A stretch of 64,000 bases of DNA from NCBI GenBank assembly GCA_024693505.1, contig JAILKU010000136.1:1-64000 (forward strand), written 5' to 3'. How positions within the stretch are numbered: position 1 is the first letter of the stretch; each line of letters starts with the position of its first letter. The DNA comes from Bacteroidaceae bacterium (GTDB lineage Bacteria > Bacteroidota > Bacteroidia > Bacteroidales > Bacteroidaceae). The notes below the pieces were generated by a model, which made no database searches, had not been told where the DNA came from, and saw only the letters and a program-made list of their open reading frames with translations. A program made the position numbers and the translations under genes. Shown piece after piece: positions 1-64,000 of the stretch.

Positions 1-798
1 AATCTGACCGTATTGCGGGGTGAGGCTATAGCCGGCATCCATCAGCTGTTCGCTGGCCTGGACGCATCGCTGCAGATAGCGCCTGGCGCGGTTCTCGTCT
101 GGGGCCTGTCCGTTCTCGGCTGTTGTACAGTATCGTCTGTAAGTGCCTTCGTAGAGGCAAACGTCGCTCAACATAGCCAGAGTCAGGTCTCGGTTCCAAG
201 TGAACTTGTCGGCAGGTGCCGGCAGGTGGGCGATGGCATAGTCCAGGTCGGCAGCGATGCTGTCCACGATGATGTCTCGTGGTGTACGTTCGGCTTTCAC
301 TAAGGGGCTTTCACTATCGGCCTGCTGAATGACTTCGTTCTCCCATTGAACGTCTCCATAGGCACGAACCAACAGGAAGTACTGCCAGGCACGGTTCAGT
401 CGGGCGATGGCCAGAAAACGCTCCCGGTCCGTAGCGGGCAGGGTGCTGATCTCCATGCCGCGTACCAGGTAGTTTGCACGCCGTATCTCGCTCCAAGGGT
501 TCTTCCAGTCGGCTGCTGTGCCTGGGACGGTTGTATAGCGCCAGTTGTCAAAGTTGTGATAGGCCTGGTCGTCGCTAAGACTGGTGAAGTAAAACTCTCC
601 GTCGGCCCCTTTGTTGCCGTAGGCGCTGAAGTTGGCATAGAAGGTATTGCAGTAGCTCTCCACCATGTTCTTGCTGCTCCAGAATTCAGACGAGTCCAGG
701 AATTTGTCGCGGGGTGTCTTCTCCAGCATATCGTTGCAGGCAATCAGCATCAGGGCTGTGCCAGCTATGATTGCTCGTATTATGTTTGTCTTTTTCAT
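1..798 (-). CDS. SusD/RagB-like nutrient-binding outer-membrane lipoprotein (C-terminus lies outside the window)
   Basis: Minus-strand frame open from ATG at 798 to the window edge. Translation begins MKKTNIIRAIIAGTALMLIACNDMLEKTPRDKFLDSSEFW..., a lipobox plus SusD N-terminus, directly downstream of a SusC gene. Confidence 0.88.
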   Translation of the reverse strand, partial: MKKTNIIRAIIAGTALMLIACNDMLEKTPRDKFLDSSEFWSSKNMVESYCNTFYANFSAYGNKGADGEFYFTSLSDDQAYHNFDNWRYTTVPGTAADWKNPWSEIRRANYLVRGMEISTLPATDRERFLAIARLNRAWQYFLLVRAYGDVQWENEVIQQADSESPLVKAERTPRDIIVDSIAADLDYAIAHLPAPADKFTWNRDLTLAMLSDVCLYEGTYRRYCTTAENGQAPDENRARRYLQRCVQASEQLMDAGYSLTPQYGQI

Positions 799-843
799 CT
801 TGTTCTTTCTTCTGTATGTGGTGTGATATGCAGTTTCTTGTCT

Positions 844-3800
844 TCAGAAAGTTAGCTGTAAGCCTAACGACCAGCTTCGAGTGATGGGATAGGTGCGTCC
901 CCAGGTGGCATAGGAGAGCGAGCCCTGTCCTGCGTTTATCTCAGGATCGAGGGGCAGGTTGCCGTTGCCCTTGAAGATGAGGCATGGATTCTCGGCGCTG
1001 GCATAGACGCGCAATTGTTGGATGTGAGCCCGGCGTGTCAGTTCCTGCGGCAGGGTATAGCCCAGAGTAATGTTCTTGAGCCTGAGGTAGGCCATGTTCA
1101 CAAGGTATTTCGACTGCGGGTAGTAATTATGGCATCCGCCTTCGCCGACCAGTCCGGTTACGTTACCTGCGTATTCGTTACCGGGATAGAGGCATGGGAA
1201 TTCGTTCTCCTCGCTGATGTTGATGATGCCGTGCTCGGGATCGTAAACGTTATACTTCGTCTGATGGGCGTAGATAGCCAGGTCGGCCTCTCGCATCTCG
1301 GGGAAGACGAAGGCGCTTTGGGTCCACATCTGGCGGCGTCCGACACCTTGGAAGAAGAGGCCCAGGTCGAAGCCCTTGTATTCTCCGCCCAGCCTGAGGC
1401 TGTACTCGTAGCGGGGCAGGGCGTTGCCGATCACCTTCAGGTCTCCATGGTCTTCGGCAGTCCCGTTTCCGCCGTTGATGACACCGTCTCCGTTCAGGTC
1501 CTTGAACTTGATGTCGCCCGGACCGTAAACGAACTGGTTGGTCTCGAGTCCTGTCTGGTCGGGCGTTGTTGCCTTGTAGTTCCACGAGCCGTCGGCGTTG
1601 CGGCCATTGAAATCGTCAGGTGTGAAGTAACGGTCTGTCTCGAATCCCCAGATGTCGCCCCAGTACATACCTTCATAGGCGTAGCTGGCGTCCAAGGGAT
1701 GGCCGATGAGGCGTGCATTGTTGCTCCATCGTGTAACCTTCACTCGCGAGTCTCCGATGCTGAAGGCTGCATGTAGCTTCAGGTCGCGACCAATCTGCTT
1801 GCGGAATCCCAGGGTAAGTTCCCATCCGCGAGAGCGCAGGGTTCCGTTGTTTGTGTAGGGCGATTCCGCACCTACGCTGGAGGGCAGGGCAGCGCCGGGA
1901 GCCAGCATGTCACGGGTCTCGCGCTGGAATATTTCTCCGGTCAGGGTAATCTGGTCGTTCAGGAAACTCAGGTCGAGGCCCAGGTTAATGGTGCTAATGC
2001 GTTCCCAAGAGAGGTCTGAAGAGACCCAGGCAGGCATGGAGAAGGCATTCAGCTTGGTGCCGTCGGGACCCAGATAGCTCATCGTTGAGCTGCTGATGCG
2101 TGCCAGATACATAGCATCTCCCACGGCTTCGTTGCCTATCTGGCCGTAGGAGAAGCGTAGCTTACCGTTGCTCAGCACCTGTCGCATGGCCTCGTTCCAG
2201 TAGGGTTCTTCGGTGAAGCGGTATCCGGCCGAGAGGGACGGGAAGAAGGCCCATCGCTTGTTTCCGGGGAAACTGCTGGAACCGTCGTAGCGACCGTTCA
2301 GTTCGAGCAGATAGGTGTCGCGGAAAGCGTAGTTCAGACGGGCAAAGTAACCTGCTGTAGCGTAGTCGCCTCTCATGCGGGGCAGTCCGGTGGCGTATCC
2401 GCTGGTATTGCTGCCGATGCTCCATCCCGAGGGATCGCCCCAAGTGAGGTTCAGCTCAGGGTAATCGGTGGAATAGAGACCTTTGCGCGTGGCAAAGAAA
2501 GAGTCGTAGCGCCGTTCCTCGCCGGTCAGTCCGGCCATCGCCTTCAGGTTATGCCGACGGGCCAGAGTAGCATCGTATTCGAGGTAGGCGTTAGCGGTCC
2601 AGGTGTCGGCCTTGGCGTTGTATCGCGAGGTGCTGCTGTTGCCCTGTGTGACGATGGTAGTCACCTTCGTGCCCGACCAGTCGTAACCGCTCACGCTGAA
2701 GTCACTTGTCCGGCGATTTCCATGGTCCATCTGGTAGGTGAAGTCGGCGTTCAGGGTAAGTGCCTTGGTTATGTTGGCCTTGGCAAAGGCCGTCATGCGC
2801 AGTTGGTCGTGGGTCGTTATGCGGCGGTCAGCCTGTTTCTGCATGGCCATGAAGCGGAAGTCGGTACCGTCGATGTGCCCGTTCGGTACGAAGAAGGAGC
2901 CCCATCGCCAGAGGTACTGGTAGATGTTGGCCCAGGTGTCGGCCTGGTCTGTCTTCAGGCGCGAGAAGGAGGTTCTCACTCCGGCCCTGAGCCAGGATGT
3001 GATATCGGTCTGCAGGTTCATGTTCACGTTGAACCGCTGTCGTTCGCCGGGCTCTATCTTCATGACGTCCTGACGGCCGTTGTAGGCCATGGACAGGTAG
3101 TACTGTGTGCGTTGGCTGCTTCCGCTCAGGCTGACGTTGTGGGTCTGCGAGGGTGCGGCCTTGCGGTACCAGATATCCTGAATGTCATAGTCTGCGTAGT
3201 ACAGGGGCTGGTTGCCGATGAAGCGGTAGTCGCCAACAGCGTCATCGCTCTGGTAGGGGGTCATGGGACCATATCCCTTCTTCCCGCTGTTCTGCCGGGC
3301 CCATGCCTGGGCATAGGGTAGCAGCTGGTCGAAGTACATGCCGAAGAGTTCTACTGCGGCTCCGGGCGACTGACGGTTCTTGGCTGTGAGAGCGGCCTGC
3401 AGCTGGGTCGGTACGTCGGGGAAGTCGGGCAGACAGGTAGCGCCCGACCAGGCGAAGTTGTTGCTGTACTTCACACTCAGGTGCTCGCCCTGTCGGGCCT
3501 GGCGGGTCGTGATGAGGATGACGCCGAAGGCTGCCCTCGTACCGTAGATGGCTGCAGAGGCTGCATCCTTCAGCACACTTACCGACTCGATGTCTTCTGC
3601 GTTCAGCATACTCATATCGTCAACTGGTACACCGTCCACTACAATAAGCGGACTGCTGACGGCTCCGTTCGAAAGGGTGCCCACGCCGCGGATGGTCAGC
3701 GATGGAGTCTCGTCCAGGTTGCCGCTGCTGTTCGTTACCGTCAGTCCTGGCACGGCTCCCTGCAAGGCACGGGCTACGTCCTGTTCGGGTCTTGAGCCCA

Positions 3801-4257
3801 GTGTCTCATTGACGTCCACAGTATTTACGGCTCCAGTCAGGTTCACCTTCTTCTGAGAACCATAGCCCACCACCACAATCTCGTCCAGCAGGGCAACATC
3901 GTCTGCCAGGGTGACCTTCATATCGGGCTGAGCGTTCAGGGTGATGCTCTTGAAACCCATACAGGAGATGGTCAGGACGTTGCCTGCCTTGCACTCCAGG
4001 GCAAAACGACCGTCGATATCGGTGGTTGTGCCTCGGGTGGTGCCTTGTTCTTTCACTACGGCTCCGAAGACGGGTTCTCCGTTCGAGTCTGTTACGGTTC
4101 CCTGCATCTTCGTCGTGGCGTTTGTCGTGCCGGATGTCGTTTCTTGGTTCTGTGCCGAGAGGTCCGTGGGCAGGGAAAGGGTTGCCGCCAGGACCAGTGC
4201 AGCCATTAAGCAGGATGTATGCTTCATCTTTATCTTTCTATTTTCCTTTTTACTCAT
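844..4257 (-). CDS. SusC/RagA-family TonB-linked outer-membrane protein
   Basis: Signal peptide, carboxypeptidase-like domain (GTVTDSNGEPVFGAVVKEQGT), plug domain (DEIVVVGYGSQKKVNLTGAV) and a long beta-barrel. The likely start is MSKKENRK at 4257; the listed ORF is over-extended upstream into cobS. Confidence 0.93.
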   Translation of the reverse strand: MSKKENRKIKMKHTSCLMAALVLAATLSLPTDLSAQNQETTSGTTNATTKMQGTVTDSNGEPVFGAVVKEQGTTRGTTTDIDGRFALECKAGNVLTISCMGFKSITLNAQPDMKVTLADDVALLDEIVVVGYGSQKKVNLTGAVNTVDVNETLGSRPEQDVARALQGAVPGLTVTNSSGNLDETPSLTIRGVGTLSNGAVSSPLIVVDGVPVDDMSMLNAEDIESVSVLKDAASAAIYGTRAAFGVILITTRQARQGEHLSVKYSNNFAWSGATCLPDFPDVPTQLQAALTAKNRQSPGAAVELFGMYFDQLLPYAQAWARQNSGKKGYGPMTPYQSDDAVGDYRFIGNQPLYYADYDIQDIWYRKAAPSQTHNVSLSGSSQRTQYYLSMAYNGRQDVMKIEPGERQRFNVNMNLQTDITSWLRAGVRTSFSRLKTDQADTWANIYQYLWRWGSFFVPNGHIDGTDFRFMAMQKQADRRITTHDQLRMTAFAKANITKALTLNADFTYQMDHGNRRTSDFSVSGYDWSGTKVTTIVTQGNSSTSRYNAKADTWTANAYLEYDATLARRHNLKAMAGLTGEERRYDSFFATRKGLYSTDYPELNLTWGDPSGWSIGSNTSGYATGLPRMRGDYATAGYFARLNYAFRDTYLLELNGRYDGSSSFPGNKRWAFFPSLSAGYRFTEEPYWNEAMRQVLSNGKLRFSYGQIGNEAVGDAMYLARISSSTMSYLGPDGTKLNAFSMPAWVSSDLSWERISTINLGLDLSFLNDQITLTGEIFQRETRDMLAPGAALPSSVGAESPYTNNGTLRSRGWELTLGFRKQIGRDLKLHAAFSIGDSRVKVTRWSNNARLIGHPLDASYAYEGMYWGDIWGFETDRYFTPDDFNGRNADGSWNYKATTPDQTGLETNQFVYGPGDIKFKDLNGDGVINGGNGTAEDHGDLKVIGNALPRYEYSLRLGGEYKGFDLGLFFQGVGRRQMWTQSAFVFPEMREADLAIYAHQTKYNVYDPEHGIINISEENEFPCLYPGNEYAGNVTGLVGEGGCHNYYPQSKYLVNMAYLRLKNITLGYTLPQELTRRAHIQQLRVYASAENPCLIFKGNGNLPLDPEINAGQGSLSYATWGRTYPITRSWSLGLQLTF

Positions 4258-4280
4258 TATTAAATATGTGGTCTGTTCCG

Positions 4281-5096
4281 TTAGTGAACCAGAAGGGCTG
4301 TCATAAGGTAGATACTGGCCTCGCAGAGCAGGAACGTTGCGCCGCAGCAGTCGCCTGTATAGCCATCCAGCCGGCGTCGCATCCATAGCATCAGCAGCAG
4401 TTCAGTCAGCAGGGGGACGGCCAGCGCCAGGGGATGAGGTATCCAGTCGAGCCAGAACCAGAGGGCTGCTATCGGGGCCATGGCCAGCAGGGTGCGCAGG
4501 GCCTGTCCTCCCCATAGCATAGGGGTGTAGACGACGCGGGCCTTGGCCTCTTCTTCCTTTCGGGCGTATGGCAACTGAGCGGTCAGCAGGGCGGCGCAGC
4601 ACTTGCCCCATACATCAGCCGTCAGCAGCAGGGCGCATACCTTCGGGATGACATCCTGCGGCTCGTTGCTCAGCCGGACAAAATCCTCTGCGATGCCGGG
4701 CAGTACGTTGTACATCCCTAGGAAGTAGAAGATGAGACCCAGTACGCCGAAAGTACCTATGTGGCTGTCCTTCATGATGGAGAGCGTGTGCTGGCGGTCG
4801 CGTCCTCCTCCCATTCCGTCGCAGAAATCCGCTAATCCGTCTTCGTGGAGGGCGCCTGTCAGCAGCAGGCGCATCCCAAGTGCCAGCAGCATGGAGGTGG
4901 CGAAGGGCAATTCCTGCGAGGCAAAGCAGAACGTGGCCGCCATAGCGCCGCCTGTCAGCCAACCGGCAAAGGGCCAGTACTGAGCGGCCTTGCGAAAGTG
5001 GTCTGCTCCCACCTCGTGAAGCCTCCACCAAGGCAGGCGGGTGAAGAAGATGAGGGCGGCCCAGAGGTCATCAAAAGTATTTCGTAATCTTTGCAT
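4281..5096 (-). CDS. cobS: Adenosylcobinamide-GDP ribazoletransferase
   Basis: IFFTRLPWWRLHE..., GALHEDGLADFCDGMGGG...RQHTLSIMKDSHIGTFG are CobS motifs; sits next to cobT and cobU. Confidence 0.93.
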   Translation of the reverse strand: MQRLRNTFDDLWAALIFFTRLPWWRLHEVGADHFRKAAQYWPFAGWLTGGAMAATFCFASQELPFATSMLLALGMRLLLTGALHEDGLADFCDGMGGGRDRQHTLSIMKDSHIGTFGVLGLIFYFLGMYNVLPGIAEDFVRLSNEPQDVIPKVCALLLTADVWGKCCAALLTAQLPYARKEEEAKARVVYTPMLWGGQALRTLLAMAPIAALWFWLDWIPHPLALAVPLLTELLLMLWMRRRLDGYTGDCCGATFLLCEASIYLMTALLVH

Positions 5097-6081
5097 TGTC
5101 GAAGTTGTTCATCTCGTTTATCATCCTGACGGCGCTCTCCACGATAGGGTAGGCACAGAGGGCACCCGTCCCTTCGCCCAGGCGCATTCCCAGCTGAAGC
5201 AGACCCTTTACGCCCATGCCGTCGAGCATCAGCCGGTGTCCGGCCTCGTCGCCCTGGTGGCAGAAAATGGCCGAGGACAGGAATGTCGGTTCGAGGCGCG
5301 AGGCCATCAGGGCACAGGCCGACATGATGAAGCCGTCCACAAGCAGGACCATCCTCAGCTCGGCAGCCCGCAGCATGGCCCCTACGGCTGTTACCATCTC
5401 GAAGCCGCCATATTCCCTCATCAGCGTCCCGGGGTCGGTAGTGTGCCCGACACGCTCTTGGCAGCGGCTTAGTATCTGCAGCTTGCGGCGCACACCCTCG
5501 CTGTTCAGTCCGGCGCCGGCGCCTACGCATTGTTCCAGGGGAATGTCCAGCAGCTCGCTCATCCACAGGCTGCTGGGCGAGGTGTTGCCGATACCCATCT
5601 CGCCTACAGACAGGACGTTGCAGCCCATCTCCCGACAGCCGTCCACCAGTTCGCTGCCCAGGCTCAGGCAGGTCTCCATCTCGGTCTCGGTCATTGCAGC
5701 TTCGTTGAGGAAATTGCGTGTGCCGTGGGGGGCTATCTTGCGGTTTAGGATACCGGGGCAGTCGCTAAGGTCATGATCTACGCCCACATCCACCAGGGTC
5801 AGGTCGAAGCCGTGCTGGCGGCAGAACATATTCACTCCGCCGCCTCCGTGCGAGAAGTTCTTCATCTGCTGCCATGTCACTTCGCGGGGCGAGATGCTAA
5901 CTCCCTCCCGTTCTATGCCGTGGTCGGCTCCCAGCAGCAGGTGGCAGGGATGCTTCAGCTCGGGTGTCAGCGTGCCCTGGATGAGTCCTATCTGCAGGGC
6001 TAGTTCCTCCAGTCGTCCCATCGAGCCCTTAGGCTTGTTCAGGTTGTCTATCTTTCGTATCAGTTCGTCTCTTAGGAACAT
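5071..6081 (-). CDS. cobT: Nicotinate-nucleotide--dimethylbenzimidazole phosphoribosyltransferase
   Basis: NKPKGSMGRLEELA, ADHGIEREGVS, GEMGIGNTSPSS motifs; cobalamin cluster context. Confidence 0.94.
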   Translation of the reverse strand: MFLRDELIRKIDNLNKPKGSMGRLEELALQIGLIQGTLTPELKHPCHLLLGADHGIEREGVSISPREVTWQQMKNFSHGGGGVNMFCRQHGFDLTLVDVGVDHDLSDCPGILNRKIAPHGTRNFLNEAAMTETEMETCLSLGSELVDGCREMGCNVLSVGEMGIGNTSPSSLWMSELLDIPLEQCVGAGAGLNSEGVRRKLQILSRCQERVGHTTDPGTLMREYGGFEMVTAVGAMLRAAELRMVLLVDGFIMSACALMASRLEPTFLSSAIFCHQGDEAGHRLMLDGMGVKGLLQLGMRLGEGTGALCAYPIVESAVRMINEMNNFDNAKITKYF

Positions 6082-6180
6082 GAGATATAATTCAAAATTT
6101 ATAAATTGACCTATGGTCTACTCCTGTCACGACTCGGCAAAGCTCAAACGAGTTTGGCTCTGCTCTCGCTGCTCCGGGAG

Positions 6181-6214
6181 TTCAAAATTCAAAATTGGGA
6201 GGGGCTGGGGGTGG
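6181..6214. repeat. (TTCAAAA)2 heptamer plus G-rich element GGGAGGGGCTGGGGGTGG
   Basis: Direct reading; overlaps the 3' end of cobU. Confidence 0.7.
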
Positions 6215-6736
6215 TTCTTTTATCGTCACTCCAATTCCGCTTACCATCAGCACCACTTCGTCCGCCTGCTGGGCCGCGTACTGGTTCAGCCAGCCCATCA
6301 GGTCCGTGAAGCGTCTTTGTATGGCATTGGCACTCACTCCACCCATTCCTATCTCGTTGGTTACCAGGATGAAGGTGGCCTGCTGACTGGTGAAGCGGTC
6401 GAACTCGGCCTTCAGCTCAGCCAGCACCTGGTCCACGTCGGGCAGCTCCTCGTCCTTGCCGCTGAAGAAAAAGTTGGTGGCCCAAAGGGTCAGGCAGTCC
6501 ACTAGCACCACGCGGCCCTCCAGCCGGTGGCGGCTCAGCTCTCGTTCCTCCTCTATGTTGGTCCATTGCGGTCCTCGTCGCTCCTGATGGCGGCGGATGC
6601 GCTCTCGGAACTCCTCGTCCCAGGGGTGAGCTGTGGCTATATAGACGGGAGTAGGGGAGAGGCTCAGCGCCAGTTTTTCGGCATAGGTGCTCTTGCCCGA
6701 GCGTTCGCCGCCTGTAATCAAAATGATGCGTCTCAT
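6182..6736 (-). CDS. cobU: Bifunctional adenosylcobinamide kinase/guanylyltransferase
   Basis: MRRIILITGGERSGKSTYAEKLAL P-loop, YIATAHPWDEEFRERI, DCLTLWATN, NEIGMGGV motifs. ATG at 6736. Confidence 0.93.
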   Translation of the reverse strand: MRRIILITGGERSGKSTYAEKLALSLSPTPVYIATAHPWDEEFRERIRRHQERRGPQWTNIEEERELSRHRLEGRVVLVDCLTLWATNFFFSGKDEELPDVDQVLAELKAEFDRFTSQQATFILVTNEIGMGGVSANAIQRRFTDLMGWLNQYAAQQADEVVLMVSGIGVTIKEPPPAPPNFEF

Positions 6737-6899
6737 GATGCTTATTCGCGCCCTTGACATTCGGTCGAGCCTGCTCACGCTCGGAAATGCCCAAATAAAT
6801 TTGCCATCTCTCTCACTTCTTGCGCTCCGCAGGTGCTCAGGCGAACAAGTTCGGAGTCCTCGCAGCCTTGACCTTTATTCAATTGTTATAAGTCGGATT

Positions 6900-9800
6900 T
6901 TACAGTTTCATAATCTTCACGGGGCCGAGCAGTCCGGAGGGACGCAGGGCATTGTCCTTTCCGGGGCCGTTGATGACCCAGGTGCGACGCTTTTCCTCTG
7001 GCTGTCTGGCATCATATACCAGACGGTTGAACCAAGTGCTGGTCACCTGAATGCTCAGCTTGTTCTCTCCTTTCTTTATGAAGCGGGTGATGTTGGTCTC
7101 GTAAGGCTCGGCCCATAGAGTGTCAGTGACATGCCCGTTTATGCTGACTACGGCTATTTCCTCCACGCGGCCCAGGTTCAGCATGAAGCGACTCTGCTGG
7201 TCTTTCTTATCAAGGGAGAACGTAGTTTCATATGTGGCAGTGCCGGAGAAAGCCTTTCCTTCGTCTGAAAGTGGCAGGTCTTTCCATGGTTTCAGCTCGG
7301 TGAGAGTGAGTGGCTCATTGATGCCCCATCCCTCTGGGAAGGTCAGGGTCCAGGAGCCTGGCAGAGCAGTGAGCTGTCCCTCTCTAATCGGGAAAGGAGC
7401 AGGGGAGGGAATCCATTCCCTATGACGGAATACAACGAACAGCATCTCGCCGCGCTTCAAGTTGAGATCGATGCTTGTATAATCGAGATCGGCTTTTGAG
7501 GTTACGGGTGTCACGCTTCCGTTCATAGGATTCCATAGCTCGGCACGACGACCAGTTTGACGGAAATAAACCGTGCCGCTGAAGGCCTGTTCTTGCTGCG
7601 GGCAGACCATGTACCAGTCGGCTCCTGTGTCCTGTCTGTGAAGCCATCTTACGCCGCCCTTTACGTCAGGCTTGAGTCCAAGCTGCTGCAGGGCTTGATC
7701 CAGCGTACACTTCGTCAGCACACGGTTGGCTTGGGTATTGGTCTGGCTCCACAACTGGCTTACGGCATAGCGGAAACGCCAGGCTTGCTGCTGGTCGGAG
7801 GAGAGGGTTGCTATCTCTGTAGGCTCATCGGCCACCAGGCGGCCGCCCTGTTCCACAAGCTGACTGAGGCGTTCCAGGGTCTCGGGCAAGAGGCGTCCGT
7901 GCTTGGGGATCCACAGCAGGTCATAGCTGATGCCTTCTGGTGTTACCCATTTTCCGTCGCATACGCTGATACGGTTCATCAGGGCGTCCCTGTTGCAGTA
8001 GTCATAAACAAAGCCCTCGGGGAAGGATACGTACTGGTCGGGCTTCTGCTCTGTCTCGTCGCCTAAGTACCAAAGCACCGAGCTTACAGGGCGACCGCGC
8101 TCCAGCATGAAGGCGCAGCGGGCCAGGTATGTGGTGAAGCTCTGCATGTAAGGCCACCATGTCTGCTTCCTAAGGAACGGTGTGCCGATGCCTCCGCCGA
8201 ATGATGAGCCTGGGAAGTAATGGTCGGAATCGGGATTGTGGGTGTAGGTGTGGAAGACGCAGTGCGTAACACCCTCTACCATGTTCTGGTTGGCCACCTC
8301 GCGCAGCATGCTGAGGTGCTCGTCCCAGTTGAGGTCGAACGAGGTGAACGACTCGGCACTGACTCTCGGCTTGCCGTACATGCGTGCTGCTGAGGCAGTT
8401 GGGCGTATGGGCTTGAAATTATGGTTCGCCAGCATGTGGTTGAAGGGTTGCCAGAACTCGGTCATGGGCACGTCGGCATACTTATAGTATTCCATCGGTC
8501 CGGCAGGGAAGATGTCGCCCGCTGCTGTCTCGTAGCTGGCAGTGAGCCCTTTCTGGTGAGCCAGATGAGTCATGTGTCCGTAGAAGTTCTGGGTGAACAG
8601 TTCGTGGATGGTGCGTCGCCAATCGGTCAGGAACTGACTGGTCTGCTCGCGATCGTCCATGACCCAGCCGAAAATGGCGGGCAGCCAGGTAATCAGGTCA
8701 TAGTGGCGTCGCATCAGGAACTCGTGGCGCATATACCTGGTCCAGGTCTGCGAGGCGCATTCCCAGCTGTCCATCAGCATGTTGTCAATCAGGCCTTTCA
8801 GGGGGCCGTCGGCCAGACGGCCTATGTAGCTGTTGAATTGATAGGTGACAAAGGCGGTGTCCAGCTTGTTAACCTCCCAACCCGTAGCTTCGTCTGGGGC
8901 TGGACCGTTGCGGCGGCCTGTGTTGACGTGACCTATGCGCAGGATGGTCCATTTCTCATGTCCCTGGGGCGCAGTCCAGTGCAGGTGTCCCTGAGTATCC
9001 ATACAGTCCGAGATGTCGAGCACGTTGGCCCTGTTGACAAAGCAGGCTCCGTCCTTCAGCGGCGACTCGTCTTCGGCAAAGGGCATGGGGAGCAGCGAGC
9101 GCAGGGTCCAGGCGGCCTCCATCTCCCAGTTGTGGCCTCGGGCGGCAGTCGAGAAGCGTATATAGCGGATGTGCATGTCGTGCAGGTTGGTAATCTCCAC
9201 TTGGTACTCGCCGTGGTCTGACTTGTCGGGGATGGCGAATGTCATGCCTTTCTCCGAGTCCTGCCAGTTGCCGGCGGGGAAGTCGGTGTCGAGGACTATG
9301 CGGTCTTCGTGTTGGTGGGTGGCAATGATGCGCAGGTGGATGTCGGGCTGTGCGCAGAAGCTGTGGTTGAAATCGTTTATCGGGTTGAACTCCACAGTGC
9401 GTGCCGTCTCGGAACGTCTGAGCTTCAGGCTGAAACGGTAGGGCTTGCCAGGTTGAGTGGCAGGCAGCACGAAGTCTTTCCCGTTCTTCAGGAGTCTCTC
9501 CCATTCTGGCTGACGGTCATTGGCTGTCACTTCTTCCACCTCGCAATAACGGTTGTCATCGCCCTGTGGGGTGGGGAAGGCCAGCACACAGATGTCTTGC
9601 CAGTCGCGCCATGCCTCTTTGGCATTGACGGGCAGGGTGATATCAACCTTCTGTCCGCCTTTCACGTCTGTACGTGTATATATAAGGTGGCGCATGGCCT
9701 GCTCGGGCTTGATCCATGGACCGCCGCTCATTGCCCATCCCGGACAGGTCTGCAGGCTGAAGCGCAGACCCAGTCGGTGAGCCTCGCTGGCTGTATGACG

Positions 9801-10169
9801 CACCAGGTCTTCCCATTTGGGTGTCAGGCATTCAATGTGCTCCTCGGTACCTGGCCAGTCTTCCGGGCTCCCAATCTTACCGTGGAAGAGTTGTACGCCT
9901 TGGATGCCCGATTGTGCAATGGCTTCCAGGTCGCGTGTGATACCTTCGCGGCTGACGTTACCGTTCACGAAGTGGAACCACGTCTCGGGATAGAATATGC
10001 GGTCAGGACGCAGGAACGTCTTTTCGTCGGCAGGGCCGAAGGGGCGGTGCAGCAGTGCGCTGTCTGCTGTGGCGCGATAGGTGGTCGGTGCACTTGTCTT
10101 CTTAGCTCCGAAGGATGCTGAAGCCAGACAGAGCGTCAGCAGCAAAGCGAGTTGTCTTTTAGTTTTCAT
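6900..10169 (-). CDS. GH106-like glycoside hydrolase (alpha-L-rhamnosidase-like), secreted
   Basis: Signal peptide; WFHFVNGNVSREGITRDLEAIAQSGIQGVQLFHG and FSLQTCPGWAMSGGPWIKPEQAM typical of the family; C-terminal jelly-roll-like region. Confidence 0.8.
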   Translation of the reverse strand: MKTKRQLALLLTLCLASASFGAKKTSAPTTYRATADSALLHRPFGPADEKTFLRPDRIFYPETWFHFVNGNVSREGITRDLEAIAQSGIQGVQLFHGKIGSPEDWPGTEEHIECLTPKWEDLVRHTASEAHRLGLRFSLQTCPGWAMSGGPWIKPEQAMRHLIYTRTDVKGGQKVDITLPVNAKEAWRDWQDICVLAFPTPQGDDNRYCEVEEVTANDRQPEWERLLKNGKDFVLPATQPGKPYRFSLKLRRSETARTVEFNPINDFNHSFCAQPDIHLRIIATHQHEDRIVLDTDFPAGNWQDSEKGMTFAIPDKSDHGEYQVEITNLHDMHIRYIRFSTAARGHNWEMEAAWTLRSLLPMPFAEDESPLKDGACFVNRANVLDISDCMDTQGHLHWTAPQGHEKWTILRIGHVNTGRRNGPAPDEATGWEVNKLDTAFVTYQFNSYIGRLADGPLKGLIDNMLMDSWECASQTWTRYMRHEFLMRRHYDLITWLPAIFGWVMDDREQTSQFLTDWRRTIHELFTQNFYGHMTHLAHQKGLTASYETAAGDIFPAGPMEYYKYADVPMTEFWQPFNHMLANHNFKPIRPTASAARMYGKPRVSAESFTSFDLNWDEHLSMLREVANQNMVEGVTHCVFHTYTHNPDSDHYFPGSSFGGGIGTPFLRKQTWWPYMQSFTTYLARCAFMLERGRPVSSVLWYLGDETEQKPDQYVSFPEGFVYDYCNRDALMNRISVCDGKWVTPEGISYDLLWIPKHGRLLPETLERLSQLVEQGGRLVADEPTEIATLSSDQQQAWRFRYAVSQLWSQTNTQANRVLTKCTLDQALQQLGLKPDVKGGVRWLHRQDTGADWYMVCPQQEQAFSGTVYFRQTGRRAELWNPMNGSVTPVTSKADLDYTSIDLNLKRGEMLFVVFRHREWIPSPAPFPIREGQLTALPGSWTLTFPEGWGINEPLTLTELKPWKDLPLSDEGKAFSGTATYETTFSLDKKDQQSRFMLNLGRVEEIAVVSINGHVTDTLWAEPYETNITRFIKKGENKLSIQVTSTWFNRLVYDARQPEEKRRTWVINGPGKDNALRPSGLLGPVKIMKL

Positions 10170-10196
10170 ATCCGTTTATATGTAATCTTTAGGCTA

Positions 10197-10228
10197 CAAA
10201 AGTACGGATAACTCGTCTATAACGCAAA
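10197..10228 (-). promoter_or_regulatory. Bacteroidetes-type promoter for the GH106-like gene
   Basis: Minus strand TTTG-N20-TACTTTTG upstream of the gene starting at 10169. Confidence 0.6.
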
Positions 10229-10244
10229 AAAATGGCTGCTTTGT

Positions 10245-10275
10245 TTTGCCAAAATACCGATAATTCATAATTTTG
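10245..10275 (+). promoter_or_regulatory. Bacteroidetes-type promoter for the 10312 lipoprotein
   Basis: TTTG-N19-TAATTTTG on the plus strand. Confidence 0.6.
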
Positions 10276-10311
10276 TGTCGCAAAACGAATACAAAGACAT
10301 TCTACTGGACA

Positions 10312-10716
10312 ATGAAAAAGATTCTCTTTATGGCCTGCCTGGCCATGTTGGCCCTTTCGGCCTGTAGTGAAAAAGACGGGGACTGGGACCCCATCAAGTT
10401 GACCAAGAACCCGCTGGAGGTGCCTGCCAAGGGCGGAACGGTCCAGACCTCGGTGAAGAACTACAAGGGCCTCTGGCTCCTGGGTGTCTCCCGCGACGGA
10501 AAGGCCCTGCCCACCCAACTGGATCCTGATGCTGCCGTGGGTGACATGTACCACCTCAATTCGGAATACCTCACTGCTCATTCCGAGGGTCAGACGGTCA
10601 CCGTCAACGTAGCCCCCAGCGAAGACGGGCTCGCCCACAAGTTCGTCATTAATGTGGAGTATGGCGACGCCTTCGGCTCTATCACCGTGTACCAGCTTTC
10701 CGCCCCGGGGCGGTAG
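10312..10716 (+). CDS. Small secreted lipoprotein with a BACON-like domain
   Basis: MKKILFMACLAMLALSACSEKDGDWDPIKL lipobox; VPAKGGTVQTSVKNYKGLWL resembles BACON-type beta sandwiches. Confidence 0.6.
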   Translation: MKKILFMACLAMLALSACSEKDGDWDPIKLTKNPLEVPAKGGTVQTSVKNYKGLWLLGVSRDGKALPTQLDPDAAVGDMYHLNSEYLTAHSEGQTVTVNVAPSEDGLAHKFVINVEYGDAFGSITVYQLSAPGR

Positions 10717-10844
10717 GCGGGCGGCGGTCGGGCGCAAGGACCAGGGATACATCAACCCGACGTTATACATTATAAATTATTATATGAAGACAGAAAGCAT
10801 GTCGAACCATAAAAACGACTCGCAGCCTCCGCCTGCGTCCTGAC

Positions 10845-10896
10845 AGAAAAGCCCCCGCGGTTGAGACGAATCTCTTCCGCGGGGGCTGTTTTCTGC
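10845..10896. terminator. Bidirectional intrinsic terminator between convergent genes
   Basis: AGAAAAGCCCCCGCGG-N16-CCGCGGGGGCTGTTTTCT; stem with T-tracts in both directions. Confidence 0.85.
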
Positions 10897-10930
10897 CCCG
10901 CCTTCACGGGACAGAGCCTATTGGACAGGA

Positions 10931-12298
10931 CTACAGAACTTTTTCCAGTTGTGAAATGTTGCGCTGAACCTCCTCGTCGGTTACCTCGTAGTCGAGGAGC
11001 GATCCGCTCAGGTACTGGTCGTAGGCGGCCATGTCGATGAGTCCGTGGCCGGAGAGGTTGAAGAGGATGACCTTCTCCTCGCCCGTCTGGGCGCAGCGCT
11101 TGGCCTCCTGGATGGTGGCGGCGATGGCGTGGCACGACTCCGGGGCTGGGATGATGCCCTCGGCCTGGCTGAAGAGCAGTCCGGCCTGGAACGACTCGCT
11201 CTGCTTGATATCGACGGCCTCCATCATCTTGTCCTTCAGCAGCTGGCTTACGATGACGCCTGCACCGTGGTAGCGGAGGCCTCCCGCGTGGATGTTGGCG
11301 GGCATGAAGTTGTGGCCCAGCGTGTACATGGGCAGCAGGGGCGTATAGCCGGCCACGTCGCCGAAGTCGTACTGGAAGACGCCGCGGGTCAGCTTGGGAC
11401 AGCTGGCGGGCTCGGCTGCTATGAAGCGCGTCGTCTTGCCGTCCTTGATATTGTGGCGCATGAAAGGGAACGATATGCCGCCGAAGTTGCTGCCGCCACC
11501 GAAGCAGCCTATGATGATGTCGGGATACTCTCCCGCCTTCTGCATCTGCTTCTCAGCCTCGAGGCCGATGACGGACTGGTGCAGGGTAACGTGGCTGAGC
11601 ACGGAGCCCAGGGTGTAGCGGCAGTTGGGAGTGTTCAGCGCCAGCTCGATGGCCTCGCTGATGGCTGTGCCGAGCGATCCCTGGTTGTTCGGGTCTACAG
11701 TTAGTATGTCCTTGCCGGCGCGGGTGGACATGGAGGGGCTCGGGGTGACCTGGGCGCCGTAGGTCTGCATGATGCTGCGGCGGTAGGGCTTCTGGTTGTA
11801 GCTGATCTTCACCTGATAGACGGCGGCCTCCAGTCCGAATGCCTTTGCGGCGTAGGAGAGGGCTGCGCCCCACTGTCCGGCTCCCGTCTCGGTGGTGACG
11901 TTGGTAATGCCCTGCTTCTTGCAGTAGTATGCCTGTGCCAGGGCGCTGTTCAGTTTGTGGCTGCCCACCGGGCTGACGCTCTCGTTCTTGAAATAGATGT
12001 GGGCGGGTGTCCCGATGGCCTTTTCCAGTCCGTAGGCCCGGACGAGCGGGGTAGAACGGTAGTACTTGTACATCTCGCGCACCTCCTCGGGAATGTCAAT
12101 CCAGGCATCCGTCTGGTTTAGTTCCTGACGGCAGAGCTCCTCGGCGAAGACGGGGAAAAGGTCCTCGGCCTTGAGCGGCTGCTTGGTGGCGGGATTGATG
12201 GGCGGCAGGGGCTTGTTCGGCATGTCGGCCTGAATGTTGTACCACTGGGTTGGAATCTCCTCCTCGGTGAGGAAATAACGCTTCTGTTTGTTGCTCAT
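10931..12298 (-). CDS. TrpB2-type tryptophan synthase beta-like PLP enzyme
   Basis: RSTPLVRAYGLEKAIGTPAHIYFKNESVSPVGSHKLNSALAQAYY and GCFGGGSNFGG; extended N-terminus typical of TrpB2. Confidence 0.9.
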   Translation of the reverse strand: MSNKQKRYFLTEEEIPTQWYNIQADMPNKPLPPINPATKQPLKAEDLFPVFAEELCRQELNQTDAWIDIPEEVREMYKYYRSTPLVRAYGLEKAIGTPAHIYFKNESVSPVGSHKLNSALAQAYYCKKQGITNVTTETGAGQWGAALSYAAKAFGLEAAVYQVKISYNQKPYRRSIMQTYGAQVTPSPSMSTRAGKDILTVDPNNQGSLGTAISEAIELALNTPNCRYTLGSVLSHVTLHQSVIGLEAEKQMQKAGEYPDIIIGCFGGGSNFGGISFPFMRHNIKDGKTTRFIAAEPASCPKLTRGVFQYDFGDVAGYTPLLPMYTLGHNFMPANIHAGGLRYHGAGVIVSQLLKDKMMEAVDIKQSESFQAGLLFSQAEGIIPAPESCHAIAATIQEAKRCAQTGEEKVILFNLSGHGLIDMAAYDQYLSGSLLDYEVTDEEVQRNISQLEKVL

Positions 12299-12470
12299 AA
12301 ATTTTAAAATTTGGGGTTAGTAGGTTCTACCGGGCACAAATGTACGGAGTTTCTACATTTCTCGCAAACTTTTGAGCGAAAAAATTGCTTTCTGCTGTCA
12401 TTTTGTTGTTTTGCGGCGGGCTTTCCCTGCCTTTTGTCATGTCGGGAGCGGTCTGTGACGCCATTATCCG

Positions 12471-14681
12471 TCAATTCAGCTGCTGCAGGTAGAGCTGGAA
12501 CCACTGTGTGATCTGACGGAAGAGATGATTGCGCGTGTTGCCGCCGTAGATGCTGTGGTTGCGGTTGGTGTAGGAGAGGGAGCAGAAGTCCTTGTCGGCC
12601 TGCACGAGCGCCTCGGTATATTCGGCCTCGTTTCGGAAGTGGACGTTGTCGTCGGCCATTCCGTGGCAGAGCAGCAGATGTCCGTGGAGCTGGGAAGCCA
12701 AGGTGACGGGACAAACGTCGTATCCCTCGCTGTTTTCCTTCGGTGTGCGCATGAAGCGCTCGGTGTAGATGCTGTCGTAGTAGCGCCAGCTGGTGGGCGG
12801 TGCCACGGCCACACCGGCGGCAAAGACGCCGCGCGGCTCGCTCATGCTCATGAGGGTATTGAAGCCTCCGTAGCTCCATCCCCAGATGCCGATGCGTTCC
12901 TTGTCCACGTAGGGCAGGGTGCCCAGGTAAATGGCGGCCTCGGCCTGGTCGCGGCTCTCCAGCTGTCCCAAGCGCAGGTAGGTCTGCTGTTCGAAGTCCC
13001 GACCGCGTCCGCCTGTTCCCCGGCCGTCCACGACGACGCTGATGAATCCCTGCTGTCCGAGGTACTGCTCATAGAGGGAGCCGCCCATGTTGCCGGTATT
13101 CCAGCTGTCAAGCACCTGCTGGCTGCCCGGTCCGCTGTACTGGAACATGATGACGGGGTACTTCCGGGACTCGCTGAAGTCGGGCGGCAGGACCATGAAG
13201 CCGTTCAGCTGCACGCCGTCGCCGGTCTGGAAGGTGAAGAACTGGCGCTTTCCGAGGTCGAGTCCGGCCAGCTTGTTGCGCAGGGCCTGGTTGTCCTCGA
13301 GCACCTTGAGCGTCTTGCCCTGGGCATCGCAGAGCGAGAAGACGGGCGGCGTGTTCAGGTTGCTGTACTGGTTCAGGAAGTATTTGTAGCTTCGGCTGAA
13401 GAGCGCGCCGTTCGTGCCCTCCTGTGTGCTCAGCTTGGTCACCTTGCCCTTGGCGTCGCTCCGGTAGACGGCGCGCCGCAGGGGACTTTCCTGCGTGCTG
13501 GCATAGTAGACCATGCCCGTCTTCGTGTCGTAGCCGTAGAAAGAGGTGACGACGAACTCGCCGGTGGTGAGCTGGCGCTTCAATGTGCCGTTCAGGTCGT
13601 AGAGATAGAGGTGGTTCCATCCGCTGCGCTCGCTGGGCAGTACGAAACCGCCGGGCACGGTGGTGAAACCCTTCACGGCCTCCTCCGAGATATACTTCTC
13701 CGTCTCGTCCCTGACGATGCATCGCGCCTCTGTGCTGCGCGGGTTCGCCACATAGATGTCGAGGCGGTCCTGATGGCGGTTCAGGGTCAGGATGAGCAGC
13801 TTCTCGGGATCGTCGGTGAAGCTGATGCGGGGAATGTAGCCGTCCTCCTCCAGAGGCAGCTGGACTTGGCGGATAACACGGCTCTTGATGTCGAACGTCT
13901 GCACGCAGACGGTGCTGTTCCGCGCGCCGGCTATCGGGTACTTGTATTCGTAGGCTCCGGGGTACTCGGCGTACTCCGTCTTCTCGGGGCTGAGGCCCTT
14001 GAACCAGGGGAAGCTGTAGAGGGGCACCTGCGACTCGTCGTAGCGTATCCAGGCCAGCATCGTGCCGTCCTGGTTGAAGTCGAAGGCGCGGTCGAACGAG
14101 AACTCCTCCTCGTTGACCCAGTCGGGCTTGCCGTTGATGACCTCATTGAACTTGCCGTCCTTCGTAATCTGACTCTCGCTGTTGTTGAAGAGCAGCTTCA
14201 CCAGGAACAGGTTGCCGTCGCGCACGAAGGCCACCATATTGCCGTCCCTGCTCCAGAGGGGCACTTCCTGCGGCCCGCCGTCGCTAAGCGGCTCCAGCAT
14301 ACGGCTCTTCACCGTATAGATGTAGTATTCTGCTGTGCGGCTGTGGCGATAGATGCTCTTCGTCTTCGTCTGCAGCAGGATGTGGCTCTCGTCGGGGCTC
14401 ATCTGGTAGCTGTCAATCGATTCCAGGCGTATCTTGCCCTTTACGTTGTTCACGTCGAAGAGGACAGCCGTCTGCTCGCCGGTGCGGAAACTGTACTGCA
14501 CAATCTGCTTGCGGTCGCTGCTCAGCTGGCTGTAGCTCTCGCCGTCTGCCAGTGGGGTGAGTCCGCCAATGCGTCGCGTGCCGTATTGGCCGTTGCAGAG
14601 GTCCGTCAGGTTCAGTTTCTCTCCGCCAAGAGCACCGATCATAGTGCCAAGCAGGGCCATCAGAAGTAGGATACGTTTCAT
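12471..14681 (-). CDS. S9-family prolyl oligopeptidase, dipeptidyl-peptidase IV-like
   Basis: Signal peptide, beta-propeller, GIWGWSYGGFNTLMSM nucleophile elbow, HGMADDNVHF, NRNHSIYG. Confidence 0.92.
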   Translation of the reverse strand: MKRILLLMALLGTMIGALGGEKLNLTDLCNGQYGTRRIGGLTPLADGESYSQLSSDRKQIVQYSFRTGEQTAVLFDVNNVKGKIRLESIDSYQMSPDESHILLQTKTKSIYRHSRTAEYYIYTVKSRMLEPLSDGGPQEVPLWSRDGNMVAFVRDGNLFLVKLLFNNSESQITKDGKFNEVINGKPDWVNEEEFSFDRAFDFNQDGTMLAWIRYDESQVPLYSFPWFKGLSPEKTEYAEYPGAYEYKYPIAGARNSTVCVQTFDIKSRVIRQVQLPLEEDGYIPRISFTDDPEKLLILTLNRHQDRLDIYVANPRSTEARCIVRDETEKYISEEAVKGFTTVPGGFVLPSERSGWNHLYLYDLNGTLKRQLTTGEFVVTSFYGYDTKTGMVYYASTQESPLRRAVYRSDAKGKVTKLSTQEGTNGALFSRSYKYFLNQYSNLNTPPVFSLCDAQGKTLKVLEDNQALRNKLAGLDLGKRQFFTFQTGDGVQLNGFMVLPPDFSESRKYPVIMFQYSGPGSQQVLDSWNTGNMGGSLYEQYLGQQGFISVVVDGRGTGGRGRDFEQQTYLRLGQLESRDQAEAAIYLGTLPYVDKERIGIWGWSYGGFNTLMSMSEPRGVFAAGVAVAPPTSWRYYDSIYTERFMRTPKENSEGYDVCPVTLASQLHGHLLLCHGMADDNVHFRNEAEYTEALVQADKDFCSLSYTNRNHSIYGGNTRNHLFRQITQWFQLYLQQLN

Positions 14682-15014
14682 AATTTCATTCCGTTTTTGT
14701 TATTCATGCTGCAAAAGTAGTGCAAAAAATCGATACCCCGAAGGAATTGCCCAACTTTTTTTGTACGATTGGGCGATAGTGGCCTCCAATCCGGTTTGGC
14801 GAATGTGTTTAGTCAGTCGCTTGCGACTATTCGCATAAGTGATGCCCCCCAAAGATATTCCTTAGATTGACTTTCCCCTTCGGCCATCGATCTAAACCTT
14901 CGTGTTCGACAAAGGGCATCAATTCAAATATTGTAATACAAAGTATGAATATGCATACATGACTACATAAATTGCATATAACAAATTGTTATCCAATGAA
15001 TTATAATGATATAA

Positions 15015-15047
15015 GCATACATAAAGCATACATATAGCATACATGAA
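15015..15047. repeat. 11-bp direct repeats GCATACATNNN x3
   Basis: GCATACATAAA / GCATACATATA / GCATACATGAA. Confidence 0.85.
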
Positions 15048-15161
15048 TCATCCATTAAACCTACATGTTTTTGACAAGAAGAGCGTTTGCACATCATTTC
15101 TATAGGGGGTGACGAAGAAATAAACTGCTTCAAGCATATTCTTTCCTTAAATCATTCAGAT

Positions 15162-15245
15162 AAATTCTCTAGAGAATTTGACAGAACAACCCTATTGAAA
15201 TCGCAAGACAACCCTATGTAAGCATAAAATTCTCTCGAGAATTTT
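15162..15245. repeat. Pair of related palindromes AAATTCTC-NN-GAGAATTT
   Basis: AAATTCTCTAGAGAATTT (15162-15179) and AAAATTCTCTCGAGAATTTT (15226-15245). Confidence 0.85.
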
Positions 15246-15332
15246 GAATCAGCATAACGGTATTGATGATGAAGCACCGTGAAGAATACTCAAAACGACA
15301 GGGGTGAGGAAGGGAGAACCTCAAGGGTTCGG

Positions 15333-15384
15333 CATGTAGGCAGTATGCAGGCATCATGTAGGCATTATGTAGGCATGTACTATG
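15333..15384. repeat. 11-bp direct repeats CATNATGTAGG
   Basis: CAGTATGCAGG / CATCATGTAGG / CATTATGTAGG / CATGTACTATG, preceded by CATGTAGG. Confidence 0.8.
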
Positions 15385-15526
15385 CCTAATTAATTGGAAT
15401 ACAACAGATAATGGCCTATATATGTAGGCATGTAGGCAGAAATGAATAATATCTCAATGAAAAGTTGATGTTGAGTTATATTTTTGTATCTTTCAACGTG
15501 AGCTGGCATCTACTTATAAGGGGGCA

Positions 15527-15898
15527 ATGCCTCAGGTCCTTGATGTTTTCGATAAAGGTGACATCATAAAAGAGACAAATCCACTGGCTATAGATTTTAA
15601 GCGACTGAACACCTGTGAAGACAATCCACTGCATGGTAAAAGAGTCGTGGTTACCGGATTATTCCGCTACGAACGCAAGGACATTGAGAAAGCTATTGCT
15701 GCGATGGGAGCAAAAAAGGTGCCAAAGCCTGCAAGAAATACCGATGCTGTCATCCTCGGTACCAGCAACGTTGGTTTCATCAAGCTAATCGCTATTGAAG
15801 AACAAGAACAGAAGGGTAATCATCTTGCCCGCATAGTTGGTGATGAAGACCTTGAACAACTCCTTTACGGAGATGGTAGCAAATTCTTTGAACTATAA
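15527..15898 (+). CDS. BRCT-domain protein, possibly a 5'-truncated fragment of a larger exonuclease-BRCT protein
   Basis: NPLHGKRVVVTGLFRYERKDIEKAIAAMGAKKVPKPARNTDAVILGTSNVG is BRCT-like; the frame stays open upstream of the ATG without an earlier ATG. Confidence 0.65.
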   Translation: MPQVLDVFDKGDIIKETNPLAIDFKRLNTCEDNPLHGKRVVVTGLFRYERKDIEKAIAAMGAKKVPKPARNTDAVILGTSNVGFIKLIAIEEQEQKGNHLARIVGDEDLEQLLYGDGSKFFEL

Positions 15899-16040
15899 AG
15901 TAAACAACGGAAATGTCCCTATTGTAGAAACAAGGGATTGGTTTCTGTCTTTTGGAGTATCTTGATATTTGGAAACAATTCTTTTACAGTATCATGCCAA
16001 TTTGAGAACTTTGCACAAAGTTAGTTGACTCGGAGCAACC

Positions 16041-16388
16041 TTACATGGCCGCAGCCTTCTGCAATTCGTTCGTGATAGCCCGATTGATGAAATCGTTTAT
16101 TGTTATACCTGTGGAAGCAACAAATGCTGCTACACGAGAATGAAGCTCCGATGGCATGCGCAGGTTCAGTTTGCCACTGTAAGGTTTTGCCGGCTCAATG
16201 CCCTCTTCCTTGCAATAGTCCAGATAACTTTCAATGCCATCTTCAAAATCTTTGCGCAACTCGTCAAGTGTCTGGCCCTCATACGTAATCAGTTCCTTGC
16301 TCAGGCCCTGCACTTTTCCAAACAGGCAGTTGTCCTCTTTGCTGTACTCCACACTGCCCTTATAGCCTTTGTATTCCAGATAATCCAT
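16041..16388 (-). CDS. hicB: HicB-family antitoxin
   Basis: YKGYKGSVEYSKEDNCLFGKVQGLSKELITYEGQTLDELRKDFEDGIESYL plus C-terminal NLRMPSELHSRVAAFVASTGITINDFINRAI (RHH-like). Confidence 0.9.
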   Translation of the reverse strand: MDYLEYKGYKGSVEYSKEDNCLFGKVQGLSKELITYEGQTLDELRKDFEDGIESYLDYCKEEGIEPAKPYSGKLNLRMPSELHSRVAAFVASTGITINDFINRAITNELQKAAAM

Positions 16389-16406
16389 AAATCTGTATCT
16401 CCTTTT

Positions 16407-16667
16407 TTATTTTATTAACCCGCTGTTCTTTAGATGCTGGTATATCGTCTTAACCATCCACTCCTTCATAATACTGCCCGGGTGAGGACGGTGAATATCA
16501 ATATAGTATCCAGTCGTTTCATTTTTGAATCTCACACGAGAACCTGACGTCGCTCCCTTTTGGTACTCAGAGTAACCAAAATATGCTAAAAGGCTCACTG
16601 TTTCTTCATAGGTGAAGTCCTTAGGCTTCTTCTTAAAACGCTCTACCAGTTTCTCTTTTGAACCCAT
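16407..16667 (-). CDS. hicA: HicA-family toxin
   Basis: KDFTYEETVSLLAYFGYSEYQKGATSGSRVRFKNETTGYYIDIHRPHPGSIMKEWMVKTIYQHLKNSGLI, with HxPHPG motif. Confidence 0.9.
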   Translation of the reverse strand: MGSKEKLVERFKKKPKDFTYEETVSLLAYFGYSEYQKGATSGSRVRFKNETTGYYIDIHRPHPGSIMKEWMVKTIYQHLKNSGLIK

Positions 16668-16688
16668 ATGAAATAGTTATTTCGGACA

Positions 16689-16720
16689 CAAAGGTACTAT
16701 TTTTGGTACTAACCCCCAAA
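16689..16720 (-). promoter_or_regulatory. hicAB promoter with direct repeats
   Basis: Minus strand TTTG-N20-TACCTTTG; AGTACC-N6-AGTACC direct repeat inside. Confidence 0.6.
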
Positions 16721-16848
16721 TAATTCTGCTCTTTTTTTGCATATTTCTTTCTCTGTAGATCCGTTATTCCATTTTTCTCCCGTATAGTTGTACCCGAACA
16801 TCGCCTAAATAGCCCAAAGCGGAGGGTGGCGGTGTGATAACGGAGGCC

Positions 16849-17631
16849 TTACTGCTTCTCGGTCATATACTTCCAGTAGCGTCGGGGCATATCGCTGAGC
16901 TGTTTGCGCGGATTCATCCGTTCGCGGATGCAGATAGCCTTGAAGTAGGTGCGCCACAGGTCCTGGAAGAGCTGGTCGTCCTGGCTGAGCACTTCGCTGC
17001 TGAGGCGGCCTGTGTCGAGGTCGAAGGGCAGGGCTTCCTCGTCTTCGAACGTGATGCGCACCACCTGCTGCCGGTCGTAATAGAAGCCGTAGCGGCGTCG
17101 GGCGTCATAGATGAGCCATGGCTGGTCGCCGAAGCGGTCGCGGAAATGAGAAATGATGAGGGGCAGCACGTTGTGGTCGGGCGATACGACGCCCAGGTAG
17201 GTGCCGTCCTTGGTCTTCTGGAACCGGATGAACTGCTTCATTCTCAGCTGTTCATGCATGACTCTCCGGCCGGTATTGGTGACGAAAAGCACGTCGGGGT
17301 CGGAGAAATTGCGTTCAATGCTGGGCGCTCCTTCCTTTTGGCGGAATACCTTATATATATAATGAAAGAGCGGGGTGCTGAGTTCTTTCTCCTCGGAGAG
17401 CCAGGCGACGGTAATCAAACGGAGGGCTTCGCGAGAGAGACGTTTCTCGAGTCCGGCCCAAACGCGTCGGGCCTTGTCCTCGGCTGTTCGGACTTGGTGA
17501 ACCTCGTTGCAGAACATAGTCAGAATATCGCCTTCTACGCTCAGCGAATCGGGCATCTGATGCAGGGCGTAGGCGTCAAAGACCGCCGTCAGCAAGCCGT
17601 CGAGTGTATGATCGAAGGTATAGACGGTCAT
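16849..17631 (-). CDS. TIGR03915-like putative DNA-repair protein (DUF4130-type)
   Basis: MTVYTFDHTLDGLLTAVFDAY N-terminus and immediate coupling to the radical-SAM partner. Confidence 0.8.
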   Translation of the reverse strand: MTVYTFDHTLDGLLTAVFDAYALHQMPDSLSVEGDILTMFCNEVHQVRTAEDKARRVWAGLEKRLSREALRLITVAWLSEEKELSTPLFHYIYKVFRQKEGAPSIERNFSDPDVLFVTNTGRRVMHEQLRMKQFIRFQKTKDGTYLGVVSPDHNVLPLIISHFRDRFGDQPWLIYDARRRYGFYYDRQQVVRITFEDEEALPFDLDTGRLSSEVLSQDDQLFQDLWRTYFKAICIRERMNPRKQLSDMPRRYWKYMTEKQ

Positions 17632-17658
17632 GGGAGGTCACAGTTCATAGTTCATAGT

Positions 17659-18948
17659 TCACTCCTCGAAGTTCAGTGTCAGTTGCAGTTCGGCCGCGGC
17701 CTTCTTGCGCTGTGCCGCTGAGACCAGGAGGGGACGGAGCCGTTCGGGATGCAGCTCGTTGATGCCCACAATGGGATTGGCATAGCCGTCGGTCAGTTCG
17801 TGGCAGGTGATGAAGTACTTGGCCTTCTTCATGACGACGCCCATCTTCTTGAGGTGGTAGGAGGTGATGCGGTTGAAGCGTCGTGAGCTGACGATAAGCA
17901 TGGCCGACTTCACCCCGATGCCCGGCACGCGCAGAATGCGTTCGTACTCAGCTGTGTTGATATCTACGGGGAAGGCCTCGGGATGGCGGAGCGCCCAGGC
18001 CAGCTTGGGATCCACCTCCAGGTCGAGGTTGGTGTGGAGCTCATCTACAATCTCGTCCACTCGGAACTGGTAGAAGCGCATAAGCCAGTCGGCCTGGTAG
18101 AGCCGGTTCTCGCGCACCAGTGGCGGTTGCTTCAGTACGGGCAGTCGAGGGTCGTAGGTGTTCACGCTGATGTAGCCAGAGTAATAGACGCGCCGCATTG
18201 TGGGCTGTCCGTAGAGGGCTGATGACATGCTCAGGATATCGCGGTCGGTCTCGGCAGTAGCGCCCACTATCATCTGAGTGCTCTGTCCGGCTGGCACAAA
18301 GCGTGGGGCGTGCCGCATCCTGCGACGGTCCTCCTTGTTCTCCAGTACACCCTGCTGGATGAGCTTCATCGGCTTGAATACGCTTTGGTGATCCTTCTCG
18401 GGCGCCAGCAGCTTAAGCGATTCCTCGCGAGGAATCTCGATGTTCACACTCATCCTGTCGGCATATCGGCCGGCCTCGTTGAGCAATTCCTGACTGGCAC
18501 CGGGGATGCTCTTCAGGTGGATATAGCCGTTGAAGCGGTGTATGGTGCGCAAGTCGCGCACAATAGCTGTGAGCCTTTCCATAGTATAGTCGGGCGTTCG
18601 AACGACGCCGCTGCTCAGGAAAAGCCCCTCGATATAGTTGCGCCGATAGAACTCCATCACAATCTCCTCCAGTTCACTGACGGAGAGTGTGGCCCTCGGT
18701 ATGTCGTTGCTGCGGCGGTTGATGCAGTAGGCGCAGTCGTACTTGCAGTAATTGGTGAGCATGACCTTCAGCAGGGAGATGCACCGCCCGTCATCGGCAA
18801 AGCTGTGGCAGATGCCCATTCCGCCAACCGTATTGCCTACCATACCCTGTTTCCCCTTCCGTACTGTGCCGCTCGATGAGCACGAGACATCGTACTTGGC
18901 CGACTCGGCAAGTATCCTCAATTTCTCTATGGTCTTCTCTGTGAGCAT
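17659..18948 (-). CDS. TIGR03916-like putative DNA modification/repair radical SAM protein
   Basis: MLTNYCKYDCAYCINRR (CX3CX2C), helix-hairpin-helix LRVPGIGVKSAMLIVSSRRF. ATG at 18948 preferred over the listed TTG. Confidence 0.85.
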   Translation of the reverse strand: MLTEKTIEKLRILAESAKYDVSCSSSGTVRKGKQGMVGNTVGGMGICHSFADDGRCISLLKVMLTNYCKYDCAYCINRRSNDIPRATLSVSELEEIVMEFYRRNYIEGLFLSSGVVRTPDYTMERLTAIVRDLRTIHRFNGYIHLKSIPGASQELLNEAGRYADRMSVNIEIPREESLKLLAPEKDHQSVFKPMKLIQQGVLENKEDRRRMRHAPRFVPAGQSTQMIVGATAETDRDILSMSSALYGQPTMRRVYYSGYISVNTYDPRLPVLKQPPLVRENRLYQADWLMRFYQFRVDEIVDELHTNLDLEVDPKLAWALRHPEAFPVDINTAEYERILRVPGIGVKSAMLIVSSRRFNRITSYHLKKMGVVMKKAKYFITCHELTDGYANPIVGINELHPERLRPLLVSAAQRKKAAAELQLTLNFEE

Positions 18949-18984
18949 GGATGGAAGGTTCAAAGTTCAAAGTATGAAGGGAGG

Positions 18985-20292
18985 TCAGATGCCGCTGAAC
19001 GCTACGTCGCGGAAAGTGAGCGAGGGGATAAGCTCCGTTTCCCACGGGTCGGCATCGTTGGCTACGGCAATGAGGTTCTGCCACAGGGAGAGCATATCGC
19101 CTGTGATATTCATGCCGCTGACGGGTTGCGCTATTCTTCCCTCCTCGATTAGGAATCCCTCTATGCCGTATGAGAAACGACCTGTAGTCGGGTCGCAGTT
19201 TCCTCCGTTCAGGTCGGTTACCATAATGGCCCGTCCCGCCTCCTTCATAAGGTCGTCCAAACTGTGGTTGCCTGGCTCCATGATGAGGTGATGGATGCCC
19301 TGTGTCGTGGGAGGAATGCCCAGCTTCTTGCTGCAAGGGGTATCGATGAAGTATGTGCGGAGAACGCCCTGTTCGAACAGCTGGCGCCGGCTGGTTGCCA
19401 CACCATCGTAGTCGAAGAGGCTGGCGCCTCGGGTGCCGGGAATAAGCGGGTCGTCGACGAGCGAGAATAGGGGAGAGGCCACTTGTTGGTCGAGGCGGTC
19501 GGAAAGGAATGATGTGCGCTGTTGAAGGGCTTGTCCGCCCATTGCGTTGAGTAATGGCTGCAACAGGCTGCCGGCTACGGGAGACTCCAGAATCATGGTG
19601 TAGTTGCCGCTCTTGATGGGGCGCTGGCCTATCTTGCGCATGGTGCGTTCCAGGGCAATCTCGGCAAGGCCTTCTTCGGGCAGGTCCTTGTAGAAGATGC
19701 GCGTATTGCCCCATCCGTCCATAGGATGCTGACCGTCTCGTCCCTCAACCGTAACAATGGTGCTGAGTATGCAGTAGCTGCTTTGCTCGCTGCCCTTGAA
19801 GCCGTTGGAGATGAGGTAATAGGCTTCGTGCTGGCGGTCCCTGTAGTGCGACTCTGCGCTGATGATGCGAGGGTCTTTTCCTGTCAGCCTGGCATTGTTC
19901 CTTTCTGCCAATGCTCTCTTCTCGGCCGGGTCAACCCTGTTCATCTCCGCGTCGAAGTTCTGCAGGTCGGGCCCGTTGCCTTTGTAGTAGCGCGAGGCGT
20001 CGGCCAGGGTGCGGCTCTCATCGGGCTCCAGCAGGCGGGTCGTTTCCACTGCCTGACGGATGAACGGGAATAGTTCTGCGGCATCGAGCTTGTTGGTGTA
20101 GAAGAAGCCGTCCCGACCGTCTATGAATAGGTTGAAGGCCAGCGATGTGGCAGTGGACTGCTGCATTTTCTCGGTCCTTCCGTTCTGGATCTGGATGGTG
20201 TTCTCCTGGTTCTGCATCAGCACAACCTTGACATCCTGGCAGCCGCAGTCGAGTGCCATTTCCATTGCCTTGTCTGCTATCTCCGTCTTCAT
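18985..20292 (-). CDS. TldE/PmbA-family metalloprotease subunit homolog
   Basis: MKTEIADKAMEMALDCGCQDVKVVLMQNQENTIQIQNGRTEKMQQS, NITGDMLSLWQNL; overlaps tldD by ATGA. Confidence 0.85.
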   Translation of the reverse strand: MKTEIADKAMEMALDCGCQDVKVVLMQNQENTIQIQNGRTEKMQQSTATSLAFNLFIDGRDGFFYTNKLDAAELFPFIRQAVETTRLLEPDESRTLADASRYYKGNGPDLQNFDAEMNRVDPAEKRALAERNNARLTGKDPRIISAESHYRDRQHEAYYLISNGFKGSEQSSYCILSTIVTVEGRDGQHPMDGWGNTRIFYKDLPEEGLAEIALERTMRKIGQRPIKSGNYTMILESPVAGSLLQPLLNAMGGQALQQRTSFLSDRLDQQVASPLFSLVDDPLIPGTRGASLFDYDGVATSRRQLFEQGVLRTYFIDTPCSKKLGIPPTTQGIHHLIMEPGNHSLDDLMKEAGRAIMVTDLNGGNCDPTTGRFSYGIEGFLIEEGRIAQPVSGMNITGDMLSLWQNLIAVANDADPWETELIPSLTFRDVAFSGI

Positions 20293-21710
20293 CCTACAAT
20301 CAGTTTGTTGATTAATACCGTGGGCAGGCCCTGGCTGACGGGCACGCTCTGGCCGCCCTTGCCGCACATACTGGCGCTGTGGTCGATCAGCAGGTTATTG
20401 CCGACCATACTGATGTCCCTTAGGGCCTGTGGACCGTTGCCGATGATGTTCACATCGCGAATGGGACGGGTCAGTCTTCCGTCTTCGATGAGGTAGCCCT
20501 GCTTCATGTAGAACGTGAAGTCTCCGGCCCCGATCTGTACCTGTCCGTTGGTGAAGACCTGGGCGTAGATGCCCCGCTTCACGCTGCGGATGATATCTTC
20601 CTCCGTAGCCGGTCCGGCCAGCATATAGGTGCTGCGCATTCGTGGCTGAGGCACGTGCCTGAAGCTCTCCCTGCGTCCATTCCCGGTCGGCTTTACATGG
20701 AAGTGCTCGGCGCTGACCCTGTCGTAGAGGAAACTCTCCAGCCGACCCTCTCTGACGAGTGTGGTGCATTGTCCCGGAATGCCTTCGTCATCCCATCGCA
20801 GATGGCCTGCGTCGCCCGGTTGGGTGCCATCGTCCACGATGGTGATTTCGGGGGAGCATATCTGCTTTCCGAGTTGTCCGGTGAAGATGCTGGTGCCCTG
20901 CCGGATGAAGTCGGCCTCGAAGGCGTGTCCGATAGCTTCGTGGAGCAGGATGCCGCTTCCTCCGGCAGCCATCACGACCGGCATCTCGCCGCCTTGCGGC
21001 TGAACGGCATCGAAGAGGAACGAGGCTCGGCTGATGGCTTCTGTTATCACGCTGTCTATTCGCTCCCCGGTCACGAAGTCCGCGCTCATTTGCATCATGC
21101 TGGTGGCCATTCCCATCTGTGTCTGGCCGTTCTGCTCCATCACGATGCGGACGACCAGGGCGGTCCGCGGCCGCTGGTCTTCGTAGGCCTCGCCCAGACT
21201 GTTGGCGAACTGGATGTTCTGGATGCGTTGCGTCAGGGCGGCCTTGACGCGGATGATACGCGGATCCCTTTGCCGTGCTTCCTCGTCGAGCCGAAGCAGC
21301 AGCTCGCGAACCTCATGACTGGGGATGGCCGTACATTTTGCGGGAGGCGGGTCTAAATTTTGCGGGAGGCGGGTTTTTCCCGTTTTTGAGGCGGGTCTGC
21401 AGAAATGATCCGGCGGGAGGATGAGTCCTTTTCTGTCGTTTACAGCATTGCCGCTTACGCTTGCTGCAAAACGGGCGGCTTCCTTGAGCGAGGACTCGCT
21501 GAGGTCCATTGTGTAGGCATAGCCCGTCTGGCCGTCATGCACGACGCGTATTCCGGCGCCGTAGAGCACGGCCTGCTGCGCCTGGCTGACCTTGCCGTCC
21601 TGTAGCTCGATGCTGGTGACGGTAGTGTCCTCGGCGTAGATATCGGCATACTGCCCTCCACGAGAGAGGGCAGTAGACAAGACGGGATGGAAGGAGAGTT
21701 TAAAGTTCAA
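20289..21710 (-). CDS. tldD: TldD-family metalloprotease subunit
   Basis: GILLHEAIGHAFEADFIRQGTSIF (HExxxH), DDGTQPGDAGHLRWDDEG. Start codon uncertain (TTG at 21710 within a repeat). Confidence 0.88.
   Translation of the reverse strand: MNFKLSFHPVLSTALSRGGQYADIYAEDTTVTSIELQDGKVSQAQQAVLYGAGIRVVHDGQTGYAYTMDLSESSLKEAARFAASVSGNAVNDRKGLILPPDHFCRPASKTGKTRLPQNLDPPPAKCTAIPSHEVRELLLRLDEEARQRDPRIIRVKAALTQRIQNIQFANSLGEAYEDQRPRTALVVRIVMEQNGQTQMGMATSMMQMSADFVTGERIDSVITEAISRASFLFDAVQPQGGEMPVVMAAGGSGILLHEAIGHAFEADFIRQGTSIFTGQLGKQICSPEITIVDDGTQPGDAGHLRWDDEGIPGQCTTLVREGRLESFLYDRVSAEHFHVKPTGNGRRESFRHVPQPRMRSTYMLAGPATEEDIIRSVKRGIYAQVFTNGQVQIGAGDFTFYMKQGYLIEDGRLTRPIRDVNIIGNGPQALRDISMVGNNLLIDHSASMCGKGGQSVPVSQGLPTVLINKLIVG
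21334..21399. repeat. 3 x 22-bp tandem repeat (GAGGCGGGT family) inside the tldD ORF
   Basis: CATTTTGCGGGAGGCGGGTCTA / AATTTTGCGGGAGGCGGGTTTT / TCCCGTTTTTGAGGCGGGTCTG. Confidence 0.9.
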
Positions 21711-21768
21711 AGTTTAAAGTGCATAGTTCCTATAGTTCCTATAGTGACTATAGTGACTATAGTTTGGC
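21699..21768. repeat. (TTYAAAG)3 heptamers followed by five 9-bp units TAGTTCCTA/TAGTGACTA
   Basis: Direct reading of 21699-21719 and 21724-21768. Confidence 0.9.
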
Positions 21769-21772
21769 TTCC

Positions 21773-22939
21773 TTATTTTATTATGGCTTCGGCCAGGGCT
21801 TCGAGGGCGGGAAGGTCTGCTTCCTTCATACGGCTGCGGATGGTTACCGTCGGCTCTACTATTTCAATCTCCTTCATGCTCTCCAGCATCGAGCGCATCA
21901 CCTTTCCGGCTGTGGGAGCCCAGCTGCCGTTCTCGAGTATGCCGACCCGGCGCTTCTGGTAGTTCTTGATTTGCAGATGGAAGAGGAAGTCGTGCATGAC
22001 GGGGAATACGCCGGCATCATAGCTGCTGGCACAGACTATCATGCGCGGATAGCGGAACGCATCCTCGATGACTTCGGCCATATCGTCGCGCGACAGATCG
22101 CTCACCACGACCTTCGGCGCACCCTTCTCTTTCAGTATCCCGGCCAGCTTCCCGGCTGCTGCTGCAGTACCGCCGTGAATGCTTGCGTAGGCGATTAGGA
22201 CGCCTTCGCTCTCTGGGTTATAGAGGCTCCAGGTGTTGTAGAGGTTTATGTAGGGCGTGAGGTCGCCGCTGAGTATCGGACCGTGCAGCGGACAGATGGT
22301 GCGGATGTCCAGGCCGGCTGCCTTGCGGAGCACGTTCTGCACCTGTACACCGTACTTGCCGCAGATGTTGAAGTAGTAGCGGCGTGCCTCGCAGGCCCAG
22401 TCGTCCGTCTCGTTCACCAATGCGCCGAACTTACCGAAGGCGTCGGCCGAGAAGAGGACCTTCTCCTGGTTCTCGTAGGACATGATCACCTCGGGCCAGT
22501 GGACCATCGGCGCAGCGATGAAGGACAGGGTATGCGTGCCCAGCCGGAGTGTGTCGCCCTCCTTGACGGTGAGGGTGCGGCCCGTGAAGTCGGTATGCTC
22601 GAAGAACTGGTTCAGCATCTTGAGTGCTGCCGCGCTGAGTACGACCGTCAGCTGGGGAAACTCGTTCGTCAGCTCGGCAATCATCGAGGCGTGGTCGGGT
22701 TCCATGTGATGGACCACCAGATAGTCGGGCTTCCGTCCCTCCAGTGCCGTCAGCAGGTTCTTGTGCCATTCGGCGGCCTTGCGGCGGTCGGAGGTGTCCA
22801 TGACGGCCACCTTCTCGTCCAGGATGAGATAGCTGTTGTAGCTCATGCCTTCGGGCACGGCGTACTGGCTCTCGAAGAGGTCTATGTCCAGGTCGTCGAC
22901 GCCGATGTAGCGAATGCTGTTTGAAATCTCTGTGTTCAT
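21773..22939 (-). CDS. FprA-family A-type flavoprotein
   Basis: Metallo-beta-lactamase region VVHHMEPDHASMIAEL plus C-terminal flavodoxin region LIAYASIHGGTAAAAG. Confidence 0.9.
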   Translation of the reverse strand: MNTEISNSIRYIGVDDLDIDLFESQYAVPEGMSYNSYLILDEKVAVMDTSDRRKAAEWHKNLLTALEGRKPDYLVVHHMEPDHASMIAELTNEFPQLTVVLSAAALKMLNQFFEHTDFTGRTLTVKEGDTLRLGTHTLSFIAAPMVHWPEVIMSYENQEKVLFSADAFGKFGALVNETDDWACEARRYYFNICGKYGVQVQNVLRKAAGLDIRTICPLHGPILSGDLTPYINLYNTWSLYNPESEGVLIAYASIHGGTAAAAGKLAGILKEKGAPKVVVSDLSRDDMAEVIEDAFRYPRMIVCASSYDAGVFPVMHDFLFHLQIKNYQKRRVGILENGSWAPTAGKVMRSMLESMKEIEIVEPTVTIRSRMKEADLPALEALAEAIIK

Positions 22940-22984
22940 ATTGTCTTATTGGTTTATGGGATTATTCTTCTTTGGGATGAGTCT

Positions 22985-24085
22985 TTATTTGAGGAGCTTC
23001 GACAGGGTTCTGACCAGCCTTTCGCCCCTGAGGTCGGTATCGACGACGCGGCCCTCGGGGTCGAAGAGTATCGTGGCAGGGATGGACTTGATGTAGTAGA
23101 TGTCCGAGGCCGCGCAGCCCCATCCCTTCAGGTCGCTCATCTGGGGCCAGGTGATGCCCAGGTCGGCAACGGCCTTCTCCCAGTCGGCCTTCTTGCTGTC
23201 GAACGATACGCCTACAATCTCGAAGCCCTTGGCGTGATACTTCTCGTATGCCGCCTTTACGTTGGGCATCTCGGCACGGCAGGGACCGCACCAGCTGGCC
23301 CAGAAGTCGACGAGGACGTACTGGCCCTTGCCGACCCAGTCGGTCAGGTGCACCTCCTTGTCCAGCAGGTCCTTCATGACGAGATCGGTCACCTTGGCGC
23401 CGGGAGCCTTGCGGGCCTCCTGCTCCAGCATGCTGTAGATGGGTTTCAGCCCCTCGCTCTTCGCGAAGGGATAGTCCTGAAGGTATTCGTTGAGGAACGT
23501 CGCGCTGATTTCGCGGCTGAAGACGAGCAGGGTGGCCAGCGAGGCCATGTTGCCGCGGTTCTTCTTCAGGCTTTCCACCAGCGACGCCTTGCTCTGCTGG
23601 TCGATGGCCTCCATCCGGTTCCTGAGCTGGTTAATCTCCTTCTCCGGCACGTTGTTCTCGTAATGCTGCCTCAGCTGGGCGTAGTCGCTATAGACCTTCT
23701 GCGTCTCCCTGGCCGCCAGGCGGACACTCTCGAGGCCTTCGTAGAACGCCTTGTTGGCCGCTGAGCCCTTCTCCAGTTGGGCGGGCTCGCCCTCGACGCA
23801 CTTCAGCGCCAGCTCGTCTCCGTCCAGGACCATGTCGCACACCACCTTGCGGAAGTCTTTCTGCATCGAGACGGAGGCAACCGTGGCCTTCTGCACCTCT
23901 CCGCGGAACACCGCATTGCCGTCGGAGGTGGCGGTGGTGCTGCCCAGAACGTCCTTCGTCTCGCGGGAGAGCAGGTAGGCCCTGGCGTTTTGGGGCAGGC
24001 CCTTTACGGTGACGTTATAGCTGGTCTGCGCAAGAGCCGAGAGGCTGATGCAAACCATTGCAATCTGGATAAAAATCTTCTTCAT
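22985..24085 (-). CDS. TlpA-like thioredoxin-family protein with an N-terminal DUF4369-like domain
   Basis: Signal peptide; VLVDFWASWCGPCRAEMPNVKAAYEKY. Confidence 0.88.
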   Translation of the reverse strand: MKKIFIQIAMVCISLSALAQTSYNVTVKGLPQNARAYLLSRETKDVLGSTTATSDGNAVFRGEVQKATVASVSMQKDFRKVVCDMVLDGDELALKCVEGEPAQLEKGSAANKAFYEGLESVRLAARETQKVYSDYAQLRQHYENNVPEKEINQLRNRMEAIDQQSKASLVESLKKNRGNMASLATLLVFSREISATFLNEYLQDYPFAKSEGLKPIYSMLEQEARKAPGAKVTDLVMKDLLDKEVHLTDWVGKGQYVLVDFWASWCGPCRAEMPNVKAAYEKYHAKGFEIVGVSFDSKKADWEKAVADLGITWPQMSDLKGWGCAASDIYYIKSIPATILFDPEGRVVDTDLRGERLVRTLSKLLK

Positions 24086-24153
24086 GTTCGCTTCTGTCTT
24101 GTGTATGTTGAGTAAAATGTCTGCAAATATACGAAAAATAATCAGAATCGGCG

Positions 24154-24184
24154 TTGCCGTAGCCGGAAAATATGCTATCTTTGC
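24154..24184 (+). promoter_or_regulatory. Bacteroidetes-type promoter for the lyase/GH88 fusion
   Basis: GTTG-N19-TATCTTTG. Confidence 0.5.
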
Positions 24185-24219
24185 AAAAGTTTATGATTTC
24201 CGGAGACATTTATTAAGAT

Positions 24220-26559
24220 ATGGTAATGATGAAAAAGTATGTTCTTGCAGTTTTGTTCATTGGGCTGAGCGCGACGGCCGGGGCCCAGCAGTTATGGAAC
24301 CTCCCTCACCTGGAGCGCGTCAGGCAGTCGCTCGACGAGCCTTACTACGCCGAGGCCTTCAGACACCTTGCCGAGGATGCCGACTCACTCCTGCAGTGCA
24401 GGCCATTGAGCGTGACGGACAAGTCCGACGTGCCGGCCAGCGGTGACAGGCACGACTACATGAGCCTGGCGCGATACTACTGGCCCGACCCCTCGAAGCC
24501 CGACGGACTGCCCTACGTCAACCGCGACGGCCTCTCGAACCCCGAGCTGAACCGCTATGACCGCAACCGGCTGGGCACCACCTGCCGGCGCATCATCACC
24601 CTGGCGCTGATGTGGTACTTCAGCGGGAACGAGGCGTACGCCGCCAAGGCGGTTGAGCTGATGAGGACGTGGTTCCTGAATCCCGCCACCCGCATGAACC
24701 CCAACCTCAACTATGCGCAGATAGCCAAGGGGCACGACGGGAACCGCGGCCGCTCCTACGGCGTGCTCGATGCCTATTCGCTGGTCGAGACGCTGGACGC
24801 CCTGACCCTGCTGGAGGGCTCGAAGTCGTTCCCCGCCAAGGACCGCAAGAAGATGCGGCAGTGGGTGAAGAACCTCCGCGACTGGATGCTGAAGAGCGAG
24901 CAGGGGAAGCAGGAGCGCGCCGGAGGCAACAATCACGGCGTGGCATGCGATGCCATGCTGGCTGCCTTCTCGCTCTATGTGGGTGACGAGGCTACGGCCA
25001 GGAGCGTCCTTGACGAAGTGCCCGCCCGCTGCATTGACAGGCAGATTGAGCCCGACGGCCGGCAGCCCCAGGAACTCCGCCGCACCCTGGCCTTCCATTA
25101 CTCCATCTATAACCTCGGCTTCCTGGCCGACCTCTGCCTGATTGGCCACCGCCTGGGCATCAACCTCGAGGACTACCGCAGTAGCGACGGACGGAGCATC
25201 TACGGCGCCCTCGGCTTCCTGGCGCCCTACCTGGGCAAGCCGCAGACTGAGTGGCCCTATCAGCAGCTCCACGGATGGGACGCCAAGCAGCACGACCTGG
25301 CCCGTCTGCTCTACCGCTTCGGGCGATACATGAACGGCGCGCCCGCCACATACCTCGCCCTCTACGAGCAGAACAAGGTGCTCGACATGAAGAACCGTTT
25401 CCATCTGCTCTGGTACGACGCCACGCTCACCGACCAGGCCCTCTACGGCGCAGCCAGGCAGCTCGAGTATGCCGACCAGGAGGCGCGCAAGGCCAAGCGA
25501 CTGAAGGAGAACAGGGCCGAGAACAGAGTCATACCCCGAACCTTCAACAAGGACGGCCGGCTCGTGCTCGTCAATCCCAACGACTGGTGCTCGGGCTTCT
25601 TCTCCGGAACCCTCTGGATGATGTATCAGTACACCAACGGCCAGGCCTGGCGCGAGAGGGCCGTCAACTGGACGTGGCCCATTGAGGACGCCAAGTGGGA
25701 CCGCGGCACGCACGACCTCGGCTTCATGATGTACGACAGCTTCGGCAAGGCATACGAGATCACTGGCGAGCAGTCCTATCTCGACGTCGTACTGCAGAGC
25801 GCCCGTTCCCTCATCACCCGCTTCAACCCCACCGTCGGATGCATCCGCTCGTGGGACTTCAACCGCGAGAAGTGGCACTACCCCGTCATCGTGGACAACA
25901 TGATGAACCTGGAGATGCTCTTCCGCGTCACCCAGCTAACGGGCGACTCCACATACTGGCGCATCGCCGTCTCGCACGCCAACACCACGCTGAAGAACCA
26001 CTTCCGCCCCGACCACTCCAGCTACCACGTCATCGACTACAACCCCCAGACGGGCGAGGTGCGCAAGCGCAACACCGCACAGGGAAATGCCGATGACTCG
26101 TTTTGGAGCCGCGGACAGGGATGGGGCCTCTACGGCTTCACGATGTGCTACCGCTTCACGCGCGACCCGCGCTACCTGCAACAGGCCACCGACATCGCCG
26201 ACTTCTGGCTCTCCCTGCCCCTGCCCGACGACGGCATTCCCTACTGGGACATGAAGCTGCCCGCCGTGGATGAGCAGACGCCGCGCGATGCCTCCGCCTC
26301 CGCCGTCATCGCCTCCGCCCTCTACGAGCTCTCGCAGTACGTTCCCGCCGACCGCGCCGCCCGCTACCTGGCCTATGCCGACCGCGTGACGGAGAGCCTC
26401 TACCGCCACTACCGCGCCCCCCAAGGCACCAACGGCGGCTTCCTCCTCCTGCACAGCACGGGCCACAAGCCGGAGAACAGCGAGGTGGACGTCCCCCTCA
26501 ACTATGCCGACTACTACTACCTCGAAGCCCTCCTCCGCCGCCGGGGACTGGGACGATAA
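24220..26559 (+). CDS. Fusion of an alginate-lyase-superfamily (PL38-like) domain and a GH88-like unsaturated glucuronyl hydrolase domain
   Basis: N-half: DYMSLARYYWPDPSKPDGLPYVNRDG, GGNNHGVACDAMLAAFSLYV, AFHYSIYNLGFLADL. C-half: DDSFWSRGQGWGLYGFTMCY, HSTGHKPENSEVDVPLNYADYYYLEAL. Confidence 0.85.
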   Translation: MVMMKKYVLAVLFIGLSATAGAQQLWNLPHLERVRQSLDEPYYAEAFRHLAEDADSLLQCRPLSVTDKSDVPASGDRHDYMSLARYYWPDPSKPDGLPYVNRDGLSNPELNRYDRNRLGTTCRRIITLALMWYFSGNEAYAAKAVELMRTWFLNPATRMNPNLNYAQIAKGHDGNRGRSYGVLDAYSLVETLDALTLLEGSKSFPAKDRKKMRQWVKNLRDWMLKSEQGKQERAGGNNHGVACDAMLAAFSLYVGDEATARSVLDEVPARCIDRQIEPDGRQPQELRRTLAFHYSIYNLGFLADLCLIGHRLGINLEDYRSSDGRSIYGALGFLAPYLGKPQTEWPYQQLHGWDAKQHDLARLLYRFGRYMNGAPATYLALYEQNKVLDMKNRFHLLWYDATLTDQALYGAARQLEYADQEARKAKRLKENRAENRVIPRTFNKDGRLVLVNPNDWCSGFFSGTLWMMYQYTNGQAWRERAVNWTWPIEDAKWDRGTHDLGFMMYDSFGKAYEITGEQSYLDVVLQSARSLITRFNPTVGCIRSWDFNREKWHYPVIVDNMMNLEMLFRVTQLTGDSTYWRIAVSHANTTLKNHFRPDHSSYHVIDYNPQTGEVRKRNTAQGNADDSFWSRGQGWGLYGFTMCYRFTRDPRYLQQATDIADFWLSLPLPDDGIPYWDMKLPAVDEQTPRDASASAVIASALYELSQYVPADRAARYLAYADRVTESLYRHYRAPQGTNGGFLLLHSTGHKPENSEVDVPLNYADYYYLEALLRRRGLGR

Positions 26560-26588
26560 CACTAACCCTAACCTTAACGCGGCGCCAT

Positions 26589-26628
26589 GAAACGGAAAAG
26601 CGAGGCCGATGCCTCGCTTTTCCGTTTC
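26589..26628 (+). terminator. Perfect 18-bp stem, 4-nt loop hairpin downstream of the fusion gene
   Basis: GAAACGGAAAAGCGAGGC-CGAT-GCCTCGCTTTTCCGTTTC. Confidence 0.75.
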
Positions 26629-27032
26629 TCTTCCCTCCATTACGGGAGGGGGCGGGGGAGGGTCTTCTGGGGGTGGGCTTCTCTGCTCCATCCCGTTTTC
26701 TGGGTCGCCGTGGCCGAGACCTCCTCCGCCGTTTTCCTGCTCCGTGAGCATGGCGAGGCCCGTTTTCAACTCTCCGCGCTCCCGACGCCTCCCTCCGGCT
26801 GAGGGCGTCCGCTGTCTATATGGTTCGACTTCTTGTTCATCTTATCTCGTTATGGTTTTACGCCAGGTTCCGCTCTTTCTCTTCCTTGCCCAAGCCGGGA
26901 GCGTAGTTCAGCCACTGGTCGCCGCTCTCTGCCAGTATCTTCGTGCACTTCAAGAGCACGACCCCCATGGAAGTCTTTGCGGCTACAGATATACAAAAAC
27001 TTTAGCGGACAGCAATAATTAAAAGTGAATAA

Positions 27033-27073
27033 AGGCGGGCGGAAGTATTGCATATCGTTACCTTCGCCCGCCT
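27033..27073. terminator. Stem-loop downstream of uxaC
   Basis: AGGCGGGCG ... CGCCCGCCT flanked by A/T-rich sequence. Confidence 0.65.
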
Positions 27074-27143
27074 AAATCATAGCCGTCTGCGCCGTCGTGT
27101 GCATCGCGGCAAGTGAGACCGCAGATATTCGTGCAGTCCAGTC

Positions 27144-28547
27144 TTAGAACTGGAAGTAGCGCTTGGCGTTCCAGTAGCAGATGTCGCGCACCATCTCGCG
27201 TATGCGGGGCATCTCCTCCTGGGGCAGCTCGCCATTCTCCACGTCGTTGCCCAGCAGGTTGCACAGCGTGCGGCGGAAATACTCGTGGCGCGGGTATGAG
27301 AGGAACGAGCGGCTGTCGGTGAGCATGCCCACGAAGCGGCTCAGCAGTCCCAGCACGGAGAGGGCGTTCATCTGCCGCTCCATGCCGTCCTTCTGGTCGT
27401 TGAACCACCATCCGCTGCCGAACTGCAGCTTGCCGGGCACGGGGGCTTCCTGGAAGTTGCCGATCATGGTGGCCAGCATCTCGTTGTCGGAGGGGTTGAT
27501 GCAGTAGAGGATGGTCTTGGCCAGGTTGCCCTCTACGCAGAGGCGGTCGAGGAAGCGGGCCAGGCTGGCTGCCACGTCGGGCGTGCCGATGGAGTCGAAG
27601 CCCGTGTCGGGACCCAGCTGGCGCATCATGCGGGTATTGTTGTTGCGGATGGGGCCGTAGTGGAACTGCTGCGTCCAGCCGGAGCGCGCGTCTTGGCGTC
27701 CAAACTCCAGCATCAGCGCCGAGCGGAACTTCCATACCTCGTCCCTGGTGGGAGCCTTGCCGTCGAGCACCTTCCGGAAGATGGCCGACACCTCGGCCTC
27801 CGTGAACGGCTCGGCGTAGAACTCGTTTATGCCGTGGTCAGAGAGGTGGCAACCCATCTCGTCGAAGAAGTCGTGGCGCTTCTGCAGGGCGTTGAGCAGG
27901 TCGACGTAGCTGCTGATGGTGCAGTCGGCGGCGGCCTCGAGCTTCTGGATGTACTGTCGGTAGGCCTGTGGGTCTTCAATAGCCATCGCCTTGTCGGGGC
28001 GCCAAGTGGGCAGCATCTTCACCTCGAAGCCGCTCTCGGCCGTCTGACGGTGATACTCCAGCGAGTCGGCGGGGTCGTCGGTGGTGCATACGGTCTCCAC
28101 CCTGTAGCGCTTCATCAGGCCACGCGCGCTGAACTCGGGGCGGGCCAGCTTCTCGTTGCACTCATCGTAGATCTCGCGCGCATTGGCGGGGTTCAGCAAC
28201 TTCTGAATGCCGAAGGCGGTGCGGAGCTCGAGATGCGTCCAGTGGTAGATGGGGTTGCGCATGCAGTAGGGCACGGTATCGGCCCACTTCTGGAACTTCT
28301 CCCAGTCGCTGGCTTCACCCGTGATGTAGTGCTCGTCCACTCCGTTTGTGCGCATGGCGCGCCATTTGTAGTGGTCGCCGCCCAGCCACAGCTCGGTGAT
28401 GCTGCTGAAGCGATGGTCCTCGGCCACCATCTTGGGGTCGAGGTGGCAGTGGTAGTCTATGATGGGGAGGTCGGCTGCCTCCTCGTGGTATAGCTTCCTG
28501 GCTGTCTCGGTCTGCAGCAGGAAGTCCTTGTCCATGAATGGTTTCAT
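27144..28547 (-). CDS. uxaC: Glucuronate isomerase
   Basis: LPIIDYHCHLDPKMVAEDHRF, ELWLGGDHYKWRAMRTNGV, SFLSYPRHEYFRRTLCNLLG. Confidence 0.96.
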   Translation of the reverse strand: MKPFMDKDFLLQTETARKLYHEEAADLPIIDYHCHLDPKMVAEDHRFSSITELWLGGDHYKWRAMRTNGVDEHYITGEASDWEKFQKWADTVPYCMRNPIYHWTHLELRTAFGIQKLLNPANAREIYDECNEKLARPEFSARGLMKRYRVETVCTTDDPADSLEYHRQTAESGFEVKMLPTWRPDKAMAIEDPQAYRQYIQKLEAAADCTISSYVDLLNALQKRHDFFDEMGCHLSDHGINEFYAEPFTEAEVSAIFRKVLDGKAPTRDEVWKFRSALMLEFGRQDARSGWTQQFHYGPIRNNNTRMMRQLGPDTGFDSIGTPDVAASLARFLDRLCVEGNLAKTILYCINPSDNEMLATMIGNFQEAPVPGKLQFGSGWWFNDQKDGMERQMNALSVLGLLSRFVGMLTDSRSFLSYPRHEYFRRTLCNLLGNDVENGELPQEEMPRIREMVRDICYWNAKRYFQF

Positions 28548-28548
28548 A

Positions 28549-28600
28549 TTGATGGGAATGATGGGATTAATGGGAGGGATGGGAATGATGGGGGATGGGG
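28549..28600. repeat. 9-bp tandem units (NNNATGGGA)n
   Basis: TTGATGGGA/ATGATGGGA/TTAATGGGA/GGGATGGGA/ATGATGGGG. Confidence 0.85.
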
Positions 28601-28605
28601 CTGCA

Positions 28606-29781
28606 TTACTTCAGCCCCATGCTGTTGGCGATGCCCCATTCGAGTCCGCGCAACTCGGCCAGTCCGCGCAGACGGCCGATGCAGCTGTAGCCGGGGTTGG
28701 TCTTCTTCCTGAGGTCGTCGCACATCTGGTGTCCGTGGTCGGGACGCATGACGATGCTCTTCCGGCGCTTCTGCTGAATCTCTAGGAAGGCCTTCATCAC
28801 CTCATACATGGGCACGTCGCCCTCCAGGTGGTTCGCCTCGTGGAAGTTGCCCTCGGCATCGCGCTGCGTGCTGCGCAGATGGACAAAGTCTATGCGGTCC
28901 CAGAAACGGCGCATCATGTCGGGCAGGTCGTTCTGCGCGCTCACGCCGAAGGAACCCGTGCACAGGCAGAGCCCGTTGGCGGGACTGGGCACTGCATCGA
29001 TGAGCGCCTGGAAGTCGTCGGCCGTGCTCAGGATGCGGGGCAGACCCAGTATGGACATGGGCGGATCGTCGGGATGGATGACCAGGCGTACACCTGCCTG
29101 CTCGGCTGCCGGACATACCTCGCTCAGGAAATAGATGAGGTTCTGGCGCAGGCGCTCGGGAGTGATGTCCTTGTAGCGGTCCAGCTCCTTCTGGAACTGC
29201 TCCAGGGTGAAGCTCTCCTCGGAACCGGGCAGGCCGGCTATCATGTTGCGGGTAATGAGCTTTATCTCGGCCTCGTCCATCTGTTCGAAGCGGGTCTTTG
29301 CCTTGGCCTGCTCCTTGGCGCTGTAGTCCTTCTCGGCGCCCGGACGCTTCAGGATGAAGAGGTCGAAGGCTACGAAGGCAGCGCGCTCGAAGCGCAGGGC
29401 ACGGCTCCCGTCGGGCATTTCGTAGGCCAGGTTGGTGCGCGTCCAGTCGAGCACGGGCATGAAGTTGTAGGTCACCACGTCTATGCCGCACTCGCCCAGG
29501 TTGATGAGGCTCTGCTTGTAGTTGTCGATGTACTTCTGGAATTCTCCCGTCTGTGTCTTGATGTGCTCGTGTACGGGCACACTCTCCACAGCGGCCCAGC
29601 GTAGGCCGGCGTCTTCGACCGTCTGCTTACGCTTAAGGATCTCTTCCTTGGTCCATACTTCGCCGTTGGGAATGTGGTGCAAGGCGGTTACAACACCTGT
29701 AGCACCCGCCTGGCGGATATCTTGCAGGCTGACTGGGTCGTTGGGCCCATACCAGCGGAAACTTTGTTCACAGAGAAACAT
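28606..29781 (-). CDS. uxuA: Mannonate dehydratase
   Basis: [57 protein letters not shown]. Confidence 0.96.
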
Positions 29782-29804
29782 AGGGCATATTGTTTAAAGG
29801 TTCT

Positions 29805-30614
29805 TTATATTGAGAAGGCATCGAAGCCGCCGTCCACAACGGAGAGTACGCCGGTGACGAAGCTGCTAGCATCGCTGATCAGATAGTGGATGGTGCCGAA
29901 GAGCTCTTCGGGCTCTGCAAAACGACCTGCCGGGGTATGGGCAATGATGGTCTTGGCACGGTCGGTCAGGCTGCCGTCCTCGTTGGTCAGCAGCGTACGG
30001 TTCTGATTGGTCAGCAGGAAGCCCGGCACGATGGCGTTCACGCGCAGCTGGGGATTGAACTTCGTGGCCAGCTCGGTAGCCATATACTTTGTATAGTTGC
30101 CGATGGCAGCCTTTGCAGCGCCGTAGCCTACCACGCGGGTCAGGGGACGCAGAGCGCTCTCGGAGCAGAAGTTGACGATGGCGCCCTTGCCGTTCTTCGC
30201 CATCACGGGTACGAATACCTGAGTGGGGATGACGGTGCCGAAGAGGTTCAGCTCCACCACTTTCTTGAAGGCATCCAGGTCGAGGTCCAGGAACGTCTTG
30301 TCCGGAGCGATGGTGGCTCCGCCCATGTTGCCTCCTGCCGCATTCAGCAGGATGTTGATGGTGCCGAAGCGAGCCACGATGTCCTCGCGGTTCTTCTCGA
30401 GCACCTCGCGTTTCAGCACGTCGGTCATCAGGAAGAGTGCCTCGCCCTTCTCGTTCAGCTCAGCCTCTAACTGCTTGCCCTGATCCTCTACGCGGTCCAG
30501 GATAACCACCTTGGCACCTTGTTCTATCAGATAGTGGGCGATGTTCCTGCCCAGGATGCCGCAGCCACCGGTGAGTACCACCACCTGGCCGCTAATGTCA
30601 AAAAGATTCTTCAT
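29805..30614 (-). CDS. SDR-family oxidoreductase, probable D-mannonate oxidoreductase (fructuronate reductase)
   Basis: VVVLTGGCGILGRNIA, NAAGGNMGGAT, YGAAKAAIGNYTKYMA; operon with uxaC and uxuA. Confidence 0.88.
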   Translation of the reverse strand: MKNLFDISGQVVVLTGGCGILGRNIAHYLIEQGAKVVILDRVEDQGKQLEAELNEKGEALFLMTDVLKREVLEKNREDIVARFGTINILLNAAGGNMGGATIAPDKTFLDLDLDAFKKVVELNLFGTVIPTQVFVPVMAKNGKGAIVNFCSESALRPLTRVVGYGAAKAAIGNYTKYMATELATKFNPQLRVNAIVPGFLLTNQNRTLLTNEDGSLTDRAKTIIAHTPAGRFAEPEELFGTIHYLISDASSFVTGVLSVVDGGFDAFSI

Positions 30615-30644
30615 AGTGATATGTATTTATTTGTTCGTGATAAT

Positions 30645-32219
30645 TTAGCACTCTACAGCCTTGAATCTGGGAACCAGAACTTTGAGGCATATCCATCCAA
30701 GCACGTAAGCCACGGCGCAATAGCAGAAGACGATGAAGTATCCGGCCGGCTTTCCCTGGAAGCCCAGGAAGGCCATCTGCGTCTGGTCGGCATAGTCGAA
30801 GAGCTGGCCGCTGAACTTGTTGATGCAGTAGCTGCCAATGCCGCCGGCCATGCCGTTGATGCCCGTCATCGTACCCACAGCCTTCTTGGGGAACAGGTCG
30901 CTGGCTACGGAGAACAGGTTGGCCGACCAAGACTGATGGGCCGCTCCGGCCAGGCCGATGATGATGACGGGGAACCAGTAGCTATATTTGCCGAGGGGCT
31001 GGGCAAAGAGGGCCAACAGGGGCACAACGGCAAAGATGAGCATGGCGCGCAGGCGGGCATCGTAGGCATGCTGTCCCGTACGGTTCATGATGATGGTGGG
31101 CAGCTTGCCGCCGTAGATGGCCAGCATCGTGATGGCATAGAGGGTGAAGATGAGCAGCATGGCCGTGGGGTTGTCGGAGGGCAGGTTATATACATCCGAG
31201 ATATAGGCCGGCGTCCAGAACAGGAAGAACCACCATACGCCGTCCGTTACCAGCTTGGCCAGGAAAATGGCCCACGTCTGCGGCAGCTTATAGAAGTTCC
31301 AGAACGGCAGGTTGAGCAGGATGAAGGCCGGAATAAGGAGCCAGGCGCTGAACATAAAGGCACTGATCAGTATCACAATGCCCAATGTGAAGTACATCCA
31401 TGAGTTTGGAAGCATGGGGATTGACCCCTTTTCCGTCGAAGTCTCCTTGACGGCCTCTTTCTCTGCGGCATTGTCCTGTTGGATGTAGGCCAGTTCAGCC
31501 TCGTTGACATGCTTGTTCTCCTCAGGCTTCTGGTAGATGAAGATCCAGGCACCGAGCCAGATGAAGCCCAGGGCGCCGATGATGATGAAAGCCATCTCCC
31601 ATCCGTTGCCTACGCCCAGGTTCTTGAAATAACGGGCCAGCAGGGGAATGGAGAGGGGAGCCACTAGGGCACCGATTGTGCTGCCGCTGTTGAAGATGCT
31701 GGTGGCAAAGGCGCGGTCCTTCATGGGGAAGTACTCGGCCGTCACCTTGATGGCGGCGGGGAAGTTACCGCTTTCGCCCAGGCCCAGCACGAAGCGCGAG
31801 ATCATAAAGCAGTAGGTGCTGACCGTACTGATGGCCAGGGCCACGTCGCCCGTTGCAGCTATCATCTCCTGCGTGCTGCCCAAGTCGAGGTGCCACATCG
31901 TGGCCAGGCCGCACAGGGCATGCATGCAGGCACCCAGCGACCATATGCCAATGGCCCAAAGGTAACCCTTCTTTACGCCAATCCAATCCATAAAGCGACC
32001 TGAGAACAGATTAGCTATGGCATAGACAATGGCGAAGACGGCTGCGATATTACCGTAGTCCGTATCGGTCCAATGAAAGTCGGGGGCAATGAAGTCTTTC
32101 CAGGTAAGGGACAGCACTTGGCGATCCATGTAGTTGATGGTAGTAGCTAGGAACAGCATACCACAGATGACCCATCTGTACTGCGTCATCTTCACATTCT
32201 GAGCATTCTGATTGTTCAT
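30645..32219 (-). CDS. MFS transporter, probable hexuronate transporter
   Basis: 12-TM-like; NYMDRQVLSLTWKDF, LGLGESGNFPAAIKVTAEYFPMKDRAFATSIFNSG as in ExuT-like permeases. Confidence 0.88.
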   Translation of the reverse strand: MNNQNAQNVKMTQYRWVICGMLFLATTINYMDRQVLSLTWKDFIAPDFHWTDTDYGNIAAVFAIVYAIANLFSGRFMDWIGVKKGYLWAIGIWSLGACMHALCGLATMWHLDLGSTQEMIAATGDVALAISTVSTYCFMISRFVLGLGESGNFPAAIKVTAEYFPMKDRAFATSIFNSGSTIGALVAPLSIPLLARYFKNLGVGNGWEMAFIIIGALGFIWLGAWIFIYQKPEENKHVNEAELAYIQQDNAAEKEAVKETSTEKGSIPMLPNSWMYFTLGIVILISAFMFSAWLLIPAFILLNLPFWNFYKLPQTWAIFLAKLVTDGVWWFFLFWTPAYISDVYNLPSDNPTAMLLIFTLYAITMLAIYGGKLPTIIMNRTGQHAYDARLRAMLIFAVVPLLALFAQPLGKYSYWFPVIIIGLAGAAHQSWSANLFSVASDLFPKKAVGTMTGINGMAGGIGSYCINKFSGQLFDYADQTQMAFLGFQGKPAGYFIVFCYCAVAYVLGWICLKVLVPRFKAVEC

Positions 32220-32584
32220 GTTGTTGGTTTATTTGTTATTGTTAAGTACGTTTTGCGGTCATTTTACTCGCTTTTTTAGTGGAACGACCCTGCAAATTTA
32301 TGAAATATTATAATAACTGACAACTATTTTGCAAAAATAGTGTAAAAAGGTGTATTCTTTTCTCTTCTTCTTTTCTGCCGTGATATTATTTTTGCCAGGT
32401 AAATTCATTCATATCTTTATAGATAGTGATAACTAACCAATCTGTTGCTTTGTGACCAAAATAATCTGTTTACAGTCCGATACCGATATATTTCTTCCTT
32501 TTCTTCAATGATTTAAAGAAGTATTTTGTATATTTGTGCCCGAATTTGCGAGAGATTGAGAATTTGATTAGAAGAAGAAACTAT

Positions 32585-33727
32585 ATGAAGACGATTCTAG
32601 CATTATTATTGGCAATCTGCGTGCTCGACAGCTACGGGAAAGGAGTAATTCATGAGAAAGAGCAAAAAGCGCAGAACCTTTCCATCCGTAGCGGTGAATT
32701 GTGGCTTGACGACAGCGGTCATCACATCAATGCCCATGGAGGAGGCGTAATGAAGTATGGCGACACGTACTACTGGTTCGGTGAGCACAAATCAGAGTAT
32801 ACCAGTGATGCATTGGTGGGTGTGATGTGCTATTCATCCAAGGACCTGGTGAACTGGCATAACTGTGGCGTAGCCTTGAGTGTGACTGAAGAACTGGGGC
32901 ACGACATTGAGCGAGGGTGCATCCTGGAGCGTCCGAAGGCCATATACAACCCCGTGACGAAGAAGTTCTGCATGTGGTTTCATCTGGAGCTGAAGGGACG
33001 TGGCTATAGTGCTGCACGCTATGGTGTAGCTGTGGCTGACCGTCCTGAGGGACCATACAAATTCCTCTACTCGCAACGCGCCGATGCTGCTACCTGGCCC
33101 TTGGATTTCGGCGATGAGGAGCGGAAATTGGCCGATACCCTGAATACGGCTCACTACAAGGATTGGTCGAGTGCTTGGATCAAAGCTGTGGGGCAGGGGC
33201 TTTTCGTGAAGCGTGACTTCGGCACAGGGCAGATGTCGCGCGACATGACACTATACGTCGATGACGATGGTCACGCCTACCACATTTTCTCTTCCGAGGA
33301 GAACCTTACCCTGCATATTGCCGAACTGACAGCCGACTACCTGCATCATTCCGGGCGCTATGTTCGTGTAGCACCTGCCGGTCACAACGAGGCACCCGCC
33401 ATCTTCAAGCACAAGGGTGTTTATTGGATGATAACTTCGGGCTGTACCGGCTGGGATCCTAATGAGGCGCGCATGTTCTCATCATCTAGCATCTGGGGAC
33501 CTTGGAAGCAGCATCCCAATCCCTGCCGTGGCCCGAAGGCAGAAATCACCTTCGGCGGACAGAGTACTTTTGTCTTGCCAGTTGGCGACCGTTATATTTT
33601 CATGGCTGATATTTGGCGTCCGCAACACCCTATCGATGCCCGCTACATCTGGCTTCCCATTGATTTCGAGGATGGAAAGCCTGTCATTAACTGGCGCGAT
33701 GGATGGGACATAACTAAACTTAGGTAA
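32585..33727 (+). CDS. GH43-family glycoside hydrolase (galactanase/galactosidase-like), secreted
   Basis: DDSGHHINAHGGGVMKYGDTYYWFGEHKS, SRDMTLYVDDDGHAYHIFSSE. ATG at 32585. Confidence 0.8.
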   Translation: MKTILALLLAICVLDSYGKGVIHEKEQKAQNLSIRSGELWLDDSGHHINAHGGGVMKYGDTYYWFGEHKSEYTSDALVGVMCYSSKDLVNWHNCGVALSVTEELGHDIERGCILERPKAIYNPVTKKFCMWFHLELKGRGYSAARYGVAVADRPEGPYKFLYSQRADAATWPLDFGDEERKLADTLNTAHYKDWSSAWIKAVGQGLFVKRDFGTGQMSRDMTLYVDDDGHAYHIFSSEENLTLHIAELTADYLHHSGRYVRVAPAGHNEAPAIFKHKGVYWMITSGCTGWDPNEARMFSSSSIWGPWKQHPNPCRGPKAEITFGGQSTFVLPVGDRYIFMADIWRPQHPIDARYIWLPIDFEDGKPVINWRDGWDITKLR

Positions 33728-33765
33728 GCGTTAACGGTCGTTATGGAACAGTGCTGCTTTTCTTT

Positions 33766-34905
33766 TTATTTCAAGAGCTTGTAGTATTCTGTGAGTCCGA
33801 GCAGATAACAGCCGGTACCGTAGTCCTCGAAGTCGGGAACAGATTCGAAGGTGACGGGCTGTCCGGCTGAAGGATCTTTGCCTGTACCTTGTGCCCAGCC
33901 GAGGGAACCGTCTTCGTGGAGGCACGACCTGAGAGCCTGCCATGCGCTGTTGCATGCCGGGCGGTATCGGGCATCCTTCAGCAGGCCCTGACGGATGCCC
34001 CATGCCATACCATACAGGAAGAGGGCGGTGCCCGTCATCTCGGGAGTGGGGTAGTCGATATCGCTCACCAGCGAGGCATGCCAGAAGCCGTCCCCATGCT
34101 GGCAGTTCAGCAAGGCTTTCGACATCTTCAGGAAATCTTTCTTCATCTGCTTGTATGCCTTGTCCTTGGGCGAAAGCTGGTTCATGGCGCGTACCAGCGC
34201 CGCATACACCCATCCGTTGCCCCGGCTCCAGTAGCAGTTCTGGCCGTCCTTTTCCTTATAGGGCGGAACGTAGTCGGCGTCGCGCCACCACAGCCCTTCC
34301 TTTTCATTGAACAGCCCGCCGCCGCATTCGTTTCGGCTCCAGAGGTACATTCTGAACGCATGGTCCCGATACTTCATCTCGCCAGTCAGTCGTGCTACCT
34401 GCATATAGAGCGGCATGGCCATCTGAATGGCATCTATCCACGTCCACCATCCGTATAGTGCATTGGCCCCTACCTGCTTCTTCGTGTTGGGCGTCTGCAT
34501 CTGATGGTCCAGGTTGGCAATGACGTTACCCAGCAGTTGCCTATAGTCCTTACCCGTGTAAGGCAGCAGTTCAACATAGGTCTGTGCACAGCACTGGTCG
34601 TCGGCGTCGCAGGTATTCACGCCATTGCGAGGCGTCCATTGATGATAGTCGGCCCATCGAATGGCATAGTCCACGTATCGCTCTTGAGGGTCGAGGGTCT
34701 GCAGGGCCATCAGTCCTTCGTAATAAACGGCCCGGGTCCATAGCGACGAAGGTCGTATGCGCTTTACGTTGGTGGGCACGGTGGGGTCGGCATACTTTGC
34801 CATAAAATAGTCGTTGGTCTTCCGGGCGGCTTGGAGCACCTCGGACTGAGCAAGGGCTGGAGCATAATTGCAGCAGCAGATGAAGATGAACAGAAGAATT
34901 CTCAT
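33766..34905 (-). CDS. GH105-like unsaturated rhamnogalacturonyl/glucuronyl hydrolase
   Basis: WTRAVYYEGLMAL, WWRDADYVPPYKEKDGQNCYWSRGNGWVYAALVRAM, DYPTPEMTGTALFLYGMAWGI. Confidence 0.88.
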   Translation of the reverse strand: MRILLFIFICCCNYAPALAQSEVLQAARKTNDYFMAKYADPTVPTNVKRIRPSSLWTRAVYYEGLMALQTLDPQERYVDYAIRWADYHQWTPRNGVNTCDADDQCCAQTYVELLPYTGKDYRQLLGNVIANLDHQMQTPNTKKQVGANALYGWWTWIDAIQMAMPLYMQVARLTGEMKYRDHAFRMYLWSRNECGGGLFNEKEGLWWRDADYVPPYKEKDGQNCYWSRGNGWVYAALVRAMNQLSPKDKAYKQMKKDFLKMSKALLNCQHGDGFWHASLVSDIDYPTPEMTGTALFLYGMAWGIRQGLLKDARYRPACNSAWQALRSCLHEDGSLGWAQGTGKDPSAGQPVTFESVPDFEDYGTGCYLLGLTEYYKLLK

Positions 34906-34961
34906 ATACGAAATAAAGGTTCAATAGGTTCAAGGGTTCCCCTTTAAGGGGGCTAGGGGGT

Positions 34962-37340
34962 CTATTTCGTTTCAAGTGTCAGCGTTACGGGCTTGAAGGT
35001 ACCGGATGAAGTCTTCAGCGTGATTCTCGACGGCTTCCGTCCGCTGCGCAGGATGACGGTAGCACGTCCCTGCCACAACTTGCGGTGGTCTACGGCATTC
35101 AACTCGTCGCTACTGATGTCTCCGTTTGTGACGGCCACGATGCGGGCATTGCCCTCCACCTCGAACTTCAGTTCGTCCTGATTGGCCAGGCAGCAGCGTC
35201 CCTTGCTGTCCACAGCGGTAATGCATACATGCTGCAGGTCCATACCGTCGGCCTGCCAGTCGCTGTTGTCAGCCTCGGCCACTAATCTGACGGGCTTTCC
35301 GGTCGTCTCCAAGGCATGACGGGCCACGGCCTTACCGTTCCTGTAGCCGACAGCCTCCAATTTGCCCTTCTTGTAGGCTATCTTTCCCCAACGTATCTGA
35401 TTGCGCATCTTCTCGTCGAGGGGGTTCTTCTTCTTGCCCAGGCTCTTGCCGTTCAAAAGGAGCTCCACCTCGTCGCAATTGGTATAGACGTAGATGTCGG
35501 CCTCCGAACCGTCCGGGCGATTCCACAGTTCCGACATACGGTCGCCCGCCATCTTCACACCGTTCCACATCTCGGCCTTCTCACTCTCCATCACACCGAT
35601 GTGAACGAGGGGCTCCTCGGGTTTGAAGATAGAACGCATGAGGTAGGCCTTAGGTTTGGGTGTGAGGTCGATGTAGAACACACCCTGCGCCCAGCCCTTC
35701 TGCGGCCATCCCATGCTTTCGCCCAGGTAGTCGATGGCGCCCCAATAGGCCAGTCCAATTACCTTGTCGAGGTCCATCCCGAAGAAGTTCTGTCCCATGG
35801 CCTGCGTGGAGGCCTCGCTCTGATAGAACGTCATCCAGGGGAATCGGCGTCCGTCGCCGGGGAAATACATATATCTGTAATTGTAGGCCTGAACGTCGGT
35901 CTGCATAGCCAGGTTGCAGGGTAGTGAGTCGGTCTGCCAGTTGCGGTAGCGCGGGTGCATGGCAACGGTAACCAATCGGGTGGAGTCGTAGCGTGCTACG
36001 GCCAGTCGCATCATCTTGTAGCAGGTCACGCCGAAGTCGCCGAACGGCTGGTTGGGTTCCTGCTGCAGTTCATTGCCCAGGCTCCAGAGCACGACGGAGG
36101 GTGAGTTGCGGTCGCGCTTCACCCACTCGGTGATGTCCTGTGCCCAGTGGTTCAAGAAGGGTACGCGGCCTCCAGAATGCTGGTCGGTCCACTTATCATA
36201 CAACTCATCGACAAGCAGGATGCCGTATTTGTCGCAGAGCCTGACGAAGTCGCGGCTATATGGGTTGTGCGAGGTGCGGATATGGTTCATGCCGAACTCC
36301 TTCATCAGCTTCAGGCGTTTCTCGATGGCTCGCGGATAGGCTGCGGCACCCAGCGCGCCCAAAGTGTGGTGGTTGGCATAGCCCTTCAGCAGCACTTTCT
36401 TCCCGTTTAGCTTCAGTCCGAACGACGGCCCTATCTCAATGGTGCGAATGCCGAACTTCTCGCTATACGCATCGGCTACCGTTCCATCCTCGCGAAGCAG
36501 GGCCACCTCGGCCCGATACAGGTTGGGGTGGTCTGTGTCCCACAGTTGAGCATTGGCAATCTCCACCTCCTTCAGCCGGGTCTCCTGGGTTCTTGACGGT
36601 GTCTCGCGACTGATGGTTTCCGTCGTCTCGCTCACCAGCTTGCCCTGCGGGTCGTAGATGCGCAGGCGGGCCGTGGCCTTCTTGGCGCGTCCGCCGAAGG
36701 TCATCTCGGCACTTACGGATACGAACCGGTTCTGGCGAGTGGTGATGAAGAGCGGATGGCGTCCGAGGTAGAGGTCGGCAGCCGTGGTTACCATGCTAAC
36801 GTTGCGGAACAGTCCGCCGCCGGTGTACCAGCGCGAAGCCTTCTCGCTCATCGTGTTTGCCTCCACGATAATCTCGTTGGGCTTTCCGTAGCGCAGCTGA
36901 TCGGTTACGTCAATCTCGAATCCCACGTAGCCGTAGTCCGTGCCCCCGATGCGTTTGCCGTTCAGGAACACGTCGCCTACAAGCATGATGCCTTCGAAGT
37001 CGAGCAGCACGCGGCGCCCCTTCCATTCGGCCGGCGGGGTGACGGTCTTGCGGTAATAGCCTTTGCCTATCTCCTTGAAACCGCGGGCTGACAGGCGGCT
37101 CCTGATGTTGGCGGCCACATCGCTGTTGTCGGCCTTCTCGTCGGCTGACGGCGCCACCCAGGGCTGTTCTATCTGGAAGTCGTGGGGAACATCCACTGTC
37201 CCGGCATCAGCGAATGATGCCTGGCGGCTAAACTCCCAGCCGTAGTTCAGACTCTCTGTCTGCCTGGGTGATGTGCTTTGTGCTAGACAGGCAGATGAAA
37301 TGAGAAAGAGGAATGATAAACCAGTCAGTGGTCGTTTCAT
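34962..37340 (-). CDS. GH2-family beta-galactosidase-like enzyme, secreted
   Basis: NYGWEF, VPHDFQIEQPW, RTSHNPYSRDFVRLCDKYGILLVDELYDKW, VVLWSLGNE. Confidence 0.92.
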   Translation of the reverse strand: MKRPLTGLSFLFLISSACLAQSTSPRQTESLNYGWEFSRQASFADAGTVDVPHDFQIEQPWVAPSADEKADNSDVAANIRSRLSARGFKEIGKGYYRKTVTPPAEWKGRRVLLDFEGIMLVGDVFLNGKRIGGTDYGYVGFEIDVTDQLRYGKPNEIIVEANTMSEKASRWYTGGGLFRNVSMVTTAADLYLGRHPLFITTRQNRFVSVSAEMTFGGRAKKATARLRIYDPQGKLVSETTETISRETPSRTQETRLKEVEIANAQLWDTDHPNLYRAEVALLREDGTVADAYSEKFGIRTIEIGPSFGLKLNGKKVLLKGYANHHTLGALGAAAYPRAIEKRLKLMKEFGMNHIRTSHNPYSRDFVRLCDKYGILLVDELYDKWTDQHSGGRVPFLNHWAQDITEWVKRDRNSPSVVLWSLGNELQQEPNQPFGDFGVTCYKMMRLAVARYDSTRLVTVAMHPRYRNWQTDSLPCNLAMQTDVQAYNYRYMYFPGDGRRFPWMTFYQSEASTQAMGQNFFGMDLDKVIGLAYWGAIDYLGESMGWPQKGWAQGVFYIDLTPKPKAYLMRSIFKPEEPLVHIGVMESEKAEMWNGVKMAGDRMSELWNRPDGSEADIYVYTNCDEVELLLNGKSLGKKKNPLDEKMRNQIRWGKIAYKKGKLEAVGYRNGKAVARHALETTGKPVRLVAEADNSDWQADGMDLQHVCITAVDSKGRCCLANQDELKFEVEGNARIVAVTNGDISSDELNAVDHRKLWQGRATVILRSGRKPSRITLKTSSGTFKPVTLTLETK

Positions 37341-37361
37341 ATTGGTCTGATGTAGATGCCT

Positions 37362-39167
37362 TTATTTCCCTTCGTACCACGCCTTCAGCACGTAGAAAGC
37401 TTTCTTCTTCTCGCCGCGGTCGGAGTAGATTCCCTTCATGTTGTAGTAGTCCTGAATGCCGGTCAGTACGCGTCGGGGCGACCGGAAGTCTTTCAGAATC
37501 CAGGGCGTAGTGCCGCTGAGACCCTCTATCTTGTCCAGCATGGCACAGTTCTCGCGGTACAGGTTCTCCTGGAACTCCTCGGTCCATCGCTGGTTCTTGT
37601 CGCCGTGCAGGCCATACTTGGCACCTCCGCCGAACTCGCTGATAATAACGGGCTTGTCGTAGGGTATCTCCCACGTCATCTTCGGGGCGTCGTTCACGTC
37701 GCGATACCAGCCGATGTATTGGTTGAAGGATACGACATCCACGTATTCGTGCATGTTGTCCTGCAGGCGGTTATGGTAGTTCGAGGCTCCCGTCACCTCC
37801 ATTGCCATAGAGATGAGGCGGGTGTCGTCCAGGCTGCGGGCATGGCGTGCCAGACGGCCCAGGAACTGGTCGCGCTCGGCTGAGTGAGGTGTCTCGTTGG
37901 CTATCGACCAGATGATGACGTTGGCGCGGTTCTGGTCGCGGGCTATCATATCGGTCAGCTGCCGTTCTGCATTCTCGTAAGTCTGCAGACTCTTCCAGGC
38001 AATGGTCCAATAGACGGGAATCTCCGACCATACCAGGATGCCCATTCGCTCGGCTTCGCGCACTGCATATTCGTTGTGGGGATAATGGGCCAGGCGCACG
38101 TAGTTGCATCCCAGCTCCTTCGCCCAGGAAAGGAGCGTGTGGGCGTCTGCTGTTGAATTGGCTCGCCCGCCGCCGAAGGGCTTCTCTTCGTGGATGCTGA
38201 TGCCTTTCAGGAAAATGGGCTGCCCGTTCAGGAGAATCCGCTTGCCGCGCGTAGAGATGGTGCGGAAGCCTATGGAGTCCACGATGGTCTGGCTGCCCGT
38301 ACTGAGTTCTACGCGATAGCGCTTGGGGGAGTCGGGCGACCATCGCTGCAGGTTCTTGACCTGTAGCACGGCGCTGGCCTTGCCGCTGTTGTCGGTGGCG
38401 AGCTGCTGCTCTATCTTCAGTTCAGGAATGCGCAGGGCGATGGTCTTGCCGGCCTCGGCCTTGTTCAGTTTAGCGCTGAAGACTATCTCGCTGACATTCT
38501 TCTTGAGGCTCGGCTTCTTGTCGAGGTAGAGCTTGTAGTTTTCCAGGTATGTCGGTTCCACGCTGACCAGCAGCACGTCGCGGGTGATGCCCCCGTAGTT
38601 CCACCAGTCAAAGATCTGTGTGGGCACATCCTCGGCATGCCGCTTGTTGTCCACCTTCACGATGACGGTGTTCTCACCGTCGCGCAGCATCTCGGTCACG
38701 TCGTAGTTGAACGGCGTGAAACCGCCTACGTGGTGCCCGGCCTTCTTGCCGTTCACATAGACATGGGCATCGTAGTTGACGGCACCAAAATATAATAATG
38801 TATGTTGTCCGGCCTGCTGGTGATAATCGAAGCTCCGCTTCAGCCAGACCGTACCCTCGTAGAAGAAGAGACGTTCGTCCTGCGTGTTCCAGTCGCCCGG
38901 CACCTGCATCGTGGGTGCCTTGTCGAAGTCGTATTCGATAAGGTCTTCGGGCCGCTGCGGCTTCGCGTTGCGGAAGAATCCCGAATTGGTCGGGTTCATG
39001 CGATAGTCGTAGTAGCCTTCCTCCTGCACATCGATGATGTAGTTCCACGCACCGTTCAGTGAGACGGTTTCGCGTGCCAGTACGTTACCAATCTGCGGCA
39101 CTTCCTTTGCCGTTGCTGCTGCCAGGCTCAGACACCAGAGCAGGCATGTCGTCTTAATTCTCCTCAT
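37362..39167 (-). CDS. GH2-family beta-glucuronidase/galactosidase-like enzyme, secreted
   Basis: SLNGAWNYIIDVQEEGYYDYRMNP, NYVRLAHYPHNEYAVREAERMGILVWSEIPVYW, IIWSIANETPHS. Confidence 0.92.
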   Translation of the reverse strand: MRRIKTTCLLWCLSLAAATAKEVPQIGNVLARETVSLNGAWNYIIDVQEEGYYDYRMNPTNSGFFRNAKPQRPEDLIEYDFDKAPTMQVPGDWNTQDERLFFYEGTVWLKRSFDYHQQAGQHTLLYFGAVNYDAHVYVNGKKAGHHVGGFTPFNYDVTEMLRDGENTVIVKVDNKRHAEDVPTQIFDWWNYGGITRDVLLVSVEPTYLENYKLYLDKKPSLKKNVSEIVFSAKLNKAEAGKTIALRIPELKIEQQLATDNSGKASAVLQVKNLQRWSPDSPKRYRVELSTGSQTIVDSIGFRTISTRGKRILLNGQPIFLKGISIHEEKPFGGGRANSTADAHTLLSWAKELGCNYVRLAHYPHNEYAVREAERMGILVWSEIPVYWTIAWKSLQTYENAERQLTDMIARDQNRANVIIWSIANETPHSAERDQFLGRLARHARSLDDTRLISMAMEVTGASNYHNRLQDNMHEYVDVVSFNQYIGWYRDVNDAPKMTWEIPYDKPVIISEFGGGAKYGLHGDKNQRWTEEFQENLYRENCAMLDKIEGLSGTTPWILKDFRSPRRVLTGIQDYYNMKGIYSDRGEKKKAFYVLKAWYEGK

Positions 39168-39227
39168 TCTTATTTTGGTTATGGTTTGTTATAATCTTTG
39201 CTCTCGCTCCGCCTTCTTTTCGGACCT

Positions 39228-39315
39228 CGGTGTAGGAAAGGCAAAACATCGGTGTTGAATCGTTAAAACATCGGTGTAGGAAAGGCAAAACAACGGCGTT
39301 GTTTTTTTGCCCGCC
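39228..39315. repeat. 4 x 22-bp tandem repeat
   Basis: CGGTGTAGGAAAGGCAAAACAT / CGGTGTTGAATCGTTAAAACAT / CGGTGTAGGAAAGGCAAAACAA / CGGCGTTGTTTTTTTGCCCGCC. Confidence 0.88.
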
Positions 39316-39655
39316 TTTTGGTGTTTTTGTGCTAATTGTGCTTCGATGTCTGCCCGAATCGGCGTAACTGATACATTCCAACCGCAAAAGTACAAATATT
39401 TTTGAAAACTGCGTGCACTTTGGTCTTAAAAGTAAAGGAAATCCCTAAATAATGGTGATAATTCCTGTAAGGCGTACTCTGCAGCGAGCTTTAGTCCGGC
39501 ATACATTGGATGAACACAAGCCCGACATAAGCTCAACACAAGCCCCCGATGATGTGAATAGTGTTAATTTAATGTTAAAATTGGCGCTTGTTTGCAATGG
39601 TAAGCCGGAAATTGCGTATTTTTGACAAGCAAAAGCACAATTTCATATAAATACT

Positions 39656-41176
39656 ATGAGCAAAAACATATCCAGACGGAGTTTCATCAAGACAAGCGGG
39701 GCAGCCACCCTGGGCATGATGATTGTGCCCGGCACGGTACTCGGCCGGCGCTTTGGCCATACAGCCCCCAGTGACAAACTGAATATCGCCGGTATCGGTA
39801 TCGGCGGAGTAGGGCGGCGCAACCTCAAGAACATGGCCACGGAGAACATCGTGGCCCTGTGCGATGTGGATTGGAGATATGCCGACAAGACGTTCCGCGA
39901 CTATCCGAATGCCCGCCGCTTCAAGGACTGGCGCGTGATGTTCGACCAGATGGGCAAGGACATAGATGCCATCCTGGTGGCTACTCCCGACCATACTCAT
40001 GCCTGCATCTCAGCCCATGCGATGACGCTGGGCAAGCATGTCTATTGCCAGAAGCCGCTCACCCATTCGGTCTATGAGTCGCGTCTGCTGGCCAAGCTGG
40101 CAAAGAAATACCGTGTAGCTACCCAGATGGGCAACCAGGGCAACTCCTTCGACTGGTGCCGGCGCATAGCGGAATGGATTTGGGCAGGCGAGATTGGCGA
40201 GGTGAAAGAGGTTCATTGCTGGACGGACCGTCCCATTTGGCCCCAGGGTCTGAACCTGCCCACCGAGGAAATGCCCGTTCCCGAGACGCTCGACTGGGGC
40301 CTCTGGCTGGGTCCTGCCCTGAAACGTCCCTACAATTCTGTGTATCTGCCCTGGAACTGGCGCGGATGGTACGACTTCGGAACAGGTGCCCTGGGCGATA
40401 TGGCCTGCCATATCATGGACCCCATCTGCTGGGCACTCGACCTGGGTTACCCCACCGAGGTGGAGGCGAGCTCTACGCTGAGCAACCTCTATTCGGCGCC
40501 CTATGCCGAGATGATTACCTACACCTTCCCGGCTCGTCCGAAGAAGGGTAAGGTGAAGATGCCTGAGGTGAAGGTAACTTGGTACGACGGCGGCCTGATG
40601 CCTCCCCGTCCTGCAGAGCTGGAGGACGGCGATATGATGGGCGACGAGAACGGCGGTCTGCTCTTCATCGGCACGAAGGGCAAGATCATGGCCGGCTGCT
40701 ACGGCATGAATCCCACTCTGCTGCCCAAGAAGAAGATGGAGGGATGGAAAGAGCCTGCACCCATCCTGCGCCGTGTGCCGGGCGGCACGGGCGACATCTG
40801 GAGCACCGATGCGCACGAGCAGGATTGGATCCGGGCCTGCAAGGAAAGTCCGGAGAACCGCGTCGAGGCCTCTTCCAACTTCCAGTTCTCAGGTCCCTTC
40901 ACCGAGATGGTGGATATGGGCGTTATTGCCGTTCGTCTGGCTGGCCTCTACGGTCTGCATCGCAAACTCAAGTGGGACGGGCAGAACATGCGCTTCACCA
41001 ATATTTCAGAGAACGACAAGATAAAGATTGTGAACTACGATGCATTCAGCGTCATAGACGGCGACCCGCGCTTCGACCGCCGCTTTGCCGACTTCAATGC
41101 CCGCGAAATGGCCGAGGAATGGGTTAAGCATACCTATCACAACGGCTACTCGCTGCCCGATATGCCCAAAGACTAA
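39656..41176 (+). CDS. Gfo/Idh/MocA-family oxidoreductase with a Tat-type signal
   Basis: MSKNISRRSFIKTSGAATLGMM twin-arginine signal; GIGIGGVGRRNLKNM, ATPDHTHACISAHAMTLGKHVYCQKPLTHSVYE. Confidence 0.94.
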   Translation: MSKNISRRSFIKTSGAATLGMMIVPGTVLGRRFGHTAPSDKLNIAGIGIGGVGRRNLKNMATENIVALCDVDWRYADKTFRDYPNARRFKDWRVMFDQMGKDIDAILVATPDHTHACISAHAMTLGKHVYCQKPLTHSVYESRLLAKLAKKYRVATQMGNQGNSFDWCRRIAEWIWAGEIGEVKEVHCWTDRPIWPQGLNLPTEEMPVPETLDWGLWLGPALKRPYNSVYLPWNWRGWYDFGTGALGDMACHIMDPICWALDLGYPTEVEASSTLSNLYSAPYAEMITYTFPARPKKGKVKMPEVKVTWYDGGLMPPRPAELEDGDMMGDENGGLLFIGTKGKIMAGCYGMNPTLLPKKKMEGWKEPAPILRRVPGGTGDIWSTDAHEQDWIRACKESPENRVEASSNFQFSGPFTEMVDMGVIAVRLAGLYGLHRKLKWDGQNMRFTNISENDKIKIVNYDAFSVIDGDPRFDRRFADFNAREMAEEWVKHTYHNGYSLPDMPKD

Positions 41177-41183
41177 TCGCACC

Positions 41184-41215
41184 CTTGCACCTTGAACCCT
41201 TGAACCCTTGAACTT
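41184..41215. repeat. CTTGAACC-type 7/8-bp tandem repeat
   Basis: CTTGCAC CTTGAACC CTTGAACC CTTGAAC, just upstream of the next ORF. Confidence 0.75.
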
Positions 41216-41222
41216 TCCTCTT

Positions 41223-42074
41223 ATGATAAAGAAACTATTTCTGCTCTGCGGCCTGATGATGGCCTTAAGTACAGGCCTTCAGGCTAAGACGAAGGCCGAG
41301 AAGGCTGGTTGGAAGATAGCCGTCCAGTCCTACACTTTCCACCAGTTCAGCCTCCAGGAGGCCCTCGAAAAGTGCCAGGAGCTGGGCATCAAATACATCG
41401 AAGTCTATCCCGGCCATAAGTTGGGCGAGGGATATGGCGACCTCTCCTTCGGTCCCGACCTGGATGCCGCAACGCTGAAACGCATTCGCCAGGATGCCTC
41501 GCGCCGCGGAGTGAAGATCGCGGGGTCGGGAGTCTTCGTGTCCGACAGCGAGGCGGAATGGAACAAGTTCTTCCAGATGGCAAAGGCCATGAAGCTGGAG
41601 TACGTCACCTGCGAGCCGAACCCCGAGGATTGGGACATTGTGGAAGCCCTTTCCCGCAAGTATGGCATCAAGGTGGCTGTTCATAATCATCCCCGCCCCT
41701 CCACTTATTGGAACCCCGATGCCTTGATGCAGCTCATCCAGAACCGCGCCCGGGGAATAGGCAGCTGTGCCGATATCGGCCACTGGAACCGTCAGGGGCT
41801 GGACGAGATGGAATGTCTGCGCAGGGTGGGGGACCGCCTGATAACCTTCCACTTCAAGGATATCGCCTCGAAGCGCGGGGGTGAGGCCGAGCAGACGGAT
41901 GTCATCTGGGGCACGGGCTGCCTCAAGCTGAAGCAGATTCTCCAGCACCTCCGCGATATGAAATGGAAGGGTTATCTCGCTGTGGAATACGAGGCCAACT
42001 GGCTAAACTCGGTACCAGACATCCGCAAATCCCTCCAGTACTTTGAGTCCCTCTCGGAGGAGGTGCTCAAGTAG
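41223..42074 (+). CDS. Exported sugar phosphate isomerase/epimerase-like TIM-barrel protein
   Basis: Signal peptide MIKKLFLLCGLMMALSTGLQAK; WKIAVQSYTFHQFSLQEALEKCQELGIKYIEVYPGH; SCADIGHWNRQGLD. Confidence 0.9.
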   Translation: MIKKLFLLCGLMMALSTGLQAKTKAEKAGWKIAVQSYTFHQFSLQEALEKCQELGIKYIEVYPGHKLGEGYGDLSFGPDLDAATLKRIRQDASRRGVKIAGSGVFVSDSEAEWNKFFQMAKAMKLEYVTCEPNPEDWDIVEALSRKYGIKVAVHNHPRPSTYWNPDALMQLIQNRARGIGSCADIGHWNRQGLDEMECLRRVGDRLITFHFKDIASKRGGEAEQTDVIWGTGCLKLKQILQHLRDMKWKGYLAVEYEANWLNSVPDIRKSLQYFESLSEEVLK

Positions 42075-42150
42075 AGGCGGGTCTTGCAGAATTTCGAGGC
42101 GGGTTTTGCAAGATTTTGAGGCGGGTTTTGCAAAACCTTGAGGCGGGTCA
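42074..42150. repeat. 3.5 x 22-bp tandem repeat (GAGGCGGGT family)
   Basis: GAGGCGGGTCTTGCAGAATTTC / GAGGCGGGTTTTGCAAGATTTT / GAGGCGGGTTTTGCAAAACCTT / GAGGCGGGTCA. Confidence 0.93.
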
Positions 42151-42567
42151 GCGCTTCAGTACTTTGTATGTCCGCTTTCCGTCCTTTACGACGTAAGTGC
42201 CCTTGGGCAGAGCGGACAGATCGACTGTAGCAGCGCCTTCGCGGGCAGAAGACTTGCGTACGAGTTTGCCCGAGAGGTCGTAGATGGCTACCGTCAGGCA
42301 GTCCTTTTCGCGGATGGTGATGGACTCAACCGAAACGGCATCGTCCGAGAAGGTCACTTTCTCTACCTCGGCGAAGGGAAACTCTACGGTCACCGCCTCT
42401 GTGGCAACCTTTATTACCTCGGGCGAAGGGAAGGTCACCTTCGGTTCCTCGGTGAAGGCGAAGCTGACGATTCCGCTTGTTGTCGTATAGAGGTTCAGCG
42501 TCTGCTGGGCAGCTGCGAAGTAGCAGCAACCCAGCAGGCATATTGTAGAAAGAATGCGTTTTACCAT
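42148..42567 (-). CDS. Small secreted protein with a T9SS C-terminal-sorting-like domain
   Basis: LTVAIYDLSGKLVRKSSAREGAATVDLSALPKGTYVVKDGKRTYKVLKR. Confidence 0.7.
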   Translation of the reverse strand: MVKRILSTICLLGCCYFAAAQQTLNLYTTTSGIVSFAFTEEPKVTFPSPEVIKVATEAVTVEFPFAEVEKVTFSDDAVSVESITIREKDCLTVAIYDLSGKLVRKSSAREGAATVDLSALPKGTYVVKDGKRTYKVLKR

Positions 42568-44039
42568 AGTTCTTTATCTTCTCTGATTTCTTTTGCATGT
42601 ATGAGCAGTCGCTCGGAAACACCGAGGTCGGTAGCCTTCTTGATATATGCCGGCGGCGTGTAAGGCAGCAGGTCTTTGCGCAGATAGGGAGCGGCGGCTC
42701 CTGGATCTACGATTCGTGCATCGATGGTCTGTACGATGAGGCGGTCGTTGGGAATCTCCAGCAGTCCGTCCTCTTTCTTATCGCCGTTACCCCAGGGATT
42801 CCGCATGCCGAAGATGGAACTCTCCTGCGTTGAGAGCATATAGGTAAAGGCGTGGCCGGTGACGGTCTTCAGCGTGCCGCAGAGCAGGTCGCCCTTGTTG
42901 AAGCCGCCCACACATATCTTGCCCTCGGTCAGGCTGTGCTCGATGGCTTTCTGCAGCTCGGAGGTGTAGAGCGAGTTGGGCGAGAAGGCGAAGCTGTCGC
43001 CGCATCCCGTATAGAGGGGAGCTACGTGCTCGGTGCCGATGCCCTCTATGCCGTTTGTCTTATAGATGGTCATGTACTTCATCATAGCCTTCTCCAGAAT
43101 TGTTGACCAGCAGGCGACGTTGTTCTTTCCCGTTACCTGCCCGATGTTGCCGTTCCCGTCGCACAGGATGGTGTTTGAGACGCAGACGTCAACGGGACTG
43201 CCCTGCGGATCGTACATGCCAACTGTGTATGAACCGTTGCCGTTGTCGGTGATGATGTGTTTGATATAGTCGGGATAGAGGTAGGCCAGCGAGGCATAGA
43301 CGGCACAGGCGCAGCAGTCTCCGATGGCGTGCTGGTTGACGTCGGCCGGCTTGGGGTCGTCGTATGGGTATAGCTTTATCGTCTTCTTTACCCAGCGGGA
43401 GAGGTTGGCCACCTTGTCGGGCTCATTGGCCGGATTGGCCAGCCATTCGCGGTCGGCATCGGTAGTCTTGTGTTTGCCCTCGAAGTGCTTTCCCATCGGC
43501 GTAACGGAGGAATTGCTCTTGCCCGAGGCGTACTTCAGGATGCTGTTGATGCTGCCCGTTTCGGTATGCGAGGGGTCCATCAGCACGTTTGCGGCCAGTT
43601 CCTTCGAACAGTAGAAGTAGCGCAGGGCGTCTCCGTCCTTCAGTATCAGCTGGTCGTCGGTCTGCTTCTGAACGGTCCAGCGCAGTGTGCCGATTGTGCC
43701 GTCCCGGCCTGAGGCCAGGAAATACTTGCTTGACGGCCTGTAGCGAACCGTGTAGTAGCCAGGCGTACTCTTTCCGCCCCAGATGAGCTCTGGGCCGGCA
43801 AAGGTCATGTACTCCGTGCCGTCGAAGTGAATGACGTTCGAACCGTTCTTCCAATAGCCCAGGTACCAGGTGCCGAAGATATAGGTGTTCTCCTCGTCGA
43901 CCATAGTGATGCTCTCCACCTTTGGTGTGCGGAACATGGACATTGTGCCGTCTTGATGATGTACGATGATGCCCTGTGCCGCCAATTTGGGGGCGCAGAG
44001 AAGTATCAACGTCATAGCTGAAAGTAGTTTTTTCTTCAT
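42561..44039 (-). CDS. Secreted calpain-like (C2 family) cysteine protease
   Basis: Signal peptide; NQHAIGDCCACAVYASLAYLYPDYIKHIITDNGNGSYTVGMYDPQGSPVDVCV, VTGHAFTYML, GMRNPWGNG, consistent with a Cys-His-Asn triad. Confidence 0.82.
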   Translation of the reverse strand: MKKKLLSAMTLILLCAPKLAAQGIIVHHQDGTMSMFRTPKVESITMVDEENTYIFGTWYLGYWKNGSNVIHFDGTEYMTFAGPELIWGGKSTPGYYTVRYRPSSKYFLASGRDGTIGTLRWTVQKQTDDQLILKDGDALRYFYCSKELAANVLMDPSHTETGSINSILKYASGKSNSSVTPMGKHFEGKHKTTDADREWLANPANEPDKVANLSRWVKKTIKLYPYDDPKPADVNQHAIGDCCACAVYASLAYLYPDYIKHIITDNGNGSYTVGMYDPQGSPVDVCVSNTILCDGNGNIGQVTGKNNVACWSTILEKAMMKYMTIYKTNGIEGIGTEHVAPLYTGCGDSFAFSPNSLYTSELQKAIEHSLTEGKICVGGFNKGDLLCGTLKTVTGHAFTYMLSTQESSIFGMRNPWGNGDKKEDGLLEIPNDRLIVQTIDARIVDPGAAAPYLRKDLLPYTPPAYIKKATDLGVSERLLIHAKEIREDKELW

Positions 44040-44071
44040 TTCCTTATTTCTTTATTTAGTTTTGTCTATTG

Positions 44072-44887
44072 TCATTTCGTCTTCTTCTGCCAGACACGGA
44101 CGTAGTCAACCTCCATCGTAACGGGCAGGGCCTTTGCGTCCACTCCCCTGTAGCCGCCCCAGTCGCCGCCCCAGGCCAGGTTCAGGATAGGGTAGAAGGG
44201 GGCATTGAAGGGCCAGGTGTCGCGATTGCCCGTCTTGTCGTTTTCGAAGTAGAGCTGTTCCTTTCCGTCCACAAAGGTGCGGATGTAGTCGGCCGTCCAT
44301 TCAAGGGCATAGACGTGAAAGTCCGACTCGGCGGTAGGGCAGAGCATTTCATGCGTCTTCTGCGTCTTCTGCGGATGGTTGTAGGCGCGGCAATGTATGC
44401 TGCTGGAAACGCGGTTGGCGTCAACGCCCACTTCCTCCAGAATGTCAATCTCGCCGTCGGCCGGCCATCCCTTGGTATGCTTGACGGGCATCATCCAGAA
44501 GGCAGGCCATGTGCCGCGACCGACGGGCAGCTTGATGCGTGCCTCGATGTAGCCGTACTCGAAGCCCTCCTGACGGTTGCCGTAGATGCGGGCCGAGTAC
44601 ACCTTGTCTCCCTCGGCCAGCGCGCGGATCTTCAGCGTGCCGTCGCTTACGAGGGCTGTCTGCGCGCCTTGGGGCGTAATGCCTTTCACATAGGTCTGCA
44701 GCTCGTTGTTCACCCATCCGGCACGGCTTTCCTGCCAAGTCCACTTGCTTTCGTCGAGGGTGCTGCCCTTGAACTCGTCGCTCCAGACGAGCTTGTAGCC
44801 CTTCAGGGGGCAGCTTTTGCCTTTTGCCATCGCAACGCTTGCAGTTGATGCTGCAAAGAGTAGCGCAAGGATAAGAGATTTCTTCAT
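44072..44887 (-). CDS. GH16-family endo-glycanase (beta-glucanase-like), secreted
   Basis: YKLVWSDEFKGSTLDESKWTW, WPAFWMMP, WPADGEIDILEEVG (ExDxxE). Confidence 0.92.
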   Translation of the reverse strand: MKKSLILALLFAASTASVAMAKGKSCPLKGYKLVWSDEFKGSTLDESKWTWQESRAGWVNNELQTYVKGITPQGAQTALVSDGTLKIRALAEGDKVYSARIYGNRQEGFEYGYIEARIKLPVGRGTWPAFWMMPVKHTKGWPADGEIDILEEVGVDANRVSSSIHCRAYNHPQKTQKTHEMLCPTAESDFHVYALEWTADYIRTFVDGKEQLYFENDKTGNRDTWPFNAPFYPILNLAWGGDWGGYRGVDAKALPVTMEVDYVRVWQKKTK

Positions 44888-45077
44888 TTTTTCCAGCGTT
44901 TTGTCTGTTTCCGAGGGCAAAGTTAACTTATTTTTCCTGAATAGAAAGCGTTTGGGCAATATTTCTGCGTCAATAATCTTAAAAATTGCTAAAAGCGGAC
45001 AATTCCTTTCCCTAAATGTGCGAGTTCCGGTTCAAAAAGCGTAACTTTGCATTGCCGAACATAAAGATTTTGCCAAA

Positions 45078-45617
45078 ATGAGAGTTTCCGTTCTTTCCCC
45101 GTGCCTTCGCCTGACTTTTATGGCGAGTCTGCTTTTCTGTTTCTGCCTGGCCGGAAATGCCCGTACCACTTCTTCTGAGGCCAAGAAGGACACCACGATT
45201 TATGACCAGGTAGAGAAGATTGCTGAATTCCGCGGCGGGCAGCAGGCCTGCTACCAGTTCCTGAGCAAGAACATCCAGTATCCCATCCTGTGCCAGCTGT
45301 TCCACTACGGCGGCCGCGTTATGGTGCAGTTCGTTGTCGAGCGCAACGGAAAGCTGACCCACATTCATGCCCTGCGGCAGTTCGGCGGTAAGGCTATGCC
45401 GGAGGACCGCATCGTAACCAACGAAGAGGCCTTCCAATACAAGACGGCCTATCCGCAGCGCTCGGCTGAGGTTCACGAAGGCCTGAATCTGGCCGATAAA
45501 CTGGTTGAGGAAGCTGTGCGCGTCGTGAAGAAAATGCCCAACTGGAAGCCCGCCCTTGATGCAGAGGGCAATAAGGTGAGGATGCGGATGACGCTACCTG
45601 TCGTCTTCAAACCTTAG
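45078..45617 (+). CDS. TonB C-terminal-domain protein, secreted
   Basis: Signal peptide; IQYPILCQLFHYGGRVMVQFVVERNGKLTHIHALR ... AVRVVKKMPNWKPALDAEGNKVRMRMTLPVVF. Confidence 0.85.
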   Translation: MRVSVLSPCLRLTFMASLLFCFCLAGNARTTSSEAKKDTTIYDQVEKIAEFRGGQQACYQFLSKNIQYPILCQLFHYGGRVMVQFVVERNGKLTHIHALRQFGGKAMPEDRIVTNEEAFQYKTAYPQRSAEVHEGLNLADKLVEEAVRVVKKMPNWKPALDAEGNKVRMRMTLPVVFKP

Positions 45618-45639
45618 CAGTTCTGCCTTTTCGTGGGCA

Positions 45640-45679
45640 ATTACTACGAATAAACGTTCTATTACTACGAATAAACGTT
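45640..45679. repeat. Two 19-bp direct repeats, 21-bp period
   Basis: ATTACTACGAATAAACGTT at 45640 and 45661. Confidence 0.9.
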
Positions 45680-45687
45680 AAAATTGC

Positions 45688-45731
45688 ACGAATCTCGCAA
45701 TTTTTCAATATCGAAATCTTGCGAGATTCGT
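45688..45731. promoter_or_regulatory. 13-bp perfect inverted repeat upstream of the BlaI-like gene (operator or terminator)
   Basis: ACGAATCTCGCAA-N18-TTGCGAGATTCGT, followed by TTTTC. Confidence 0.6.
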
Positions 45732-45778
45732 TTTCTTTCCCTTACTTTGCAGCACGAAAACCAATAAAACGCAGAATT

Positions 45779-46210
45779 ATGAAACGAGACGATCTGAATC
45801 TAACGCGAGTGGAGTTCCAGGTGATGAGTATAATCTGGGACCTTGGAAAGAGCGTTTGTGCCTGGGACGTGCTGGAACGTTGCCCTGAGCCGAAGCCCGC
45901 CTATACGACTGTAGCAACCTATCTGAAGGTGCTCTTTGAGAAGGGCTACCTAACTTATCACAAGGAGAAGGGGCAGGGCAAGACCCATCGCTATGCCCCG
46001 CTGGTGACGAAGGCCGAATATACGCGCCGCACGATGCAGTCGGTGAAACGCGACTTCTTCTCGGGCAGCCTGAAGTCGATGCTCAGCTACTTCGTTCGCG
46101 AAGAGAACCTTTCGGAGGAAGAGGTGAAGGAACTGATTGAGATGGTAAAGCCCACAGGGCCCACCCCCAACCCCTCCCAGGGAAGGGGAGACGCCGAAGA
46201 CATCTTATAG
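45779..46210 (+). CDS. BlaI/MecI/CopY-family transcriptional repressor
   Basis: LTRVEFQVMSIIWDLGKSVCAWDVLERCPEPKPAYTTVATYLKVLFEKGYLTYHKEKGQGKTHRYAPLV. Confidence 0.93.
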   Translation: MKRDDLNLTRVEFQVMSIIWDLGKSVCAWDVLERCPEPKPAYTTVATYLKVLFEKGYLTYHKEKGQGKTHRYAPLVTKAEYTRRTMQSVKRDFFSGSLKSMLSYFVREENLSEEEVKELIEMVKPTGPTPNPSQGRGDAEDIL

Positions 46211-46261
46211 TTCCTGTAGTTTTTATAGTTCCCATAGTTCCCATAACTCTCATAATCCCCC
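46208..46261. repeat. Six consecutive 9-bp units TAGTTCCCA-like
   Basis: TAGTTCCTG/TAGTTTTTA/TAGTTCCCA/TAGTTCCCA/TAACTCTCA/TAATCCCCC. Confidence 0.88.
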
Positions 46262-46268
46262 CAGAAAA

Positions 46269-47873
46269 ATGACCGCAATCCTATTATATTCCATGAAGTC
46301 GGCGCTGGTACTGGTGCTGCTCTACTTGCCCTATATGCTGATGCTTCGGCGCGAGAGTTTCTTCCGTTTCAACCGTTTGGTTCTGCTGGGCATCCTCGGG
46401 TTTTCGCTCGTACTGCCTTTGTGCAATGTACCAGGCCTATCGCTCGACCGCCAGCCAGTTGTTCAGGCGGCTCAGCGGCAGATGTTGGAACTGGGTGTCC
46501 CTGTTCACGTTCTGCCCGAACTGCTGATTACGCCCGACGGCGTTGCGCCTCAGGCCTCGTCCTCCTCCGTCACCCTGTTCATGCTCGTCAGCCTTATATA
46601 TATAATAGGTATAGTCGTTGTGCTGGTGGTTCGGGGTTGGCAGATATACCGCTTGCAGTCGGGCCTTCAGCGCGGAAGCCTCTGGAAGCAGCAAGAAGAC
46701 GGCGTCACCATCTTCTGCCACGCTGACCCAGGCCTTTCGCCCTTCAGCTGGATGAAGAGCATCGTGGTTAGCGAAGCCGACTACGAAGAGGCAGGGCGCG
46801 AAATCGTGCTCCATGAGACGGGTCACATCCGCAATCGCCATTCCCTGGACGTCCTGCTGCTCACCCTCGTCGAGATGCTCCAGTGGTGGAATCCGCTTGT
46901 CTATATGCTTGGCATCAGCCTGCGCGATGTGCACGAATATGAGGCCGATAACTACGTCCTCAGCAGCGGCGTCTCGCCAACCGAATATCAACTTCTGCTC
47001 ATAAAAAAAGCTGTTGGCTCAGGTTCCTACGCTTTCGCCAACAACTTTAACCATAGTTTAACTAAAAAACGTATCACTATGATGAAGAAATCAAAATCAA
47101 ATCCGTGGATGAGGAGCAAGGCTCTCTACATCCTGCCGGTGGCTACGTTGGCGCTGAGCGCCTTCGCTACGCCTAAGTTCGTCGCTCCTGTTGAGAGCGC
47201 AGTGTCTAATCTCGGGGGCAAAGTTACGGAGAAATCCGCAATCAGCCAAACTTCTGAGGGAAAAAGTGCAGGAACCATTCCTGAAAACAGAAAAATAGTT
47301 CATGTAAAGGAGGGAACTATGCGCGTAAAGGTTGACGGGAAGGAGATGACGCCCAACGAAGCTCTGAAGGCCGTTCGCGGCAAGGAAATCAAGAACAGCC
47401 TGAGCACCGGCTCCGACGGTTCGACGATGCTCTCCATTAAGACCGAAGCGCCCGCAGAGCAGAAAGACAGTATTTACAATGTGGTGACGCATAATGCCCA
47501 GTATCCTGGTGGCGAAGCAGAGTTCTTTAAGTTTCTTGCCGAAAATCTTCGCTATCCCAAGCTCTGCCAGGAATTCGGTTTTCAGGGGCGAGTCATTATG
47601 CAATTCGTAGTCGAGAAGGACGGAAGCATCACCGAAATCAGCAAGGTTCGCGGTCCTGGGAAGGTGCTTTCTCAGGTGGATATTACTTCCTACAAGACGG
47701 ACCATCCCGACAGCAAGGAACAGCTGGAGGCCGGTCAGGACCTGGGCGATCTGCTCGTCGAAGAGAGCATCCGCGTGCTGAAGCTTATGCCCAAGTGGAA
47801 ACCTGCCCGCAATGAGAAGGATGAGATTGTCCGCTGTCGTTTCAATGTGCCGTTCCAGTATAGGTTGAATTAG
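46269..47873 (+). CDS. BlaR1-like M56 metallopeptidase fused to a C-terminal TonB domain
   Basis: N-terminal TM helices, IVLHETGHIRNRHSLDVLLLTLVEMLQWWNPLVYM (HExxH), C-terminal LRYPKLCQEFGFQGRVIMQFVVEKDGSITEI. Confidence 0.92.
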   Translation: MTAILLYSMKSALVLVLLYLPYMLMLRRESFFRFNRLVLLGILGFSLVLPLCNVPGLSLDRQPVVQAAQRQMLELGVPVHVLPELLITPDGVAPQASSSSVTLFMLVSLIYIIGIVVVLVVRGWQIYRLQSGLQRGSLWKQQEDGVTIFCHADPGLSPFSWMKSIVVSEADYEEAGREIVLHETGHIRNRHSLDVLLLTLVEMLQWWNPLVYMLGISLRDVHEYEADNYVLSSGVSPTEYQLLLIKKAVGSGSYAFANNFNHSLTKKRITMMKKSKSNPWMRSKALYILPVATLALSAFATPKFVAPVESAVSNLGGKVTEKSAISQTSEGKSAGTIPENRKIVHVKEGTMRVKVDGKEMTPNEALKAVRGKEIKNSLSTGSDGSTMLSIKTEAPAEQKDSIYNVVTHNAQYPGGEAEFFKFLAENLRYPKLCQEFGFQGRVIMQFVVEKDGSITEISKVRGPGKVLSQVDITSYKTDHPDSKEQLEAGQDLGDLLVEESIRVLKLMPKWKPARNEKDEIVRCRFNVPFQYRLN

Positions 47874-47967
47874 TATGATTGCTGATTCCCAACTTATTAT
47901 ACGATTTTATTATACTAAAGTTTTATCGACATTAAATAGTTTAAATTAGTAAAGAATAGAGGCGCCA

Positions 47968-48013
47968 ACCCGCCGAACAGCCTGAGACAGGTCGTTCGGC
48001 GGGCTTTGTTTTC
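47968..48013 (+). terminator. Intrinsic terminator
   Basis: CCCGCCGAAC-N15-GTTCGGCGGG followed by CTTTGTTTT. Confidence 0.85.
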
Positions 48014-48016
48014 AAC

Positions 48017-48280
48017 GCACTCTTCCGGAGGATAATTTGCAGCCCTTAGGAAAAAAAATTGCTACCCTTAGGAGAAAAAATTGCTACCCTTAGGAGAAAC
48101 AAATGCAGCCCTGCGGAGAATCAACTGAAAACTCCTCGGTACAAGATTCTCTTCCTTCGGCATAAATTTCCAACTCTTCGGTGAAAAAGTTTTTCCTACG
48201 GGAATAATTTTATGTTCAAAGTCTCCGAATGTACATCCGAAAACCTTGAACGTACATTCAAAGTCTTTGAACGTAAAACA
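48017..48280. repeat. About 12 degenerate 22-bp tandem units
   Basis: GCACTCTTCCGGAGGATAATTT / GCAGCCCTTAGGAAAAAAAATT / GCTACCCTTAGGAGAAAAAATT / GCTACCCTTAGGAGAAACAAAT / GCAGCCCTGCGGAGAATCAACT / ... / CAAAGTCTTTGAACGTAAAACA. Confidence 0.75.
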
Positions 48281-48505
48281 GTTCGAGCAGTTGTCAAATC
48301 TTGTCCGGGGATGAAAATAAATTTTCATGGATTTGTTTTGTATTCTGCTCACTTGTCCAGTCACATTCTGACTGCGTTCCGAAGCCGCTTTCTTTCGGAT
48401 AAGCGAAAAATAATCGGGATTTATTTTGCCAATTGCACACTTATTTGTAATTTCGCGCACTTTTTGAAACGTACAATAAAACAGATAAGCAACAGAAGAA
48501 AAGAT

Positions 48506-51500
48506 ATGAGTAAGAAATTTCCTGAACGGAACAAGCTGAACCTGAGTGAGGTTAACAAAGAAGTATTGAAGCAATGGGACGAGGAAGACGTCTTCCACCG
48601 CAGTATGACAGAACGCGAGGGCTGCCCGTCGTTTATCTTTTTCGAGGGACCTCCATCGGCCAACGGACATCCGGGCATTCACCATGTGCTGGCTCGCAGC
48701 ATCAAGGATACGTTTTGCCGCTTCAAGACGATGAAGGGCTACCAGGTGGGGCGCAAGGCCGGATGGGACACTCACGGACTGCCCGTTGAGCTGGGTGTGG
48801 AGAAGGAACTGGGCATCACGAAGGAAGACATCGGTAAGACCATCTCGATTGAGGAATACAACAGCAAGTGCCGCCAGAACGTGATGATGTACACCAGCGA
48901 GTGGACCGACCTGAGCCATCGCATGGGCTACTGGGTGGATATGGAGCATCCCTACATCACATACGATAATAAATACATCGAGACGCTCTGGTGGCTGCTG
49001 AAACAGCTCTACCAGAAGGGTCTGCTCTACAAGGGCTACACCATTCAGCCCTACAGCCCTGCAGCAGGTACGGGTCTCTCGAGCCACGAACTGAACCAGC
49101 CCGGCTGCTATCGCGATGTGAAGGACACCACCGTTACGGCGCAGTTCGAGCTGACCGGCGAGATTGCCTCGAGGTTCAAAATAGATCCTTCTGCAATCGA
49201 CGGGCTGAAGGCCTATGCGCTGGCCTGGACCACTACGCCCTGGACGCTGCCCTCGAACACGGCGCTCTGCGTAGGGCCTAAGATAGAATACGTAGCCGTA
49301 AAGGCTCAGAATCCCTATACCGCCCAGCAGGCCGTCTATGTGCTGGCCGAAGCAAGGCTGAGTGCCTACTTCAAGAGTGAAGAAGACTACCAGGTTCTGG
49401 GTCGCTGCACAGGTGCAGACCTCTTAGGGGTGCACTACAGCCAGCTCTTCCCATGGGTGAAGCCCACCGAACAGGTTGAGGGCCACTTCGAGGACCGCTC
49501 GGCAGAGGCCTTCCGCATCATTCCTGGCGACTACGTCACGACTGAGGACGGTACGGGCATCGTACACATCGCGCCCACATTCGGTGCCGACGACGCCAAG
49601 GTTGCCAAGGATGCCGGCGTGCCAGCCCTGTTCATAGCCGACAAGGCAGGCGATCCGCGCCCGATGGTCGACTTCACGGGCAAGTACTTCCTGCCTCAGG
49701 ATATGGATGCCGATTTCTACGGGAAGTTCGTCAACAAGGAGGAATATGCTTGCCATCAAGGCGCCTTCGTGAAGAACGCCTACGATCCGCAGTATGCCCA
49801 GCTCGACGAGAAGGAACTCGCCAAGACCGAGGACCTGAACATCGTCCTCTGCATCGAGATGAAGCAGGCGGGTACGGCTTTCAAGATAGAGAAGCACGTC
49901 CACAACTACCCCCATTGCTGGCGCACGGACAAGCCGGTGCTCTACTATCCGTTGGACAGCTGGTTCATCCGTGCCAGCGCCGTGAAGGAGCGCATGCAGG
50001 AGCTGAACCGCACCATCCTGTGGAAGCCTGAGAGCACGGGAACGGGACGCTTCGGCAAGTGGCTGGAGAACCTGAACGACTGGAACCTGTCGCGCAGCCG
50101 CTACTGGGGCACACCGCTGCCCATCTGGCGCAACCGCGAGACGAAGGAAGAGATTTGCATCGGCTCGGTTGAGGAGCTATACAACGAGATAGAGAAGGCC
50201 GTAGCAGCTGGCGTCATGCCCGCCAACCCGCTGAAGGACAGAGGCTTCGTGCCCGGCGATATGAGTCAGGAGAACTATGACCGCATCGACCTGCACCGCC
50301 CCTACGTCGATCAGATCTGGTTGGTAGGGGAGAGTGGAGCCGTGCTGAAGCGCGAACTGGACCTCATCGACGTCTGGTTCGACTCCGGTGCTATGCCTTA
50401 TGCCCAGATTCATTATCCGTTCGAGAACAAGGAACTGCTCGACAAGCGTACGGCCTTCCCTGCCGACTTCATCGCGGAGGGTGTGGATCAGACGCGCGGA
50501 TGGTTCTATACATTGCACGCCATTGCCACAATGGTGTCGGACAGCGTGGCCTACAAAGCCGTCATCAGTAACGGACTGGTGCTGGACAAGAACGGCATGA
50601 AGATGAGCAAGCGACTGGGCAACGCCGTAGATCCTTTCGGCGCCATTGAGCAGTACGGCTCGGATGCCGTTCGCTGGTACATGATTACCAACAGCGCCCC
50701 CTGGGACAACCTGAAGTTCGACGAGGAGGGCGTGCAGGAGGTGAGCCGTACCTTCTTCGGCAAGCTGTTCCAGACCTACAGCTTCCTGACGATGTATGCA
50801 AACGTGGACGGCTGGTGCTACGAGGAGGCCGATGTGCCGATGAACGAGCGCCCGGAGATGGACCGCTGGATCCTGTCGGAACTGAACTCCCTCATCCGCG
50901 AGGTGACTGCCTGCTACGAGGACTATGAGCCTACGAGGGCAGGCCGACTCATCCAGGCATTCGTCGTGGACAACGTCAGCAACTGGTTCGTGCGCCTCAG
51001 CAAGAAGCGTTTCTGGGGTTCGGCTATGAGCATCGACAAGCTGAGTGCCTACCAGACGCTCTATACTTGTCTGGAGAACGTGGCTCGCCTGATGGCTCCC
51101 ATCGCACCGTACTATGCCGACCGCCTGTATCGCGACCTGAACGAAGCAACAGGACGGGGAACGGCACAGAGCGTACATCTGGCCACCTTCCCTGAGGCCG
51201 ATGACAGCAAGATAGACAAGGAACAGGAGAGCCGCATGGAGCTGGCTCAGCAGATAACTTCAATGATTCTCTCGCTCAGAAAGAAGGAGCAGATCGTCGT
51301 GAAGCAGCCCCTTCAGCGCATAGCCATTCCGGCCATCGACCAGGAACAGCAGCAGCGCATTGAGGCCATGAAGCAGCTCATACTGGACGAAGTGAACGTG
51401 AAGGAACTGGAGTTCGTGGAAGCCTCGGGCATGTTGGTGAAGAAGGTAAAGTGCAACTTCCGTACGATGGGCAAGAAGTTCGGCAAGCTGATGAAGGCGG

Positions 51501-51916
51501 TTAACAATGCCGTCCTGGCTATGTCGCAGGAACAGATTGCGCAGCTGGAGAAGGACGAGCATCTGCCCCTGACGCTGGAAACAGGCGAGGAAGTGACTGT
51601 TGACCTGGAGGACATCGAAATCTTCAGCGAGGATATTCCCGGCTGGAGTGTGGCGAACGAAGGAACGCTAACCGTAGCCCTCGACCTCACCATCACCGAC
51701 GCTCTGCGACTGGAAGGTATGGCCCGCGAACTCATCCGCAGCATCCAGACCCTGCGCAAGGACAGCGGCTTCGAGATTACCGACCGCATCGTCGTGACCA
51801 TTCCCCAGACGCCGGAGAACGAGACCTGCCTGGCTGAGTTCCGCGACTATATCGCCTCGCAGGTCCTGGCCGACGAGATACGGCTTGGCGAGGAACTTGC
51901 CGTAGAGAAGAAATAA
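48506..51916 (+). CDS. ileS: Isoleucyl-tRNA synthetase
   Basis: FFEGPPSANGHPGIHHVLARSIKD (HIGH-type motif), GMKMSKRLGN (KMSKS). ATG at 48506. Confidence 0.97.
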   Translation: MSKKFPERNKLNLSEVNKEVLKQWDEEDVFHRSMTEREGCPSFIFFEGPPSANGHPGIHHVLARSIKDTFCRFKTMKGYQVGRKAGWDTHGLPVELGVEKELGITKEDIGKTISIEEYNSKCRQNVMMYTSEWTDLSHRMGYWVDMEHPYITYDNKYIETLWWLLKQLYQKGLLYKGYTIQPYSPAAGTGLSSHELNQPGCYRDVKDTTVTAQFELTGEIASRFKIDPSAIDGLKAYALAWTTTPWTLPSNTALCVGPKIEYVAVKAQNPYTAQQAVYVLAEARLSAYFKSEEDYQVLGRCTGADLLGVHYSQLFPWVKPTEQVEGHFEDRSAEAFRIIPGDYVTTEDGTGIVHIAPTFGADDAKVAKDAGVPALFIADKAGDPRPMVDFTGKYFLPQDMDADFYGKFVNKEEYACHQGAFVKNAYDPQYAQLDEKELAKTEDLNIVLCIEMKQAGTAFKIEKHVHNYPHCWRTDKPVLYYPLDSWFIRASAVKERMQELNRTILWKPESTGTGRFGKWLENLNDWNLSRSRYWGTPLPIWRNRETKEEICIGSVEELYNEIEKAVAAGVMPANPLKDRGFVPGDMSQENYDRIDLHRPYVDQIWLVGESGAVLKRELDLIDVWFDSGAMPYAQIHYPFENKELLDKRTAFPADFIAEGVDQTRGWFYTLHAIATMVSDSVAYKAVISNGLVLDKNGMKMSKRLGNAVDPFGAIEQYGSDAVRWYMITNSAPWDNLKFDEEGVQEVSRTFFGKLFQTYSFLTMYANVDGWCYEEADVPMNERPEMDRWILSELNSLIREVTACYEDYEPTRAGRLIQAFVVDNVSNWFVRLSKKRFWGSAMSIDKLSAYQTLYTCLENVARLMAPIAPYYADRLYRDLNEATGRGTAQSVHLATFPEADDSKIDKEQESRMELAQQITSMILSLRKKEQIVVKQPLQRIAIPAIDQEQQQRIEAMKQLILDEVNVKELEFVEASGMLVKKVKCNFRTMGKKFGKLMKAVNNAVLAMSQEQIAQLEKDEHLPLTLETGEEVTVDLEDIEIFSEDIPGWSVANEGTLTVALDLTITDALRLEGMARELIRSIQTLRKDSGFEITDRIVVTIPQTPENETCLAEFRDYIASQVLADEIRLGEELAVEKK

Positions 51917-51960
51917 AGCAATGATAATAATATTATTTAATGTATAACAGACTGTAAGAA

Positions 51961-52347
51961 ATGGAAGAGAAACTTCGCTATTCTGACGAGGAACTGGAAG
52001 AGTTCCGCCAGATTATCCTGGAGAAACTTGAAGTCACGAAGCGTGACTACGAAGTGTTGATGGACCAACTGACAAACCGCAACGACAACGGTGTTGATGA
52101 TACGCAGCCCACCTACCACGCTTTGGAGGAAGGCTCAATGGTGCAGTCGAAGGAGACCTTGATGGATATGGCCGCTCGTGCACAGAAATTCATCCAGGGC
52201 CTGAAGGCCGCGTTGGTCAGAATTGACAATAAGACCTATGGCATCTGCCGCGAGACGGGCAAGCTCATTCCCAAGGAGCGTCTGCGCGCTGTGCCACATG
52301 CTACGCTCAGTATTGAAGCCAAGCAGATGAGAGACAAGAAGAAGTAG
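51961..52347 (+). CDS. TraR/DksA-family protein
   Basis: ALVRIDNKTYGICRETGKLIPKERLRAVPHATLSIEAK; only one Cys kept in the zinc-finger region. Confidence 0.88.
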   Translation: MEEKLRYSDEELEEFRQIILEKLEVTKRDYEVLMDQLTNRNDNGVDDTQPTYHALEEGSMVQSKETLMDMAARAQKFIQGLKAALVRIDNKTYGICRETGKLIPKERLRAVPHATLSIEAKQMRDKKK

Positions 52348-52368
52348 GGCAGAGAAGGACGTCGGATT

Positions 52369-52974
52369 ATGACAAGGAAGAAAGCACAAACGCTGACGGT
52401 CGTACTTTTGGCCCTGTTGATCGTTTCGATAGACCAGGTCATAAAGATTGCCGTGAAGACCGGGATGTACCTGCACCAGAGCATTCGGGTAACCGACTGG
52501 TTCTACATCCTCTTTACGGAGAATCGCGGTATGGCCTTCGGCATGGAACTTTTCGACAAGCTGTTCCTCACTTCGTTCCGCATCGTGGCTGTCGGATGTC
52601 TTATCTGGTATATCGCAAAGAAGATACGCGGAGGCATCAGTTGGGGCGCCCTCATCTGCCTGACGATGATAATGGCCGGTGCGGCTGGCAATATATTCGA
52701 CTGCGTCTTCTATGGCATGATATTCAACAACCCTCCTGCTCCGCTGAAGGCTGAGTTCGTATCGTGGGGTGCCGGGTATGAGCAGCTGATGATGGGCCGT
52801 GTTGTAGATATGTTCTACTTTCCTCTGGTGGAGTGGAACTGGCCCTACTGGCTTCCCTTCTGGGGTGGTCAGCACTTCATCTTCTTCAGCCCGATCTTCA
52901 ACTTTGCAGACGCCAGTATTTCATGCGGCATTGCTGCACTTGCCATCTTCTATAATAGAATGCTGTTGAGATGA
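52369..52974 (+). CDS. lspA: Signal peptidase II
   Basis: IVSIDQVIKIAVK, TENRGMAFGM, GAAGNIFDCVFYG, FNFADASISCG. Confidence 0.94.
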   Translation: MTRKKAQTLTVVLLALLIVSIDQVIKIAVKTGMYLHQSIRVTDWFYILFTENRGMAFGMELFDKLFLTSFRIVAVGCLIWYIAKKIRGGISWGALICLTMIMAGAAGNIFDCVFYGMIFNNPPAPLKAEFVSWGAGYEQLMMGRVVDMFYFPLVEWNWPYWLPFWGGQHFIFFSPIFNFADASISCGIAALAIFYNRMLLR

Positions 52975-53954
52975 AGTTGAGGCTGAGTCTTTCTCTTGCC
53001 GTGCTGATGCTACTGTCCGGTTGTAAGCCATCGAGGCCCGGGGGCGTGCTTTCAGAGTCCAAGATGGAGAATGTGATGGTGGACTACCACCTTGCGCAGG
53101 GCATGGCTGAGGCAGCTGGTGCCGATGTTGATGTGCTGCGATACAAATACATCCAGGCCGTCTTCCGTAAGCACCACATCACGGAGGAGACGTTCGACTC
53201 TTCGCTGATCTATTATAGCGCAAATGCCGAGAAATTCTTGCAGATATACAAGAAAGTGACGCAGCGGGTTGAGGCCCAGGCCACCATTATGGGTGTGGAT
53301 GCGCAGGCCACGCAAGACCGTTACGCCAACCTGACGAGCAAAGGGGATACGGCTAACATCTGGACCGACCTGAAGTATCATACCCTGCAGATTAACTTTC
53401 TCGACAATCTGTACAACTTTCGCATGATGGCGGACACCAGTTTCCATGCAGGCGATCGTTTTCTGTGGCGCTTCAACACGTTCTCGAGAAGCGAGAAGCT
53501 GGTTTACGATGCCATCGCCCTCTTCATGGTTGAATATGAGAATGACTCGGTTGGTTGCATCAGCCGACAGATAAGAAGTGGAGAGCAGGTAGAGCTGAAC
53601 TATACGCCAAAAGCCGAATTTGATTCGCTCGGCATTAAGGGTGTAGGCGGATTCGTTTACCTGCCGTCGTCGATAAAGGAGGACAAGAATTCGTTCCACG
53701 TTCTCATCTTGAGCAACATAGGGCTTATACGCTTTCATCACAATCCGCTGCCCGCTATTGTTGATTCCCTCGCGACCGATTCCCTGGAGACGGATACCGT
53801 GGGCGATGCAATGCCAAAGGCCTCTACACACCGACTGACGCCAGCCGAGATGCGTGAGAGCCAGCCCAGGGAGAAGAAGGTAAACGTCGTGAAGGAGAAG
53901 CCCATAAACATCCGACAGCAGCAGCGACGACAGAACCGACGCCGATGGAGATGA
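52971..53954 (+). CDS. DUF4296-like lipoprotein
   Basis: LSGCKPSRPGGVLSESKMENVMVDYHLAQGMAEA; located after lspA. Confidence 0.75.
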   Translation: MKLRLSLSLAVLMLLSGCKPSRPGGVLSESKMENVMVDYHLAQGMAEAAGADVDVLRYKYIQAVFRKHHITEETFDSSLIYYSANAEKFLQIYKKVTQRVEAQATIMGVDAQATQDRYANLTSKGDTANIWTDLKYHTLQINFLDNLYNFRMMADTSFHAGDRFLWRFNTFSRSEKLVYDAIALFMVEYENDSVGCISRQIRSGEQVELNYTPKAEFDSLGIKGVGGFVYLPSSIKEDKNSFHVLILSNIGLIRFHHNPLPAIVDSLATDSLETDTVGDAMPKASTHRLTPAEMRESQPREKKVNVVKEKPINIRQQQRRQNRRRWR

Positions 53955-54016
53955 TCCGAGGGCTGCATATTCCCGATTCCCCAATATCCTATTCCTAACC
54001 TAAGACAATTTAACGT

Positions 54017-55009
54017 ATGAAAAAACTGTTTATCCTTACCATTTGCCTGAGTTGCCTCATGCCGGTAGCCGAGGCCAAGAAGAAAAAGACCAGTGGAAAT
54101 CCCATCTTTACTGGGTGGTATGCCGACCCCGAGGGAGCCGTAATGGACGGACGCTACTGGGTGTTCCCCACCTACAGCGCGCCCTACAAGCAGCAGCTCT
54201 TCTTCGACGCTTTCTCATCGAAGGACCTCCTGACGTGGGAGAAGCACGAACGCGTACTGGAGCAGAAGAACATACCCTGGCTCCGCATGGCCCTCTGGGC
54301 ACCGTCCATCATCGAAGCAAACGGCCGCTACTACCTCTTCTTCGGCGGAAACGACGTGCATGAAGGGGAGGTCGGAGGAATCGGAGTAGCCGTATCCGAC
54401 CGACCTGAAGGTCCCTACAAGGACGCCCTCGGAAAGCCGCTGATCAACGAGATCGTAAATGGTGCGCAGCCTATCGATCAGTTTGTCTTCCGCGACGACG
54501 ACGGCCAGTATTATATGTACTATGGCGGTTGGCGCCATTGCAACGTATGCCGCCTCAGTCCAGATCTGCTCAGCATCATTCCTTGGGAAGATGGGCAGAA
54601 ATTCCATGAGATAACGCCCAGCAAAAGCTACGTAGAAGGTCCTTTCATGCTGAAGCGCAACGGCAAATACTACTTCATGTGGAGTGAGGGTGGCTGGACA
54701 GGCCCGGACTACTGCGTCGCCTACGCCATCTCCGACAGTCCTTTCGGACCATTCCAGCGCATCGGAAAGATCTTGCAGGGCGATCCGGAGATTGCAATGG
54801 GTGCAGGTCACCACAGCGTGATTCAGGTGCCGGGGAAGGATGAATACTACATCATCTATCATCGGCGCCCCCTTACGGAGAAAGACGGAAACAGCCGCGA
54901 AACGTGCATTGACCGTCTCATCTTCAACTCCGACGGAACCATTGAACCTGTCAAAATGACCTTCGAAGGGGTAAAGGGCAGAAAACTGAATTCGAAAAGA
55001 CGGAAATAA
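54017..55009 (+). CDS. GH43-family glycoside hydrolase, secreted
   Basis: NPIFTGWYADPEGAVMDGRYWVFPTYSAPY, ALWAPSIIEANGRYYLFFGG, YVEGPFMLKRNGKYYFMWS. Confidence 0.9.
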   Translation: MKKLFILTICLSCLMPVAEAKKKKTSGNPIFTGWYADPEGAVMDGRYWVFPTYSAPYKQQLFFDAFSSKDLLTWEKHERVLEQKNIPWLRMALWAPSIIEANGRYYLFFGGNDVHEGEVGGIGVAVSDRPEGPYKDALGKPLINEIVNGAQPIDQFVFRDDDGQYYMYYGGWRHCNVCRLSPDLLSIIPWEDGQKFHEITPSKSYVEGPFMLKRNGKYYFMWSEGGWTGPDYCVAYAISDSPFGPFQRIGKILQGDPEIAMGAGHHSVIQVPGKDEYYIIYHRRPLTEKDGNSRETCIDRLIFNSDGTIEPVKMTFEGVKGRKLNSKRRK

Positions 55010-55035
55010 AATACAATGTTTAACGTTTTTCCACT

Positions 55036-55473
55036 ATGCAGATAATCTTTTATGTATTTCTGGCTGTATCAGCCCTGTTTTTCCTGTTCGTTCCGAAGAG
55101 CCTTCAGCGCAAACTGAAGAGCCAGGGAGCGAAGGATGACTACCATGACCTCAGTGAAATTGAGAACCAGTATGGTACTCCTGTTGAAGTCATCGAGCTG
55201 AATCCTGTGCGAGGCCGCGACATTTATGGCGCCCTCCTCATTTACGACACATTCATTGTGGCGAACGGTTTGCGAATAGAGAAGGCTGACATCGTCGGCA
55301 TAACCTTCAACAATGGTAATATAAACCCCTATCAGGAGAACAACTATCAAATAGTCCTCACCTTACGGAACAGACCGGAGAAGTATGTTCACCTTTCCAC
55401 TGGGATGGATCTCAACTGGTCGAAGGAAACGCTACTGCGTGTAAGCGAGGCTTTGCAGTTCAAGACAGCTTAG
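55036..55473 (+). CDS. Hypothetical protein with an N-terminal membrane helix
   Basis: Open frame with codon-like composition; IIFYVFLAVSALFFLFVPKSL N-terminal TM segment. Confidence 0.7.
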   Translation: MQIIFYVFLAVSALFFLFVPKSLQRKLKSQGAKDDYHDLSEIENQYGTPVEVIELNPVRGRDIYGALLIYDTFIVANGLRIEKADIVGITFNNGNINPYQENNYQIVLTLRNRPEKYVHLSTGMDLNWSKETLLRVSEALQFKTA

Positions 55474-55499
55474 ACGCCGCTTGCCCTCTCAGCCAAATT

Positions 55500-55547
55500 A
55501 TTATCCCCCTCCTGAGTCCTTTCAACCGGCTCATCGAGGGGGATAAT
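55500..55547. terminator. Stem-loop between convergent genes
   Basis: ATTATCCCCCTC-N24-GAGGGGGATAAT. Confidence 0.8.
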
Positions 55548-55570
55548 TCTGTTCCTATATTTTCTTCTCT

Positions 55571-57109
55571 TTAAGGCTGATGCTGCGGTCTCAATAAATC
55601 GTTAACCGTCTTCACGGGGTTGAAGGTCTCTATGGGTACCTCAACCATCAGCGTGTTCCAGTCGCTCATAGCTCCGTTCCAGAGGCCTGGCAGTTCCAGG
55701 GCCAGTAATTCTCGCCCGTCCTTACTCTTGTGCGAGATGAACCCGGTTGTGGGATCCACAAATTTCCTCAGGTCGAACGGCCGGCCCTTGTAGTCGCGGA
55801 TACCGCATACGAGGTCCACGGGGTTGAAGTGTGTGCCTTCTGCAAACATGCGTTTGGCCTCTTCGTCCTTCGGATTTATCTGACTGCTTTCCAGTATCTG
55901 CGGCTGGATGCTCAGGTCGTGACCGTACACCAGGAACGGTCCGCCTCCGGGCTCGCCTTGGTTCCTGACCACGCCGCAGACGCGCATTGGCCGGTTAAGC
56001 TTTTTGAGGAGCACGGCGGCAAGTTCCTTGTCGGTCATCTCGTCGGTGTCGGGCACTTCAGTCTTCAGCGTATTGCGCATGAAGCTATTTATTTCTTCCA
56101 GTTCGGCACGCTCGCATTCTCCCTTCTCCAGCTTCTCCAGATATTGGAATGTCTGTTGCTGTACGCTCACAAGACGACCTGCGATAACCTGTTTCCAGTA
56201 AACGGTATCCGCTTTCAGCCGATCAGGCACAACGTTGTCTATATTCTTTATGAAGACGATGTCGCTTTCCAGGTCGTTCAGGTTTTCGATGAGTGCACCG
56301 TGGCCTCCAGGGCGGAAAAGTATTTCTCCGTTGTCAAGCCGAAACGGCTGACCGTCTGGCGTGGCGGCTATCGTATCGGTGCTGGGCTTCTGCTCGCTTA
56401 AGCTGACGCTGATTTGTACCTTGTGCCGTTCCATGTATTCGGGCACCTTGCGCTCTATCAAGTCGAGGAACAACTCCTTGTGCTCTGGACTCACTGTGAA
56501 GTGTACATCTGCGCGTCCCTGACTGCTGGCGTACAGCGCGGCTTCGGTGAGGTGTTCCTCGAGGGGAGTGCGCACACAGTCCTCGTAGGCGTGGAACTGC
56601 AGCAGGCCCTTTGGCAGCTGTCCGTAACCCAGTCCGTCTGCATCAAGCAGGCAGGCCACAACGTCCTTGTACCGTCCTTCTGCCATCAGCGTGTCCGCAC
56701 CCATCCCCTTGCATAGTAGGCAGGCGTCATCGAGTGCGTCGAAGAAGGCGAAGTCATGAATCCGGCTGAAGAATGTCTGCTCGAACGGTGTAGTCGGCTC
56801 ATCACTTTCGCTATCTAGAAATGCGAATAGGTCCTTGAACATCCGGCTGGCTGCGCCGCTTGCGGGCACGAACTTGGTAATCTTGTGCCCTTCTGCGCCC
56901 TTGTACAGGTTCCACTGTTCTACAAGGTAATCGGCATCGGCTCCGCCAACCTGCTCGATCACGTTCTCCACCGAAGCCGCACTCTTTATGCGCAGCCAGG
57001 GGAACCCCTTCTCGAAACACTCCATCTGCGCATCAGCCTTCTTTACGGAAATCTCTCGCTGCTGGAACTTCTTCAAGTCTCCATCTGTCCATTTAATCTG
57101 TTGTATCAT
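55571..57109 (-). CDS. DUF4301-like protein
   Basis: FVPASGAASRMFKDLFAFLDS, FRPGGHGALIENLNDLESDIVFIKNIDNVVPD. Confidence 0.82.
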   Translation of the reverse strand: MIQQIKWTDGDLKKFQQREISVKKADAQMECFEKGFPWLRIKSAASVENVIEQVGGADADYLVEQWNLYKGAEGHKITKFVPASGAASRMFKDLFAFLDSESDEPTTPFEQTFFSRIHDFAFFDALDDACLLCKGMGADTLMAEGRYKDVVACLLDADGLGYGQLPKGLLQFHAYEDCVRTPLEEHLTEAALYASSQGRADVHFTVSPEHKELFLDLIERKVPEYMERHKVQISVSLSEQKPSTDTIAATPDGQPFRLDNGEILFRPGGHGALIENLNDLESDIVFIKNIDNVVPDRLKADTVYWKQVIAGRLVSVQQQTFQYLEKLEKGECERAELEEINSFMRNTLKTEVPDTDEMTDKELAAVLLKKLNRPMRVCGVVRNQGEPGGGPFLVYGHDLSIQPQILESSQINPKDEEAKRMFAEGTHFNPVDLVCGIRDYKGRPFDLRKFVDPTTGFISHKSKDGRELLALELPGLWNGAMSDWNTLMVEVPIETFNPVKTVNDLLRPQHQP

Positions 57110-57214
57110 ATCGTATTAATTAAGAAGTAAGACAAATAAATTGTTATTATGTGATGCAAATTTACTCGTTTTTCGTCAAATTGCAAAAGAAAAGGATGAA
57201 AAACAGTTATTATT

Positions 57215-57245
57215 TTTGTCTATTTTGAAAAAATGTGTAACTTTG
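57215..57245 (+). promoter_or_regulatory. Bacteroidetes-type promoter of the trp operon
   Basis: TTTG-N19-TAACTTTG immediately upstream of trpB. Confidence 0.75.
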
Positions 57246-57272
57246 TGCCCGTCAGTTCAATAAGGTAAAAAG

Positions 57273-58454
57273 ATGGAAACATATTCGGTTGACACAGAAG
57301 GATTTTACGGCCAGTTTGGCGGTGCATATATTCCTGAGATACTTTACAAGACGGTGGAGAATCTCAGGCACGAATATTTGCAAGTCATTCAGAGTCCTGA
57401 CTTTAAGCAGGAATACCACCAGTTGCTCCGCGACTACGTCGGCCGCCCCAGTCCGCTCTATCTGGCTCGACGCATGAGCGAGCGATACAACTGCCGGCTT
57501 TATTTGAAGCGGGAGGACTTGAACCATACAGGAGCTCACAAGATTAACAATGCGCTGGGGCAGATCCTGCTTGCACGGCGTATGGGGAAGACGCGCATCA
57601 TTGCCGAGACCGGAGCCGGACAGCATGGTGTAGCCACTGCAACCGTATGCGCCCTGATGAACATGCCTTGCCGCGTATATATGGGTGCGCTCGACGTGGA
57701 ACGTCAGCATGTCAATGTTGAGCGTATGCGTATGCTCGGTGCAGAAGTCTATCCCGTGCAGAGTGGCAACAAGACGCTGAAGGATGCCACGAACGAGGCC
57801 ATCCGCGACTGGTGTTGCCATCCTGCGGATACCTTCTATATTATAGGAAGCACCGTGGGACCCCATCCGTATCCTGACCTGGTGGCCCGTCTGCAAAGCG
57901 TTATCAGTCAGGAGATAAAGACTCAGCTGCTTGAGCAGACAGGCCGGGACTGGCCCGACTATCTGATGGCATGCGTGGGCGGCGGCAGCAATGCTGCCGG
58001 AACGATCTATCATTACCTTGACGATGAACGCGTACGTATTATTCTTGGTGAAGCCGGGGGCCACGGAATCGACACCCCGGAGACGGCAGCCAGTCTGAAC
58101 ATAGGCAGCATAGGCATTCTGCACGGAAGCCGGATTAAGGTGATGCAGACCGAGGACGGGCAGATTATTGAACCGTACAGCATTAGTGCCGGACTCGACT
58201 ATCCCGGTACCGGGCCCATGCACTGTAACCTCTACGAGACTGGACGTGCCCGTGTCATTCCAATCAACGACGACGAGGCTCTCGAAGCGGCATTCGAACT
58301 GACTCGCCTCGAGGGAATCATTCCCGCCCTTGAGAGTGCTCACGCATTGGCCATGCTGCCGAAGATGAACTTCAAGCCCGACGACGTGGTCGTGCTTACC
58401 GTCAGTGGAAGGGGCGACAAAGACCTGGGTACCTATCTTAAACATAAAAGTTAA
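57273..58454 (+). CDS. trpB: Tryptophan synthase beta chain
   Basis: GRPSPLYLARRMSERY, KREDLNHTGAHKINNALGQ, CVGGGSNAAG. Confidence 0.97.
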   Translation: METYSVDTEGFYGQFGGAYIPEILYKTVENLRHEYLQVIQSPDFKQEYHQLLRDYVGRPSPLYLARRMSERYNCRLYLKREDLNHTGAHKINNALGQILLARRMGKTRIIAETGAGQHGVATATVCALMNMPCRVYMGALDVERQHVNVERMRMLGAEVYPVQSGNKTLKDATNEAIRDWCCHPADTFYIIGSTVGPHPYPDLVARLQSVISQEIKTQLLEQTGRDWPDYLMACVGGGSNAAGTIYHYLDDERVRIILGEAGGHGIDTPETAASLNIGSIGILHGSRIKVMQTEDGQIIEPYSISAGLDYPGTGPMHCNLYETGRARVIPINDDEALEAAFELTRLEGIIPALESAHALAMLPKMNFKPDDVVVLTVSGRGDKDLGTYLKHKS

Positions 58455-58474
58455 ACTTCTCACATTATTCGACT

Positions 58475-59869
58475 ATGTATCAATATATTACTAAGTCTAA
58501 ACGAATTCTTGGAGACTTGTGCACGCCTGTCAGCGTTTACCTGAAGGTGCGCGATGCTTATCCGCAGAGTGCATTGATGGAGAGCTCCGACTATCATGGT
58601 GGCGAGAATGCCAAGTCGTTCATCGCGCTGCATCCCATAGCCAGTGTCAGCATCAGCCACGGCATCGGTCGGGCACAGTATCCCGACGGATTTGTTACGG
58701 AGCATCCGATTACTGAGACCTACGGCTCGGCACAGGTCATCAATGACTTCCTGCAAGCCTTTCAAGTGGAGGGCGAGCATCGGGAGTACTGCGGCCTGTT
58801 TGGCTACACTTCGTTCAACGCCGTGCGATATTTTGAGAATATTGACATAAAGGATGAGACGCAACAGGAGAACGATGCGCCCGATCTGTTATATATAATG
58901 TATAAGGATATCGTTGTTTTCGACCACTTTCGCAATGAACTCACCCTGGTGGAAATGCTCTCCGAGGGCGAGGAGGACGACCTCGACGTGTTGGAGCGCG
59001 ACATAAACAGCCGTTCATACCAGACGTTTGACTTCCATGCCGTTGGAGAATGCCGTAGCACCCTCACAGACGATGAGCATCGGCAGAACATCCGCCGCGG
59101 CATATCCCACTGTCTTCGTGGCGATGTCTTCCAGATCGTTCTTTCGCGCCGATTCGTGCAGCGATACGAAGGAGATGATTTCAAGCTGTATCGTGCCTTG
59201 CGCAGTATCAACCCAAGTCCATACCTGTTCTATTTCGACTTTGGCGGCTTCCGCATCTTCGGTTCCAGCCCGGAAACGCATTGCCGTATTGTGGGCAAGA
59301 AAGCTTATATAGACCCCATTGCCGGTACTACGAAACGTACGGGAAATCCTGAACAGGACAGGCAGAATGCGGAGTACCTGCGCAATGATCCCAAGGAGAA
59401 TGCCGAGCACGTTATGCTGGTTGATCTTGCACGGAACGACCTGAGCCGGAACTGCCACGACGTAAAGGTCGATTTCTTCAAAGATATGCAATTCTATAGT
59501 CATGTCATTCATCTGGTAAGCCGGGTCAGTGGAACGCTGGACGATGGGGCCGATCCTATACAGACGTTCATCGACACCTTCCCTGCCGGCACATTGAGCG
59601 GAGCGCCGAAGGTGAGGGCCATGCAGCTGATATCCGAATACGAACCTCATAACAGGGGCGCATACGGCGGATGCATCGGCTTCATCGGCTTCGACAGGAG
59701 CCTGAATCAGGCCATCACGATCCGGACCTTCGTCAGTCGCAACCGCGAACTCTGGTTCCAGGCCGGTGGAGGAATCGTGGCAAAGAGCGATGTGGAGTAC
59801 GAACTGCAGGAGGTGAACAATAAACTGGGAGCACTTCGGCGTGCCATTGTAATGGCCGAAGGGATATGA
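58475..59869 (+). CDS. trpE: Anthranilate synthase component I
   Basis: PSPYLFYFDFGGFRIFGSSPE, PIAGTTKRTG, AGTLSGAPKVRAM. Confidence 0.96.
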   Translation: MYQYITKSKRILGDLCTPVSVYLKVRDAYPQSALMESSDYHGGENAKSFIALHPIASVSISHGIGRAQYPDGFVTEHPITETYGSAQVINDFLQAFQVEGEHREYCGLFGYTSFNAVRYFENIDIKDETQQENDAPDLLYIMYKDIVVFDHFRNELTLVEMLSEGEEDDLDVLERDINSRSYQTFDFHAVGECRSTLTDDEHRQNIRRGISHCLRGDVFQIVLSRRFVQRYEGDDFKLYRALRSINPSPYLFYFDFGGFRIFGSSPETHCRIVGKKAYIDPIAGTTKRTGNPEQDRQNAEYLRNDPKENAEHVMLVDLARNDLSRNCHDVKVDFFKDMQFYSHVIHLVSRVSGTLDDGADPIQTFIDTFPAGTLSGAPKVRAMQLISEYEPHNRGAYGGCIGFIGFDRSLNQAITIRTFVSRNRELWFQAGGGIVAKSDVEYELQEVNNKLGALRRAIVMAEGI

Positions 59870-59891
59870 ATACAGTTAAGGCTGAGACATT

Positions 59892-60455
59892 ATGAAAATA
59901 GTTATCATAGACAACTACGACTCATTTACCTACAATTTGAGTCACTTGGTAAAGAAACTCGGAGCGGAAGTGACGGTGCTGCGCAACGACAGGTTCCGCC
60001 TTCCCGATCTGGCGGATTACGACAAAATCATCCTCTCGCCAGGTCCGGGCATTCCGCAGGAAGCGGGACTGCTGCTCGACGTCATACGCACCTATGCATC
60101 ACGCCTTCCCATACTGGGCGTCTGCCTGGGGCATCAGGCTATTGGCGAAGTATTCGGCGCTCGGCTGACGAACTTGAGCGAGGTCTGCCACGGCATAGCT
60201 ACACCTTGCCGCATCGTTGCCCGCGATGCCATCTATGACGGACTTCCCGAATCTATTCAGGTTGGGCGATACCATTCATGGGTCGTAGATAGAAACACAC
60301 TGCCTGATTGCCTCGAGGTGACCAGCGTTAGCGAAGAGGGCTACATCATGTCCTTCCGCCACCGCAGATATGGCGTCCGGGGTATTCAGTATCATCCGGA
60401 GAGTGTACTGACTCCTGATGGTGAAACAATCCTTAATAATTGGCTGAGATTATGA
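59892..60455 (+). CDS. trpG: Anthranilate synthase component II (glutamine amidotransferase)
   Basis: IDNYDSFTYNL, LSPGPGIPQEAG, LGVCLGHQAIGE, YHPESVLT. Confidence 0.96.
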   Translation: MKIVIIDNYDSFTYNLSHLVKKLGAEVTVLRNDRFRLPDLADYDKIILSPGPGIPQEAGLLLDVIRTYASRLPILGVCLGHQAIGEVFGARLTNLSEVCHGIATPCRIVARDAIYDGLPESIQVGRYHSWVVDRNTLPDCLEVTSVSEEGYIMSFRHRRYGVRGIQYHPESVLTPDGETILNNWLRL

Positions 60456-61447
60456 AAGAAAAACTGTTAAAACTCATAGCAGGACAGACCCTGAGTCGCG
60501 AGGAGACGCGCGACATCATGCTCAGAATCATTGAGCAGAAGTGCAACAACAGCCAGGTTGCGGCCTTGCTGATGGCAATACAGACGCGAGGCGCCACGGT
60601 TGATGAGATCCTGGGCTTGCGCGACGGCTTGCTGGAGACGGGAAAGTACATCAACCTGGAGGACTACAACACACTGGACATCGTGGGCACAGGCGGCGAT
60701 GGCAAGAATACCTTCAACATCAGCACCTGTGCGGCCTTTGTCATTGCAGGGGCGGGTTTCAAGGTTACCAAGCACGGCAATGGCGGCAGTTCCAGTGTGA
60801 GTGGAGCAAGCAATGTCCTGCAGCTGCACGGTGTGAAGTTCACCAGCGATGAGGCTCTGCTGCGCCGCTCTCTGGAGGAGACGGGCCTGTGCTACTTTCA
60901 CGCTCCGCTCTTTGCCTATGGCATGAAATTCGTGGGACCTGTGCGGGGCGAGCTGAGCATACCCACCGTCTTTAACCTGATAGGACCGCTTGTGAATCCG
61001 TGCCATCCCCGTAATTCACTTCATGGTACGGCAAACCAGAGTCAGCTGAGGCTTTATACGAGTATTCACCAGCGCATCGGAGATAACTACGGCGTGATAA
61101 CATCATACGACGGGTACGACGAGATCTCGCTGACGAGCGGCTTCAAGATATGCACGAATCACTTCGAGAATGTCTACACCCCCGTGGACATGGGTCTGAC
61201 CTATGTCAGTCCCCAAGACATCTATGGCGGGCAGACGGCCGAGGATTCATGCCGGATATTCGACAGTGTCCTCGAGGGTACGAGCCTCGAATCGCAGAAG
61301 AATGTCGTTATCGCCAACGCGGCGTGCGGTATAGGCATTATGAACCCCAACCTGAGCATGGCCGACACGGTTTCCATGGCCCGCGAGAGCCTGGAGAGCG
61401 GTCGCGCACTGCAGGTCTTCCGTAAATTCGTAGAGCTGAACTCATGA
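60452..61447 (+). CDS. trpD: Anthranilate phosphoribosyltransferase
   Basis: DIVGTGGDGKNTFNIST, VTKHGNGGSSSVSGASNVL. Confidence 0.96.
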   Translation: MKEKLLKLIAGQTLSREETRDIMLRIIEQKCNNSQVAALLMAIQTRGATVDEILGLRDGLLETGKYINLEDYNTLDIVGTGGDGKNTFNISTCAAFVIAGAGFKVTKHGNGGSSSVSGASNVLQLHGVKFTSDEALLRRSLEETGLCYFHAPLFAYGMKFVGPVRGELSIPTVFNLIGPLVNPCHPRNSLHGTANQSQLRLYTSIHQRIGDNYGVITSYDGYDEISLTSGFKICTNHFENVYTPVDMGLTYVSPQDIYGGQTAEDSCRIFDSVLEGTSLESQKNVVIANAACGIGIMNPNLSMADTVSMARESLESGRALQVFRKFVELNS

Positions 61448-62235
61448 AAGACGTCCTGGAGGAAATAGTAGCCTGGAAACGGCGTGAGGTAGCCCGGCAG
61501 AAGTATGATCTGCCCGGGCGGGAACTCCATGCCATTGTGGAGCGCATGATGATGTCCGGCGTAGAAAGGCACAGCATGTCTTGCGCGTTGGCGGCCGATG
61601 CGCATGGCATCATTGCGGAGTTCAAGCGTCGCAGTCCGTCGAAAGGCTGGATTCACGAGAAGGCTCTTCCCGAGGATGTCGTGCCTGCCTATGCCGCGAA
61701 CGGTGCGGCGGCGCTAAGCATCCTTACTGACGACAAGTATTTTGGCGGCAGCCTGTCCTTTATCGAGAGGGTTCGTCCCCTGGTGTCGCTGCCCGTCATG
61801 CGCAAGGAATTCATTATCGACGAGTACCAGCTCTTCCAGGCTCGCCGGGCCGGGGCTGATGCTGTGCTACTCATAGCAGCAGACCTGAAGCCGGCAGAGT
61901 GCAAGTCGCTTATCAGCGTGGCTCATGAGCTTGCGCTGGAGGTCCTGTTGGAGCTGCACGATGAGTCTGAACTGGACTACGCCGACCTTGATGCCGAGAT
62001 GATTGGCATCAACAACCGCCATCTGGGCACCTTCCACACGGACGTGAAGCATTCCTACGATATGGCAGGCCGTCTGCCCAAGGAGAAGCTGTGGGTGAGC
62101 GAGAGCGGCATAAGCAATCCTGATACGATTCGGGGGCTTCGGCGTGCCGGCTATCGCGGTTTCCTGATGGGAGAGTATTTCATGCGTGCAGCCAATCCGG
62201 GTCTGGCGCTCAGGGAGTTTGTGTTGGAACTTTGA
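61444..62235 (+). CDS. trpC: Indole-3-glycerol phosphate synthase
   Basis: IIAEFKRRSPSKGWI, LSILTDDKYFGGSL, IGINNRHLGTF, VSESGIS. Confidence 0.96.
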   Translation: MKDVLEEIVAWKRREVARQKYDLPGRELHAIVERMMMSGVERHSMSCALAADAHGIIAEFKRRSPSKGWIHEKALPEDVVPAYAANGAAALSILTDDKYFGGSLSFIERVRPLVSLPVMRKEFIIDEYQLFQARRAGADAVLLIAADLKPAECKSLISVAHELALEVLLELHDESELDYADLDAEMIGINNRHLGTFHTDVKHSYDMAGRLPKEKLWVSESGISNPDTIRGLRRAGYRGFLMGEYFMRAANPGLALREFVLEL

Positions 62236-62245
62236 TGCAGGGCGT

Positions 62246-62887
62246 ATGATAGTTAAGGTATGTGGCATGCGCGAGCCGGAGAATATCCGTGCAGTAGAGA
62301 GGGTAGGGGCGGACTGGATGGGCTTTATCCTCTGGTCTCGTTCGCCGCGCAGGTTGGAACTCGTTCCGGACTATCTGCCATCGTGCCGGCGCGTAGGCGT
62401 CTTCGTGAATCCCGACGACGAGGAGCTCCTGCGCTGGCATGAAGCCTTGGGGCTCGACTTTATCCAGCTGCATGGCGATGAGACGGCAGAGCGTTGCCGA
62501 CATATTCATGACCTGTTGGGGCTGCCCGTCATAAAGGCCGTTTCGGTATCCGGTCCCGGCGATCTTGACCGCGCTGAGCGTTTCCATTCTGCCGACGGGG
62601 TGGCTTACCTGCTCTTCGACACGAAGTCTCCCGTCCGCGGCGGTTCGGGTCATCAGTTCGACTGGGACGTCCTGCGGCTCTATCGTGGCGAATTGCCCTT
62701 CCTGCTCTCGGGCGGCATCGGACGGGATGATGCCCGTCACGTATGTTCGTTCCGACATCCGCGCTTTGCGGGCGTCGATGTCAACTCCCGCTTCGAGACG
62801 GCGCCGGGACTGAAGGACCTGGAATCATTAGAATCGTTTATTCATCATATAAGAAGGTATGAACAGAATCAACAAGATATTTGCTGA
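62246..62887 (+). CDS. trpF: Phosphoribosylanthranilate isomerase
   Basis: MIVKVCGMREPENIRAV, DFIQLHGDE, LLSGGIG, GVDVNSRFE. Confidence 0.95.
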   Translation: MIVKVCGMREPENIRAVERVGADWMGFILWSRSPRRLELVPDYLPSCRRVGVFVNPDDEELLRWHEALGLDFIQLHGDETAERCRHIHDLLGLPVIKAVSVSGPGDLDRAERFHSADGVAYLLFDTKSPVRGGSGHQFDWDVLRLYRGELPFLLSGGIGRDDARHVCSFRHPRFAGVDVNSRFETAPGLKDLESLESFIHHIRRYEQNQQDIC

Positions 62888-63632
62888 GCGCAGCCACGGC
62901 TTGCTGTCGCTCTACTTCTGTGCCGGGCATCCGACGCCCGACAGCACAGTGCCCGTCATCAAGACGCTTGCACGGCGCGGCATAGACTTCATCGAGGTGG
63001 GCATTCCGTTCAGCGACCCTATGGCCGACGGACCTGTCATACAGGATGCCGCCACCAAGTCACTGCGCGGAGGTATGACGCTGAGGAAGCTTTTCAGCGA
63101 GTTGCAGGACATCAGGAGCGAGGTGGACATTCCGCTCATCCTGATGGGATACATGAACCCCATCTACCACTACGGCTTCGAGGCGTTCTTCCGGCGTTGT
63201 GCCGAGATCGGCATTGACGGCGTCATCATGCCCGATCTGCCTTTCCGCGACTATCTGGAACAGGTCAAACCCATTGCCGACCGGTGGGATGTGCGCGTCA
63301 TCATGCTCATCACGCCCGAGACGAGCGATGAACGGATACGATTCATCGACGAGCACACCGACGGCTTCATCTACATGGTGTCCAGTGCAGCCACGACGGG
63401 CATGCAGAAGGAGTTTGACGCCTCGAAGCAGGCCTATTTCAGCCGCGTGGAGTCGATGGGACTGAAGCATCCCCGCATGATAGGTTTCGGCATCAGCAAC
63501 CGTCAGACGCTGGAGGCTGCCCAGCGTAATGCGGCCGGAGCCATTATCGGCAGTAAGTTCGTCACCCTGCTCGACGAGCTCAAGGATCCCGACAAGGCCC
63601 TCGACGCCCTCATGACAGCATTGGAATCATGA
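62859..63632 (+). CDS. trpA: Tryptophan synthase alpha chain
   Basis: FIEVGIPFSDPMADGPVIQDA, LMGYMNPIYHYG, MPDLPFRDY. Confidence 0.96.
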   Translation: MNRINKIFAERSHGLLSLYFCAGHPTPDSTVPVIKTLARRGIDFIEVGIPFSDPMADGPVIQDAATKSLRGGMTLRKLFSELQDIRSEVDIPLILMGYMNPIYHYGFEAFFRRCAEIGIDGVIMPDLPFRDYLEQVKPIADRWDVRVIMLITPETSDERIRFIDEHTDGFIYMVSSAATTGMQKEFDASKQAYFSRVESMGLKHPRMIGFGISNRQTLEAAQRNAAGAIIGSKFVTLLDELKDPDKALDALMTALES

Positions 63633-63636
63633 AGTC

Positions 63637-63685
63637 TTGAACTTTGAACCTTGAACCTTGAACTTTGAACCTTGAACCTTGATCT
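63637..63685. repeat. (TTGAACY)7 heptamer tandem repeat
   Basis: TTGAACT/TTGAACC/TTGAACC/TTGAACT/TTGAACC/TTGAACC/TTGATCT, 4 bp after the trpA stop. Confidence 0.93.
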
Positions 63686-63760
63686 CCTGGGGTAGCGAGA
63701 GCAGGGCGGAACTTGTTCCAGATTTCTTGGATGAATTTCTTGCGCTTAAGCAAAATGATT

Positions 63761-63956
63761 GTCCATTGTCCATTATCCATTGTCCATTATCCATTGTCCA
63801 TTATCCATTATCCATTGTCCATTATCCATTATCCATTGTCCATTATCCATTATCCATTGTCCATTGTCCATTATCCATTGTCCATTGTCCATTATCCATT
63901 GTCCATTGTCCATTGTCCATTGTCCATTGTCCATTGTCCATTGTCCATTGTCCATT
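63761..63956. repeat. 28 x 7-bp tandem repeat (RTCCATT)28
   Basis: Uninterrupted GTCCATT/ATCCATT units counted directly. Confidence 0.97.
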
Positions 63957-64000
63957 TAAACTTGAAAATATGTTCCAAATCGTAGTTTACCTCTACTTTA

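Follow-up and report, generated by a model that had tools for sequence, protein, structure and literature searches.

Plasmid iterons, like the TnsB sites in the ends of Tn7, are tandem sites of one protein, spaced by about two helix turns (about 22 bp). Lineage-specific repeats in the intergenic DNA of Bacteroidales are exemplified by two elements, BrickBuilt and PINSR, which are the relevant reports in the open-access literature on 22-bp intergenic repeats in Bacteroidetes and Prevotella. BrickBuilt of P. gingivalis is a minisatellite-MITE of imperfect 23-nt tandem repeats, dispersed in intergenic DNA in 19 copies that hold up to 22.8 units of one sequence, flanked by a leader and a tail that are conserved and bear terminal inverted repeats; 22-nt repeats are mentioned there too for P. 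gingivalis strain W83 (PMC4596501). The corresponding passages on PINSR, from Prevotella intermedia/nigrescens, describe a non-coding sequence of 188 bp in 177-184 intergenic copies, with no terminal inverted repeats and of unknown function (PMC4755523). A period common to unrelated sequences is not described in these passages of either report (PMC4596501, PMC4755523). In REP dimers the spacers are variable, 20-100 bp in most (PMC3733652). Bacterial repeat families are defined by sequence, which in the genus analysed here turns over fully between congeners; what persists is a period of 22 bp in elements built from about four units, and the two best-sampled families hold that spacing in about 99% of their pairs.

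The window, by which we mean the whole stretch of 64,000 nt, comes from a Bacteroidales MAG with contamination of about 4% (GCA_024693505.1, contig JAILKU010000136.1), called G000 below. Genes were called with a simple codon-usage script, and repeats were located by a lag scan, an ungapped self-match at every lag (+1/-1.5), with window arrays counted at a score of at least 13. At lag 22 the window holds six such arrays, and at lags 16, 17, 19, 20, 23, 24, 25 and 26 none; five of the six lie in called intergenic DNA, 200 dinucleotide shuffles of which gave a maximum of 0 (Table 1). The initial annotation had named five loci with different cores and a shared 22-bp period. The period is real, but the loci at 21334 and 42074 have the common core GAGGCGGGT/ACCCGCCTC and are one family, so that the five are four unit types, and the triplet at 39513 is marginal, although comparable non-coding matches at the scanned lags are limited to 18-, 21- and 44-bp ones. 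The array inside the tldD-like gene is in frame, in a linker whose variation among relatives makes the exact insertion point unreadable and led us to drop the gene as an empty-site test. The 42074 array takes up the entire gap from one stop codon to the other of a convergent gene pair (ends 42074 and 42148). Upstream of ileS the array probably extends, decayed, to about 48215, because the G+C/A+T pattern repeats at 22 over 48017-48215 (autocorrelation 0.43 at lag 22, next best 0.15); the last part of it, taken alone, has a weak 22-bp signal and a best lag of 20.

Table 1. Repeat arrays of the window and features near them
Feature	Position	Strand	Basis or remark
AT-rich island	15000-16600		39% G+C over 15-16 kb; carries 11-bp arrays
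11-bp array AAGCATACATA x4.9, in phase at 22 too	about 15013-15067	.	lag scan
11/22-bp array, CATGTAGGCAT type	15333-15376	.	lag scan
Small ORF in AT-rich island	15527-15898		resembles BRCT domain
HicB-like antitoxin in AT-rich island, adjoining possible toxin gene	16041-16388	-	by eye
tldD-like gene	20289-21680	-	
Three ACCCGCCTC-family units at 22 bp, inside tldD-like gene	21332-21397	-	lag-scan segment 21332-21374
9-bp arrays of ATAGTTACT type	21723-21764, 28550-28592, 46206-46245		
22-bp array ACATCGGTGTAGGAAAGGCAAA, 3.4 units, between divergent genes	39224-39299	.	
Marginal 11/22-bp triplet AACACAAGCCC	39513-39545	.	score 11, 33 bp of 11-bp units
Four ACCCGCCTC-family cores at 22 bp	about 42074-42149	-	lag scan and core search
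22-bp array TTGCTACCCTTAGGAGAAAAAA, 4 units, upstream of ileS (48506-51916)	48034-48127	.	lag scan
Probable decayed continuation of 48034 array, YTTCGG-type cores near 22-bp grid	48128-48215	.	
Long 7-bp arrays (CTTGAAC, ATTGTCC x28)	63636-63682, 63758-63956		

The period extends far beyond the window. Over 1.06 Mb of G000 the scan finds 57 segments at lag 22 vs 2, 6 and 7 at lags 19, 20 and 23, with lags 11 and 44 standing out too; when arrays explained by periods of 2-11 bp are subtracted, 42 remain at period 22 vs 21 for 14 control periods summed. Further peaks at 7/14/21 bp (the second) and 9/18 bp (the third, smaller) were put aside as separate simple repeats. The congener G025 has 50 segments at lag 22 and 0 at lags 20 and 23 in 480 kb, and in 0.79 Mb of contigs whose ileS is 64-73% identical to that of the window, mostly from other Prevotellaceae-type MAGs, the peak is weaker, at 13 vs 1 at lag 20 and 2 at lag 23. 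Twenty 20-kb stretches from other Bacteroidales families (400 kb) gave one lag-22 array and no peak. Most ileS relatives of G000 are MAGs from rumen and gut that carry the label Bacteroidaceae, Prevotellaceae or Bacteroidales. The genome collection includes 36 congeners; the genomes, mostly incomplete MAGs, were sampled as stretches, unevenly across species. The 22-bp peak is genus-wide, every sampled species having its own dispersed intergenic arrays, usually of three to five units with unrelated and often dyad-symmetric cores; in G004 the period is 23. Dyad symmetry is enriched, with 21 of 122 arrays at p<0.05, and was rejected as a universal rule; many G000 units are not dyad-symmetric. A shared 22-bp period without shared sequence, together with the 11-bp units of the island at 15 kb, is thus what the initial annotation had seen, and the genome-wide census it called for does give sharp peaks at 22 and 11: the observation is confirmed, and is larger than the initial annotation knew.

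In G000, where called coding sequence makes up about 79% of the DNA, 55 of the 56 lag-22 arrays are intergenic. Genes were called on both sides of 36 of these arrays, of which 16 are in convergent and two in divergent gaps, against a background of 47 convergent and 62 divergent among 367 gaps. The 30-mer ACCCGGGTGTAAATTTTACTAGACCCGCCT, a unit pair, is identical on many contigs, and the copies on contigs C44 and C108 have the element in common and not the flanks; at least the main family has therefore been dispersed as an element. Its right edge lies near GACCCGCCTCGCGTAARAAA, and the right ends bear an A-run and no T-run. The initial annotation would have counted its hypothesis as refuted if the loci proved to be one diverged mobile repeat. 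In G000 this is partly so: it holds for this largest family, whose dispersed near-identical copies include two of the five loci, and is untrue of the other G000 arrays and of those of different species. Many 22-bp arrays of G000 lie less than 1 kb from a contig end (e.g. L095, L100, L126, L127, L130, L165), usually 3' of the nearest gene, and the assembly may break nearby. G017 has two copies of a stretch of about 330 bp (L177:2950-3330 and L179:6000-6370), with a four-unit 22-bp array at its end.

The motif differs from species to species. The main G000 units are [A/G]ACCCGSST, alongside AAGTCCACGGACTT, TTCCCAGCCTGGGAA, AAACAACGCCGTTGTTT and other types; the motif is CGCACCACGNTGCG in G025, ACGACCGGTCGT in G016, AACTTCACGTGTGAAGTT-like in G012, GCAAAATACCTATTTTGC among others in G017 and, at period 23, CGACAATACTATTGTCG-like in G004. 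The families are species-restricted: in whole-genome pattern counts the unit pair of G025 has 485 matches in its own genome and none in 60 others, and the G000 pair has 84 in G000, nine in G007, one in G019 and none in 58 others. In G007, a distant congener (ileS 69% identical), contigs C52 and C53 share with G000 the 22-bp pair ACCCGGGT...RACCCG with different spacers; species nearer to G000 than G007 are without it. Seven relatives have 22-bp arrays upstream of ileS with units unlike those of the window. Our first view of these as orthologous arrays with changed sequence is no longer needed, as chance may suffice for the shared location when 70 of the 186 G025 gaps of at least 50 bp carry an array.

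While the letters change, the spacing is held. A search for neighbouring cores that allowed any gap of 0-29, so that the spacing was not presupposed, found 659 of 660 pairs exactly 22 apart in G025 and 142 of 143 in G000, where the sole exception is an ACCCGCGT pair, unlike the family. In G016, 16 of 18 strand-counted matches are at 22, and the remaining two are a single site at 21, read from both strands. The G025 spacers themselves are of 51 kinds among 90, with 223 of 720 positions off consensus (mean 2.5 of 8). Core and spacer measure about 12+10, 14+8 or 18+4 according to species, with a constant sum. Bacterial indels occur in the order of one per ten substitutions, and if spacer length were neutral they should be common at this ratio. 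A fixed length with varied letters fits a factor that reads phase.

We accordingly favour, at a probability of roughly 45%, the reading that the arrays are dispersed elements, each with about four protein-binding sites in helical phase, whose spacing would be under selection. Each element would be a short non-coding stretch, usually of three to five species-specific sites with centres two helix turns (22 bp) apart, and each site would most likely be bound by a dimer of a putative DNA-binding protein, the spacing bringing the dimers to the same side of the helix, where they could touch and cooperate. Within a genome, whole units are copied into many intergenic regions; between species, the putatively recognised sequence has been replaced and the phasing retained. 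The protein may be a nucleoid- or insulator-type factor, or an enzyme that spreads the element. Several observations sit badly with phased sites: strict phasing at 11 bp per turn would not predict the 23-bp period of G004, many G000 units lack dyad symmetry, and replacing hundreds of sites per species is hard to square with an ordinary regulator. The T-run that ends the G025 elements is left over by this reading.

The alternative that survives best, though we consider it unlikely, is that the period was simply inherited and has no function: a single ancestral family of 22-bp intergenic repeats would have spread through the group, drifted in sequence and been homogenised in each genome. The weaker peak in other Prevotellaceae-type contigs would follow from such descent, as would the core that G007 has in common with G000 without the spacers, a loose likeness among the units of G012, L013 and L017, and a 23-bp species explained as an inherited one-base change. 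However, a single change of length among 660 pairs whose spacers have diverged is unexpected for neutral DNA, several unrelated unit types of one period coexist in G000, and the sum of core and spacer stays at 22 where the core length differs between species.

The anatomy of the G025 elements speaks for phased sites and bears on the remaining alternatives. Aligned on their T-run ends, 63 elements show four core positions on a 22-bp grid over about 82 bp, with conservation highest beside the T-run and declining toward the opposite end; most end in a core followed by T4-5. No column is conserved beyond about 82 bp and the T-run in this alignment, and most elements are without leader or tail. For spacers 1 and 2 the letters are specific to position (information 13.25 vs a maximum of 12.74 in 1000 permutations), and the element is therefore copied or maintained as a whole. 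Elements are often found near stop codons and rarely less than 100 bp from start codons. Units occur in either orientation with their centres remaining on the grid. The arm letters are kept, the two central letters are AC or GT with few exceptions, and over the five outer plus inner arm pairs of units 2-4 the G.T mismatches (32) are about as scarce as the A.C ones (25), for which reasons the site looks more like a double-stranded DNA site than an RNA stem. Twelve sites picked for conserved flanks proved to lie mostly within a longer dispersed repeat. This repeat, of roughly 300 bp, consists of a 22-bp array and the conserved downstream blocks TTGAKAATCAAGCGGTTA, CATTCTCAC and AATCTTCCGATTT; copies lie at L182:17497, L239:18929, L245:17854, L248:7470, L249:608 and elsewhere, without an Rfam match in the stretches scanned.

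If each unit were a small transcript hairpin, the array could act as a transcription terminator or 3'-end stabiliser, which we regard as rather improbable. In its favour, the G025 elements end in a core followed by a T-run and fold better than shuffled letters (-36.9 vs -26.3 kcal/mol), and in G000 the arrays prefer convergent gaps and avoid divergent ones. Against this, only 36 of 62 G025 T-runs follow an upstream gene on their own strand, and the element is as frequent in divergent gaps (15 of 37) as in gaps overall; the terminator reading is weakened because neither orientation nor divergent-gap frequency follows the genes. The G025 elements show no RNA covariation, the letters of their inner pair often do not match, and folding is equally good on the reverse strand (-39.3 kcal/mol). 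Moreover, separate hairpins need no exact spacer length, the right ends of the G000 family bear no T-run, and an Rfam scan of the window and four G025 stretches returned tRNAs only. T-run orientation had no clear link to GC skew or gene strand in G025; the T-runs at array ends lie on the contig + strand 45 times vs about 20 on the - strand, which may reflect replication direction or chance.

A mutational process such as slippage or template switching, favouring 22-bp steps and producing arrays anywhere without selection, would account for unrelated units with a common period, for the 11- and 44-bp peaks and for some arrays, such as L147 and L165, whose tandem copies are almost perfect. We give it little credence: the G025 arrays form a dispersed family, with cores at four positions and spacers specific to their place, rather than the product of open-ended slippage, old and diverged spacers retain their length, and the other Bacteroidales families sampled have no 22-bp peak. 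The interpretation in the initial annotation, that a process or a DNA-binding factor measures length rather than sequence, is thus partly supported, in that a phase-reading factor fits the near-invariant core spacing, whereas a purely mutational, length-measuring amplification is less likely because of the four-unit build and position-specific spacers of G025.

That these are ordinary REP/BIME or MITE elements mobilised by a known RAYT or insertion sequence is very improbable: species-specific intergenic palindromes in hundreds of copies are indeed REP-like (PMC3733652, PMC3116915), and the BrickBuilt report supplies a MITE with 23-nt tandem repeats (PMC4596501), but the Y1_Tnp domain (PF01797) had no match in four array-bearing, incomplete MAGs (G000, G004, G012 and G016, with G025 outside the sample), which makes RAYT-driven REPs unlikely, most G025 elements have no leader or tail, and the spacers of described REP dimers vary.

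It is possible, if doubtful, that the arrays represent a class of element defined by geometry, about four sites on a strict two-turn grid in intergenic DNA throughout the genus, in which both the recognition sequence and the putative protein that spreads or reads it would be replaced per species. From the arrays we infer a protein bound to the sites and selection on their spacing; they point to an undescribed DNA-binding protein or mobilising enzyme with a species-variable recognition site in little-studied gut bacteria. The function of an intergenic repeat becomes testable here, by altering the spacing while keeping the sequence.

By distribution, REP/BIME elements are the nearest kind. Like REPIN and BIME, the arrays are intergenic, often palindromic, species-specific, clustered, in both orientations and in hundreds of copies (PMC3733652, PMC3116915); they are repetitive and extragenic as REPs are, with palindromy enriched and not universal (p<0.05 in 21 of 122 arrays). 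They differ in that REP/BIME have variable spacing and a RAYT, whereas the present arrays keep a strict 22-bp grid of about four units. A GTAG or CGTC tag at the palindrome end was not found by inspection of the G000-family alignment, and the letters CGTC are present, inconsistently, in some G025 spacers. BrickBuilt shares with them the order, an intergenic dispersed element and repeats near 22 bp (PMC4596501), whereas the elements described here are mostly without leader and tail, have few units and carry another sequence in each species. PINSR, compared by description and from the passages used, is likewise a lineage-specific, intergenic, non-coding repeat in many copies, but one 188-bp sequence is common to four species, with no internal 22-bp period reported there (PMC4755523). 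In geometry the arrays resemble iterons and TnsB sites, with several tandem putative sites at about two-turn spacing, and the constant helical spacing of such sites is found in the core pairs of G025, G016 and G000. Iterons and TnsB sites, however, belong to one origin or to the two ends of one transposon, whereas the present arrays occupy more than a third of the intergenic gaps of a chromosome.
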